DNA of 64,000 nt from Loxodes magnus (taxonomy: Eukaryota > Ciliophora > Karyorelictea > Loxodida > Loxodidae), in the NCBI GenBank assembly GCA_946699065.1, contig CAMPDV010000201.1:124001-188000 (forward strand). The letters are read 5' to 3'. A program made the position numbers and the translations under genes. How positions within the stretch are numbered: position 1 is the stretch's first letter; each line of letters opens with the position of its first letter. The notes under the pieces were generated by a model, which ran no database searches, had not been told where the DNA came from, and saw only the letters and a list, made by a program, of their open reading frames with translations. Below are positions 1 to 64,000 of this stretch, one piece after another.

Positions 1-2846
1 ACTTTATGTTCTTTATCTAACATTAATTCTTAGATTATTTAAGTAATTCTAAATCTATTCAACTAAAATCTCATGAATGTGATTAAATAAAAATGCTTTT
101 TATCAATTATTTTAAAGAAGCTTAATTTTTAAATCCATTTATGACAAATCAATTATTAGCTTAGTTAAATAGTTACTTTCTATAAAAAATCTCTTTTTTG
201 TTAATTTTTTATTTCTTTAGTGAGAATGAGAATATCCTTTATTTTTAAATGATTAAACATAATCTTTTTGATCCTTGTAAACTTTAGAGGATACAAATTT
301 TACCTTCTTTTCTTAGATTTCACTTTTTGTATCTAAATTTTTTAAAGGTTTCTTAAAACTCTCACTTTAAGAAAAATGGTTTATACACTTTAAAATTAAA
401 ATCCAGCAAATTTTAATTATATGGTTAATCTTAATACATCTATATAAAATTTATTATCAATTAACTTTTAAATTATAAACTTAGAAAGAAAGTTTGTCCT
501 AATTATTATTAAAAATAACTTAATATTTAATGTAAGTTTTAAAAGGATAAAGAACTTATATATAAATAATTAAGGCATATTAAAATCTTAATCTAGTGCA
601 TTTTGCTTTTTCCTCTTGTTTATTCTTTAATTTTTTAATTTTTTATGCATAAATAAAGTTATTTGTCTAAATTAGCTTTCTTTAGTTCTGCTATTATATT
701 AAAAGTCCATAGAAAGATACAATTATTTATTTTTGTTCTTAACCTGAAAATATTCTTACTAAGTGCAACAAGAAATCTAGCCTCTTAATATGTACAAATA
801 AGTTTAAATTGTATATTTAGTTTATTAATTCTAATTTAGTATCTTTTTTCTTGATAATCTACTAATTTTAATTATTCTTTACTCATTATAGATTTTTTTT
901 AAAGCTGTGCAATATTTAAAATTTAGTCTACTCAATCGTAATGAAATAGAAATATTTGCATTATATTAAATTAATAGATTTTACTAATTTACATTTTTTA
1001 GTTTAAAGCTGAAAATAGTGAATTAGGATTCTTTTTTCCAATTAAATAGATAAAATAGTAATAGGGTGAAACAAATAGATTTCTAAATAAGTTACTAACT
1101 AATTAAAAATATATTGTATAGAGAGCAAATAAAGCTATTAGGTAATAAATATTTTGACATAGTTCTTTATAAAAGTAAGCTTAATTATAATAAGCATTTC
1201 TTTAGCTTGCAAACTATTAAACTTTAACATTCTTTTATCTAAGTTATTTTCGTAAATTATTCATTTAGTCTTTATATATTTTCATTTTTGCTTCTATCAT
1301 TTCAGTGTATTAAATTAGAAGTTATACACAACATTAAAGAGAAAAGAATGTAATAATATTTTTTAAAGGAAAAGGTTAAATTTAAGATAAAAGATAGCAG
1401 TTATTGAAAAATATCTCACTTTAATTACTTTATTCTATATACAGCTAAGCTATTGCTATCTTCTATAAAGCTCTTTCATTTTTTAAAACTAAAGCTATGA
1501 TAATTTTCTCCTTTATAAGCAAAAATAATTTTAATCTTAATAAAATTAAAAGTCTCAAGCTAATCAAAGGACTTCTATATTATTTGATTTATACAGAACT
1601 TTTAGCTAATTATAATATAACTGACTATTAACTAGTAGCTTTATTATAATTATACTCTTAAATCTTTAAATAGTTTTATTGCTATTAAAACAAGATTTTA
1701 ATTAAATGCTTCTTAAGAAATTGTTTATCATTGTATATCATTTTAAAATGCTATTTTTCTAACTGTTTTAATAGAAAATGCTTAATTGTTTAGAATAATT
1801 CCTTTTTAGCATAGTTATTAATTACCTATTATAGCTCTTAATTTCCCTTATTATTTTTCTTTTACTACCACATAACCTAATGGCATAAGTTATTAAAGTA
1901 CTATAATCTTAAGCTTTGCAATCCCTTTTCACGACAAATAGAATTTAAATTACCAAAGAAATAGAAAAGTGTTAGAGCAAATAAGAAGATAGAATATAAT
2001 AGAGCTATGACTTAGAATATCTTTCAATAGTTTAAGATAAAAAATCTGCTTCTTAATTAGATATAATAATCCTTCCTTACTAGCCAAAACTTGCTGCAAG
2101 ATTAATGTTGAATAAGATATTTTAGAAATCAAATAAACAGCCTACTTTAATTAAACCTCTAATTAGTTATATAATTCTACTAATATTTAACTTTCCTTCT
2201 TATTTAAATTTGTTACAGGTAGAAAACTATTTTAATAGCCTTGCTATGGATATGGTATTTGTATGGTATTTAAACTGATATTTAATTTCACTATAGCTTT
2301 TTATATGAATCATATGTAAACTAACTTTAACTAAAATCTATAGAGAGTAGCTAACGGAAGCAAATCAAGCAATTTATCTTACTAGTATACCATTCTTCGT
2401 TTTCTTTAGTTGTTGCTCTTACTTGGTGTAATCAATATTTTAGACTTCTTTTTAAATAATAAATATAAAAGTAGCTATAGAAGTTAGGAATGCTTTCATT
2501 GATATAATTAGCATATGTATTTACTAAAAGCTAATTAATAAAGTATTTTTATCCCTTTTATTTATAAATTTGGCTATTAAATAGCTAGCATTTTTATAAA
2601 TTTGACTTATAAACCCTCACTTATAACCCACTATTATTAAGAGCAATAGATAAAGGAAAAAGTTATCTTCAGCCAAGCACTAAAAAAATAAAGCTTCTAT
2701 CTTAATTATGGCTTTTTGGAAGTTTATCTAAATAATATATTGTTAATTAAGACTAGATATTATACCTTTATTTTATATTTTAGCATAAGCCTATTTAGTT
2801 AAAATTATTTGAAATCTTTAAATTTTAACTTAAAAAAACAATTTTT
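1..2846. other. AT-rich region without recognised gene
   Basis: Very AT-rich sequence with no conserved domain, RNA gene or repeat that I recognise. A frame on the minus strand at 1929-2132 would give a 67-residue hydrophobic peptide ending in TGA, but it has no homologue in the window and its composition is what AT-rich noise gives. Confidence 0.5.
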
Positions 2847-5800
2847 TCAGTCGTTTTCATTCCTTTTTTTATCCTACTTTCCTTACTCTAAGTCTTCATT
2901 CCTCTGATTTTATGCTTTGATATTTTCAAAAAATTTTGATTTTTCAATCTCTTTCTTTTCCTCCTTAACTTGCATTAAATCTTTGCTCTTATTATTTTGA
3001 ATTGTGGTAATGTCAAAGGAGTTTGTATTATCTAGTAATTCTTTTTTGAATTTTCTAAATAAAAAGCTTACTAAGCAAGGCTCTTAGAATTGTCATTTTC
3101 TTACTTGGATTCTTTAAATTAATCTTAAGAAGCAACTTAGATTTGATTGAGATTAGATTCCGAAAGGAGATCATCACTTATTATCTAGTCTGAAAGAATC
3201 ATAGAAGAGTTTCCAAGTTCTATTTTAGCATAGTTTATTACTTAGCCTTTAGAATGAATTCTTTACTTTTATTTCTCTAGATGGCCATAAAGCATGCTAA
3301 CCTAAACTCCACATTTATAGGCAAATCTAAACAGCATAGCTTTATCAGGAGTATCTCATTTAAGCATAACTTAGTATTTCTTCTTTCCTATTACTATTCC
3401 TACTAATAGTATCAGACAGTCTCCTATTATTAGTAAAGTCCTAAAAGATATATTAGCTTAAGCATCTTTCACTTCATTTAGAAGCTAAATGAATATCATT
3501 GTTCATGTTATTAAGCAAAGGCCTATTCCAGATCACCAATTTAAAAAGGCAAAGTTCCATGGTTTGTACTTAAAATGGAAGGAAGTAAAAAGTACCATAA
3601 TGACTATATAAAAATAGCCATATAAGCTCTATTTTCAATGCTTTAAGCAGCTACTTAAGCAACTTAAAAGTACTAGAATATAAGAATTAATAACTATATA
3701 AGTTGGATTCTGCTTCAAGTTTAGAGTTTAGTCAAATGTATCTTATCAATGAGGCATTGATAATACAGCCAAAGGAATGAACATTACTTAGCTTAAAAGT
3801 GATAGAATAACTCATAAATAATGCTTGCCCACTCAACATTCTTACTCACAATCTATTTCCAAAAAGCTTTCATTTTTATCAATAAAGTTATCTAAATTCA
3901 AATCTTAACCTTTGAGACATTTAAAGGGATCCATTAGAATAACTGAAAGTGGAACAAGGAGAATTTTTCCCATCAGAGGGAGAGCTAAAAAAGAAAAATT
4001 CCCTAAAACCTGAAAGAATGATACTGAGGTTATTACTTCTAGTTTTGCTAAAAATGAGACTAACATAATTAATCATACAATGCAGGTACAGAATATAATT
4101 ATGAATATAGTTCAGTAAGTACTAGAATTAGCAATTCCTACCAAATCTAGAATAAAATAATCTTTTATAAGTTATGCTGATTAACCCAGTATATGTTTTA
4201 CATCAGGACCTAATGCTGTTAATTGCATCAATTGGAATACTATGAAAAACAAAAAAAGTTCGTCTTGCATCGAAGCTTCTCTTTCACCTTTTATGAGCTC
4301 GTATTTCCTTTTTCTTCAAATTAATATACCTAGAACTGTAAAAATAAGCATGAGAGATATAAAAGAAATCATGAGGGCTATGAGTTATCTTTCGCCTTTA
4401 TGATAAGCAAATACATGTCTTTCAGTAAAGGGACAATTCTCATATTATTCAAATTAGTCAGCAGGTGTTAAAGTGGTGTTATCATTTCATAATAGTCCCT
4501 CGTCTATAATATTCCAAATAATCGAGCATGTTAAGCAAAATTCTTCTCTTGGATTCATTTATGGATTGGATTAATTTCTGCTATAAATAGATGAAATAAT
4601 AAAGTTGCTTAAGTCTCTGTAATTTATTGCTTTCTAGTATTTAACTGTACCAGAACAGCTTGTAATTTTCAATCTTCTGATCGCTTTCATCAAAGTAAAA
4701 GGGTTTCTGTAATCTTCTCCTTACTTAATAACTTCTTTGACACCATAAGCTATTATAAGAGGCTCTTCTCAAACGTAGCATTCTGAAACTGTTTCAGGGT
4801 CGCATTCTTTTTAGAATTCAAGCATATCTTATCCAGTCTCACCAATTCATGCTGGCAAGGTAATAAACTATGAACCATGCAAAGTAAACTTAACATCATC
4901 AACATTCTCAACATTAGGAATTTTCACAAAGAGGAAGCTTGTAGGTATAGTATGCACGAAATTTACGTCTCCAGGTTAGAAATTAAGATATATAAGTTCT
5001 TATCCAACTATTGGAAGTGAGGTAGCTCCTCCTATGACAATGACTACTTTAATTTAATTTTCCATAAAATCTCTTGCTACTTTCTTTCCTAAAGCTTTTC
5101 TACTTTCAACAGTAGTATTTATTAATGGAAAAACAGTAACATTATTTAGTAGCTTTATTCCATTCTTTTCACACCATTCTTTAACTATTTCATATTATAA
5201 CTTGTTTGTAGACTCGTTAGCATCATAGTAAAGTCCTATTTCTTTCCATTTTTTTCTTTTTATCAACTAAATAAAAATTTCAGTTTTAGTCTTAGGATTT
5301 CAGACATTTGCTAAGTAAAGTGGAACAGTTTAGGTAGATTCTAACTCTAATATTGGAGTTGAAGAGATGAAAGGAAGGTTGAAGCCAAGGATTTAGTTAA
5401 CAATTAAGAAAGAATAGTAAATCTACAGGAAAGCTATTGGAGGGATATGAACAATTCCTACTTTTTATTTATTCATTAAGAATTCAGTTGCTATTTAAGT
5501 AGCATTAACCAAAAGACTTCCATAGCTTAGCGAATTACCTGAGTAGTTATATCCTGCTAATACGTTTGTCTTTTCATTTACATATTTTATAGCACAAGGA
5601 AGCTATTTTTAGTATTTAATTATAGAACTTGCAGCAGCTTCCCAGATAGGCCCCTCACCTAAACCAGTTGCATAACTAATTTAAATTTGAATTTAATTTG
5701 AAGGAGGATTTAATTTTTGAGAAGGCCATATTATCTTCTCGACTTCTTGGTAGCTACCTTAGTTAAAATTAGCTACTAAGGTAAAATTAGAATTTTAGGC

Positions 5801-6802
5801 ATTGATCATTTAAAACTAAGGGTTTAAATGATTGTTGTTGAACATATTTCCTGCAATGTTTCTGAATTCCTTTATGATGCTCATTTTGTTTTCCAGCTTT
5901 TAATCAATAAGATTAATTACTTCCAATAAATACATTCAGTAAAAATGCTCAAAGCTCTATGGAATTCATCCCTTTGGTATTAAAGCTAAAATTCCATTTT
6001 TCATCAGCTTAAGATCGTTTTATGGGTTTTAAAGGTTAAATTGATAGAGAAATGAAGAGGATTCTAAGCCTAAAATTCAAGCGTAACCATCACAAAGGTT
6101 GAGCTTCACAGCTTGCTCAAGAATAAACTAAGTTCAGCAATTCTAGCAGTTTATTATGCTAATTGGAGCCCCTAAGATGTTTAAGAGGCTGAAGACTTCA
6201 AACTCTACTTTTGATTTACTTTGGTAGTCACACTAATCTTATTTGAAGTTATATGAGTATGGAATATTAATAGTAGCTTTTATTTTATTTATTTTAATCA
6301 GCTCCTCTGTTGGTAAATGGAATCCTCTTCCTTACTAGTAAATAGTTGCCACATTCCAGAAATCTCAACGCTTCAAGAAGGATTTCATAGCTTCGCTTTC
6401 TGATTAATATGAAGGTACTATATAAAACGAATTAGAAGATAGCTTGTTTTCATTTCAATCTCTTTATCTGAAGAGGACTAAAATTAGTAAATCTTATTAC
6501 CTTAAAGCTTATTTCACGAAGAAAGAAATTGCCTTATTGAAGGTAATATCAACCACTATATTTACATTTAGCTCTCTAGTCTTTATCTTTAAATTTTCAA
6601 CTGAATCTAAGTCAGTCAGAGAATAGTTGCTTATATGAAAATCATGACTCCACGTTTATTCTCCAAATTAGCTTTCTATATAACTAAGTAGGTTTATAGG
6701 AGTTATTTACGTAGTAATAAAGCATATCTCAATTAAGTAACTACAATAACTTAGTGAAATTAGATTAAGAATCAGAAGGATTGCATAAGTCTTGGTCTCC
6801 AT
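2847..6802 (-). CDS. Receptor-like membrane protein: two ANF/PBP1-type ligand domains plus 8-9 membrane spans
   Basis: About 1318 residues, starting METKTYAILL with a signal peptide (about 1-22) and ending in TGA. Residues about 25-370 and 370-790 read as two tandem ANF-receptor/periplasmic-binding-protein type I folds: lobe-2 signatures DGYAWILGLES and KVVIVIGGATSLP, and KKWKEIGLYYDA between lobes. About 8-9 hydrophobic spans follow (about 798-1140, first span followed by WRKRKYE), then a charged cytoplasmic tail. More spans than the seven of class C GPCRs, so the transmembrane part is not a clear match. At least nine TGA codons fall at tryptophan-like positions in the membrane part, such as LNWWSGIG; none lies in the last 130 or so codons. 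No introns are needed. One base is missing from a T6 run at 3042-3047, near the C-terminus; restoring it joins the frame and makes the length a multiple of three. Probably a cell-surface ligand receptor; the ligand is unknown. Paralogues: 27350-31843 and 57945-60482. Confidence 0.8.
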
Positions 6803-8580
6803 ATTTTTAAATATAGCTATTCCTTTCAAACAAAATTTAAATAATATCCAGATATTAAACTCTATGAGTTTAAGCATCTTTATTCAATCTGCTAAACAAA
6901 AACCAGAAGCATAAATATTTAAAACTAAAAGCCTCCAATTTGATTAACTGGCTAAGCTTTTTTAATTTAATAAATAAGAAACTTAAAAAGGAAGTTAGGA
7001 TGTGATATATTATTAGTTTAGCCTAGAATCGAAGATATTAGGTATTTTCATATAAGCATGCATTTTAAAGTATCTCTTTTTTATAAGAATAAAATCTAAG
7101 GAAAAAATAAAATTAATATAAGGTTCTAAAAGTTAAACTAGGTATAAAATATTAAATGCCTTAAATAATATGTTTTAAAGAAAAGGCTATGTTGTTTTTT
7201 AATTAGTATAAGCTAATTATCCTTTATGATCTTTTTAATTTCGCATTTATTGCTTTAGAGCTTAGGAGACTAAGCTTGTTACTAATATTTCAATTAATAA
7301 AAATCATTTTAAGTATGTCTTGCTTTGTTGGAAATTATCTGATCTTTGCTAAAATTTTGCATTAACTTATGGAAAAATATTAAGATTGATCAAGAGAAAG
7401 TTTAATAACTGCTATCCCAATCTTTTCCATAAACTTCTATCTCTTAGTGGAGCTAAATATCAAATTTTACTCAAATTTAGATAAAAATGAAGGAATATCT
7501 AAATATTTAGTAATCTAACTTTAATAATTTGATAAAAAACCTAAATTCTTTTAGCGAGAAATATACACATGGAAGAGTTAATACGATAAAAGGGAAAAAC
7601 TAAAAGTTGACGTAATTTATAATAAACAGATTCATTTATTTACATTTATCTAGCATATTAAGGATATAAGCAATATTATATATATTGATTTATGCTTTAT
7701 TTACTCATAAGCTGTTTAATATTTGTAAATAAAAAGGAAAATAAAATGAGATCTATATATTTATTTAGATTTAAAGAGGTGCTTTTACATTATCAAAGTA
7801 TGGTTCATTTAAGGAATATTCCTGCTTATTAATTAATCATCTGACTTCTTTGTTATGTCAAATGAAATTAATTAATAAAATGTGGAATTTATTTAAAATA
7901 CCAACTTTCTTTTTTTTGCTATACAGGAAATAAATTCCTTTATTGTTTTTGATATTCTTAATTTATCAATAGTTAAAAGATTCAAATTTCTTTCTACTTC
8001 ATTTTGTTTTCGATTTTGCTTAGGATATAGATTTATCTCAAGTTACTAATATGCTATTATTTATGAGAATTTACACTAATATAATAAATATACATCTTAT
8101 ACAATACCTCTTTTAATAAACTAAAAAGACCTATATTTAACGTTAATGAGTATAAAGGCTTAATTTTATAAATTAGATATATTTCTTTCCTATGTATTAG
8201 CTTAGCTTCTATAAGATCATCTTTTTAGTTTTTCTTAATCTTTTTTCAATGAGGATATCTTGCTCAGTAATCTACTAATCCTCGATTAAAGTTAACTTAT
8301 ATAACTGAAATATAATAAAGCATGCAATGTAGAAAATTTTCAGAATTAAATCACTTATCTAACCTCAAATTTAGCTATATTGTATTGAATAAGCTAATAA
8401 ACAAGTAAAGGTTACCTAGCTAGTAATAATTTAGCTAGCAAAGTAACTTAAAAATTATTGATATAAGACAATAACCAAAAATACTAAAATTCCTAAATTA
8501 ATATTAGGACTATTAGTATAGCTTTTAGCGATGATTCTATTTACTTAGTAATTACCTTATATATTTCGTGCTTCGTTATT
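6803..8580. other. AT-rich region without recognised gene
   Basis: Upstream of the receptor gene. I see no conserved protein motif, RNA gene or repeat. Confidence 0.45.
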
Positions 8581-8585
8581 AAAAT

Positions 8586-8895
8586 TTATATTTACATTAT
8601 ATTAGATATACTGTTTAGTAATATTAAAAGATTCCAAGGCTTAGAAGAATAAGATCATCTGCACATCCTCTGCAAGTGAAACTAATACTCGAATCCTGGC
8701 ATTTAAATCCCAATTAAATACTTTTACTTTCTAAATATTTAATTACTATTTCATAATAAACAATGCTAAACTGGTTTATGCGAACTTCCTTGCATAACTC
8801 CATTGTTGTATTATATATTATTAGACAGAAAAAATCGAAAATTTCTTGCAATAAGTCTCTTCTCAAAAGGATTCATCTTAGTCAAAATATGATTA
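8586..8895 (-). pseudogene. LINE reverse transcriptase fragment (motifs B and C)
   Basis: The minus strand encodes NNGVMQGSS at about 8786-8806, the LINE motif B (G-x-x-Q-G), then after one frameshift YLESKSIQLG and GCADDLILLS at about 8646-8668, the catalytic Ala-Asp-Asp of motif C (usually YADD or FADD; here CADD). These are the palm residues of a non-LTR retrotransposon reverse transcriptase. No complete open domain remains, so this is debris. A zinc-knuckle element on the other strand lies directly next to it, and a second RT fragment with motif A lies at 9566-10490. The two RT pieces seem to overlap in alignment just before motif B, so they may come from two copies rather than one interrupted copy. 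Confidence 0.7.
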
Positions 8896-8899
8896 ATAA

Positions 8900-9565
8900 A
8901 AGTACTTTAAGAACTTCAAGTTATGTAATTATAAAATTATAAACTCCTAAGAACAGTATAAGAACTAGAAAGAAAAATAGAATATCTGATAACTAACTCA
9001 CAAGAGAAAAAAATTAAAATAAACAGTCAGTAAATAACAGAATAGAAAAATTAGAAGAAAAATTCAACCAATTCGCAGAGTTAACTGAAAGCATATTCAA
9101 ATAAAAAATATAATTGAATGATCCGATTTATGTTGAGCAACAGTCCACAACAACTTTCATTCCGTATCTAAAAATAATGAGATGCTGGTACTGCAAGCGA
9201 CCAGGGCACAAAGTAAGAAGCTGCTTCCAATTTTAATTAAAAAATAAATAAAAAACTAATGGGAAAATATTTTCAGAATCTATTATACTTAAGAAGGTTA
9301 ACTGCATAGAAAAAAATACTACAACTAAAAAGTGAAGCTCCTTATATCTAATAGGCGGTTAACGAATACAATTAAAAGTGACTGGGATTTGACCTATCGG
9401 AAAAGATTATAAATAACAATCTAAAAATTACCAAGATTTATGATAGACTAAGTCCAAACAAATTTGAAGTTGATATTTATACCTAACTTTAAACTTAAAA
9501 GTGGTTAGTCTAAAATTGGCAGACCCACTATAATCAATTATTTATTTATTTATATATAATGTTCT
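8900..9565 (+). mobile_element. Short retroelement: CCHC zinc-knuckle ORF1 fragment with 3' hairpin and (TTTA)n tail
   Basis: The frame ending near 9340 encodes a polar coiled stretch (IEKLEEKFNQFAEL) followed by MRCWYCKRPGHKVRSC at about 9180-9225. This is a perfect Cys-x2-Cys-x4-His-x4-Cys zinc knuckle as in ORF1/gag proteins of non-LTR elements. The 3' end has a hairpin at 9500-9529: outer arms AGTGG/CCACT, inner arms GTCT/AGAC. ATAATCAA and a (TTTA)n tail to about 9560 follow. The layout (hairpin, TATAATC, TTTA repeats) is that of the other elements listed at 36663, 41872, 50127, 54171, 56319, 57443 and 62770, but with different stem bases. Lies between two RT fragments of opposite strand, so probably a nested insertion. 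Confidence 0.7.
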
Positions 9566-10490
9566 GGTGTACTTTCCATCTATGATTAATGAAGAATTTA
9601 GGTTTTTGTAAAATGATTCTAAGGCTATTATTATTCCAAGGGTAGTTTAACTCTCTTAAGTTAACCAATCAAATTCTATTGAGTCAAACATTTTTTCAAC
9701 ATCTATCAGTGTTGCTATCAATTAAATCTTACCTTTAGCGCGTTTTCGATAGTTATCAATTATTACTTATATTATTCAGATCTATTAAGTTGTTTATCTG
9801 TTTTTCATAAATTCCATTTATGAAGGATGAATCAAATTTCTCTAATAAATCAGATTGTATAATCTTTTTGTTAAAGCTTTATCATACAGTTTTAGAATAG
9901 TATTAATAAAGGAAATAGTTCCTAAATTTATCCAATCATCTTAATTTCCTTTTTAAATATTGGAATTATCACTGATGCATTTAATTTCTAAGAGATTTTT
10001 CCAAGTCTTAGCATATTATTCAGAATAGAATGAAGAACTATTAGCAAATATTATCTTATGAAAATTTAAGACTTGTAGAAATAAGTTTGAGAATGAGGAT
10101 TTTATATGAATATTAAAAGACTTATAGCTCATCACTAATAACCTAAAATGGTTAAATTTATTTTTAAACATATAATGTAAAAATTCAAAAATTCAAACTT
10201 GCCTCTTTATTCCAAATTTCTTTGAATAAATTAATTCTTAGAATTCTTAAAGCAATTAAGCCTGTGCTTGTTAGTTCCCCATATTTTTGTTTGATATTTA
10301 TAAATACATTTAATAAAGCATTACGATAACCTCAACTAAAGATATTTTGCAAGCTATTTCTAACAATTTCGGTGATGCATGCTTAATGAGGTATTTATCT
10401 TTATATATTTTTCTTAGAATAATTGAAGCATGAATATACATCATTTCATCTATGATTTCCTCATAGATCTAATCCTAATTGCATATTTAC
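9566..10490 (-). pseudogene. LINE reverse transcriptase fragment (fingers and motif A)
   Basis: The minus strand carries SVIIPIFKKGNQDDW (about 9965-10000), the N-terminal RT signature 'PIFKKG..DD', then ISFINTILKLYDKALTKRLY and, after frameshifts, TLIDVEKMFDSIEFDWL (about 9665-9720). The last is motif A with the first catalytic aspartates (D-x-E-K-x-F-D-S-I). Upstream (to about 10490) EEIIDEMMYIHASIILRKIY may be the preceding linker of ORF2. The fragment stops near 9566 against the tail of the zinc-knuckle element, before motif B. Several frameshifts; not functional as it stands. Confidence 0.75.
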
Positions 10491-11640
10491 TTTTTTACAA
10501 TTTATTGACTATAAAAATTCTTAATAAACCAATTTAAAAGAGATCTAAACAATGCTAAGGAAAAAATTGTTTAAAACTAATTCTTTCAAAATTGAAAAGA
10601 GTAAACAAATTTAATTTCCTTTATTATATAATTCCTTAATTAAGCACATCCTATCTATCTATTATATATTAACTACATTTAACTACTTTTTATTTACATT
10701 TTACTTTTTAGTTAAGATAACTTTGCATATAACTTTCATAAATTTAGAAAATAATACAATTTTCTATACTTTACTCCTTTCTTATATCTTCAGATCAACT
10801 TTAAATAATTAAATTAAAATAAAATTCTTATATTCACATTTTAAAGGCTCACAGTAAAACTTACACTCTTAAATATCAAATTATTATCAACATGAATGAA
10901 CTTTTTAAATGTTGACTCATAAAGGTTCAATAAGTTAATAAGTGTAAAATAAAAGGAGAAAAAGATTGTATTATATCTAAAATAATAGGCTAAGAAGATT
11001 GTATAGTGAGTGTTATTTACTTTAGTTTGCTTATAAAAGATAATAACATTATAACTCTTATAATTATCTAACTTTTTTTGTTTTTATATTATGTTTTCTA
11101 TTAACTTTTAGTGCATATAGATATAGTAATATAGTAAAACTTAGCTCTATTATAATAAGAGTCTTTTTTATATTATAGATAAACTATTAAAAGCCTTAGT
11201 TTCATTAATGAATTCCTTACTCTAATTTTTAATTAAATCATTTTTAAATTTATTTAAGAGAGAATAGCAATGAAAGTGGGAAATATTTAAAATTTTTGAT
11301 GTATCAAATAGAATAAAAGAAGTGTTATTGATTTCTATTAGAGCATAGAAACAGAAAGGAAAATTGGATTTGATTTGGAGGATATATTTAATTATATGAT
11401 ATTAATATCATTTGAAAATATAACAAAACACATTTAATTGTGAAAAATTTACATAATATCGAAAATAACTAACAAATCGGAGAGAAATTAATTAACTTTC
11501 TTAGATGGTAAACAATACATGAAAAATCTATTAAATAAAGATAGTCTTTATTATTAATATTTAAGTTTATAAAATGCTCATTTTAAACTTATTAAAGGAT
11601 AAATATGATGAGAAAACTAAAATTTTATAATAATAATATA
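10491..11640. other. AT-rich region without recognised gene
   Basis: No conserved motif seen. A + strand stretch near 11270-11400 could be read as protein, but nothing in it is recognisable. Confidence 0.4.
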
Positions 11641-12460
11641 ATAATAAATTTAATTAAAGTGTTTATAGCTTTGAGGTATTTCAACCTCATTTCCACTGAC
11701 ATCCAGTGATCGCTCCTGGATGCTTAAAAAAAGTTCGGGTCACCCAGTTTTTTCGGAGTTCTGGAACTCGATCAGAAAATTTTTATCTGCAAATTCTTCC
11801 TTCCATCGTCACATAAATTCTTTTTAATTCTCTTCAGACTTCTTCGCTGTTTCTCTTCATCTTTTCCTTGTATATCTTGCAACTCTTGAATCTATGGAAT
11901 CTTGATTGCAAGGTAACATCTCTTGAGAATCCTTCTAATATAGGTTAGTTCTATTTGCCTATCACCTTCTACCTTCATTATTATCTCTTAGATTAGAGGT
12001 TTTATTCTTTTTTGTCCAAGCCTCTTTACTTCGATTTCTTATTTGACTAATCTTTCTTCAGTATTTTAACTTTTTTCTAATAATTTTTTATTTTCTTATC
12101 TTAAAATTTTCACTTTTTCTTACAGAATATGTACAGATTTCAAAAGATTTTCAATTAATAATTATTCTTCATTTGTCTGTTTTTGCATAGTTTTTGGATT
12201 CTCTTATTTCCTATAGTTACTTGATCTCGGTTTAGGAAGAAAGTCAATACTTTATTATTAGTTTTATTCATTTATGCTTATTTAAGTTCTTGTTTTATCT
12301 AAGATTGTCTTTAATTTTCTACTATTGGAGGTCATTAAGATTAAGAAGATTATTATTTTATTAAAGAAGACGTGATGGATGAAGAATTAGAAGTCTCTGG
12401 TTTTTGCACCTTTATCAATGGAGCCTGCAAAAAACCCTTCTTAAGACCTTCTACCATTTT
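11640..12460 (-). mobile_element. ORF1-type retroelement ending in a chain of perfect hairpins (family A)
   Basis: A minus-strand ORF starts at 12457 with MVEGLKKGFLQAPL, close to the starts of the ORFs at 39328 (MVEGFKSGFF) and 42037 (MVSFKKGFYTTSS). A coiled-coil region rich in K, E and Q follows (QENKKLLEKSQNTEERL), then a basic C-terminal part (KDEEKQRRSLKRIKK). There are frameshifts. The 3' third contains five perfect stem-loops in a row: 11757-11770 (GAGTTC/GAACTC), 11737-11745 (GGGT/ACCC), 11700-11722 (CATCCAG/CTGGATG), 11694-11708 (CACTG/CAGTG; exclusive with the previous one) and the terminal TGAGGT/ACCTCA at 11672-11689. An ATT-rich tail follows (11630-11655). The terminal hairpin matches those at 40219 and 28562. 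Confidence 0.7.
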
Positions 12461-12722
12461 TTATATATTAAACTTTTATATTTAAGATATTTAATTATAA
12501 TATAGAAATAAACAATAAATATAAAAATAAATAGAAAATTAAGACATTATAGCAACAATTTTTATTAATAAATATTGTTAAAATAAAATTTTAAAAGCAG
12601 ATTTCTTAAAATGTCAAGTTGGTTTAAAATTAGAGGGTCATAATTTTTATTTTAGCTTGTTTAATTAATTTTATGAAAAAGAAATAAAAAACGTTTTAGT
12701 GCTAACAAAAGGTCCTGATTTC

Positions 12723-13655
12723 TCATTATATTTTCTTCCAGTCTGTACTATTTATATCATATTAATATAAAACACTTTCTACATTAAACTAAAAAACACT
12801 ATTTTTACCTAGCATTGGTTGTGTAAAATCACAAAAAATACGATTAGAAGGATTTTTGTTACCTTGCTCTTAAATAGCTTTAAAATCATAAATTTAAGTT
12901 GGTAAATCTCAATTATTTCCATAATGAGAAAATATCTTGTTTTAGGAACATAAATAGATGAATTTAGTCCTCCAATAATTAAATTTTCTTAGCAAGTAAA
13001 TCATTCATTTCTAATAATCTCATATTTTTAAATTTTATTCTGATAAAAATTTTCTTTATTATATCCTCCAAAAGCAAATATCTATTTGTTATATTAATCG
13101 CATCCAAAAAAGTTAACTGAAGTATTTATTGATTCTATTTTAATTAATTTCTTCATTATTTTATCGAAAACTTCGCCTCCTATCACATGTTTTCACTAAC
13201 CAAATTCCATCTCACAACCTGAAATGATGTAAATTAAATTTTTTTGTTAAAATTTGTTTAATGAAAGAATCTTGAAATCACCATTTAATTCTCTTCAGTT
13301 TATTTTGATGAAAGGAATGTAAATCTTTTATTAAAATCACCACCTGAAATCAGCAATTCTTCATCTTTTAACTATTCTATTAAAGTATGACTCCCCTAAG
13401 TTTCCTCAATATTGGTTTCTTATTTTTAGAACTACTTCAGTTGCAATGAATAAGCCATCTTAGTACTCAAAGATTTTAAAATAGTAGAAATTTTTTTTAA
13501 ATATTTAATTATTACTAGATTGGGAAAATCTTCATATTTAGTGACTCCTATGCCAAATTTCTAAACATTTAATTTCCAAGCAGTTATTTCTAGTTCCTTA
13601 GAAGCTTTCTTAGAAATAAAACTTTAACTATACTATCTTCATTAGCACTCTTCAT
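12723..13655 (-). CDS. Kelch-repeat protein 1
   Basis: About 310 residues, beginning MKSANEDSIVKVLFLRKLLR and ending in TGA after DWKKIQ. The N-terminal module (IVKVLFLRKLLRN ... FGIGVTKYEDFPNL) is shared with the kelch genes at 15510 and 25990 and the WD40 gene at 36835. The C-terminal half has kelch blades: INTSVNFFGCDQYNKQ, IFAFGGYNKENFYQ (the FGG signature), IQKYEIIRNEW, then IYDFKAI and LYQYDINSTDWKK. A single base appears to be missing in several A/T runs (AAA near 13565; the T7 run at 13239-13245; one more near 12930). Restoring them lines the protein up with its paralogues. That favours a real gene with assembly indels or a young pseudogene. The tandem of two kelch genes flanks the tRNA. 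Probably a protein-interaction propeller; partner unknown. Confidence 0.7.
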
Positions 13656-14475
13656 TTTATTTATTAAAAAATTACCTTTGAAGCTTAGAATTAACTTTAG
13701 ATATAAATTTTCTGAGTATTTTATAATAGTTATATAGATATATATTTTAGTATAAGAACATGATACTTATTTCTGCTACACCAAGTTATAAAAAATAAAA
13801 GCTTGATCATACTTTAGCCTATCAGGCGTACTATCTAAATTTTTTCTAAAAAAAAAGTCGAAAAATTAATAAGATAGTCCTTCTATTTCGTGTTTAGATA
13901 GTAAGAGTTGAAGAAAGATGAAGACTAATTAAAAGAAATAATAACTATCTTAAAAATAAAAAATCAGATAATTCAAAACTTATGCCTGATATATTTTCGA
14001 AGGCTTTAAAAAACGAAAACATTAATTTTAACTTATTTCTAAAAAATTACCTTAGTTGATATAAATTAAATTGATATTTCTCGATAAAGGAATAAAGAAT
14101 TGTTTCAATTTAAGCCAACTAGCCATTAAAGCCAAGAAAATAAAATTAGCTATGAATATTATATCTTGTAATGATAATATAGCTTTAACACTATGATATT
14201 TCCTAAAAAATAGCTTTTTTATTTTTATAGTATAATTTAATGCTTTAGTTTATATTCTTTTAATTTAAGCTATTAACTAAATGTAGGGAAATTTAGTTAT
14301 TATTTTATCTTTTTTATTTAATTAATTTAACATACTTGCTATAATCTTTTTTCTTTTTTTAATTTATGTTTTTTTGCTTTTAAAAGAGAACTAAAAATCA
14401 CAATTATCTTCAGTATATAAATTTAGAAAAAAAGAGAAAGCAAGGATATAAGTAAAAATCTTTAAGGGTAAAAGT
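13656..14475. other. AT-rich region without recognised gene
   Basis: Region between the divergent kelch gene 1 and a hypothetical ORF. Nothing recognised. Confidence 0.4.
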
Positions 14476-14859
14476 ATGGAATGGGTTTCTAAGATTTGTT
14501 ACTGTGAAAATAAAGAAGAAAAGCTAAAAGAGTTTAGCCTTTAAATTATAAAGCGATCAAATATCTCTTTTTGCATATTCTTCATGTCTAATTGTAAGAT
14601 ATGAATATTAACCTTTAATTGAAAATATTAAGGATATTTTAGAGAAAGTGATACTAATTAACTAAAAGATAATTACATCTTCATAAGGGGATAAAGATAC
14701 CAAACTACTTTAAAAGAATAAGAATTGCAATACTTTCTTAATCAATGTAAGAGTTTAGTTGATGAAATTTAGAATTACTTTAAATATCTAAGATCTAATA
14801 ATTAGATAAGAAACATAAATCTCATATTAAGAAAACTGGAATTTATTAATAGGATTTGA
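14476..14859 (+). CDS. Hypothetical protein, 127 residues
   Basis: Unbroken frame from ATG (MEWVSKICYCENKEEKLKEF) to TGA, exactly 128 codons. I do not recognise a family. UAA/UAG serve as Gln and two internal TGA as Trp. The C-terminal part (LKEQELQYFLNQCKSLVDEI, then YFKYLRSNNQIRNINLI) looks helical and has ordinary amino-acid balance, which is the main argument that it is coding rather than AT-rich noise. If the TGA at 14857 is read through, the frame continues to about 15028. No other support. Confidence 0.35.
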
Positions 14860-15087
14860 AAAGAAAGTAGCTAAATCTCAATTTTAGTAACTAAATTATT
14901 CAGGTAAAATTTATTTTACTTTGATTCATTTATGAAATTATAGAAGCCATACTAAATATTAGTAATCCTAAATAAATTTAAAGTAAGCTTTTAATATCTA
15001 TTTCATCTGAGGATTTAATGATTTGCTTAATAGTCTAATTATTGTTTAAATTTATGTTTTTATAATTAAAAGGAAAAATAATTAAAA

Positions 15088-15160
15088 TGCCGAAACCAGG
15101 GATTGAACCAGGGACCTTTAGATCTTCAGTCTAACGCTCTCCCAACTGAGCTATTTCGGC
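15088..15160 (-). tRNA. tRNA-Phe (anticodon GAA)
   Basis: Complete cloverleaf on the minus strand: acceptor arms GCCGAAA/TTTCGGC, D arm GCTC/GAGC, anticodon arm TTAGA/TCTAA around loop CTGAAGA (anticodon GAA), variable AGGTC, T arm CCTGG/CCTGG-complement with TTCAATC loop, discriminator A at 15088. Internal promoter boxes are intact (TAGCTCAGTTGG and GGTTCAATCCC). T runs just downstream at 15084-15087 and 15074-15078 would serve as the RNA polymerase III terminator. No intron. Confidence 0.97.
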
Positions 15161-15509
15161 TATATTTAATAAATCATACAATCTATTTAAGCTATAAAAC
15201 TATAATAATCACTAATAAGTTTAATTTTCCTTAGATTAGCATAATTCATATAAGTATTTGATGAAGCGTAAAATAACTTTATTACACTATTTAATTTTAA
15301 TGTCTTAGTACTATTAAAGAACCTTAACTACTAGCAAAAAAATGACTATATAAAGTTCTTTATGTAACAATATTAAAACTTTCAGAAATAAAAATAGTTG
15401 GAATATAAAATTTAATAGTTTATATAAAGAATAATAAATCCTTTATTTTTCGAATAATGCTATTAACAATATTTAAAGGCAAGCTTTCTAATTAATAATT
15501 ATTTATAAA

Positions 15510-16456
15510 ATGGAAACTGAAAATGAAAAAAAGTATATTAAGGTTTTATTCTTAAGGAAGCTATTAAGAAACTAAAATTAGTTACGAAGAGAATAAATTT
15601 TCCTAAATTAAGAATAGATGTCACCAAACATGAAATTATTCCTAATTTAACTTCAGTAAAATATTTCAAATTAATAAAAATTATTTCACTATCTTCAAAT
15701 ATCAAGAAAACTTATTCAATGTAGACTAAATAGTTTCGATAACAAGTAATTATCATTGGAAAAAACTAAATTAAATGATACTTTCATAGAATAGATATAA
15801 AATGAGACAATTGCTATATCTGAAGGATTTCAGAATGTAAGATTTACTAGACATACACCAGAAAAAACGAAAAACTATTAGATGAAATTCGCAAGAAGCA
15901 CTCATAAAACAAATTTAATAAAAAGAAACTAATTTATATCATTTCAGGGTCTATTTCTATTGATTAAGAAGAATGAGAACATACAGCAGAATGTGAGGTA
16001 TTTAATATGAGCAAATTAGTTTTGCAGAAATCCAATCCATCTAAATTCCAGTTAATTTTTTGGTAGTAACTAGCATAATAAATAGATTTAATTATTTGGT
16101 GGATACAATTAATAATTAAATCATCGTAAGAATATCTAGAAATACGATATAGGAAAGAATGAATGAAAACTTTGTTAGTTTGAGTTATTTGAAAAAGGAT
16201 TATGCTTCGCAATTTTCGTTCCTCAAATAAAGGGTTTTCTCATATATGCATCATATATGCGAATAAGAAATAATTAGATACCTAAATATTTGTTTTAACT
16301 TCATTGTAAAATATAGTGAAATATATCCGTTTAATTAGAATACCCAATGTGGTTTTAGTAACCAGTTCTAAGTTCAAATTTTGTTTTTAATTCAATTTTT
16401 TTTGATATTAATCTGCATGACTAAGATCTGCGCACTGAGAAGTGGAACTTTATTGA
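15510..16456 (+). CDS. Kelch-repeat protein 2
   Basis: Starts METENEKKYIKVLFLRKLLR, the same N-terminal module as the kelch genes at 12723 and 25990 and the WD40 gene at 36835, followed by IDVTKHEIIPNL. The middle holds KFARSTHKTNLIK and YIISGSISIDQEEWEH. The kelch blades show IQLFGGYNQQLN (FGG), IQKYDIGKNEW and, near the end, HDQDLRTEKWNF, equivalent to YDLKNTKW of kelch 3. The end is set by comparison: the paralogues stop at TGA a few residues after the last Trp. About five apparent single-base losses in short A/T runs (for example TTTT near 15600) break the frame. About 310 residues when aligned to the paralogues. Role unknown beyond a propeller scaffold. Confidence 0.65.
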
Positions 16457-18492
16457 GGAAAGGAGGAAAATTTCTCTGAAATTCTACTTTTTTATATTTT
16501 AATATTTGGATTTAAATTAAAAAAATATTAGAAAAAGTCAATAAACTTTATTTTCATTATTTATCTTAGACTTATACATCTATCTTATACTTTAATTCTC
16601 ATATTTTTGCTAATTTAATTTCTCCAAATTAAGGTTAAACTGCTATTCTTTTTTAATTATTTTATCAAACTTAAAGATTGAATCATGTCTTGTAAATTTT
16701 AGCATGAAATCTATTCTATTTATGAATGATTTTTTTGTTCTTTTGCCATTAAAATAAATAATTCTTCCTTTATTTTTATTATATATCTGTAAAGCTATTT
16801 CATACTAAGCTATTTCAATCTTATTTATTTTATATTTCTTTTAATTATTTCTATTATATTACTCAATGTAGACTCTATTTTATTTTACAATTATTTTTAC
16901 CCAAGAAATTAAAAGAAAAATTATTAGCAAATTCTTAATAAGAGCTCTATTTTATCATCTTTTGAAGCTTAAATTATTGAACAAATAAACTAATTTCTAG
17001 ATTTTAAGTTAAGACTTAGAAATTTATTTAGTATCTTTAGTGTTATATTAGGTTCTTAGTACTTTTACTCTTAAATATCAATTAAGCTTATTATAAAGGT
17101 ATATTACTTTTACTATTGTTCTTTAAATAAAAATTTTCTATTATCATTAAGATATAATTATTAATTCTCATATTCACCTCTACAATAGATAAATGTGCCT
17201 TTTTTAAAGAAAAAGCTCATATTAATCTATTGAATTATTACTATAAAATTGGAATTGAAGCATTATATAATCTCAATAAAATTGAAGTTTAATGTTAGTT
17301 GTGGAATAAATTAGATCTCAAATTTATTTATACTGAAGTTGGATAATTTATCTATCTAATCTAAGATAGATATTAATGCTGCTATGTAATAAAAATGAAT
17401 CCATCCTTGTTTTATGTTTGAGAAGTAAGGATTTTAAATTTAATGGAAAATGATGGATTTTCCTTCCTAATATAATTTCAAAATATACCATAACACTATT
17501 GAAAGCTTGATTGTAATTACCTATATTAAAAACCACAAACACCAACAAGAAAATTGATATCTTAAAAGTACTATGCTTTTCTTTTTGAAACTTGGGATGT
17601 ATTTATATAATCTCTTAAGCAAAATATAGCTATTCATATAACATTATAATTTTAAGCAAGTTATTAATCATCTTTCCTACCTTATCAACTTAAATAAACT
17701 CTTAGCATTAAAATAAATTTTTCGTATATATAATCAATCTCATTTTCAATTAAACTTATATTAATATACCTTATTATACCCCTTTATTGAAAAAATGACT
17801 TAAGCTTGTAAGATTAAATAGTTTAGCACTTCTTAGAGGAAAGGTTAAACAGAGTGTGTGGAGAGAGCGAATTTTGCAAGTTGTTATATTGGAGTATATT
17901 ATTAAGAATTAGCATTATAATTCTTTGTGATTAGAGCTTGACTCATATTCAACTATTTGTGCTATTTAAGCACTAGAAAAACATATATATTAAGCTTAAA
18001 AAATTTTAAGGTTTGAATTGTGAAAATTATATTAGCAGTGGAAGCTAGAGCTATACTTTAGATGGCAAGTTAAAAATGAAGAAATATCGAAGTGAGGAAG
18101 ATTAGATAAAGAAGACTTAAATTTAATTAAAAAGTTAATTTACATTTCAAATTAAATAAATGCATCTATTTCTATTAAACTGGTATAAAGAGTAGATAAT
18201 ACTGTTAATATTTAGTATCATTTAACTGTTTTTATTTATAAAAATTCTTAAATCTTTCCATAAACGGTATTCATGCTCATTTATCTTAATTAAATGGTCA
18301 TAGAAAAGTTTATAAAAGTGATCTAAATAATTAGATGCAGATAGCTTTAACATATTAGAGTATGTATAAATTTTTATACTATATACATTTAATTAGCATA
18401 TGATAAAGATAAGGTATGTAAATAATAAATAGGAGATTAAACCTTTTAAGAATTGTAAATAAAGTTTAAGTAAATAAAGTTCCTTATCTTTT
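16457..18492. other. AT-rich region without recognised gene
   Basis: Spacer between kelch gene 2 and the VWA gene. A minus-strand frame at 17348-17548 (starting MLVFVVFNIGNYNQ) is open even under the standard code, but I find no family or paralogue for it. Nothing else seen. Confidence 0.4.
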
Positions 18493-20133
18493 TCATTCTA
18501 AATCAGGAAAATCTTCTTCATTAGTTTCTAAGGGAATTTAGCTTACAACTGGATTTAAACAGATCATTTATTACTTTGTTGATTGCTTTAATTTACTAAC
18601 TTCCACTACAACTTTGTCTTTATCAGTCTATTAAACATTTTTTATAAACCCATTCATTTCTTCTTCAAATTGCTTCACTACTTGTTTCTGTTGCACTTTT
18701 TTACTGTAATGTTGCATAAATTCTATTCCCTACTAAATCTCCTATTAAGCTTGCTAAATTTATCCTTTTTGAACTGCTTCAGATGCTTTATTCTTTACAC
18801 ATATCTTTACTACTTCACAGTTCACATTTACTTCTTCTTCCTTGAAAGTAGCCTTTTAAATATGATTTTTTACTACTAAGTATTTCTTTTTTGTCTCAGT
18901 ATCAACATACTCGAATTAGACTTAGAAGACTACTTCTTTCTAATCTTTATTTAGCATTTTTCCTTAACCTGACTCTACAAAATTTACCTATTAGTATTAT
19001 TAGCCCCATTATTATTAAGTATTAAATTCAAAAGAGATTAATGAACCTTCATAAACATCATCCACTTACCAACTCATAGAATTTTTTTGACTAGATCCAA
19101 ATTGAAAGTTCTCAGTTAAACTACAATATACTTTAGCACTTTCAGCTCACATTTAATTTTCTAGGATTTTTTCTACATTTTCTGTGAATTCTTAAGCCTT
19201 TATTTTATTTAACTATCCTACTTATTCTTAAGTTTCACTTCCTTCACTATTTTATGTGACTTTTTCAGTTAGCACTCTTAAGTTCTCTAAATCACAATTG
19301 GAATCTCCGAAACCTAGAACTGATATATCAACATGCTTTTACTTCGCTATTTCGGAACATTGCTTATAAAACGCCGGTCCGCTTAAACCTACATTTGCCA
19401 ATCCATCAGTTACTAATACTATTTTAGATCCTAAATGTCCTTCACCTGCCATTTAAATAGCTAAAAAAAGAGCAGGACCTAATGCAGTTGATCCACCTGC
19501 TCTAATTTAATCTACTTTATCAAGTAGTATTTATCCACTTTCTTTGATTGGCAGCTAGATATACTCTCTCAAATTATTTTGATAATAGTTTATTATTTAT
19601 TATTAACTACTATCGCCTGAAAAAGAGAATACATTGAGATGGCCATCTCCATAAATTCGAATATTCTCATCAAAAAGTATTAATCCTACTTTATAGGTAG
19701 GACTATTCGTTATTAAGTTATTTATAACGGTTTTTAATTATTTCTTCAATTCTTCTAAGTGAGAGTACATTGAGCCTGAAATATCTATAACAAATATAAT
19801 ATAACTATCCTTGGTTTGATTAGGTCTGCTTTAATCTTCTAGCTCAATTTTATATTCTAAAGGAATTTGTTCTAATTCTACTTTTAGGTTAGTTATATCA
19901 TTTTCATACTTACAGGATTCGCATATCCATATCTTATTACCTTATCTTATACTTATATTACTGTTTCTATTAAGAGTTCTAGGACAATTGTTACACTTAA
20001 TGAAACAATTTTAATTTTTTACTTGAGGCTAATTAGCTAAATCCTGAATATTAAGCACTCCGAAATTATTAGCCTTTTAACTCGTTAAATCATTGCACAT
20101 GCTCAAAATTGTTTTATCCTTTGCTAAATACAT
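18493..20133 (-). CDS. Sec23/24-type zinc finger and von Willebrand factor A domain protein
   Basis: Intact, intronless, 546 residues plus TGA. Residues 47, 50, 71 and 74 form a Cys-x2-Cys ... Cys-x2-Cys finger (CNNCPRT ... WICESCKY) like the zinc finger at the start of the Sec23/Sec24 core. A VWA domain follows with a complete MIDAS site: DISGS at 117-121, RAGGSTALGPAL, then KIVLVTDGLANVG, and ISVLGFGDSNCDLENL. A beta-rich segment follows, then a Gln/Lys coiled region (QQAQQEIQQGIEFMQH). The pairing of a Sec23-like finger with a metal-binding VWA resembles Sec23/24 trunk architecture. But the gelsolin-like end is not evident, and Sec23/24 usually lack a full MIDAS, so it may belong to a ciliate VWA family rather than to the COPII coat. 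Gln is UAA/UAG throughout; one internal TGA reads as Trp (QMWAES). The gene shows no frameshift, unlike most neighbours. Confidence 0.85.
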
Positions 20134-21039
20134 ATTATACTTATCATAAAAAAAAGCTTAAATACTGTAATGACAATAAAAAAAATGGCTTTACAAAAGA
20201 AATTATTATATATTTTCTTAATTACTTTATAATGATTAAGATTCTTTTATAAACTTAGCTTTTAGAACTATCATTAAAAACTATTCACTTGAAAAATGTA
20301 TTATAATCTCAAGTTAACCTCACTAAAATCTTAATTTATTCTAAAATAAATAAATTTCATTCTTCATTACTTTATGCTTGAACTTTTATATTATATTAAA
20401 TAGAATAATTTATTATCATTTTTCATTTATTTTAAGGTAAGAAAATTTCGTAATTGAAAATATTTTTTATTGGTAAAACCTTTAATAAGTATACTTTGCT
20501 ATCTCATCTTACTAAAATGAGCCTTTTTATATGATTTCTTCATATTGCTAAGTAGCTTTATAAAGACTTCTTTATTTAATTTCTTCTTATACTATGATCA
20601 TTCAAGTTAAATTTTAAAATTGCATTAGTTTGTCTTTTATTATTTATTCATGCTTGTACTAAGAAAATGTCAACATTATAAAAAGTTTTATTTTTCACTA
20701 TATACTCTCACAGAATTCAAAATAAAATGCTAAATAATGAGATTAAGATAGAAATGTTCATTTATGATATAAAAAGCAAATGCTTAATTAATTATTTACT
20801 TACAAGTAGTTTGAAGATTTATCTTTCACACTTCAAAATCAAATAAAACCAAGTTCCCTTCATTGTTTATATTTATTTACGTCTTTTTTCTTTTGTTCTG
20901 GTTCTGTTAAATTAAATATATGAAAGAAAATTGATAATAAGATCTTTTAAAATTTACCATATTCTTTAATAAAAAGTTTCTAAGTGTATTAAAGATAGAG
21001 TTTAGTTGAAATAAAAAGCTTTCACGCCGAACAATAACC
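20134..21039. other. AT-rich region without recognised gene
   Basis: Upstream of the VWA gene and downstream of the hypothetical gene on the same strand. Nothing recognised. Confidence 0.4.
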
Positions 21040-23480
21040 TCATTAGCTTATTTTCTCAATTATATCTATAGCTGTAACATTCCACTTATATAATATCAAT
21101 ATATTGATTTGTTGGTAATTTTAACCTGCTAATTTACTTTCAAATTATTGCTATTGCATTGAAAGTACTTAGCTTTAGTTTTCTATTATTAGTCTTTCTT
21201 GTTGATTTTATCCTTCTTACTGAATCTAGGCCTGCTATAATTAAGTTTTCTAGGTTTGACTACATAATACCTAATCTTTTTCAGTTGAAGGTTAGTTTTG
21301 CTAGCTTTAAATATCTTGATTTTGAAGTATTGAAGTTTCTTATTCCATCAAGTCATTCTATAGCTTATCTTCACTCTGCTATTTCAACTATTCAATTCCC
21401 AACTAAGACTTTACTTAACTCTCTTTGCTATCTCTAGAAAATCCTGCATTGCTGTTTCATTTCTCTTCTTCATTTTTCTTTTCTTCCTTCTAGGCCTCTT
21501 ATAAAATTGACCTAGCTAGGTTAGTATATTTTTATACATTTCAAAAATTCTAGCTTCTTTGATATCCTTCTGATATGATTATTTGTTTATAAAAATGATT
21601 ATATTCAAAAAGTATTATGTTTTTGCTCTATAAAATTAAGAGTTTTTAGAGTCGAAGCTTCTTTTTACCTAAATATTAAAAATTAATTGCTTAGGTTGAA
21701 ATTGAAAGCTTCTGTCTAACTGTAGCAGACTTCATTCGTAAATTTCCTTTTCATTTGATATTCCTAACTAAGTTATTATAATATAAGTGAAGCATGCAGC
21801 TAATATATTAATGTAAAACTTACTTCTTAGAATTGTTTTCAATCTAAAGATCATTTGATATCTCCTGAGTCTTCTTCTTTAGATAATTTAAGTCAGCTAA
21901 AATATTTTTAAGATAGCAAAACTTGCTTTTTTTATTTTAATTTTGGATAAATATTCTAATCCCATTTTATCTATTTATGCCTATTAAGACTTTAAATTAT
22001 TATCCATTTATTATTAGATTAACTAATTTTTAAGAGGTATAAATAAAATTTTAACTGAGTATATTCAATTTTTCTATCTAACTTAAAAATTTTAATTGTA
22101 AAGATTAAAAGTCTATCATATCCTCTTATCAGTTACAACTAATAAGTATCAAATTCTTATTTATTTAAATTTTAATTTCATGAATCTCATTTGAAACTAG
22201 AGATACTGAATAAACTATTAAGATAATCTAATAGCAATTATATCTTTAATCCGACAATGATAAGCAATACTTATTAATTGTTCTTAAGCTTAGACTAAAA
22301 TATTTACTTTTTCTACCTTAATCATTTTATTTTCTCCTAAGCATTCTAAAACTATTTTATCTTCGTACGGATGCAAATCAATTAAATACTTTAATGGCTA
22401 CTTTAAGCTACTGTTGTCACTAATATCGTTATTTAAAGTTTTGATTTATACTAAAAAACTGGTTTATTGATACTTGGAACTGTTTTTTCCTTTTATCTAC
22501 TCAACCTCTCTTTTATTCAAACCCTTACTATAATTTATATTAACCCTTCTATATTTCTCCTTTTATAATGCCAATCATATTTTAGGCTTAGCAATTAATT
22601 ACTATTTTACTGTTCACAATTCTTTTTCTTCGAGAGTAATCTTTAGATCAGAATGTTTAATCTAAATATTTCTTTAGAGCTTGTAAATCAAAATATTTTA
22701 CAAAAGTCAAATTTTTCTATTTTCTTAATCAAACTCTTCATCTCATATAGTGTAATCACATGGAAGATTATCAGTTAAATTTCGTTTCACTATTTTAAGA
22801 TAAATTAAATCTGCTTGTATAGCAAGAAAATTTGATTCTTGGTGTTTCAATTTTATTCATTGAAGAATTAAACTTTTTTCTATACATATAAAAAGAGCTT
22901 TCTAATGCTTTGAAAGTGACTAGCAAGGGAGTAAAGTTCTTACTACTTATTTTTTGAGCTAAATTTCCTAATTAATAAGATGTAGATGGTAATAAAGCAC
23001 TTAAAAGAAAGACAAAGTTAAAAAGGCTAGTTATTTGCAACTTAGCAACAGATTCCAGTATAGTTTGTATATCTTCCTCATCAATCAAAGACCTTAGGTA
23101 GGAATGGTAGCACAGATTTGATTAAGGTAAGAGTTAAAACTGAATAGTGATACTTATGTTTTACTAATAAATAAACAAACACTAAACTAACTAAAATTCT
23201 TAAAAGATCAACCAATTAAAAAGAGACTCTCTCAGCTATTCTCAATTTTAAATCTCCAAACCTGTCTTTAAATTCTGATTTCCTTTTATTAATTTTTATA
23301 AAATAAGGAAAGCTCTTAAGTACTAATACATATGAAGTGAAATTAGTATTAATAAATAGATTTTTCTTTAGATCTTATTAAAGTATAAACGATATTTAGT
23401 AATGAAAGAAAAGATCTATATTTAAGAATTAATATACCTTAGATGATTCAAACTAATATTCGCAAAACTATGAAATGATG
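21040..23480 (-). CDS. Hypothetical protein with membrane segment and Gln-rich C-terminus (frame broken)
   Basis: A long minus-strand region in which successive frames give protein-like sequence. A hydrophobic segment near 23190-23250 (ILVSLVFVYLLV) is followed by SLIDEEDIQTILESVAKLQI and LLVTFKALESSFYMYRKKFN (about 22880-23080). Then come LKYLIDLHPYEDKIVLECLG and VNILVQAQEQLISIAYHC (about 22250-22400). A Gln/Glu-rich tail (about 21090-21480; LGIEQLKQQSEDKLQNDLME) ends in DIIEKIS-Gln-TGA. The pieces lie in different frames, so there are several indels or short introns that I cannot define. The 5' end is uncertain and could lie as far up as 24400. I do not recognise the family. Evidence for coding is amino-acid balance only. 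Confidence 0.4.
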
Positions 23481-24779
23481 TTCAGTATTAAATGAATGCT
23501 TTATAAGCTTTGCAAGTCTGTAATAATGGGTGTAGATATTTGTATCTTATTCAGAACTAAATTAGTGAACTGGAAAAGTCTGTAATTAACTTGCATATAT
23601 CATAATTAGTATAAACTAGATGTAATCTGATTCTATAATAGGTATATTCACTATATTTCTTTCCTTCATAATCACATAATGAGAATATAAATCTCTTATT
23701 CATTTTATTTTAAATAAGATATATCCTCTATTTTTACCCTTATAGCTATATCAGACAATAGCTAAAGATAATTCAAGATAAATAGCAAGGATAGCCTTTA
23801 TCTTTGAAGCGGCAAAAATGCAAAAATAATAAGAAGCAATTTTTATGATTAATTAGCTTAAAAGGAAGATTAAGGAGTATGATAAGGTATATAAAGCTCT
23901 TTAAAGCTGGAATTTTAAAAGTATAGAAATGCAAATTTCTTTTTTCTATTTAAAAGCGAAACTTAGAACTTAATCAAATGTAGAAATCATAAATCTTCTC
24001 TGCTTTTAAGTTAGTAAGGTGTTATTAATAGAGTTAAGCAAAGTTGAGTATAATAATAATTTCTAATTTAAGTGATCTTTTCAGAAGCATTTATGAATCT
24101 AAAACTGGATTTATTAATATGTAGAATCAGTAATAATGAAATTAAGAAGCTTTATGAGGAAGGAAATAGTTATTAGATGAATTAAAAATAAACTAACTTA
24201 TCTAAACTTTCATTGCAACGAACCATTTATAGTTAATTTTATCCTTTAAAACATTCAAATTTTTATTAGACACAATTTATTAAACAAGTTCAGAGGCTTA
24301 AATGCAGTTTCTTTATTTATTAAAGTTTTAAGATAAAAATAGAAATTGGTATAACCATTCAAAGTTTAAGCATATTACTTAAAGGAAGCTTTAAATATTA
24401 ATTAAGTGATGAAAATATAACTAAAAAATCAAATAAAAGACTAAAATAGAACAGCATGATAGAATGAAAAAATTTTTGAAACTTTACACGATATGTTGAT
24501 TACACTGAACTGAAAGATATTTATTTTTCCATTTTATTTTTATTATTCTCATATTATTCATATTTATTGTAGCTTACATTTGCTATTTTAATTTATTTAG
24601 TTATAGGTTAGTGTTTCTTACACTCATACTAATAAAATAAAAAGGGTAATTTTATTGTAGTTGTATGATATATTTGTAGTTATAAATTTAAAAGTGAAGC
24701 GAAATTTTTATAACTTATTTAACTCTTCTAAATAGAAAGTTAAAAATGAGACAATTATCAATGTTAAATTAATTTAATC
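23481..24779. other. Unassigned region, possibly 5' part of the preceding hypothetical gene
   Basis: Minus-strand translation is rich in F, L, I and K and could continue the hypothetical gene at 21040, but no motif sets it apart from noise. No other feature. Confidence 0.3.
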
Positions 24780-25182
24780 TCAGGAATCATTAGTTCTAAG
24801 GTTACTATCCTAGGAATAAATTTTATTTATTTGATTTTCATATTTAGAAACACATTCTTATGTAGCTCTTTTGGTATCTGTCATTGGAATAGATATATAA
24901 GGAAAAACTTTCTAAAATACTCAGAAGGTTGAATTTCCAATTAAAATTCTATAAAAAACTGCTCTTCTCGTTTACCCACATAATTTGCTCAAACTTTCCA
25001 GTCTAAAGTCATAACAATAGCAAGACTGGAATGACTAGACTACTATAAATGAACAAGTTTTTCCAATATTCCTTAATAAATTTCTAGTCTATTAGATGAG
25101 ACACATCAAGCTCTAATTTTTTATTTAAATAAGTATTGCAGAATCGTTATTATAGCTTCTTATCATATGCCTTACTTTCCAT
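24780..25182 (-). CDS. Small two-span hypothetical protein (paralogue of 38558-38949)
   Basis: About 134 residues, starting MESKAYDKKLQQRFCNTYLN and ending in TGA after NKIYSQDSNLRTNDS. Two hydrophobic stretches (about residues 45-65 and 85-105) suggest two membrane spans. It aligns along its length with the + strand sequence at 38558-38949: ELDVSHLIDQKFI versus ELDATYIIDQKFI, LYIYSNDRYQKSYIRMC versus LYIYFNDRYVKSYIRMC, NKIYSQD versus NKLYSQD. The region between the two spans needs two compensating indels to match. Family not recognised. Conservation between the two copies is the evidence that it is a gene. Confidence 0.5.
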
Positions 25183-25989
25183 TTTAGTATAAAATAAAAC
25201 TATTTAACTATATAAGAACAATATAACTAAAAGAAGCTACTTATCTATCCTTCATTTCACTATTAATCATTTATAGAGATATACATTCTATTTTAGTAAT
25301 ATTTCATCCATAATCTAGTCTAAATTTAAATATTCTACTAGACTAAAATAATTTAGGTCCTTTAATTTAATAAAGCATCTTAACCTGATTCTTATGAATA
25401 GAATAATAATGTTTTATGCATATGAAAAGCATGAAGAATATTAACTTAATTAGCACATAATCCTAGCTTACTATTAAGAAAATAATTACGAACTTAAAGC
25501 TAATTAATCAATTTTTTCTATTTAAATTTTTAAATTTTATTAGAATATTCATCAACATATAGATCTAGAACCCACTAAGACACAAACTGAAATTAATTTA
25601 ATAAAGAGTTTATATAAGCAGGCTATTTGCTTTAGGAGTGATTAAGTTTCCTTTAAATCCCAAAGAGTTAAATTAATTTATTTTAAATAAAAGTAATTCT
25701 AGAATTACCTATATCAGTATGCAACTTCATGTTCTTATATTTTAAAGCAACCAAATTATTATAATACAGCTCTTTAAAGACCTTTAAAAGTATTACCATC
25801 TTTTTTTCCTCAAATGTAGTGATTGCAAATAAATAAGCAAACATAAGACTTAAAAATCTAGTATACTTATAGGATGAAATAATAATAGCAAGGGTAGTTT
25901 AGATTGAAATAAGCTGAAATACTTAGATAAATAAAAGGCTTATTCTTAGTTCAATTATGAACTAATAGTTTAATTATTTATTTCTATAA
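25183..25989. other. AT-rich region without recognised gene
   Basis: Spacer between divergent genes (small paralogue on minus, kelch 3 on plus). Nothing recognised. Confidence 0.4.
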
Positions 25990-26939
25990 ATGATATCTAA
26001 ACCTTAACTAGAAGGGTGTATTGTGTATTGTTAAAATTCTATTATTAAGAAAAATATTAAGGAGCTAAAAGGAGTGAGAGGGAGTAAAAATGTTTGCTAA
26101 ATTTGGTTTAAGAGTTAGTAAGTATGAAATTGCCTCTAATCTAAAGTCTAATAAATACTTCAGAACTATTTCTACAATTCTCTTTTCAACGAACATTAAG
26201 AAAAGCTATTAAGTTTAGAAAAATTAATTCTAAGAGCAAGAAGTAAACATCTAGAAGACTAGTGAAAGCTACTCTTTTGTAGAGTTGTTAAAAGAATAAT
26301 TATTGCTAATATCTGAGGGATTTATGAGCAATAGATTCACTTTTTTCTCATAAATAAACAGATAACTTTGAAATGAAGTTTGATAGAAGTGCTCATAGAA
26401 CTAACCTTTAAAAAAAGAATTTAATTTTTATCATTTCTGGTTGTAAAGTCTTTAATAATAATCTCTGAGAAAACACAAATCAATGCGAAATTTTCGATAT
26501 GAGAGTAAGGAGCTTTAAAAGTATTGAATCTTTTAACTTAGCTGTAAATTATTTTGGATGTGATTAATATGAACAGAAATTATATGCTTTTGGAGGATTT
26601 AACTAATTGCAATCAACTTAATAATAAATCTAATAATATGATACTTTAAGAAATAAATGAACTGATTCCAATTAAAAACTACTAGAGAGAAACTTATGCA
26701 CTGCTATTTTTATCTAGGAGTAAAAATAATTCCTCATTTATGCAAATTTAAATTAGATGGATACCTAAATTTTTGATTTTAAAACAATAGTTAAATAAGA
26801 TGATTAATATCCAGCAGACGAAAACGAATGTGATTTTACTCATCCGGTTTTAGGAATGAGCAACGTTTTATAATATAACCCATAAAGCAATTTATACAGT
26901 TACGATCTAAAAAATACCAAGTGGTCTTTGATTAAGTGA
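25990..26939 (+). CDS. Kelch-repeat protein 3
   Basis: Best preserved of the three kelch genes. The shared N-terminal module reads IVKILLLRKILRSQKEWEGV, then FAKFGLRVSKYEIASNL. It continues FDRSAHRTNLQKKNLIFIIS and the blades SFNLAVNYFGCDQYEQ, KLYAFGGFNQLQS, IQQYDTLRNKWTDSN, TQIFDFKTIVKQ, HPVLGMSNVLQY, LYSYDLKNTKWSLIK, then TGA at 26937-26939. The second half is a single open frame. Upstream, a base is lost or gained near 26350, and the ATG at 25990 needs one further indel to reach the module, so the exact start is uncertain. Expected to form a kelch beta-propeller; with so few clear blades it may be an incomplete propeller or may pair with another chain. Confidence 0.72.
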
Positions 26940-27349
26940 TAAATAGAAATTTTAAGCATAAAGAATTTTAATTTACATATACTTTGATTATCTATAGTTA
27001 ATATACTAAATACTTATATATATTAGTTATAATAGCATATGATATCTAATATAGTTATTTTAATACTTTTACTCATAAGATATATTTATTTAATCTACAA
27101 TTTTTTATTTATCATAAAAGTACTATTATATGAAAAATCTCTATATGATTGTAACCAAATATTTATATTTTAGACTTTTAAAAGGTATAGCAATATAAAG
27201 CTTCTATTTTCTAAACTTTTATTTATCCCTAATATAAAAGCATAATAATATAAGAATCATTATTACTTTTATCATTATTAGTAGTCTAAAAGCTTCTTTT
27301 ATTTTTATAGGTGTTTATTAAAGGTTTAAGAGCATAATCTCTTTTTAAA
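26940..27349. other. Intergenic AT-rich spacer
   Basis: Nothing recognised between kelch gene 3 and the start of the receptor pseudogene. Confidence 0.4.
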
Positions 27350-30300
27350 ATGGAAACTAAAGCATTAGCTATTTTTATAACGATTTCTTTGGATTTATAA
27401 ATTTAAGGAGGATAGGAAATTAACACTTAGTCTAAGTTAACTCCGTTAAATCTTTTGGATTATATAAAATGTTAGCTTAATGAAGTAACCAAAGTGTTAA
27501 ATATTAAGTCGCAGAGTATATCCTGTAAGATGTGTAATCTGCTAAAAGTCTTACGGCAGAAGTAAAGTTAAGGATAATAAACATAGTAGTAGATATCTCT
27601 TTTAATAAGGTTCTATTACCCTTTATACAAAAGTCTTTAAGCTTAGAAAATTTGCTTCTATTTATTCTTTGGAGGTTAAGAAGCTAATCAAGAGCTTAAA
27701 TCCTCATTTGTATAGTCCATTTTTATCAATCTGAAAGTAAAACACTGATTGCCTTTCTGAATTACTGAGATTTTTTGGATTGCTGGAGCAGTTTACTCAT
27801 AAGATTAAAATTTTTGGTTTACTGTGGAAGATCTAATTAAACCAAACTAAATAAAAGAGTCAATTAGCATTCCTCTTTACTGAAGCTCTAAGAAGTAATA
27901 GTGCTCTTATAAAGAGTAAGGTAAATAGGAGGATATATCTTTAAAACTTTGAGGGACTTAGGGAATACTATTAATATTCTAAATACAGAACTATGCTTAA
28001 CTTAGTTTATCCTAGCTGAAGCTTAGTGGCTCTAGGTTATTAATGGAATTGCCTGAATTTTAGGTTTAGAAGCAACTCCATTTCTCAATAAGTTATATTA
28101 AGCAAATGAAAGCAAAAATCTAGAATTTATGGAGAACGGACTGATAGTTTTATAGCCCTCCAAACAAATTCCTTAGAGTTTTGAATATTTTGAGTAGAAG
28201 TATTATATTAAATCCTTAAACTTATAGAAGCAAATTTAGAAAGTTACGAAAATATCTTAGAAAAGTTGAAAAGCCTTTCTAGTCACATATTTAAACATAA
28301 TAACTAAATACCTAAATATCAAATTATTAGCACTTAAAATTCTAATTAACGAGAGGAGCTACTATATTTGAAGGCATATAATTAGAAAATTATAATATCA
28401 TCTAACCTTTATCTTAAAAGAATCCTCTTTCAAATAAAATAAGCACTAACATTAGTAATGCAACAGGACAAGGGTGAGATATAATCTGGTAAAATGCTGC
28501 GCAAGCTGCTATAAGTTATAATAATAATAATATACTTAAAGTTAGTAGAGTTTTGCATTCTCTGGAATTGCAACCAGTTCCTGCGGACAGTTTTTTAACG
28601 TGGGTGTGATCCACGACCTTTTTATTAAGTGGAAGGTTACCACTGTAACCGTTCAAGTGGTCTTGCAAAAAGCTTTTATTTGTAGATCCCTGTTGGAGTT
28701 ATTCATAGTTTATTGAGTTGTCTCCATGTTCTTTTCTGCTCTTATTCGTTTATTTTCTTTCATTATCAACAGTTTTTTAAAATATGTTGATTTGATTTGT
28801 AACATCAACAAAGTTTGTATTATTGTCTTTATTTCGTTCTTTTTTATGATAATTTATTTTCTATATTTTCTAATCTTTTAATGAAACTTGTAGTAATCAT
28901 TTCTTTTTCTGGATTCAATTCTGTTTTTAATTCTATTGGTATTTTTTCTATTTCCATTTTTGTGTCATATTTAAAATTTTATTATGATTAAGTTCAGAGT
29001 TATTCTTCCGTTATTAATTTGCTACAAATAAGTTATCTTCTAAGTATTAGTAATTCGTTGTTCTAATCTTCTATGTTACTCATTAGTTCCCGTATTTTTT
29101 CGTTTAAGTTGTAAGTTGTTTCTTCATAATTTGAGATTACTTTTTACATTTGGTCTAATTAAATTTAAAGTTTTTGATTAGTTTCGTTTTTAGGTTAACT
29201 TATCTCTATTTATCCTACCATAACTTTACCTTCTGAAGAAGAGCTTGAGTCCTCTTATTGTTATTATTTTTTCTAAATTTCTTTTGCTATATAGTACGTG
29301 AAGGAAAAGGCAAATACATTAAATAGCTATAACTTAACAGAAAATACTTTTAGCTATGGAGGCATTATACCTAATGCTACTTTAATTACTTAAGTTTTCT
29401 AAAGCCAAAAGTAAGAAATAGGCATAATTTATATACCATCAATGGTACTATTAATATCATACTTATCCTTTGTAATGACTAATACTTATCTTGGCTACAA
29501 TCTTCCTTTTATAAGCACAGTGCCGGTCTTAGAGTTTTAATCTCAATCACTTCTCCTCTTTATTTAGTTAATCTTTGAGATACTTTGACAAGAACTGAAG
29601 TGATTAAATAAATAATAAAGAGAAAAAAATGGAAATAAATAGGTTTTCATTATTTAGCTAATGAATCTTAAAATAAGCTGTATTATAACTTTATAAAGGA
29701 ATGATGCGATAAGAATGGAATAAAAACAATGAATAACATTACTGTCTTTCCTTTATTCAATACTACTGTTAAGGATAGAAAAAATTTAGGGATGCAAGTA
29801 GCTTGAAATCTTGTGGAAAAAGAAATTAGAGTTGTTGTTGTAGTTGGAGGATCTATTTCTTTACCTTCTGTAAGCTAGAAACTAATTTACCTTAGTTATA
29901 AGTATGAAGATGCAAATTTCGTGCATACGGTACCTTCTTCTTTTTTTTATTTAAAAATTCCTAACGTTGAGAGAGTAAATGATGTGAAGTATACTCTACA
30001 TGGATCTCAATTCTTAACTTTACAAAAATGGAAAGGAGAAATTGGTTAGGATATGACACATTACTATAAAAAATGCATCCCATAAAATTATAAAGAATGC
30101 TATGTTTTTGAAAGACCATTTCTAATTGCTTATGGAATAAGAGAAATGTTTAACTACTAAAAGGAGACTACACTAATGGATTCACTCTGATAAAAGCTAT
30201 AAGTAACTTATAAATAATGATTTGCTCCGGAAAAGTAAGATCCAACAAAGACTAAAACTATAGAGATATAACTAACATAGTGATTTCTTCAATCTTAAGT

Positions 30301-31843
30301 AGAAATTAAACTACTCCTTAGATGTTACCTAGAGAAGAGTATTGCTTACTTGCTCTATAATCTGTAAAATTATTGATGACAGAGTTATTTGAAGTCATAA
30401 TATAACAAAAATACTTCCAGAAAGTTTTAAGCAATTTAAAAATTATAATTTTTCAGAGGGAAGAGTACTTTAATATTAAAAAGGTTAATAGCATTTTATT
30501 TGATATTCTTGCATTTTTATCGCAACAATGGCTATTTTTACTTCTTTAGGTATTTGAATTTGAAGAAAAAGAAAATATGATTAAGCATAAGAAGAGGCTG
30601 AAGCTACTATGATGGATGAATTATTCAAGCTTTTCGTGTTTCTTTAATTGCTTCAATTTCTAGCTTTAGGATCTAATATTGATCATTTTCTTTGAGAATA
30701 AATTCAAATTGTTAAGGACTATTTCATTTTTGATTTCCCGGAAATCAATAAATATCCAAGTGCTTACTGAGTTATTTTGGTTTTTCCATTTTCTATTTGC
30801 TTACCTTGAAATATTCTATTAATTTCATTCTTATTTCATTTTGAAATCTCTTGCAACTTGTTAATTCCTCGTCTTTTAGGTTCGATTTCTGTAAGAATAT
30901 TTCCGTTAATGGCAAAAATATTTTTAATTCCTTTAACTATACTTTTAATGGATCCGATAAAATGTCTATATGGAAGATACAAAAATTTGTATAACTTTGC
31001 TTTAGCTATAGTTAGTTAGCTCACTTTTATTCCCTCTGCTATTTTATCTTTGCTTCACTGACAAGACATATATAATTTTTCTTTGAACATTAAATAAAAA
31101 CCAAATTATAGTTTCACTCAATCAACATTAGTTTGTTTATATAGTTGCTTGAAACACTGGAAAGAAGATATTTATGGCTATTTTTATATCTCAACTATGT
31201 TTATTTTTACAATCTTTCATTTCATAGTCAAACCTTGAAATTATCAGCAGCTAAACGGGTGAAATGGATTTAGATTAAGCTTAGTAACTTGAACATTTAT
31301 ATTTGTTCATCTCACTAAAATTATTGATAATTCGGTAGCTCTACAAGCTTTTATCATTGCTCTGGGAGTAGGAGATTTCTTAATACTAGTAATTGCTAAA
31401 CTCATAGGAAGTTAAAAAAATTAAGTTTGGCTTATTTGAGATATTTCTGATAAAATAATACTCATTAGATTTGCTTATAGATGTGGATCTTAAGTATCGA
31501 TGCTTTAAAGTCACTTAGAGAAATAAAAATTAAGACTCAGTTAAAAATACATAAATAAACTATGAAAGAGTGCAGTAAAATAACTTAGCTTTAAGTCTAA
31601 ACTAAGCTATAAATGATTCAAACAATCTATACTTAAATATATAATAGAGATTAGTACCTTCCTAAAGAGCTGTAATGGAAGAAAGTGATAATATATTTCA
31701 AAGATCTCAAGATTTAAGGTAATTCAATTATTAGATAAATATAATAAGAAGAAAATGTAGCCGAGTATCAAGAAACGCAGTTTTCGTTTGTTGAGCATAA
31801 AATTTTTAAACAAAATAGTAAGAACAAGAAGGAAAAAAATTGA
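27350..31843 (+). pseudogene. Receptor-like membrane protein copy interrupted by a retroelement
   Basis: Paralogue of the gene at 2847-6802. It starts METKALAIFITISLD with LTPLNLLDYIKCQL. Domain 1 is badly frameshifted (27480-28534; IINIVVDISFNK, GIAWILGLEATPF still visible). At about 28535 it is cut by an opposite-strand element and resumes at about 29289 with FAIQYVKEKANTL. Domain 2 (GIIYIPSMVLLISYLSF, VVVVVGGSISLP) is well kept. The membrane part (30540-31480; IWIWRKRKYDQ, PIKCLYGRYK, FIPSAILSLLHWQD) is one open frame, ending in TGA at 31841-31843. Frame breaks at A4 28416-28419 and T4 29535-29538 are one-base losses. Domain 1 carries more damage than that. Probably a pseudogene, though the 3' half could still be expressed. 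Confidence 0.8.
28535..29288 (-). mobile_element. Coiled-coil ORF1 retroelement inserted in the receptor copy
   Basis: The minus strand reads KEIQKKQQQEDSSSSSEGKV then MVGQIEI and a long coiled coil (NLNEKIRELMSNIEDQNNEL) down to about 28850. The 3' part is a row of hairpins: GGTTAC/GTAACC at 28635-28650, CGTGG/CCACG at 28599-28615, and a terminal CTGG/CCAG hairpin at 28562-28577 with loop TTGCAAT. An ATT-rich tail follows at 28515-28530. The SSSSSxGKxMVG block is shared with the element at 63375-63880. The terminal hairpin has the same loop as those at 11672 and 40219, with a different stem. Its boundaries are inferred from where the receptor homology stops and resumes; I could not find a clear target-site duplication. 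Confidence 0.7.
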
Positions 31844-31899
31844 TTATAAGCTCATTTAACTTTAAATGTAGCTTCCTTTAAATATTTATTCTTTTATAT

Positions 31900-32482
31900 T
31901 CAAGTTAAACAAATAGAGTATTAAAGGCCAGTCTAAGAATTTCTAAAGCTGTCAAGAGAATATAAGCTTACATTTCTAACTATTTTAAAATAAAAATTAT
32001 AGTTCTTTTTTTTGAGCCATTCTCCATCGTTTACTTCATCTATTTGAAGAATAAAATTTTCCTTTACCTTGTTTTTTACCTTCAACTCATTAACCTTCAT
32101 AACAGCTACCATCTTTCCAACTTAAATTAGCTTGAGTTTGGATTCTCTTCTCCGTTTGATTCCGGATTTTATAGTTAATTGACCATGATTTGTTTGAGTT
32201 AACTGATCCTCTGGTCTAAATGTTATCTTAAATTGCATTTGATTTGACCAATATACCTTTACATCTCTTAGGAAATAGTTTATTATTTACTTTCTTGTTT
32301 AAGATTCTATTCATTAATCGATTCATCAACGGCTAGCATGAGAGATTAAGTTATTTATTTAAGGCCTTAAACTTCTTTTGCTAGCTTCTAGATATCCCAA
32401 TTGTACCAAATAGAAATCGTTAGCAAAGTCTGGCTAATTATTAGGTTTATGTTGGAGAATTCTATTACTTCTTAGGTGCCAT
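31900..32482 (-). CDS. Hypothetical protein, about 190 residues
   Basis: The frame from about 32430 down to TGA at 31900-31902 gives balanced protein sequence: PDFANDFYLVQLGYLEASKR, then DVKVYWSNQMQFKITFRPED, LIQVGKMVAVMKVNELKVKN and FILQIDEVNDGEWLKKKNY. The likely start is MAPKKQQNSP at 32482, which is in another frame and needs one indel between 32430 and 32482. The middle looks like a small beta-rich fold followed by a basic stretch (GIKRRRESKLKL). I do not recognise the family. It converges with the receptor copy with a 56-base gap. Confidence 0.45.
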
Positions 32483-32694
32483 TTTATATAATATAATAAT
32501 TTAGTAATCTAAGCTTTGTTTACACTAGTTTACTATACAAGTTTATTTTTTCAAATAGTTTATATTAAAAGATAAAAAAGCTATAAGATAAGATTAAACT
32601 TAAACTAAACTAAACTAAAATAGTCTGGTGATATCTTTACTTGTTAGAATAACTTCCTTCAATTAAAGATGCTTTAGAATTATTAATAAGTTTT

Positions 32695-32870
32695 TCATCT
32701 CCCGCTTTTATCCTCATCTTATACTTCAGCTTGATCATCTTAGTTATTAATTTTTTCCTTCTATTCTCACTTATTCTTTTAGCTCTTCTTATTATTCCTT
32801 TTCTTCCTCGTTCTCTTCACTATTTTCTTGTTTTTTTACTTCCTATTCCTTAGATAAGATTATATTTGAA
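32695..32870 (-). CDS. Glu-rich C-terminal coding fragment
   Basis: The minus strand encodes KEQEVKKQENSEENEEEKEQ, QEELKEQVRIEGKN and, after a one-base shift, NNQDDQAEVQDEDKSGR then TGA. Acidic low-complexity tails of this kind are common C-termini, but I cannot find the body of the gene upstream. Could be a small gene or a remnant. Confidence 0.3.
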
Positions 32871-32899
32871 AAAATAAAATATAGTTAAAAGATTATAAA

Positions 32900-35330
32900 A
32901 CTTAATTTAAATATAAAAAAGAAATTACTAAAGAATACTACTGTAAGATGATGCTATATCTATAAGCATTTGGAAAATATACTTTAACTAGATAATAAAA
33001 TTGATTAACTAAGATACTAGTATCAATTCATTCTTTATTTTTGAAAACTTAGTAAAGCTAAAAGTTTTAATTTCATTGCTTTATACTATTTTAGATATTA
33101 AAATAATTTAAAATTATTAAATAAAAAATAGTTTCTTTAAGAAATCCTAGTTGAAATAAATAGCTTAGAATAAACAGTTATGAAATATAATTAAACAAGT
33201 TAAAGAGTATTAGAATTTATCATAATTAGAAATAAAAACTTTAATTAGTTAAGTTTATGTAATATGCTGCAATCAAAGCTCCAGAAAATTAAATTAAGTC
33301 TAATATGAAAAATAATTTTAGTAGGGTTTTTAAATAAATGTTTACTTGGATATAAGATAATTAGATTAAATTTAATAGTGAAACAAATAAATTTTAATAA
33401 AGAGAATTTGTTAGGAATTCTGTAAAATGAATAAATATATTTAAAATTAATATAATTAATATAGATAGAGATATTTAAATTATTTTAATTATCTATATCA
33501 AAGCTAATAAATATATTATTTTAAGAATTAAGAATTCAATTCTTTAGAAAACTAGCAAATAAATTATTAAATCCTGACTTTATATAAACAAACTACAATA
33601 TATATTTAAAATTAAACTATCTAAACAATAATTTTACCATAATAATTAATAGCAAAGGTTGAAATAGTTTGATTTTGTTTATTTTGATCTATTTTAAAAT
33701 ATTTTTAAATAAAGGTAAAAGTAGTTATTTAATGTTTTAGCTATATTTTATAAGTATAACTTTTACACCTTCTCTATCTCATTTTATGTTCTGATAACAC
33801 ATCTTATTTCAAACAAATCCTTTACATATCATAATTTCTAATAAATTATATCCTTAAAAAGGATTTTTACTTATTATATCTGAACCTTGAAAAATTCTCT
33901 TTTTAAGTTATTTAATTTTTTTATATTACGAAAGATATTTATCTTAATACTAAAGCGCAAAAAAGATATTAATATCTTCTGAAAAAATTCTTTAATTAAA
34001 AGAAAATCTTTCAAAATTAAAGAATTAAGATTTGAATTTCTTTAAATATAAGTTTTATTTATAATATAGAAAATTATAAAAATAAAAGCTATACCTTTAA
34101 TACAAAAATAGAACTCTTTTACCTTGTTTTATTTAAAGGTTGGATTGTAAAATTTTTTGTTTTATCTTTTTTTTTGTTATGCTGATCAAATAAAAATATT
34201 CAATCAAGTTTTATTAATAAAAAAATTCTAGGATTCCTTTATATTATAATTAGGATATGAAATAATTACTCAAATTTAAGTAGAATCTCGTGAATTAGAA
34301 AATTATAGCATAATTAATTTAATGACTTAGAATTATTTTTCTTATGGTTAAAATCAAAAGTTTGAGTATTGTAAAATAAATTTCGATTTTTTATTTTATC
34401 TAGCATGACGTATTTTAAGGTTTTCTTACATTAATGGGTTCTGATATAATAATAATTATATTGATTACATAAATAGAAGATTGTATATCTTTATATTCAA
34501 AATTAGGAATTTTTGCTGAAAGATGATTTTACCTATTCACACTTTCTTGCATTAAATCTCAATGTTCTATATAAATTTTTTTTCGAAAGCATTGAAAAAT
34601 ATTTTAGCTAATAATATACTTTTTTCTAAAGTGCCTTTTATTTTATTTTATTTTGGCTTTATGATCAATAGATTATTAGGCAGTTTCAAAACTACCTGTT
34701 AACATCTGGAAAATTTTTTAATTTATTACTAAAATCAATTTCATTTTATCTTTTGAAATTACAATCTTGATAAAATAATGATTTGTTTCTTATTTATTCG
34801 TCTATCATATTTATAAAATGCTTTCAAACTTGAATCTTTATTCTTGTTCTCTAACAATTAATAGCATTTTTAAATAGAATTAATTTCTATTAAATATTAT
34901 CAAATTTATTAGATTTATTATTTAATTAAATGACTTTTTAATTATGATATTTGGAAATATTGTTTCCATTATTTATCTTATAAATGTTTATGAATATAAA
35001 TTAAAGCTTAAAAATCTTTATTTTATTATCTTAGAATTTTTAACTATAACACTCATATTACCACTCAAAATCTTATTTATAACTAGTTAATTTAAACAAG
35101 TAACGTAATTTATGGTTCCGATTTTTCAAATTACGTCAAACTAATTTTTTCTGATATAAACCTAAATTTTTTTTTCTAAGTTGATTATTAAGAATCTTTT
35201 AATCCTAAAAACTAACTATTAAAGTAGATTTTGAGAATCAAAATTATGATAAGGGATTTGTTAAAATTTGTTGTTTCATAATTTTTTTCTATTAAATGCC
35301 TTTCATTTTTAAAGCTTTATAAATATCCAA
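32900..35330. other. AT-rich region without recognised gene
   Basis: About 2.4 kb of AT-rich sequence with no motif, RNA gene or repeat that I can name. Confidence 0.45.
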
Positions 35331-36266
35331 ATGAAGTTTTAGAGTTAACAAATTCCAGGAATCAAGTAGATAATTTACGAAGAGAGTGACTCTTATACCG
35401 ATGAGCTTAGTGTTGTAATATTGAAAGAGAATTTCCTAAGTTGCTAGTTTTATATGGAAGAAATTAATGGAATTTCTTTAGAAGAGATGGATTATGAAGA
35501 GGGTACTTTTAAGGTTCAATTGTTTTAGTTAATTTAGTAGCTTTTGAAGAAAGGCTTCAATTTGACTAACTATCAAGTATATTACAAAGCTAAAAATTAG
35601 TGTTTTATTTATGTTGGTGATTTTCCATACTTATCGGAAGTGTATGTTCCGTTCATTTTACCAAATAAAGTCATCATAAAAATTAGTTAATACTTGTAAT
35701 GAAACATTGAGGATAACTTGTTACCTTATAGTCAAGTAGAAGAAAATTAAATTGAAGAAAGTATAAAAAAAGATGAAAAAAGTGATAAGAGTCTGCAAAA
35801 AGAAATCAATAAAGCTTTCTACTTAAATAAAGATGAAAATAAAGAAGAAATAAAGATTATTAAAAATGAAGATATTTCTTAAAAAACTAAAATAGAAAAG
35901 AAGAAAAACTTAAAATAAATTAAAATAGGACTAATGGCTAATTTAATAAATAGCTGGGGAAAGATAAACGATTATTAAATCAAATATGCAGAAGTAATTA
36001 CATAATATGGGATAAATTAAAAAATAATTAATAAATGAAGGTAGATAATAAAGAGAGCTATCAAGCTTGGCTTTAACATGAGCAATCATATTTAGAATAA
36101 CATTTCAGTGATAAATATTTATTTTAAATGCCATTTAAAGGCTTAGAAATTGTTTTAAGCAAATAACTTTTAGTAAATAGCAATCGAGAAGCTAGTCAAG
36201 AAGTCAGTCAGATAGTGTAAAACAAAAAACTGCTGCATACCTGTTTTGTTTTAGAAAAGAATTTGA
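35331..36266 (+). CDS. Hypothetical protein, 311 residues
   Basis: Unbroken frame of exactly 312 codons from MKFQSQQIPGIKQIIYEESD to TGA at 36264-36266. The N-terminal third is globular (ISLEEMDYEEGTFKVQLFQL, then FIYVGDFPYLSEVYVPFILP). The middle is a Lys/Glu linker (SIKKDEKSDKSLQKEINKAF). The C-terminal third is basic and probably helical (INKWRQIIKRAIKLGFNMSN, ending KLVKKSVRQCKTKNC). Two internal TGA read as Trp (QYLQWN and NKWRQ). The last TGA is chosen as stop because sequence beyond it turns into F/N/Y/I noise. Family not recognised; the basic helical end might bind nucleic acid. Confidence 0.6.
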
Positions 36267-36614
36267 TATCTAAATAGCTTTCTAGAATAAAGAGAACTTA
36301 AAGCATTTTATTTCTATTTATTTTTTAATCCTTAAGTAAATACAAAATGTCAGATTAAAAATATATTAAAGCTTAATATATTTTAATTATTTCATTCGGT
36401 TCTTTTAAGTTTAAATCTAATTTCTTAGATAATTTTCAAAGTTATTTTTATAGTTACAATTAAAAGAGTAGAAAACTTTATAATTTTAAAAATAATTTAA
36501 TGCTAATTATAATTATAAAAAGAATATTTCGTAAAGAGAGCAAAATTAAATTAGCAAAAAAATTGCTAATAAGTGAGATGGATAGAATTAATATAAATAA
36601 TAAAAAATAAAGGT

Positions 36615-36700
36615 TTTATTATATTAAAACGATAGATAAATAAATAAATATAAAATGATTATAGAGCTAGTAGCACCTCATTGGCGCGCAGCTCTTTCAA
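36615..36700 (-). mobile_element. Minimal 3' stub of a hairpin-tailed retroelement
   Basis: Only the last 50-80 bases of an element: hairpin 36663-36695 (outer arms AGAGC/GCTCT, inner arms GCGCC/GGTGC with a G-U pair), then TATAATCA and a TTTA-type tail. Same design as the copies at 41872, 50127, 54171, 56319, 57443 and 62770. An extreme 5' truncation, lying just past the end of the WD40 gene. Confidence 0.75.
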
Positions 36701-36834
36701 TATTAATATTTAATATTAAGAAAAATCTTCTCATGTTTCTTGTTAAAATTCTAGAAGTCCAATGAATCATGTCAGCTTTTCCAAATGGGGAATCTTCTTA
36801 TTAAAAATTATTCTTAAATCTTGAGTCAAATGCT

Positions 36835-37974
36835 TCATTATTCTTGAATAAGGTCCAAATAAGAATTAGTTATTAAGTTATTAATTAGAAGAACGTCAGT
36901 CAAATTTTCATACTGCTAGAGAGAACCCTCGGGGTAAGTTAGGCATGTCTCAACGGAGGTTATCCATCCTTCCTGGTCCTTGCTTAATGCTATTGAATTT
37001 ACTTCTTAAGTATTGCCTGAGAGAGTTTATATACATTCTCCTGTTTAGAAGTTCCATATCTTGATTGTCTTGTCTCAAGAACCAGAAAATATAGCACTTG
37101 AGAATTATTAATTTGAATACTAAACACAACATTTGTGTGACCTGTAAGAGTTCGAATACATTATCCATTCTAAAAGTCCCATACTTTAATTGATTAATCA
37201 GCAGAGCATGATATTATATATTTATTATCCAGTGATAAGATTATCTATCCAATCCAGTTTTAATGATCAGTCAGAGTTCGAATAAGCTAACCAGTCTAGA
37301 AATCCCAAATTTTTATCATTGTATCTCGGCTTCCCGTTACAATTCATTTTTGGTAACTGGTTATTGCTACCGATCTAATTGAATGTGTATGTCCAGTCAA
37401 AGATCTTGTACAATTTCCAGTCTGGAAATCCCAAATCTTTATTGTTGTATCTACACTTCCCGTTAAAATTAATTTCTGGTCACTTGTTATTTTTACTGAG
37501 TAGACTCAATTCATATGTCCATTCAAATTTCTCGTACAGATTCCAGTCTAGAAATCCAAAATTTTTATCATTGTATCTCGGCTTCCCGTTACAATTCATT
37601 TCTAGTCTCTTGATATTTCTACCGAGTAAACTCAATCCGTATGTCCATTCAAAGTTCTCATACAGCTTCAAGTCTGAAATCCCAAATCTTTATCGTTTTA
37701 TCTCAAGATGTTGAAATAATTCATTTCTGGTCTCTTGATATTACTATCGATAAAACTTCCTATAAATGGCCAGTGAAAACTTAATCCAAAATATTAAATA
37801 ATAACCTTAATTTTAGTAATAATTGATTTTATTAACAAGTTTTTAAAAACACAAATTGGGTAAGATTTCATATTTAAAAAGAAGAAGAGGTATTCTGCCT
37901 AGGGAATCAATTCTCTGTCTTAACAGTTTTCGTAAAAAAATAGTTTTAATAAATTGAATTTCTTTATTTTCCAT
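36835..37974 (-). CDS. WD40-repeat protein with the kelch-family N-terminal module
   Basis: Starts MENKEIQFIKTIFLRKLLRQ, then LLLFKYEILPNL, matching the N-terminal module of the three kelch genes. About six to seven WD blades follow: KWIISTSWDKTIKIWDF, GHTDWVYSVEISRDQKW, IVTGSRDTMIKILDFQTG, GHMNWVYSVKITSDQK, LTGSVDTTIKIWDFQTG, IVTGSRDTMIKIWDFQTG, IISCSADQSIKVWDFQNG, FSGSWDKTIKIWNFQTG. TGA encodes the conserved Trp in GHTDWVYSV and in SWDKT, which fixes the genetic code. About four one-base frame breaks. The end is taken at the TGA at 36835-36837 after DLIQEQ; reading through it would reach about 36710. A scaffold beta-propeller; partners unknown. Confidence 0.8.
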
Positions 37975-38557
37975 TTTTTATTTATATTACTTAAATATAA
38001 TAAATACTCTTATAAAATAATTTTCCTAACTTAATTTAACTATAACTAAATACTAAATTATTTATTAAGTATATTTATAAGTATACTATTATTAATACAA
38101 TACTTATAAAATTCTACTTTTACCTTAAAGATTAGTCAGATATAAATTTATTTTAAATCAAAAAATTTTTAAAAATAAAGCCTTTGTTTATTTTGAAAAC
38201 CTTTTTTAATAATAAGCAGAATAATATATTATAATTAATTGAAACTGCTGATATTTATTTCATGCTTTACTCTTACATTTAATCTTTAAATAGTTCTTTA
38301 ACCTTTTTTTATTTAAAAAACTAAATACAATTAGATTATATAAAAATAGTAACTATAAATGTAAAAAACCATCAAATTATTGAATACAAAGTATTTAACT
38401 TTTTAACTAATCATTAATTACCCAATTTCTTATTACTATTTCATTCAAATTTCTTAAATAAAACTTTCCTCTTTTCGTATTTGCGGGAATCATTTAATAC
38501 TAAAATTAATGCTTATTTAAGTTTCTTATATTTTTGGATTACTTTATTTATAATAAA
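37975..38557. other. AT-rich spacer
   Basis: Divergent spacer between the WD40 gene (minus) and the small two-span copy (plus). Nothing recognised. Confidence 0.4.
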
Positions 38558-38949
38558 ACGGAAAGAAGGTTATATAATAAGAAATTATATGAAAGATTCT
38601 TTAATGCTTATGAAAATAAAAAATGGAGCTTGATGCTACTTATATAATAGATTAGAAGTTTATTAGCAAATATAAAAAATATAAGTATATATATTGAAGT
38701 CTAGCCATCTCAGTTTTTTCTGTTGTTATGACTTTAGATTGGAATGTTTGGAGCAAAAGACGTGGGAAAACCAAAGAGCTGTTTTTATAGAATCTTAAAT
38801 GCAAATGTGACTTGCTGGTGTTTGTCATATGTTTGTCCTTATATATCTATTTCAATGACAGATATGTAAAGAGTTACATAAGAATGTGTATCTAATATGA
38901 AGTTTATGTGAATAAGCTTTATTCATAGGATAATTATCCTTAGGAATGA
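38558..38949 (+). pseudogene. Small two-span hypothetical protein copy lacking an ATG
   Basis: Aligns end to end with 24780-25182: TERRLYNKKLYERFFNAYEN, ELDATYIIDQKFIS, VVMTLDWNVWSKRRGK, LYIYFNDRYVKSYIRMC, VNKLYSQDNYPQE then TGA at 38947-38949. The codon matching the ATG of the other copy is ACG at 38558. One A is missing from the A6 run at 38618-38623; the next ATG (38623) would start inside the protein at ELDATY. Either a decayed copy or one that starts elsewhere. Confidence 0.5.
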
Positions 38950-39327
38950 CATTTTCCATAGTGAAAAATGAACTAGAATTAAGATTTAACTTCAATAAAA
39001 TGTCTAACTTTAAGATTCTTTTTTATATCACTATATAATAAGAATTGTATTTGATGCTTTAATCTAAAATCATAAATATATCTTACAACTACAATTAATT
39101 AATCATATATTTATATTTTTTCATCCTTCCTTTTTTTGCTATTTCATCCTCCAAACAGCCATATCTTTTCCTTTCATATATCACATGCAAAAAGATTTAC
39201 TGATAGTTAAATTAAACTGATACTTCTGAATGTCTATGTTTTAATATCATAGATTTCTCATTCTTTTTAATCCTTATATTTACATTATATCAATTTTATT
39301 CTGATATAATATAAATTAATTAATAAA
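38950..39327. other. AT-rich spacer
   Basis: Nothing recognised before the retroelement ORF at 39328. Confidence 0.4.
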
Positions 39328-40280
39328 ATGGTGGAAGGTTTCAAATCAGGCTTCTTTACCACCTCTTCCTAAGTCAAAAAGGAAGGGAGGAAGCAGGAAA
39401 CCAAGACTTAATATTCTTCTCTATCTTTACCCTAATCTATACTGAACTAACAACCTGGAATTTTACAAGAAGAGCGGAAGCAAGTATTGAAGACAGCCCA
39501 TATAGATATTCCAATCTCAGCTGAGAAACCAAGAAAGCAGATGAAGTCTGCTCTCCACCAGGAGGCGACGAAATTCAATCCCTCTGGCCAGATGAGCATG
39601 GAATAGCTCATCAGAATAGTGTTAAACCTCCAGGAAGAGGTTAGGAAACTCAAGAAAGATAATGAAAATTAATGGAAAAGTTTGACCTACTGAAGAAATA
39701 GAGTCAAGACTTATGTCTTAAGAACGAGAAATGAATGCTTTCTGGAACATATTGTAGGATTAAACTAGGTAATTCCAGAATTAGCATTAAAAAATAGACT
39801 GAATTTGACAACAGACTTGAGAGACTAGAAGAGAAACTATATGAGCAGAAAGGTGACTCAGTGCTGATTGAAGAAATTGACAAGAAATTGAAGAAGACCA
39901 AATCAATCAAGATTGTAAAAAGATGCTTTATTTCAATTCAGAGCAACACTTGTGAAGGAAACGCTAGGAATTCCTGAGCTTCAAGAACCGATGCTGGGAA
40001 AAATAGAGGAAGCAATAAGTACAGAATGAAAGGGTAGACAATTGCAGCAGAGGAGAATAAAAGAATGACTATGAATGACGGAAATTGGAACCATTTATAA
40101 GAAGAAACTTTTGCGGAACGGAAGATGGAACTAGCCATAACAAGATCAAGTGGGTGTGAGAAGAGAAAATTTTAAAATTTTTGACTTAATCCCGGAGCAA
40201 TTTGGTGATTGGCGGGAAGAGGTGAAATTCCTCAAAGATCGCCAAACTTAATATTAATCTATAATATATATAATATAAAT
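39328..40280 (+). mobile_element. ORF1-type retroelement (family A), near complete
   Basis: ORF starts MVEGFKSGFFTTSSQVKK. A segment NPSGQMSMEQLIRIVLNLQE recurs in the decayed copy at 51750 and, more weakly, at 47340-48130. A coiled coil follows (LERLEEKLYEQKGDS, EEIDKKLKKTKS), then a Gln/Arg-rich C-terminal part and IPEQFGDWREEVKFLKDRQT. The body is much GC-richer than the flanks. At least one frameshift near 39800. The 3' end folds as a nested hairpin: outer arms TTTGGTGAT (40201-40209) and ATCGCCAAA (40238-40246), inner GAGG/CCTC at 40219-40233 with loop TGAAATT, then an AT tail. The inner hairpin matches 11672-11689. I see no enzyme domain, so the element would need one supplied in trans. 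Confidence 0.65.
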
Positions 40281-41632
40281 TTCTTTCTTTCTTTTGATTT
40301 TATATAGTTTTATAAAATTTTAATAGAATTACATTTCATAATGTTCAGTTCTATTCATATTATAAATTATAAATCTTTTATTGTCCTCATCAAAAACTCT
40401 TAATAGTACCAATGTGTTTTAGTTAATTTATTCTATAAAAGTAATAATTTACTCAATTTTTATCGTATCTATTTGTCGCTCTTCAAATTTATTATTTTTA
40501 ATGTTATATCCTTTCTTGATATTTGGTTCTGAGTTGATAGTATAGATATTTTAAAAATGTGTAAGTGTTTTAATATTTGAGTATATTTCGTATTTGACTA
40601 CATCTATCCCAAATTTCTAAAATAGTTGACTAGTATTATAAACTTTTCTTAGAAGTTTCCTAAGATAAATAATCTAAATTTATTTCTGTTTACTAGGCAC
40701 TTAAATTTATTTTATTTTTTATAAATAAATACTGATGCAGTTTAATTATTAAAACAGTTACTTGTAAAGTTCTCTATTTATAATTTTATTTCTTATTGTC
40801 AATCTTAATATTTTTCTCTTTTCTATATGAATGAAGTAGAGTCTTTATAGTTACTATAATCACTTCTTTTTAATTTAATTTCATTAAATCTAGAAATAAA
40901 ATGTTGCTTATATTGGAGATTATTATAAACTAAGCTTAAATTAAAAGCTAGATTTAAGCATTACCTTTATCTCACTTAATTGAAAATGAGATTTATTAGA
41001 AGGTACAAAACATATTGATTGAGAGATTTAATTAATTTTAGCTTTGGATTCACTAAAAGATAAACTAATATGTGAATAAAATAGTTGCTTTGAGTTATAA
41101 CTCTTCATAATTATAAACTCAAAATATAGAAAAAGATGAGATAGATTAATAACTTGAGCTAATGAAGCAATAAATATGCGAAATCTTTTTTGATAAAAAT
41201 GGAAATAATACAAGAACTAAATCCTTAAGATATTTAAATTTTAAATGATTTTTATGCAAAGATAAGGGTAAATTAGTTTTTTTATTTTAATAATCAGATA
41301 CAGAAATGCAATCTTTAAATATTATTTACGAAATTTCCTATCATTTTTTGCATAGAGATTTTGCTGCTAGTTTTTCATTTAAAATAGTAAAGTAAATTTA
41401 TCTTTTTATAAACTTCTTTATTTTATCTTATAATGAGAAAGATAAGTCTTTTAAAATAGCCTTAGAAGACTTTGATTTAATTTATAATTAATTTATTTTT
41501 ATGGTATTAAATCTTATCTGTAGACTATTTTAATCCCTTTCACTTTATTAGCATTTTTTCTTAATTGAGTAATGACATTAGTTAGATTATTTTAAATATT
41601 TATTTAACTTTTTATTATATAATTTAATTTAA
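40281..41632. other. AT-rich region without recognised gene
   Basis: No motif or repeat recognised. A minus-strand frame at 41028-41213 has no support. Confidence 0.4.
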
Positions 41633-41633
41633 A

Positions 41634-41925
41634 TATGGTGACATTGTCTTCAAAAGGTTAGGAGAAGTTTTCTCAAAGATGAACTGACTGAGAAACATGC
41701 CTTCTAAATGTTGGATCAGACTAATCTCTTCTTCCTGGGATGGAGATCTACCTGTAATCCCTTGTTGGTGTTCTATGCTTTGGAGAATTGGAACTGCAAC
41801 CTTGCTCACAATTAAAAGAGAAAACGCAAAGGGAATATTGGAGTTTAAAGACTTAAAAATTAACTTTTTAAAGAGATGCGCCCTATTGAAGGGCTACGCC
41901 CTCTATAATAACATTTTTTTTATGA
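41634..41925 (+). mobile_element. Truncated hairpin-tailed retroelement (family B)
   Basis: GC-richer block beginning ATGGTGACATTG. It shares a core with the copies at 54.2, 56.2 and 62.9 kb (TTCTTC ... CTATGCTTTGGAG). It ends in a hairpin at 41872-41904 with outer arms AGAG/CTCT and inner arms GCCC/GGGC, then TATAATAAC. The inner stem differs from its relatives in both arms and so stays paired. The tail here is T-rich rather than clear TTTA repeats. Confidence 0.65.
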
Positions 41926-42036
41926 ATCACTAAGTTAATTATATTATAAAAATGGTTTATTCAGACTATGCATAGCCTTTAAATTATTTCTCTTATGTTT
42001 AGAGATAACTTAAGTTTTTATTATTTATATTAAAAA

Positions 42037-43225
42037 ATGGTTAGCTTCAAGAAAGGTTTTTACACCACCTCATCAATGTAGGAGAGAAAACCTGAAGTAC
42101 TTTCTTCTACCACGTCTTCGCTTTTATTAGTCCAACCTTCTTTATTACGAATGGAAACCAGTCTTATAACCCAGACTATCAGACTACACAAAACCATTTT
42201 CACTGATGAAAGAAGCACGATATAATAATACACTAAACGGAAAAAGGATATAAATATATCTATGATTGGACGCACTTCCCTAAAAGGAGGAGTATAAAAT
42301 AAGAAAGGAATGAAGTGGTAAAAAAAGTCACAACCTAAGCTATAATTTAATAAAAGAATGAACAGCTAATCTCAACCAACATCCCTGAAGACTAAATGGT
42401 AAGAGTCTACTAAAATGCCTATGATGATCTATCAGATATGGTGGTCGCAGTTTATTTTAACCAGTATCTGGAAAATACCGATTTAGTAGAGAAAAAGGCC
42501 ATAGACTAAGAAGTAATACAAGTGTTTAGAAATAAAATATGGAGCGAGTACAAGCAGTGGCCAAATTCATCGTCAAATAAAACGGAATAGTATATTTAAT
42601 ATTCAAAAATGAAGAAAGATACTACCATTTCGCTTAATTCTGCAAATGAACATTCAAAGACGTTAGAATTCCTGTCTAAGCAAGAAACTAATTAGAATAC
42701 TTTGACATTCATAACTATCCAGTTTACTTCATAAAAACAAATACTCAAATGATGGAAGTAATGAGACAATATGGAAAATCTAGAGGAGAGGTATAGCATG
42801 CAAACCAAAAACTACAATGCTAACAGGTAGTAGTGAAATGTACTTTGATTTAAAGGATATAGATGAAGCAAAAAAGATATCAGAAGTAATAAACCTGAAC
42901 GGAAACAAATGAGAATACAGCACCCAGTAAATTTTATCTGCTATCAATGCAAACTGAAAGGGCACACAGATCAATAATGTAGAAGAGTGGAAGCAGTAAA
43001 AAGGAAAAAACTACATACAAGAAAATTAGAGATGCTTGAAGGAGAAGTTAAATTATCAATAAACAAACCAGAATCAAAAGCAAATCAAGCAAATAAGAGG
43101 ATAAATGAAGAGGGAGAATAAATGATTATAGAGGAAGCAAGGGAAGTAGAGAAGGAAATAAAACGAGGAGAATAGGAAAATAATTAAAGCAATTAAACAA
43201 TTTAATAATCAAAAGTCTTTTATGC
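42037..43225 (+). CDS. LINE ORF1 protein with CCHC zinc knuckle
   Basis: Starts MVSFKKGFYTTSSMQERKPE. Further on, in other frames because of indels, comes EDQMVRVYQNAYDDLSDMVV. Then a segment like an RNA-recognition fold (AKFIVKQNGIVYLIFKNEER, IPVQARNQLEYFDIHNYPVY). The zinc knuckle at 42939-42980 reads ICYQCKLKGHTDQQC (Cys-x2-Cys-x4-His-x4-Cys). The tail is Lys/Glu-rich (EEAREVEKEIKRGEQ). RRM-like plus CCHC is the usual layout of ORF1 nucleic-acid-binding proteins in many LINEs, which coat element RNA. Followed by an endonuclease region at 43570. About three frameshifts, so probably dead as it stands. Confidence 0.65.
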
Positions 43226-43373
43226 TAAATGAATAAATATGAATTATTTTTCATCAAAATGGAATTGGACATATGTAAGACAGAGGGATAGAGAAATGTT
43301 CATAGAAATAAAAAAAATAGAAAACAAGCAATTATACAATAAGATATAATATAAAACAAATCAGAGAAAAGGA

Positions 43374-43400
43374 TAGGATAAGATAGGATAGGATAAGTGA
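43374..43400 (+). repeat. GGATA-type pentanucleotide microsatellite
   Basis: About five imperfect copies of GGATA (ggata-ggata-agata-ggata-ggata) between the ORF1 and endonuclease parts of the LINE. Confidence 0.7.
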
Positions 43401-43569
43401 GGGTAAAAAAGCTAAAATCTAACATAAGAAATAAGAAAAATACAAAATAGCATAATGTAAATGTAAGGAAAAACGTTAATAAAGAAAAAAGGAAAAAAGA
43501 ATTGAACGAGTTTAAGAAGAAAAAGAATAAAATGCAGGATAAAAGTGAGAAATAAGAAACAAATTGAAA

Positions 43570-44210
43570 CAAACTTCAATTAGAATTTACTATGCTAAGA
43601 AACCAAAAAGCAAAAAAGAGCAATTACCCAACAACAATTAATAGGAAAAGGCAAAAGAAGAAAAATAAAATAAATAAGAAGAAGAAGAAAAAGATATATA
43701 ATAAGTGGAAAAATATAAAAAAGGAGAAATAACTAATAATGAAGAGAATATAGAAGCAGAGAATGATAGATAAGATGAAAGAAAGGTGGAGTAGGAAGAT
43801 GAATAAAAAGAAGAAAGTGATGAAGAGGAAGCAGAGGAGATGGGCGAAAAAGAAGAATAAGAATAAGTCATAAAAATAGGGGCAGAAAATGTTAGGGGAG
43901 TTAGAAGTGCAAAAGAGGCACTAGCCAAATTCATGACTCAAAAAAGTATCCTCATAATGACAATATAAGAGATTTAGATTGAAGACTAAAAGGATATGTG
44001 TAATATAGCAGGATATAAAAACTTAATAAATGTGGGGTAAAAAAAAGGGAAAGGAGTAGCGTTCCATATTAGAAACAACGCATGTAAGGAGATCAGAGAA
44101 ATATAGAATGAAGTCAATTAAATGACGCTTTTTGGAGGACCCTCTATGCACATTTAAAAAAAAAGCTTGAATAAAACTATGACATTAAAAAAATAGCCAA
44201 TAAATTGGTA
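43570..44210 (+). pseudogene. LINE ORF2 N-terminus: acidic stretch and AP-endonuclease part
   Basis: A Lys/Glu/Gln-rich leader (KEEKQNKQEEEEKDIQQVEK) leads into GAENVRGVRSAKEALAKFM (catalytic Asn motif, about 43881). Then SILIMTIQEIQIED (the QE motif, about 43963) and GQKKGKGVAFHIRNNA. These are the first two motifs of apurinic-endonuclease-like domains, which nick target DNA in LINE retrotransposition. The GDFN and SDH motifs are not seen before the frame decays at about 44200. The copy at 45050 carries the rest of such a domain. Confidence 0.65.
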
Positions 44211-45049
44211 GCTCGATATAAATGTTTGTCTGAGTTAAATAGATCTACATCTTCAGTAGTTTAGAATACAAAACAGACGGTGTTATAAACTTTAAAAAGA
44301 ACGACATGAGTGAATGAAAATATGAACACATATTTAGAGCTTAGTAATGAAGAGAATCAGGAAAAATATCCCAATAAAATTAATTTTAGAAGTATTAAAG
44401 ACTAAACTCAATCACCTAGTTATCCGAAAATATAAAGACTGCCAATATCTGTGAATAGTATGAATCAATAAAGAAGGAATTAAATTATAACAGAAATAGA
44501 CAACAAGATCGAAGACTTTTAAACGTGAAAATCTCAATATGATAATAGAACAGATATTTCCACAAAAAAAATAGGGAGAATTCTGAAAATTAAAAAGACG
44601 CAAATAATGAAAATGCAAAGAAAGAATAGCATAGTTAATAAAGGTAAATTTGAGCATTAAAAAAATGGATGGATTTAATTTATGTTGAACTTACTCATAG
44701 AGAAAGATTCTTTTTAAAAAGCACAATAAATCGTTTAAATGAACAAGATGTGAGGAAAATATTACGAATTTTTCCTAGGAAGATACAAAGCATAAAGTAA
44801 AGCATAGTGAAAAAAAAGGAAGAAACAAAAAGAATATAGTTAGCAAGTCAAATTATTTAAATAGTTTAAAGATTGTTGCCAAGAATAATTTCAAACAAAA
44901 TATAACAACGAAGAGTAAAATAATTAGGCAAATAAAAAATACAGACACACCAAAAACTACAAATGCTAGAAAATTTTGGATTTAGTAATTTAAAAGTAAA
45001 TTAGACCAAAGAAGAAGAAACTGTAATAAAGAAATAATAAATCAAGCCA
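44211..45049 (+). pseudogene. Degenerate LINE interior
   Basis: Sequence between two endonuclease pieces, with the LINE's high A content on the + strand. Some protein-like runs (EGIKLQQKQTTRSKTFKREN near 44470) but no motif that I can name. Probably eroded ORF2 or a junction between two copies. Confidence 0.35.
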
Positions 45050-46075
45050 AAAAACATAATAATTTGAAATAAACTAAAATTAGGAACAGCAAACGTAAAA
45101 GGAGATAAGTAAAAAAAATAAAACTAAGTATATTCATGCAAGATAAAGAGATAGATCTAATGTCAATTTAAGAAATTTTTTGTGAATAAATCACAAAAAT
45201 GCCATAGGTATTTGGTTATCTTGCAATCATAAAAGCAGGAACAAAACACAATAAAGAAGTGACTTTCTATATAAATGAGTAAGTTACAAAATGAATAAAA
45301 TAAGAAGATGTAACTGGATTTAACCAAACCGAAATATTCTAAGGAAGAAGTATAATATGCTTGGGGGTGATTACCAAAATATCAATAATAAATGCATATG
45401 GCTCCTTAACAACAGAACCTAAATAATTAAATTATCTTAATGTGGAATTTTGGCAATTTATACAAATGAAAAACATTTAAGGATTTGTGACATTAGCTCT
45501 AGATGATTTTAATGTGCATATTTCGCACTTCTTACTCCATGAATTAAATCTATTTTGATAGCAGATATTGGACATAATGAGAATCTAAACTAGGACGCAA
45601 AGATCCAATCTAAGATCCAAATTACATCTCAACATAAGAAAAAAAAATTAAAAATCGACTATTTTCCAACTAGTTAATATATTACTCTTTAAATAGTCAG
45701 TAAAAAATTTTATCAAAGAAGCTTGATAGGAAACCATGTGCCAGAATAGATTATAATAAAAATAAAAATTATTGAGAAAGAAATATAAAGCGTAAAATAA
45801 AAAAGGTTATTATATCAAGGATTAAAAAGACAATAAGTTCAGAATAAATTTAAAAAATGAGACGAAAAGATAGAATACAAAGACTTTAAAAATCTAGGCA
45901 ACGAAATTTTTTATTAGAAGTGATAGTAGAAAATATAATAAGGAGTCTAAAAAACATGTGAATATATAACTAGCACAAAAAGAAAAACTATAGATACATT
46001 ATGAATAGGGAAATAATTCAGAAAGCAAGCAAGGTAGGTAAAAAGGTTGATAAATACAGTAGATAATTATATATT
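45050..46075 (+). pseudogene. LINE ORF2 fragment: AP-endonuclease domain
   Basis: LGTANVKGDK (Asn motif), then DLMSIQEIFCEQ (QE motif, about 45161-45173), GYLAIIKAGTKHNKEVTFYI, SIINAYGS (cf. the VYAP-type strand), LALDDFNVH at about 45497-45520 (the GDFN motif, with Gly replaced by Asp), and after frameshifts IDYFPTSQYITLQ and SLIGNHVPEQ (where SDH-x-P is usual). Motif order and spacing are those of LINE endonucleases. A post-endonuclease basic region runs to DNYIF at about 46075, and there is no RT after it. One of the catalytic His-motif residues is changed (Ser-Asp to Gly-Asn). Confidence 0.7.
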
Positions 46076-46594
46076 CTAATTCTTTTAGTTAATCTTTTTT
46101 ATATTTATTAATAAAATAATATTAAAAATAATTAGGTTTTAAAAAATTCAATAGCACACAAAAAGTTTTTAAGGATTAAAGCAAAAGAGTGGTTAGGGAA
46201 AAATTAACTTAAAATCTTTTAGATTTTAAGTTATTACTATTTTTTTTAATTTTATATTTTCTTTTAAAATAGTTAATCATTTTTACTAATAATGTTTCTT
46301 ACTCTTCTTATCAAGACAAAAAAACTTGCCATCAAATGTGTAGCTTAGTTTAAATATTTAGATTTTTTCTAGATGTTTAGATAGAAATTGAGCATATATT
46401 TCATAATTATATAACTAAATAATTTAAGCTATATTTATAGTATCAGGATGATATTAATGATTTTGCTCAAGATGGGACTACTAATTTGGAAGTAGTTGAT
46501 TAGCTGAATAGTTAATAGGTAGGTTTCCTAAGAATTAGTTAGTTGCTTAGATTTTATTTGATTAAATAATTAAAATGACTAGATAATTAAAAAG
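46076..46594. other. AT-rich spacer
   Basis: Nothing recognised. Confidence 0.35.
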
Positions 46595-46875
46595 ATGGTG
46601 GGAGCTGAGATTGACCTTCTGAATCATACTTTCTGGTTTTATGGCTAGGAACAAGTTCCTTTCCTGTCGCTGAGAAAGTCCCTGGTCAAAGTCAACCTTT
46701 GCAAGGGAACACCTTCCTTTTGATTATCCACTCCTGGTAAGGGCTTGAAGCCTGGCTGCCCATAGTGATGGAGCTCCCTGGCAGCTGCTTTTCGAAAGCA
46801 ACAGGATATCCCTGTTATCCCATGAAGGGAGTGTTGGGGTCGTTAAACTGCAAGAAGTTGCAGTCCAAAACTTTT
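46595..46875 (+). repeat. GC-rich island made of serial perfect hairpins
   Basis: A 280-base island about half G+C inside very AT-rich DNA. Self-complementary units follow each other: AGGAAC/GTTCCT (46647-46660), GGCT/AGCC (46742-46752), GGAGCTCC (46770-46777), TGCTTT/AAAGCA with a TCG loop (46786-46800), AACAGG/CCTGTT (46800-46816), and a final ACTGCAA/TTGCAGT with GAAG loop (46847-46864). It begins ATGGTGGGAG like the element ORFs at 39328 and 41634 and ends in an AT-rich tail. Most likely a short non-autonomous retroelement of the family A type; a structured host RNA is the alternative. No known RNA family recognised. Confidence 0.6.
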
Positions 46876-47339
46876 TAAGTTGAAAATTAATTAATAATAA
46901 AAATGACTAATTACTATTACTCTAAATTTATAATAATTAGATATACATTCGTCTACTTATACACTAGTTATGCAAATTATAGACTTTAATTTAGAATTAA
47001 AAATTTACTTAGATTAATAAAATAGTGTAATTTTACAGATAAAATATAATTCTTTTAGTTTATATATTTTATTTTTTAGGAATAATTTTACATCTAATAG
47101 AGAATAACAATTATACTTATCAGAATCACTAATTTTAAAAGGTAAAGAAAAATAGAAGATAACTTTAAAATTTTTGCTTAAATGAAATTTCATAGCTATC
47201 CATATATTTCTCTTGTTATGGTAAAAAAAGAAAACTATTGATTATATGGAATCTCAATACTAACTAAGTTTAAAGATAATAATATTGATAATATATAATA
47301 AATTTAAAAGCAATATTTAAAATAAAATAAAATAAAAAA

Positions 47340-48135
47340 AGTTAAGTTTTGTAGATCTTTTTATCTTTTGCCTCCAAGTCTTGTTAGAATCTGTCTCAGT
47401 AGTTCTTGAATTCCTTTCTCTTTTATACATCTCATTTATAATTACAATTGAACTTTTCTCTCTCTTATTTCTCCTAAAGTCAATATTATTTGTTTTTATT
47501 AAAAAATGTTCAGCAATTTTTGCATAGATATTATTAATTTTCGCAAAATTAGCATGTTATTTTAATATTATTTTTTGTTTAAATTTTTATTAAGCTTTTT
47601 TGCTTTTTTCATATAAAATTAGTTTATTCTAACTTAATCTATTTCAATTTTGTTATCCAAGAGATTTCCTTGATTTTATTTTTCCTGTTTCTGTCTCTAT
47701 AATTGATTTTCAATCTGTTAGCTTTAATCTTGAATTTTCTATAGTTGAAAATTTTTCTGATTAATTATTCTCTTTATTAGTTCCATCAGGCGTCGATTTC
47801 CCTCTTCTAGTTGACCATTATTATATCCAAAGTTTCTTAAAGCTGCTGCTTATCAGTTCCATCAACTTAGAATTTTCACTGCTGAGTTTCTTAGCCCTTC
47901 CTGGAGATTTAGTACTATTATGATGAGTTACTTCATGCTTTATTTGTTTGGAAGGATTGAATTTTGAGACTTCCTAATATAGATCGGACTTCACCTATTT
48001 CCTTGATTTCTTCCCGAAGTAGGTGTTATAGCAACATGAGTTGTTTCCGTTGCTTTTTAGTCTCTTCATACTGCTGTTAGGTTCCTGAGCCCTACTTCTT
48101 TGGAGCCTCGAAAAATATCTTCCTGAAGTCTGACA
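47340..48135 (-). mobile_element. Decayed ORF1-type retroelement with (ATTTT)n tail
   Basis: Minus-strand sequence from about 48130 reads FRKIFFEAPKK, KQRKQLMLLQ, then VLNLQEGLRNSAV, equivalent to VLNLQEEVRKL of the element at 39328. Coiled-coil-like sequence follows in broken frames. The 3' end near 47340 is followed by repeats of TTTTA. No hairpin as clear as in the other families. Confidence 0.5.
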
Positions 48136-48319
48136 ACTTTTTTTAAGTATCTAACTAATAAATAATTAATTAATTTTATGAATTTTAATTTTATTTTTTT
48201 ATAATTAATAAAAGTTTTAAGCGTTTATAATTATATTTAGTTAACTAATATAACTACGAAAAATATTGTATAATGTAAATTTTTTTTCTTCTATATCTTT
48301 AACAAATAAATTAATGTGG

Positions 48320-48971
48320 TAGTCCTTCTTTAATTACAGACAGTATTCTCTTTATTAAGAGAGAAATCTCTTACATTTTTGGTAGATATGTCATCCAATG
48401 CGGTAGAAGAAGGGTTACTTTTTCGGACGGTTTTACTGGTTCTTGAGAAGTTAGTGAGATTGCTAGGAAGAGTAAACTTAATATATCTCCATAGGAAATC
48501 TTGATTAGAGTTATTTGGAGGAAGCTTCATTCAAACTTTCCCTGTGCTGCAAGGTTACGTAGCTCTTGTTCCAGATTGTTGTTCCGAGATTCAATCGTTT
48601 TCCTAGATACATTAAGCACCTCCTACAATTTCTGAACTTCCTTGCCATGTAAATTTAGCAAAATTCAATTCCGAATTCAACTCGGCGCCTTTTCTCTGCA
48701 CCTGGAAGTTCTCAATCCTTAGTAAATACACGTCTTGTCTCAGCACATCTAACTCAAAGGCGAGTTAGTCCTCAAATCCTAAGCTGGATATTAAGAATTT
48801 CCTCACAGCTAGTGCAACTTATTCCTAATGCTATAGGATTTCAGATTTCAGGGTAATTCTTTTCTTGGACCCCAGTCGATAAAAATTTGCTAAGTTTGTC
48901 TGTTGCTTTCCTTTTTCAAATTATTTTGCACTCTTAGGTGGTGGGTAGAAACTTTTCTTAACGCTTGACAT
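48320..48971 (-). mobile_element. ORF1-type retroelement fragment (PPPKS start)
   Basis: Starts MSSVKKSFYPPPKSAKQFEK, a variant of the VxFKKGF/TTSS start of the other ORF1s. A coiled coil follows (FELDVLRQDVYLLRIENFQV, LQEVLNVSRKTIESRNNNLE), with a frameshift between the two. The body is GC-richer than the flanks. The lower part (48330-48530) continues as protein-like sequence rich in Ser, Thr and Asn. The end is not marked by a clear hairpin. Confidence 0.5.
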
Positions 48972-49829
48972 TATTTATTACACTTAATTTATAATCTTTA
49001 ATTAAATAATTTTAAAATTAATAAAAAAGATAAATAATTTATAACAGTTTGATTTTTAATTTGAATGCAATAAAAACAAAAATCTAGAAAATTAAAAAAA
49101 TTAAGAAAAAATAAAAATTTTAATAAATTAGTTCTAATTTAGAAAATAATTTAAATTAATTAAAAACTAAATTTATTATAATTCAATCAAAAATGTCTAA
49201 TATTAAATTTAAAATAAAGCTAAAATAGCTTGTAATCTAATACAGCAAATTAAAACTTATTTAATTAAAAAAGTAAAATAAAATTTGATAGTAAATAAAT
49301 AGATAATAATTTGCTATAATTTAATTAAATTATGATTAAAAAAATAAATATATTTATATTATGCTTTAATTTTTAAAAGTTAAATAAAATAAACTAAAAT
49401 TAAAAAAAGTTAAATTTAATTTTAAAATGCTAAAATATAAATTAAATTAAGATATATTCACTTTTTGACTTTAACTAACACATATAATTGTTTAATCTTC
49501 TGCTTAACTCCATTTTTTCATACCTAAGACAAATAAATAACTTAAATTTAAAAAATCTTAAAATAATTTAATATTACTCAAAATGAAAATAATTAACAAG
49601 CCATTAATAAATAGTAGTTAAATAAAGCAGACTATTAAATTAAAATAATCATAAATCAAATTTAAATTAGAAATAGTAACAATAAAATAAGTTTAAATTA
49701 AATAAAATTAATCTAAGATAACTTATTTGCTTAAAATAATTTAACTTAATTTGAACTAATCAATTTATTATAAATTACTAAATCTTAAAAATAAGTTTAA
49801 TTTTAAATTATTTTAATTAAATTTTTTTA
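48972..49829. other. Extremely AT-rich low-complexity spacer
   Basis: Almost only A and T, with repeating TTTAAATTAA-like words. No gene or element recognised. Confidence 0.5.
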
Positions 49830-50190
49830 AAACCGCCATAGTTGCTCGAAGGTGAACAACAAGGTCATCTTCATCAGAGGTTGGGGAAGTTAAGTACCCA
49901 TAATTGACACATGTCGTCCTCTGCTTTGGTGATGCAATGAGACACAATCCTGCCATGTCTTTGAATCTTCAACAAGTATTAAAGATTACAAGTATTCTGA
50001 AATTATATCAGTATTGAACATTTTTATCAATACTGAATAATTATACCAGTATTGAACAAGGTTTATCAGTATCTGATAATTTTATCAGTAACAAACATTC
50101 TTGTCAGTATGAAACATTCTTTTTAAAGAGCTGCACACCAACGAGAGTGCTACGCGCTCTATAGTCAAATTTATTTATTTTATTTAATTC
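49830..50190 (+). mobile_element. Short hairpin-tailed retroelement (family B, SINE-like), copy 1
   Basis: Begins AAAACCGCCATAGTTGCTCG, nearly identical to the copy at 56996. It shares with the longer family B copies the core TTCATCAGAGGTTGGGGAA ... ACCCATAAT ... GCTTTGG. Then come six tandem units of about 19-20 bases beginning TATCAGTAT (50006, 50025, 50043, 50064, 50083, 50102). The terminal hairpin (50127-50160, arms AGAGC/GCTCT) and TATAGTCAAATTTATTTA tail follow. No coding sequence is apparent. It probably depends on a LINE that recognises the 3' hairpin. Confidence 0.75.
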
Positions 50191-50620
50191 AAAATTAGCA
50201 ATCTATTAATTAAAACTAAATTGAAATTAACTAAATCAATTTTATTTTGAGATTTACCTGAAATATTATAAAGGTAATTAGAAGGAAATATAAAATTAAA
50301 TTAAATAAAATTATTTAATAAGGACTTAAAATTTAGTAACTAAAGTATTTATTAAAATTAATTTAGATTAAGAAAAGTGAAATGAAAGATAAAGCAAATA
50401 AAAAATAAAAATTATAAATATATTTAAATTAAGACTAATCTAAAATTAATTTTAATTAAAAAATAAAATAAATTAATTTTAAGATAAACTAAAGTTAAAA
50501 ATTAAATAAAGCTAAATAATAATTTAGTAAAATTAAATCAATTTTAAATTATTTTATATAAATTAAGATAAAAATTAAATTTAAAATATATTATAGCTAA
50601 ATTAATCATATATCATTAAG
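50191..50620. other. AT-rich spacer
   Basis: Nothing recognised. Confidence 0.4.
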
Positions 50621-50624
50621 ATAG

Positions 50625-51693
50625 TTGTCGCCTTTCTGCTAAAAAAAATTCATTAATTCATTAAAATAACTGTTCGCCTTCTGGCTAAATTAAAGTTTTA
50701 AATGTATAGAATCTCCTTTCTTGCATGTTTTGTCCTTACATTGCACTTTTTCCTTGGCTTTTCTCTTTTATATAATCTGAGTTGAGAATATTTTTTATAG
50801 ATTTTCCCATTTCCCGATGGTAAGAATTCCGTCACTCGCTACTTCAATTGCTATTAGTTAACATTTCTCCAGATATTTATTCTTATTTTTTTCTATTTGA
50901 GACATTTCCATCATAAATGTCAAGTGCTGCTGCAAATATAGAATCTTTTTCTTGTTCTAGGAAATGTCTTTTCTAGTTTCTCTATTTCCATTGGAGTTCC
51001 TTATGAAGGCTTCTACAGATTTTACTTCTATTAATTTGAGTCTTGAATCTAATTTCACTCAGTTTTCTCATCTTGCTTTGGCATTATTCAAATATCATTC
51101 TCTAAACTTGTAATTTGCTCATAAACTCAGACTTTAGCTCTTCGATTTATCATATGGGCTTCATCATCATCTTCATGATTTATCAAATCCTAACTTATTA
51201 CAAAAATATCTTCCTTCTGGTAGTTTAATTCCTTTATGAGTTTTTTTATGTTTTTTATAAGTTGATAAATAAGATGTTTCATCTATTCAGAGTTCATTTA
51301 TTCTATTTCTGAATTTTCTAAATAAAAGGTAATAGGATCTATATTGAATTATCTTACTTTACCTTCTTTATTTATTTTTTATTTTTTCGTTATTATTTTT
51401 ATCGATTCAGTTGAGTGGTCTCTTTTTTCAGTTTTCAATGGAGGTATTAAGAGCTGTGTTAATTTTTCTGTTCTGAATTTTTATTTCAGTTCTTACTTGT
51501 CCTTTGATGGATGAGATCCTTTCTATTTTAATTTGTAGGAGTTAGTATCTTTTATAAGTTCTTCTAATCTATTAGATAGTTCTGGTTATTTTTATTAAGA
51601 AGAGCGTTAAGTTGAGGAAGAGTGGTTAGAATATGTCCTTCTGGTTTTCTCATGTTTTGAGGAGGTGGTAAAAAATCCTTCTTGCCAGTCATT
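50625..51693 (-). mobile_element. ORF1-type retroelement fragment (PPPQ start) with 3' direct repeats
   Basis: Starts MTGKKDFLPPPQNMRKPEGH, aligned with FKKGF/TTSS and PPPKS starts of the other ORF1s. Ser/Asn- and Gln-rich and coiled-coil-like sequence follows in changing frames down to about 50710. Past the ORF lie two direct copies of a roughly 31-base unit (50628-50654 and 50670-50695 on the + strand, core GTCGCCTTTCTGC / TTCGCCTTCTGGC) about 42 bases apart. Confidence 0.5.
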
Positions 51694-51749
51694 TTATATT
51701 GTTTAAAAATTGAATTTAATTATAAATTAATTTAATAATTTAAAGAAAA

Positions 51750-52615
51750 ATGTCGAATTTCAAAAAGGAATTTTAACTCCTAAGAAATAGTAGACTGGCA
51801 TGTAGCTGCAATAGGAGGAGGAGAAAAAGCTTCAGAATTTGCACAAACAATAACATCAACATTAAAAGAAAAACTCAGGAAACAAATGAAATCCGCTTTG
51901 CCTCAAGAGACCACAGAATTCAATCCCTCTGGTCGGATAAGTATGGAATAGCTCATCAAAGTAGTATCAAACCTCCAAGAAGAGTTCAGAAAGCTCAGTA
52001 AATGAGAATGAGAAGCTGACAGAAAAGATCCAACACGAACTTCATGATACCTTAAGCCTCAGAATGGCCAATTAAGAAAGGGAGATCGATACTCTTTGAA
52101 ATCACTAACGAGAGTAATTTAGTTAGACGAACTTACAAGGGGAGAGGATCCAAGTTTAAAGTTCTTAGATGAAAATATTTTACAGAGTAAGAAGACACAG
52201 AATTAAATAGAACAGAAAGAAAAAAATGGAGATTGAAAAAACTCCTCAAAAAATAAAGAAAGAAAAAAAAATGATTAAAATTTAGTAACTTTGCTAAAAT
52301 TGTAAAAGTAAATATCATCTGTAGAAGAACTGCGCCGAACTTTGTAAAGTTAAAGAAAATTATGACAGAAACAAATTTAATAACAAATAACGATAAGGAA
52401 AATTCGATCTGAGGCGTAGAGAATGGAACGGTTTACAGGTCGAAAATGGATTTGGAACCAGAACAAGAAATTTATGATGGAATTACAATAAGACAAGAAT
52501 CTCGAGTGCTAGAGCTTGTAAAAAACTTGATTCAATATTCAAAACTGTTTTTAAGGGGTGATCTTTCAAACACTGCGGACATTCTAATAATAATCATTAT
52601 AATTAGTTTAGCATA
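51750..52615 (+). mobile_element. Decayed ORF1-type retroelement (family A relative)
   Basis: Starts MSNFKKEF. The segment NPSG(R/Q)ISMEQLIKVVSNLQEE near 51920-51990 is close to that at 39580, and LDENILQSKKTQNQIEQKEK near 52160-52220 continues the coiled coil. It is GC-richer than the flanks and ends near 52600 in AAT repeats (attctaataataatc). Frames are broken several times. Confidence 0.55.
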
Positions 52616-54149
52616 ATAAGATTTTCAAGGTATGTAATAAAATTAGGATTGAAATTTATCTATATAACATTCAACTAAAAATTAAGAGCTTAATTTAGAG
52701 AAATAATTAAGTTCTTATCTAAGAAAAGTTATTTAATTTAGTTAAATTTTCGTAATTGATGCATTTAATATTTTTTACATTAAAATGTAATTTTTCTAGC
52801 CTTAAGAGCAAATATAATATTTAAATAATATAAAGAGAATTACTAAGCAATTTTATACAGAATAGGCTTGAATTAAAATTAGTGTTAATTTTAGCATATT
52901 AAGAAGCATAGTAGCATAGTAAAATAATAAGTTAGAATTGAATGTTGATAGAATAAGAATTTAGAATATATTTGAATATTGTAAATAATGAAATATAAAA
53001 ATGAAAGTTTTGAATAGATGCTGAAAACTAGATATGTATTATAATATGAAATCTTAATATATTATATATAATTAAATAAAATAGAATTAATTATTTTAAA
53101 TTATACTATGCTAAATTAATTTTATTTAACTAACTTTATTTAGCTATTTTCTTATATTTAAAGCTCTTTTTAATAAATTTTTAAACTTAGCATTATAAGT
53201 TTTTGATTCAAGTTGGTAAAGTATTATTTATTTAAGATTAGCATGTCTAAAGATATGTGTAATTTAAAAATAAATGAGTTAAGTATATAATATGCTTATA
53301 ATGTATTTAATATTAATGACTTATAATAATAACTAAAGTAGGAATGAAATAATAGTAATAATAGGATAGATAGAATAAAGGTATTAAATAATAATAAAAA
53401 TTAGTAGATATAATGTATCATATCTCTATAGTACTATAGTATTACTATTATTTACTTAAATATAACCTTTATATTATAATTCTCAAATATTTATTACACT
53501 ATTTATTGCTTCATTATATAATACTACTTTACTAACTTTAAATCATATTATTAAATCACAAAAACCACTTAACATTACAAAAAAACAGGAAATTGCTAGC
53601 ATTAAAGTGATAGTACAATTTTATTTAGTTTTTAATAGCAAAAGTTAAATATTTAAATGTTCCTTATTTTATTTTTATGTCTAATAATTCTATAATTATA
53701 CTAAATTATCTATAACTAGCTACATTCGCTACTTTTTATTAAATTAATGCTCAACTATATTTTTCATATGATTGCATCTAAATTTTTATTTTAAAATTTC
53801 ATCTTATTTTCCTATTTTCTTTTAGATAAAGAAAAATATTAAAAAGTTTAGGAAATTTACAAAGATAAATTAAAACTAAATTTTATTTTTAAGAAGCTTT
53901 TTATAGTAATCTTATTTTAAGCTATCTCAAGTTAATTTTAATATAATTGACTGTCTTTTTAATTTTATTTAAAATGTGTGCAATTCAATTTATACCAAGC
54001 TTCTAGAATGCCAATAACTATTGTTATATTTAGAGTTTTTGGTTTATACTTTTAGCGAATATAATAATCTTTAAAGGTAAGATTATTTTTATTATGATAA
54101 CTTATAGAAAGAATGTTAATTTAAAAAGAAGGGAAAAGATAAAAATGAT
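52616..54149. other. AT-rich region without recognised gene
   Basis: No motif, RNA gene or clear repeat. Confidence 0.45.
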
Positions 54150-54530
54150 TAAATAAATAAATTCGATTATAGAGCGCGTAGAATTCTTGTTGGGGCGCAG
54201 CTCTTTAAATTAATTTTATTTAATGTCGAAATTTATTTTTATAGGTCTCTCTTTCCTTGTTTCCTCTTCCTGTAGTACGTCCCTGTAATTTTTCCTTCCA
54301 AAGCATAGAATGCATTACGCGATTATGGGTGCATCTTTTCCAGACCTATAATGAAGAAAGTTTTCTCCTGGTATTCAGCGTTCTCCAGCTTTTCGAATTT
54401 TCCTTCTCTTGTAATTAGTTTCTCTTCCTCCGATTTATCCTCCGTCCGCGCTCATTTTTTAGTTACCTTACTGGGCCTCCAATCAGCATCTGAAGGAAAG
54501 GTCTTTCCACCCTATTTAAAAATATTTGTA
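54150..54530 (-). mobile_element. 5'-truncated hairpin-tailed retroelement (family B), left arm of an inverted pair
   Basis: Reading on the minus strand: body with GACCTTTCCTTCAGATGC, a frame with EKLITREGKFEKLENAEYQE and KTFFIIGLEKMHP (perhaps the C-terminal end of a LINE ORF), ATTTCGACATTAAAT, the terminal hairpin (54171-54204), TATAATCG and TTTA repeats. Nearly identical to 55998-56390 in opposite orientation, about 1.45 kb away. Confidence 0.8.
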
Positions 54531-55997
54531 TTATTAATAAAATAGGAATTAAAATTTAGGAAATAGAAAAATCTAGGCTATATTGATAAATATAGGAGTT
54601 AAATTAACTTATTTATGATAGAAAACTTTTATTTGAAATTAAGTTATTATAATATCTAAAAGGAAGCTTATATTACATTGCTAAAAATTGATGCAAACTT
54701 TAATTTAGTAGCAGTACACTATACTAGTGTATACATTTATCGTTTATATAATTTAAAAAAGCTTAGTTTTTTATAAAGTAATAAGAAGATAAATAGTATA
54801 TAATAAATTATCCTATAATATTCTGTATATTATTACATGATTAGAGATAAATATTTAAACATTTGTACTGGTTAATTTTATAGGGCATATCTAGGGTTTT
54901 AGCTATATATAAGAATTGTAAATTAAATTATTTTGGGATAGTTTAATACCTAAGCGAAAAAGATTTAAAATGCAATGATATCTAAATATAATTAAATATA
55001 CTGAAAGATAGATAATACTGCATATCATACTATAATAATTACTTTATATAAGCTAAGATTCTTTATTTCAATTTTGATCTATTAGATCTAATTTTAAAAT
55101 TTGATGAGTTATTTTAAACATTTTTTCCTAAACTTTTAAAATATGTACTTTATGAGTATATTAAAGATAATTAAGATTGTCTAGTTATTATCATATATGC
55201 AAATATAAATAATGCTAAGAATTTAGGTATAGTTTAATGGAATAAGAAACTAAGACAACTGAACAAATAAAATTGATAGTAATCTACAAATAATCTCACA
55301 GATAGAGTTATTTAAATCTTTTATAGATTCATAATAATTTTATTTTTCTCTCTCGCAAAATATAAAAATTATTGTATAGATTTAAATTTAGGAATGCTGA
55401 AAGAAATAATAAGGATCATGTAAGATTATTATTTGCTTCATTGAAATTCATATGAGATGAGAATATATTACTGATGTTGAATAAAACTAATAAATCATCT
55501 ATTTTATTTTAACAAACTATTTATGCCTAAAGATTCTTTAAAAAATTAGGTATGTAGCTTTGGATTAAAAAAGCTAGCTGTAATGAAAGGATTTAATTAA
55601 ATAATTAATTAATTTTAACTGAGGTTAGATAAAATAATTAGATAATTTATTAATAGTAACTTTATTATCTATACATAGAAAACTTATAAAAGGAATTAAA
55701 AATATTTAAGGTAATTTTAAATAAGCTGAAATATCATTATCTGCTAGTGACTCTCATTTTCTTAGAATTTTATTAATTTAAAGAATTATTGGCAATTCTT
55801 AAATTTTTAGATGAGTATTAGTTTTTAACTGGTTAATTTATAGGATTATCAATAAGATTAAATTAAATAGAATCCTTTTTTTTATATTTTTAAAGCTTTA
55901 TTCCTTTATCTTCTTATGTTCAGATATTAAATTTTATACATCTTTAGGAAACAATTCTTTTTTATTTGTCAGAGTTTTTGTATCATTATTATAATAT
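54531..55997. other. AT-rich spacer between the inverted copies
   Basis: Nothing recognised. It would form the loop if the flanking inverted copies paired in one transcript. Confidence 0.45.
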
Positions 55998-56390
55998 ATT
56001 ATAATTTAAATAGGGTGGAAAGACCTTTCCTTCAGATGCTGATTGGAGGCCCAGCAAGGTAACTAAAAATGAGCGCGGACGGAGGATAAATCGGAGGAAG
56101 AGAAACTAATTACAAGAGAAGGAAAATTCGAAAAGCTGGAGAACGCTGAATGCCAGGAGAAAACTTTCTTCATTATAGGTCTGGAAAAGATGCACCCATA
56201 ATTGCGTAATGCATTATATGCTTTGGAAGGAAAAATTACAGGACGTACTACAGGAAGAGAAAACAAGAATAGAGAGACCCATAAAAATAAATTTCGACAT
56301 TAAATAAAATTAATTTAAAGAGCTGCGCCCCAACAAGAGTGCTACGCGCTCTATAATCGAATTTATTTATTTATTTATTTATTATCTCCA
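55998..56390 (+). mobile_element. 5'-truncated hairpin-tailed retroelement (family B), right arm of an inverted pair
   Basis: Same sequence as 54150-54530 on the other strand, with only scattered differences. Starts at AAATAGGGTGGAAAGACC and ends with the hairpin at 56319-56352 (outer arms AGAGC/GCTCT), TATAATCGAA and five TTTA units. A frame with KLITREGKFEKLENAE and FFIIGLEKMHPQLRNALYAL is kept in both copies. Confidence 0.85.
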
Positions 56391-56990
56391 TTTTCAAAAA
56401 CTTTAGGAATCATATAATTTATCTAATCAAATTTTTCTAAAAAGCTAGGTATATAATATATTGATATTGGCTCCATAAAAGAGATTAGATCCTTTATAAA
56501 CAAAAAAATAAAGGATTGCTTTTATAGTTAATCTGATTATTAAAATATTACATTTTGTAAAAGTAAATCCATAATAGCAACTAAATATTCTATTATAGAT
56601 ATATATATATCTATTATTTATCCATCTAATTTTAAAGCATTTAATATGATTTGATTCAACATATATAGTAAAGTTGTTTCTACTACTAAGATTTATAGGT
56701 AGATTCTAAATTTTTAATTTATAGAGATTGATTTTATATTTTAAATCTAAAGAATGAAGTTTATTAAATGTATGTAATAGTTAATAGTTAAAATCCTAGT
56801 TAAGGTTTGCTTTTAAGAAATATTAATTACCTTTAAAAGTTGATATGCTACAATACTGTTAAACTAAATTTCCAAAAGATAAATAAATTGTTAAAATGCT
56901 TAAAATTCTACCTGTGTATTGATAAGAGAACATTTAAATCTCTTTTATAAAGAAATAATTAGAAAATATTAAAAGTAATATTATATATAT
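56391..56990. other. AT-rich spacer
   Basis: Nothing recognised. Confidence 0.4.
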
Positions 56991-57500
56991 TTTTTTAAAA
57001 CCGCCATAGTTGTTCGAAGGTGAACAACAAGGTCATCTTCATCAGAGGTTGGGGAAGTTAAGTACCCATAATCGACTTTATGTCTTCCTCTGTTTTGGCT
57101 TGGCCTCAAGACATAAGATTCTTAGACCTTCGGCACTGGCTTAATTTGGACTTAATTCTGGAACGAAAAAGAAATAATATTGCGAGCTTCATCAGAGGTG
57201 GGGAATTTAAGTACTCATAATTGACACGTGTCGTCCTCTGCTTTGGTGATGCAATGAGACACAATCCTGCCATGTCCTTGGGCCTCCAGCAAGTATTAAA
57301 GATTACGAGTATTCTGAAATTATATAAATACTAACATTTTTATCAGTACTGAATAATTATACCAGTATTGAACAAGGTTTATCAGTATCTGATAATTTTA
57401 TCAGTAACAAACATTCTTGTCAGTATGAAACGTTTTTTTTAAAGAGCTGCGCACCAACGAGAGTGCTACGCGCTCTATAATCAAATTTATTTATTTATAT
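56991..57500 (+). mobile_element. Short hairpin-tailed retroelement (family B, SINE-like), copy 2, partly dimeric
   Basis: Begins TTTTTTTAAAACCGCCATAG like copy 1 at 49830. The core unit TTCATCAGAGGTTGGGGAA ... ACCCATAAT occurs twice (about 57037-57077 and 57188-57222), with about 110 bases between them that copy 1 lacks. The second unit continues as in copy 1, with CAATGAGACACAATCCTGCC, the 20-base tandem units (57322-57431), the hairpin (57443-57476) and TATAATCAAATTTATTTA. Confidence 0.8.
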
Positions 57501-57944
57501 GGAAAATATAAACTATATGGAAAAATGAAAAGGATATAAATGTATTCTATAATTGAAGGATGCATGAAACTATAAATGTAAAGAAGAAATAAAAAAATAA
57601 TTTTGCTAAAAACTAAAATTCATCTAATTCCTAAAATTATTTTGCAAAGGATTATTTTATAATAATTATAGATGAATGATAATTTATCTCATATTACAAT
57701 AGACAATATCGAAATGATAGTTGTCATTGTTTTAAGTTATGCAAAAAGTAAATTATATTGTTGATACTTAAACTAAAAGGAAGCTTTAATTTTCTATTTT
57801 TAGACTCTTTAATATATAATTTCTATCCTCCATAGCTTACCTTATAAATAAGATGTAATAGTAAATGGATAAGGTACTTATATGTCATTTTATATTAAAT
57901 AAAAAATAAAAGATTCAATTATTTAGCCAATTTTAATTATTTAT
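57501..57944. other. AT-rich spacer
   Basis: Nothing recognised between copy 2 and the end of the third receptor gene. Confidence 0.4.
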
Positions 57945-60482
57945 TCATATAAGTTCTTTGCTTTGTAAGTTTTTTATACTTTGTTTCTTCTCTTAATCAT
58001 GCTAACTTTCAAAAAAAATCCCTTAAACATTTTCCTATATTTCTGTGTTAACTCTTTTTTGAAATAAATTGTTGTCTTACTAAGTTATTTCGACAGCTTT
58101 TATAGAGTTTACTTACTTTTCAATATTATTTACTTCTCCTATCTCATCTTCAATTTTTTACTTTTATAGTGCAGTATTCGAATCATCGGTTCTGTTCATA
58201 GTATTCTAAATCGGAAACTCTTGAAATAAAAATTAATTTCATTGATGTTCAAAACATTGTGCTGGAAATAGAACTGAAGTGAATAATATTTCGGATAGAA
58301 TAAAAAATCTTGACTTCTTAACTATTTTTCAGCTAAAAACTGTCGAAAGTTGTAGAAAATAAGCTATTTTTAAATATAGTAATAGATCAAATTTTCGTTC
58401 TTGTTGCATTGAAAAGTTCATCGAAATAGATATGTTTCATCTAACTCAAAAATGGTGATTAGAGATTTATACTTATTATAACACTTTCATCCAATCAAAC
58501 TGGTTATAATACAAGTTACAATAAACGAGATTATAAAGATTCCTATTTCAGCTTTTTATTAAGAAAAAGAAATCTTAAAAATAGAAATAACTGCATAGTT
58601 AATATTAAATGAGAGAACTATTAGTTTCAGAAGTTCAGCTTTTCATAGCAGCATGATTGAGTTTTGTAAGTATAATAGAATAAAACTATTAAACATGCTA
58701 AATAAAGAATGCAAGTAATAGTTTACTTTACTACTAAGTAAGCAAGTTTATTACTACTAGTGTCATCTAAAATAATCGATATATTATTAAATAGTGATTT
58801 TTATATTTAATCTACATTAAATACCATAAAGCTCTTGCCATAATAAAACTGTTCTAGTTGCAAACAAAATGTATAAAATCTAGCAGATAGAGCTTAAAAT
58901 TAAGAAAAGGAGGTGAGTTCCTCATCCGCATTTCCAATTACAATCTTTATATTGATAAGATTCAGAAAATTCTTAAATTTAGTTATGGTTTCCAATCCTC
59001 AGTTTCCACACACATGAATAAATCCATAAAATTCCAATTTAAAGGAAGACAAAGCTATAAGTAAAAAAAGAACCTAAATAGTAAGAAAGACTTCCAATTA
59101 AGTATATAAATATCCATTTTTAGAATTATAATATTAATAGAATAGAAACGAAACTTATAAATCATATTAGAGAAATAGGGCAAGCAAATAACTAATTTGC
59201 ATAATATTTATTATTAAATCCCTCGAATATTTTCATAAAATATAATTTCGCACAATTTCCTACGAAATCTACAAGATACTCATAGTCAGAGATATCAGGT
59301 CCTACTGAAATGATTTACAGGAAATATAAAAATAAATGGAGAATGTAAATAAAATCTCAAGTGGACATTACGAATACTCTGTCTAATTTAATAAATTCGT
59401 ACTTATTTTAGCTTCTGATTTCTTTGATAGAAACTAATGCTAAGACAATTAGCATGCTAATAAAAACTATATACTTAACTATTTTACCTTTTGTAAATGA
59501 TTATTTTTCTCTTTCTTTAAAAGAACAAGATAGTTATCAAGAGTCATGAAAGACTCTTGTAGTTCCATCTATTCACATAAATGGTTTTTTAAAGTCAAAA
59601 ATAGCATCAAAAATGAAACAATATACTCCAACTTGCTAAAGACTTCATTATTAATTTTCATTTTTACGATAGTTTATAATTGATCAAGGTATAGAAGCTT
59701 TACCATTTAAGGAAGAATCAATACTTACTTTTCCAGTGGATTCTAAAAACTTCACGCTTCTTATTGCTTTTATAATATTTTCTTAATTCGTGTAATTTTG
59801 ACCAGATTCAATTAAGCTTTATAAGGCTTGTGCTCCTAAAAGAATTCCATCAAATTCAGCATAAAAAAGGTTTGATACTGCTGTAATATTGAAAAAATCT
59901 TGCAGAAGATTCTATTTTTTACCCAAAATCTCCAATTCCTCCTACAGAATCAAATTAAATTGCTCCTTTCACTACTGATTCTACTTTATAAACTTCTTCA
60001 CCTTATTGCAAAAATCCTTAGTTTAACCATGAAAAAGCTATTAATTCAAAATTACCTTCCCTTGCTTCTAAGTCGTATAGGTATTTTAATATTATCCTAA
60101 CATTGTCATCATAAGCTACTAGAAGTAATATTATTGTGTTTTATTATATATTTCTTATTTCTTCTTTCCAAGATTCATAAAAGACTCTATTTTTATATCA
60201 TTAATTGCTCTGTTTTCGTTGACTATATTTATTTGAAAATTACTTGATTCATGGTAAAAATAGTCGTATACGCCTTTTGATCATGCTGTATCTTAGTAAT
60301 TACTCCTACATTTTTTCAGCCTTAATAACGACATGTTCAAGATGCTAAAACATCCGAATAAGCATCACTGGCAACTGTTCTAACATAAAACGGAAATTTA
60401 ACTTTGTCTGATAAAGCTGGGGCTGAATTACTGCCTGAAAAAAAGGGGAACTATTCACTTCACAATACTTCCGAGACTCTAA
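57945..60482 (-). CDS. Third receptor-like membrane protein, 5'-incomplete and frame-broken
   Basis: The first recognisable part (60482 downward) is FFSGSNSAPALSDKVKF, PFYVRTVASDAYSD, YQGWKNVGVI, a textbook ANF/PBP1 inter-lobe region. Lobe 2 follows (IILLLVAYDDNVRIILKYLY, NFELIAFSWLNQGFLQ, FYAEFDGILLGAQALQSLIE). Then come membrane spans (KIVKYIVFISMLIVLALVSI, SVGPDISDYEYLVDFVG as in TALGPD of the first gene) and a tail ending QSIKNLQSKELI-TGA. Frame breaks at 60438-60444, 60274-60277, 60179-60182 and 59892-59897 are each mended by one base in an A/T run. Only one ligand domain is seen; the first lobe and signal peptide are missing or too diverged upstream. Either a shorter family member or a truncated one. 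Confidence 0.7.
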
Positions 60483-62750
60483 AATTAAAATTTTACTAAA
60501 ATTTAGGAATAAAATATTGAATTAAGGAAATTAAAGGGAAACTATTCCCTTAAAAGTTTTGAGTTAAATTTAGAAAAGATCTTGAAATAGCTTAAGATAT
60601 ATTATTATAATTCTAAGCTGCAAAGTAATTTAAAATCTGAAATAATTAAGTATGATTATCATTTCTTATTAAATATAAATATACTAGATAATTATAAATA
60701 TTGGTTTATGAATATTTACAATTGAAGGTTCTTTAGAAACTCTGCCAAATCTTTTTAGATTTATATAAAATCCAATTGTGGTTACTGCTTGATTCTCATG
60801 CTTGTGTAAATATATTTTAGTTTTTTATAGAAATTTTAGTCAGTTTTTTAATTTAGCTACCTACTTTAATGTTTTAATTACACTTAAGGTAATTTTCACT
60901 AAGGGAAAGTATTTTCATATTCATATATTTTTTAAGAAGAAGCCCATCGGATATCAAATCAAATTGTTTCTTCTTAGAGAAATTCTGATGCTTATACCAT
61001 CAAAGATTGAACGAAATTATAAAGAGATTAATAAAAAAATCAAGTAAGCAAGATTATGGTCAGAAACGAAAAGAGGGTCTAGCAATACAAGCATAAGCAA
61101 TATTCATTTAATCTGTATATTCTACGCAATAAAATATAATGGCCATTTTAATTTTTTTCTTAACTTTAAGTTAATATCTTCAAGTGGAATAATATACAAA
61201 CTTTACGTTTGATGAATTTTAAATGGGAATAGCAGTTTGTTCTCATTATATAGATAAAATAATTTAATTAAGAAAATAAGGTAAAGCACATATTATATAG
61301 CCTATTATTTTATATTTTGCGCTATAGTTTTTTAAAATGTGAGAAGGATGTAAAATAACCTAAACTTTTATATATAGGATTAATGTTTAACGGATGATAT
61401 AAAACTCTTGCTTAAAAGAAAGCTTAATGATTTATTAATAAGCAATATATTTATTATATTTCTTAAATTATACCTACTAAATTTTAAAATTAAAGCCTTT
61501 TTATCTTTCATATAAAGCTTAATATTGTATATTTGACTAAGCATAGTTTTTATTTATAAACTACTAATAGAATAATACCAATTTTAGTTAATTTCTAATG
61601 ATTTATTTCATTAAAAGTGTTTATTTAGTTAAATTTATGTCTTAATTAGCTTGCTTAATTTCTTTCATTTGGTGTCTGGTTAGACATTATAATATCTTAT
61701 TCTGACTAAGTGATATCATTTAAATGGAATTAATTTAGTAATTCCTAAAATTAAATTACTTTTCTTTAGCTTTTATTTCCTTTAGTTATACTAAAGATAG
61801 TTAGAATCACTGTGCTTATTTTCTTAATTATCTAAATTATCATACTCTAAAAGCTAGGGAATGCAGATATTAACCGTAGTTTAAAAATTACAATTATATG
61901 GAAATCTAATAGATCAAGCAATTTACTAATTTAAATCCCCAAATCAGTTGGAAAGAAGGATATATAAAGCTGAAGCACATCAATTAGTAAAAATTTATCT
62001 TGAAATAATCCAAAAGAATAAGCAGACTAAGAAGATAAATAGAAGAGTATAATAACACATAACACATTTAATTAATTAATTAAACAAAAGAAAAAGAAAT
62101 AGGAGAATTATGGCAGTGAAAGCTCATTGTACAATTAGATAGTTATAAAATATAAACATAATGAAGATACTAAACTGATGGATAATAAAAATTATATAAA
62201 ATGATGAATATTAAACTTATTTTATTTATTTGCATCATTTATTTTATGTATAATGCATATAATGGAGAATAATAAAATTAATAGTAAGACAAAGTTGTTA
62301 AATAAAAAGATTAAATTAATTCAAACATTTAATAAGAAGCATGTTAGATAAACTTTAAAATTTTACTTGAGAATTAAAAAAAATTAATTGTAGTTAAGCA
62401 AAATAAAAAAGAACTTATTTCAAATAAATTAGTTTTTTTATTAAAATTTAAAAATGAGATTCGTTTTATTATAATTTATCTAGATTGTAAGCTTTTAGGA
62501 ATACCTTTTCTGAGTAAAGAATTTTAATGCTTTAAATTTATAAATTAACCTTTTATCTTAACTTATTTTTGGCATAATATTTTTTACTTTCAGATCATTC
62601 TAAAAATTTATTTATTCCTCACATTTTGATCTTATTTAATTTAAAACAATTCTATAAAAGTCTAGAGTTGATAGTTTACTATCCAATCTATTAGCTTGCT
62701 ATTAATTTTAGGAGTAATAAAAATTAAAATGAATGGAATATTTTAATTTA
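60483..62750. other. AT-rich region without recognised gene
   Basis: No conserved motif. The frame at 60802-61047 (+) has no support and may overlap lost 5' parts of the receptor on the minus strand. Confidence 0.4.
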
Positions 62751-62751
62751 T

Positions 62752-62960
62752 GCAAATAAGATGGATTATAGGGCGTGTAGCACTCTCGTTGGTGCGCAGC
62801 TCTTTAAATTATTTTATTTAATGTCGAAATTTTTTTTATGGGTCTCTCTATTCTAGTTGATTCTTCCTGCAGTACGTCCCTGTAATTTTTCCTTCCAAAG
62901 CATAGGATGCAATATGCGATTACGGATACATTTCCCCAACCTATGATGAAGAATAATAAT
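62752..62960 (-). mobile_element. 5'-truncated hairpin-tailed retroelement (family B)
   Basis: About 200 bases. On the minus strand: TTCTTCATCATAGGTTGGGG, CCTATGCTTTGGAAGG, ATAGAGAGACCCATAAA, ATTTCGACATTAAAT, the hairpin at 62770-62803 (outer AGAGC/GCCCT, inner GCAC/GTGC), TATAATCC and a short A/T tail. Shares its last 200 bases with the pair at 54.2 and 56.2 kb; the outer hairpin arm has one mismatch. Confidence 0.8.
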
Positions 62961-63370
62961 AAAGGGCTGGGTAACCTTAATACTTTTTAACTCCTTAACT
63001 AATCTAGAAAAAATGTTAATTTGGCTATCTTCTACTTATATTAATTTAATCAATCAGAGTAAGCTTAAAAGTAAAAAAAATAGTATACTTATAAGTATCC
63101 TTATGGACTCAGCAGATTATATTTTTTCACAACCAAATATTGGAATTTGACCCACTTTATAGAAAGATATTAAAAGGAAAGGAAGATATATACAACTTAA
63201 AATTCTACTATAGCTTTAAGATTTATATATAATTGCTAGTTTAAAGTAGTTAGATTTATAAAGCCTTTATTTTACTAATTAAATAAAAGTAACTATGTAA
63301 ACTATTTCTACTAAACTAACTCTATATATACTTAAAAGCAGAAAAATAGATATTTATTATATTATATTGT
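62961..63370. other. AT-rich spacer
   Basis: Nothing recognised. Confidence 0.4.
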
Positions 63371-63379
63371 AATGCTTCT

Positions 63380-63875
63380 TAGGTTTTTGCTACCATTGAC
63401 ACCTTTATTTATAAATTTGTCTGCTTTCTATAGTTATTAAACTTTAATATATTTATTTTGTTAAACTTTAGGTGATTGATCTTCGATTATCATTCTATTT
63501 GATGTCTTAAAGCTTTGTTACGATTTCAAATACAATTCTTGTTCACTTACTTTTTTTTTCTATTAGTTAATTTTTTAATATTATTATTTCATTATTTAAA
63601 TCTTCAATTTCATTCATAAAATTGCGAATTCTCTCTCCTTAATTGAATATAATTTCGTCAAAGTCAGATATTCTTCTATTTAGTTGCTAATATTGTTCCA
63701 TTGTTATTAATACTGTTTTATTTTAGTTCTCTTCCTTCTCTAGAATACCCACCATGATCTTACCTTGGGAGGAAGAGCTCGATTCGTTCAATTTTTCTTA
63801 TTGTCTAATAGTCTTAGCCGTTTTCTTTCTAATCTTTCTGGCTTAGTTCTTAGACATTCTAATTGACTACTCCAT
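63380..63875 (-). mobile_element. Coiled-coil ORF1 retroelement fragment (SSSSS-GK-MVG family)
   Basis: Starts MEQSIRMSKNQARKIRKKTA, then LNESSSSSQGKIMVGILEKE, and a coiled coil (LNRRISDFDEIIFNQGERIR, NFMNEIEDLNNEIIILKNQL) in one open frame to about 63540, then WTRIVFEIVTKLQDIK. The Ser run and GK-(I/V)-MVG block match the element inserted at 28535-29288. The 3' end is not clear. Lies at the edge of the window. Confidence 0.6.
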
Positions 63876-64000
63876 TTTTTATCCAGCTTTACTTAATAAT
63901 TGTATTAATATTACTAATTGTATTTAATTCTTACTATTAGCTCATTTAATAATGATAATAATATCTTAATAATTACTGTATTAACACATCTATGCAAATA

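Follow-up and report, generated by a model that had tools for sequence, protein, structure and literature searches.

A 3′-terminal hairpin shared by LINEs and short non-autonomous elements in the karyorelict ciliate Loxodes magnus

Related LINE–SINE systems

Stringent recognition of a 3′ hairpin shared by a LINE and its SINE is known from plants and some protists as well as from fish and insects. In the eel, the L2-clade element UnaL2 and its SINE end in a common 3′ stem-loop followed by short repeats. For ZfL2-1 and ZfL2-2, zebrafish LINEs of the L2 clade, the region between the endonuclease and the reverse transcriptase (RT) is reported to bind the stem-loop, and a stem-loop swap abolishes retrotransposition (PMC4176376). 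LINE1-1_ZM, a stringent-type LINE of the L1 clade, is described in maize and sorghum as having its 3′ hairpin in common with ZmSINE2 and ZmSINE3, with compensatory changes in the stem (PMC3747384). Among ciliates, Paramecium is reported to contain non-LTR elements with an APE endonuclease and RT that end in short 3′ repeats, putative SINEs, and solo-ORF1 elements with a zinc-finger end that are held to be mobilized in trans (PMC5405496).

We analysed a 64,000-nucleotide window of a Loxodes magnus contig (CAMPDV010000201.1) and searched the 706-Mb macronuclear assembly that contains it, to which all genome-wide counts refer. As in UnaL2 and ZfL2, a LINE and SINE-like elements end in a common 3′ stem-loop and short repeats, although the hairpin sequence, the repeat unit and the host differ and the role of the Loxodes hairpin is read from sequence. 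The likeness to LINE1-1_ZM lies in an APE-type LINE, a 3′ hairpin held in common with SINEs and compensatory stem changes; the maize and sorghum SINEs are listed with tRNA promoters (PMC3747384), whereas the heads of the Loxodes SINE-like elements match no tRNA. One element in the window resembles the solo-ORF1 elements of Paramecium, but the words ‘hairpin’ and ‘tail’ are absent from the main text of that paper, which reports 92% of transposable element copies in Paramecium to be germline-limited (PMC5405496), whereas the Loxodes assembly is macronuclear.

Eight hairpins in the window

A covariance model built from 22 copies was run along the whole window position by position, and its top ranks are exactly the eight places at which the earlier note had seen 3′ hairpins. 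The seven type I hairpins, all of them in the training set, score 68.1–85.9 bits; the type II hairpin at 9494–9551, which lies outside the training set, scores 24.9 bits (E = 0.01), and the ninth-ranked match 19.7 bits (E = 0.2). When the 22 sequences are aligned, 91.7% of cells are paired in the true register and 71.2% in the best of the slid ones. By contrast, the bare pattern of any 5-bp stem before ATAATC has five matches in the window against a shuffle mean of 2.5 and maximum of 7, within chance, and the folds at 50127 and 62770 are beaten or equalled in 39 and 32 of 200 shuffles, respectively. Because a bare stem before ATAATC is no better than chance in this AT-rich window, the evidence is homology rather than the stem alone.

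The outer arms pair completely in six of the eight, with an A–C mismatch at the innermost outer pair of 41872 and the middle pair of 62770, and inner pairs are broken in 54171 and 56319. TATAATC follows in most copies, replaced by TATAATA at 41872 and TATAGTC at 50127. The first 32 nucleotides past this box hold one to five TTTA units in seven copies (three at 9500, five at 36663, one at 41872, four each at 50127 and 54171, five at 56319, three at 57443) and none at 62770.

What had been taken for eight independent element ends proved to be copies of five non-autonomous families with two hairpin types: four SINE-like families of roughly 300–470 nucleotides, and one element with a zinc-knuckle ORF. 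S1 is represented by a minus-strand hairpin and tail at 36642–36701 (72.2 bits) and a body at 36702–36973 that is 90% identical to the copy at locus L059 and, in the alignment, shorter on its 5′ side than other copies. S5, on the plus strand, has a type I variant hairpin at 41866–41924 (AGAGA/CCTCT, inner arms GCCC/GGGC; 68.9 bits) with a T-rich tail and a body at 41600–41865; 40 matches were scored among 750 genome-wide candidates, and the 39 non-self matches are 80–91% identical and end at query positions 419–431 of 431. Both S2 copies are on the plus strand. One has its hairpin and tail at 50121–50180 (79.1 bits) and a body at 49799–50120 that is 89–93% identical to the other, which has its hairpin and tail at 57437–57496 (85.9 bits) and a longer body with a repeated module at 56965–57436, 85–88% identical to copies at L046, L055 and L059.

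S3 has three copies. The plus-strand copy, with hairpin and tail at 56313–56372 (80.0 bits) and body at 55999–56312, is 86% identical to the copy at L055. On the minus strand, the copy with hairpin and tail at 54151–54210 (inner stem decayed; 70.4 bits) has a body at 54211–54520 that is 97% identical to the plus-strand one, and the copy with hairpin and decayed tail at 62750–62809 (68.1 bits) has a body at 62811–62953, shorter on its 5′ side and 86% identical to it. This last copy is the shortest of the eight and retains about 145 nucleotides of body, so that the description of one copy as little more than hairpin and tail does not hold. The first two copies form an inverted pair (54143–54520 and 56005–56380, 89–98% complementary), as would be expected if the hairpins were the ends of fold-back or terminal-inverted-repeat DNA transposons. 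We regard this as very improbable: the pair consists of two opposite S3 copies, S3 also occurs singly (at L055 and 62750), each hairpin stands at one end only and is followed by a TTTA tail, and the same end is found past RT genes.

The fifth family, T2a, is a plus-strand element of about 740 nucleotides, with a body at 8809–9493 (78–89% identical to L067–L072 over 655–760 nucleotides) and a hairpin at 9494–9551 with AGTGG/CCACT arms, TATAATC and a TTTA tail. Its ORF1-like reading frame contains a zinc knuckle, CWYCKRPGHKVRSC, at about 9180–9227 (Pfam zf-CCHC, E = 0.02, below the cut-off), and no RT was seen in it. The type II hairpin is a genome-wide family.

The bodies of the RT-less families S1–S5 are largely different, the exception being a module of some 60 nucleotides that S2 and S3 have in common at 75% identity; it is their 3′ end that they share. 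ARAGORN found no tRNA in the heads at 14 loci, the SINE bodies compared with Rfam gave no match, and the S families have no recognizable head from a Pol III gene such as marks tRNA-, 5S- or 7SL-derived SINEs. The sole tRNA gene in the window is a tRNA-Phe at 15088–15160. Target-site duplications were sought around 23 copies, one of which lacked the landmark and three of which had it misplaced. Among the 19 usable copies, candidate duplications in the form of 11-nucleotide direct repeats flank two, the S3 copy at L055 and a minus-strand S1 copy at L054, and repeats at the others are 9 nucleotides or shorter.

LINEs that end in the hairpin

Genome-wide, 39 of 42 RT-bearing places examined end in a hairpin of this kind. 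The earlier note had called for a LINE with a YADD-type RT and such an end, and LINE A is one: an element with an endonuclease and an AYADDLAL RT motif, in which a hairpin with an AGAGC/GCTCT outer stem lies about 1.3 kb past the RT domain at 29 of 30 RT loci. Both domains were read in the L009 copy only (Pfam RVT_1, 125 bits; Exo_endo_phos_2, E = 2.7 × 10−11), and the best match of LINE A in the PDB, which holds few LINEs, is human L1 ORF2p (E = 3 × 10−22). LINE C (AGTGC/GCACT) ends in its lineage-specific hairpin in both copies and LINE B (CGTGG/CCACG) in all five, which by their flanks represent three distinct insertion sites. In all three lineages a two-part stem-loop is followed by an (A/T)TAAT(C/T) box and then by a tail, either of short repeats or of T. 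No hairpin was found in the LINE A copy L013, near the end of the distant clade D LINE at L065 or in the 241 nucleotides examined at L082, and no LINE with exactly the type II hairpin of T2a was found.

About 20 apparent stop codons are common to the RT copies. We considered a dead RT element amplified in trans and repeat-induced mutation as their source and rejected both, as TAA and TAG are sense codons. In the L. magnus genome they encode glutamine and are abundant in frame in HSP70 genes, and genetic code table 27, in which both are sense, is given for this species (PMC11441545); the apparent RT stops are therefore sense codons.

The UGA that ends LINE A ORF2 lies 12 nucleotides before the hairpin at 25 of 30 loci (at the remaining five, either the exact motif or the hairpin went undetected), and host 3′ untranslated regions are reported to be short, with a median of 41 nucleotides (PMC11441545). 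Both observations would suit a hairpin with a host role, as a signal for RNA 3′-end formation, stability or a context-dependent UGA stop. We think such a role quite unlikely, as the hairpin is also present in short families without ORF2 and none of the five LINE B copies has a UGA in the stretch read before it. The ORF2 of LINE B may be translated through its own hairpin and tail, taking its stop from the insertion site.

Covariation between and within families

The arm combinations AGAGC..GCTCT and AGTGC..GCACT occur 8,157 and 117 times in the genome, and the mispaired AGTGC..GCTCT and AGAGC..GCACT 51 and 49 times, with no match to any reversed control; the odds ratio of paired to mispaired combinations is about 380, on copies that are not independent. 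The GCTCTATAATC motif has 10,851 matches (control, 68), a count inflated by an antisense copy of the motif inside LINE A ORF2 at many loci and by places without a hairpin (3 of 20 inspected: L050, L051 and L057).

The proposal that both arms change together is borne out between families and LINE lineages but not within families. Across 11 representatives, hand-chosen and compared without a tree, 124 of 132 cells are paired, against 113.4 by shuffling (none of 5,000 shuffles reached as high), and two-sided changes number 9 against 2.4. Independent double changes are few: the outer stem has three (pairs 7–40, 9–38 and 11–36) and the inner stem a handful. Within families, independent variation of stem positions, named beforehand as the outcome that counts against selection on structure, is what we found: paired cells number 637 of 756 in S1-type copies (63 distinct hairpins) against a shuffle mean of 638.5, a repeated result, and 226 of 273 inner-stem cells in type I′ (39 distinct hairpins) against 225.9. 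Type I matches in which position 36 has changed number 989; of the 100 listed, 89 retain C at position 11 and just 6 have a standard 11–36 pair, so there is no compensation at this pair within type I. At pair 9–38, among 100 matches listed of the 268 with position 38 changed (control, 13), 53 have T–A and one T–G, 50 of these 54 being type II and 4 type III, and 43 keep A and are unpaired.

Independence within families and the scarcity of compensation at position 36 are both what plain descent would give, that is, SINEs fused to LINE 3′ ends whose letters are kept by youth around a stem without a role; the AGAGC/GCTCT letters identical in most S families agree with it. Independent stem letters within a family are, however, also expected if insertions decay after landing. 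We consider plain descent unlikely, because largely different bodies keep the same last ~50 nucleotides and because the RTs of LINEs A, C and B are only 70% (A–C), 52% (A–B) and 49% (B–C) identical, yet their 5-bp outer stems are fully paired, although three of the pairs have changed in both arms.

Tails and a possible mechanism

Tail length varies by copy: 21 of 30 LINE A loci, the countable ones, carry two to five TTTA units, these 21 including some duplicates of one insertion, and L027 and L033 have a common flank and tails of different length. By analogy with stringent-type LINE–SINE pairs, such tails may arise by slippage.

Taken together, we consider it very likely that the hairpin is the 3′-terminal element by which a group of APE-type LINEs recognize RNA, and that several non-autonomous partners have copied it. 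The data appear to be best explained by a LINE/SINE recognition hairpin of the stringent type in a karyorelict ciliate, comparable to those of eel UnaL2 or the maize L1/SINE pairs, and recognition by the LINE enzyme is the presumed basis of it. The ORF2 protein would bind this hairpin, whether on the LINE’s own RNA or on a partner’s. At a nicked AT-rich site it would then initiate reverse transcription within the tail repeats, slipping on them as it copies. Copies would be left only by RNAs with an intact hairpin and would decay freely once inserted, in which case constraint would be visible only between families.

A more tentative suggestion, which we put forward as a possibility rather than an expectation, is that the protein and its RNA handle have diversified together in one host, LINEs A, C and B, and perhaps further related lineages, each having their own covarying hairpin and their own partners. 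On this reading, type I may serve S1–S5, type I′ further elements, and types II and III the ORF1-only elements.

Implications

The thousands of decaying copies of the same family dilute the signal, so that covariation in such a hairpin must be read between families. If our preferred reading is correct, the stringent LINE/SINE hairpin would extend to a karyorelict ciliate that keeps retrotransposons in its working nucleus, and a single cell housing three related LINEs whose hairpins differ would offer ready pairs for testing how ORF2 proteins discriminate between RNAs.

A hairpin shared by eight element ends

The eight hairpins described in the earlier note, which start at 9500, 36663, 41872, 50127, 54171, 56319, 57443 and 62770, are real and well explained. 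A covariance model trained on 22 copies and run unfiltered across the entire window ranked them as its top eight matches; the next match had an E value of 0.2. Seven of them had been used for training, and the one left out (9494–9551) was recovered at E 0.01. Three (36663, 54171 and 62770) lie on the minus strand. Read in the sense direction, LINE A, a reverse transcriptase (RT)-bearing lineage, has the type I end AAAGAGC-U-GC-GCACC-loop-GGUGC-UAC-GC-GCUCU-AUAAUC, then UUUA repeats. The RNA fold of this form, at −16.1 kcal/mol, was equalled by none of 200 shuffles. Decayed copies fold more weakly than this form: 39 of 200 shuffles folded as well as 50127, and 32 of 200 as well as 62770.

Autonomous LINEs carry the hairpin

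The genome (705.7 Mb in 7,843 contigs) was searched with Pfam RVT_1, 150 of 3,403 candidates were scored and the 30 best were fetched as loci. In 29 of these 30 LINE A loci, whose RT domains have a mean identity of 98.3%, the hairpin follows the RT match at a distance of about 1.3 kb. Read under table 27, one of them (L009) encodes Exo_endo_phos_2 and RVT_1 domains with the motif AYADDLAL and a C-terminal C-x2-C-x8-H-x4-C motif, and its best PDB match is human L1 ORF2p. The earlier note had proposed to look for a LINE with a YADD-type RT ending in the hairpin; such a LINE exists, and it also has an endonuclease.

Among the 150 scored matches we picked 12 more RT places as different or lower-ranked and fetched four with 2.5–2.7 kb and eight with 141–241 nt. 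These revealed a second lineage, LINE B (L063 and L077–L080), whose 3' terminus is CGTGGTGATCCAAATAAAGGTGGTACCACGATAATT (L077 differs by one letter), and a third, LINE C (L064 and L081), that ends in AGTGC...GCACTTTAATC and a T tail, as well as three LINE A-like ends (L066, L083 and L084). RT identities are 70% between A and C, 52% between A and B and 49% between B and C. Altogether 39 of 42 RT-bearing places end in a hairpin; none was seen in L013, in L065, which comes from a distant clade with an RT identity of about 25%, or in the 241 nt of L082. The LINE A copy L013 ceases to match the others directly past the ORF2 stop, immediately ahead of the hairpin.

The LINE B copies represent three distinct insertion sites only. 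Under the ciliate code, the codons read upstream of the hairpin, about 95 of them in L063 and about 20 in each other copy, include no UGA. The frame continues through hairpin and tail; its first UGA falls within the tail in L078 and within the flank in L063 and L077, and the sequence read for L079 and L080 has none. On contigs C5131 and C20, LINE RT domains recur in tandem with a period of 2,532 bp, or in some cases 2,504 bp, which suggests a LINE fragment turned into a satellite-like array or an assembly artefact. The window itself has a fragment at 43549–44313 (+) in which an acidic stretch is followed by the beginning of the endonuclease region of LINE A (VIKIGAENVRGVRSAKEALAKF); it gave no Pfam hit.

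Short SINE-like families and the 9500 element

Comparison of the sequences upstream of 32 hairpin ends defined SINE-like families: S1 (body about 340–390 nt; 36663 in the window), S2 (280–470 nt with a repeated module; 50127 and 57443), S3 (about 305 nt; 54171, 56319 and 62770) and the diverged S4 (about 250–290 nt; no window copy). A module of about 60 nt is common to S2 and S3 at 75% identity; the bodies of S1–S4 otherwise differ. The copy at 41872 represents a fifth family, S5: among the 40 matches scored of 750 candidates genome-wide, the 39 besides 41872 itself are 80–91% identical over about 290–350 nt and stop near the tail. No tRNA or Rfam match was found in the SINE bodies searched. 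SINE heads directly abut the repeat tail of another element, S3 after S2 (L055, about 4525, with an 11-nt candidate target duplication) and S2 after type III, a related hairpin type (L075, about 960), which suggests insertion into TTTA-rich sites.

The hairpin at 9500 (type II, AGTGG/CCACT) also belongs to a genome-wide family, as judged by its body. Among ten places fetched from the matches listed for the changed-38 hairpin (eight type II, two type III), six have a body of about 740 nt in common with the 9500 element, at 78–89% identity. No RT was seen in this element, which has a zinc-knuckle ORF. In L074 a second, different zinc-knuckle body is joined to the same hairpin. Just past the 9500 tail, at about 9560–9775 (−), a fragment resembles by eye the RT of the distant clade D (QLIATLIDVEKMFDSI, as in L065). 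The LINE–SINE idea of the earlier note holds in substance, without the copy made of hairpin and tail alone, which was not borne out, and without its proof by compensatory change among eight copies.

Compensatory change between, not within, families

Among 63 distinct S1-type hairpins of standard length, 637 of 756 cells are paired, against a shuffle mean of 638.5, and two-sided changes number 7, compared with 8.4 in shuffles; the search pattern holds one of the twelve pairs constant. For type I' (AGTGC/GCACT), where that pattern sets the outer stem and the count covers the inner stem only, 39 distinct hairpins give 226 paired cells out of 273 (225.9 by shuffling) and 5 two-sided changes (3.8 by shuffling). 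There is no covariation within one family: stem positions vary independently, the outcome that the earlier note had set against its own claim. Between families, in contrast, compensatory change is present. In 11 representatives of types I (AGAGC/GCTCT) and I', hand-chosen and with no tree, 124 of 132 cells are paired against 113.4, with 9 two-sided changes against 2.4, and 0 of 5,000 shuffles reached as high. A mixed 22-sequence alignment is intermediate (91.7% paired against 89.5%; 6 two-sided cells against 1.4).

The outer stem reads A-U, G-C, A-U, G-C, C-G in LINE A; A-U, G-C, U-A, G-C, C-G in LINE C; A-U, G-C, U-A, G-C, G-C in type II; and C-G, G-C, U-A, G-C, G-C in LINE B. Type III and 41872 each have one A-C mismatch. 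Genome-wide, the middle pair is A-U in 8,157, U-A in 117, A-A in 49 and U-U in 51 (reversed control, 0 each), counts of copies and not of independent events, the U-A class being largely one lineage.

Genetic code and other features

In table 27, TAA and TAG encode glutamine. In the 31 best-scoring HSP70 matches of the genome, TAA and TAG occur in frame many times and TGA never. Table 27, with TGA as tryptophan or stop, is the code reported for the L. magnus macronuclear genome (PMC11441545). HSP70 genes on C45, C86 and C854 form long, evenly spaced tandem arrays. The window also holds a tRNA-Phe gene (gaa) at 15088–15160 (−), from ARAGORN and Rfam; a long open frame under the ciliate code at 19147–20319 (−), probably a host gene, that resembles by eye a von Willebrand A-type domain protein (FVIDISGSM); and a 126-nt unit in three tandem copies, 78–82% alike, at 37291–37686.

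Tails and a possible mechanism

Tail units vary in number, from 2 to 5 TTTA in the 21 of 30 LINE A loci where they could be counted, although these are not 21 insertions, because several loci have their flank in common; L027 and L033, which do so, are one insertion with two tail lengths.

In maize and sorghum, a hairpin with compensatory changes is common to an L1 lineage and SINEs (PMC3747384). Among the open-access main texts searched, none described a 3' hairpin in the LINEs or SINEs of ciliates; the main text of the Loxodes genome paper (PMC11441545) contains neither 'SINE' nor 'hairpin', and the text of Ohshima 2013 none of 'ciliate', 'Tetrahymena' and 'Paramecium'. SINE-like partners are no novelty for ciliates as such, since Paramecium is already known to have putative SINEs and ORF1-only elements (PMC5405496).

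The ZfL2 proteins of zebrafish bind their cognate stem-loop through the region that lies between endonuclease and RT (PMC4176376). By analogy, we infer that the Loxodes enzyme may recognize the hairpin and that slippage may produce the tail. The hairpin would be tested once, at the choice of RNA for reverse transcription, and each insertion would afterwards decay freely. The pattern is the one that a stringent-type LINE, with an enzyme taken to need a specific 3' hairpin on the RNA that it copies, would leave.
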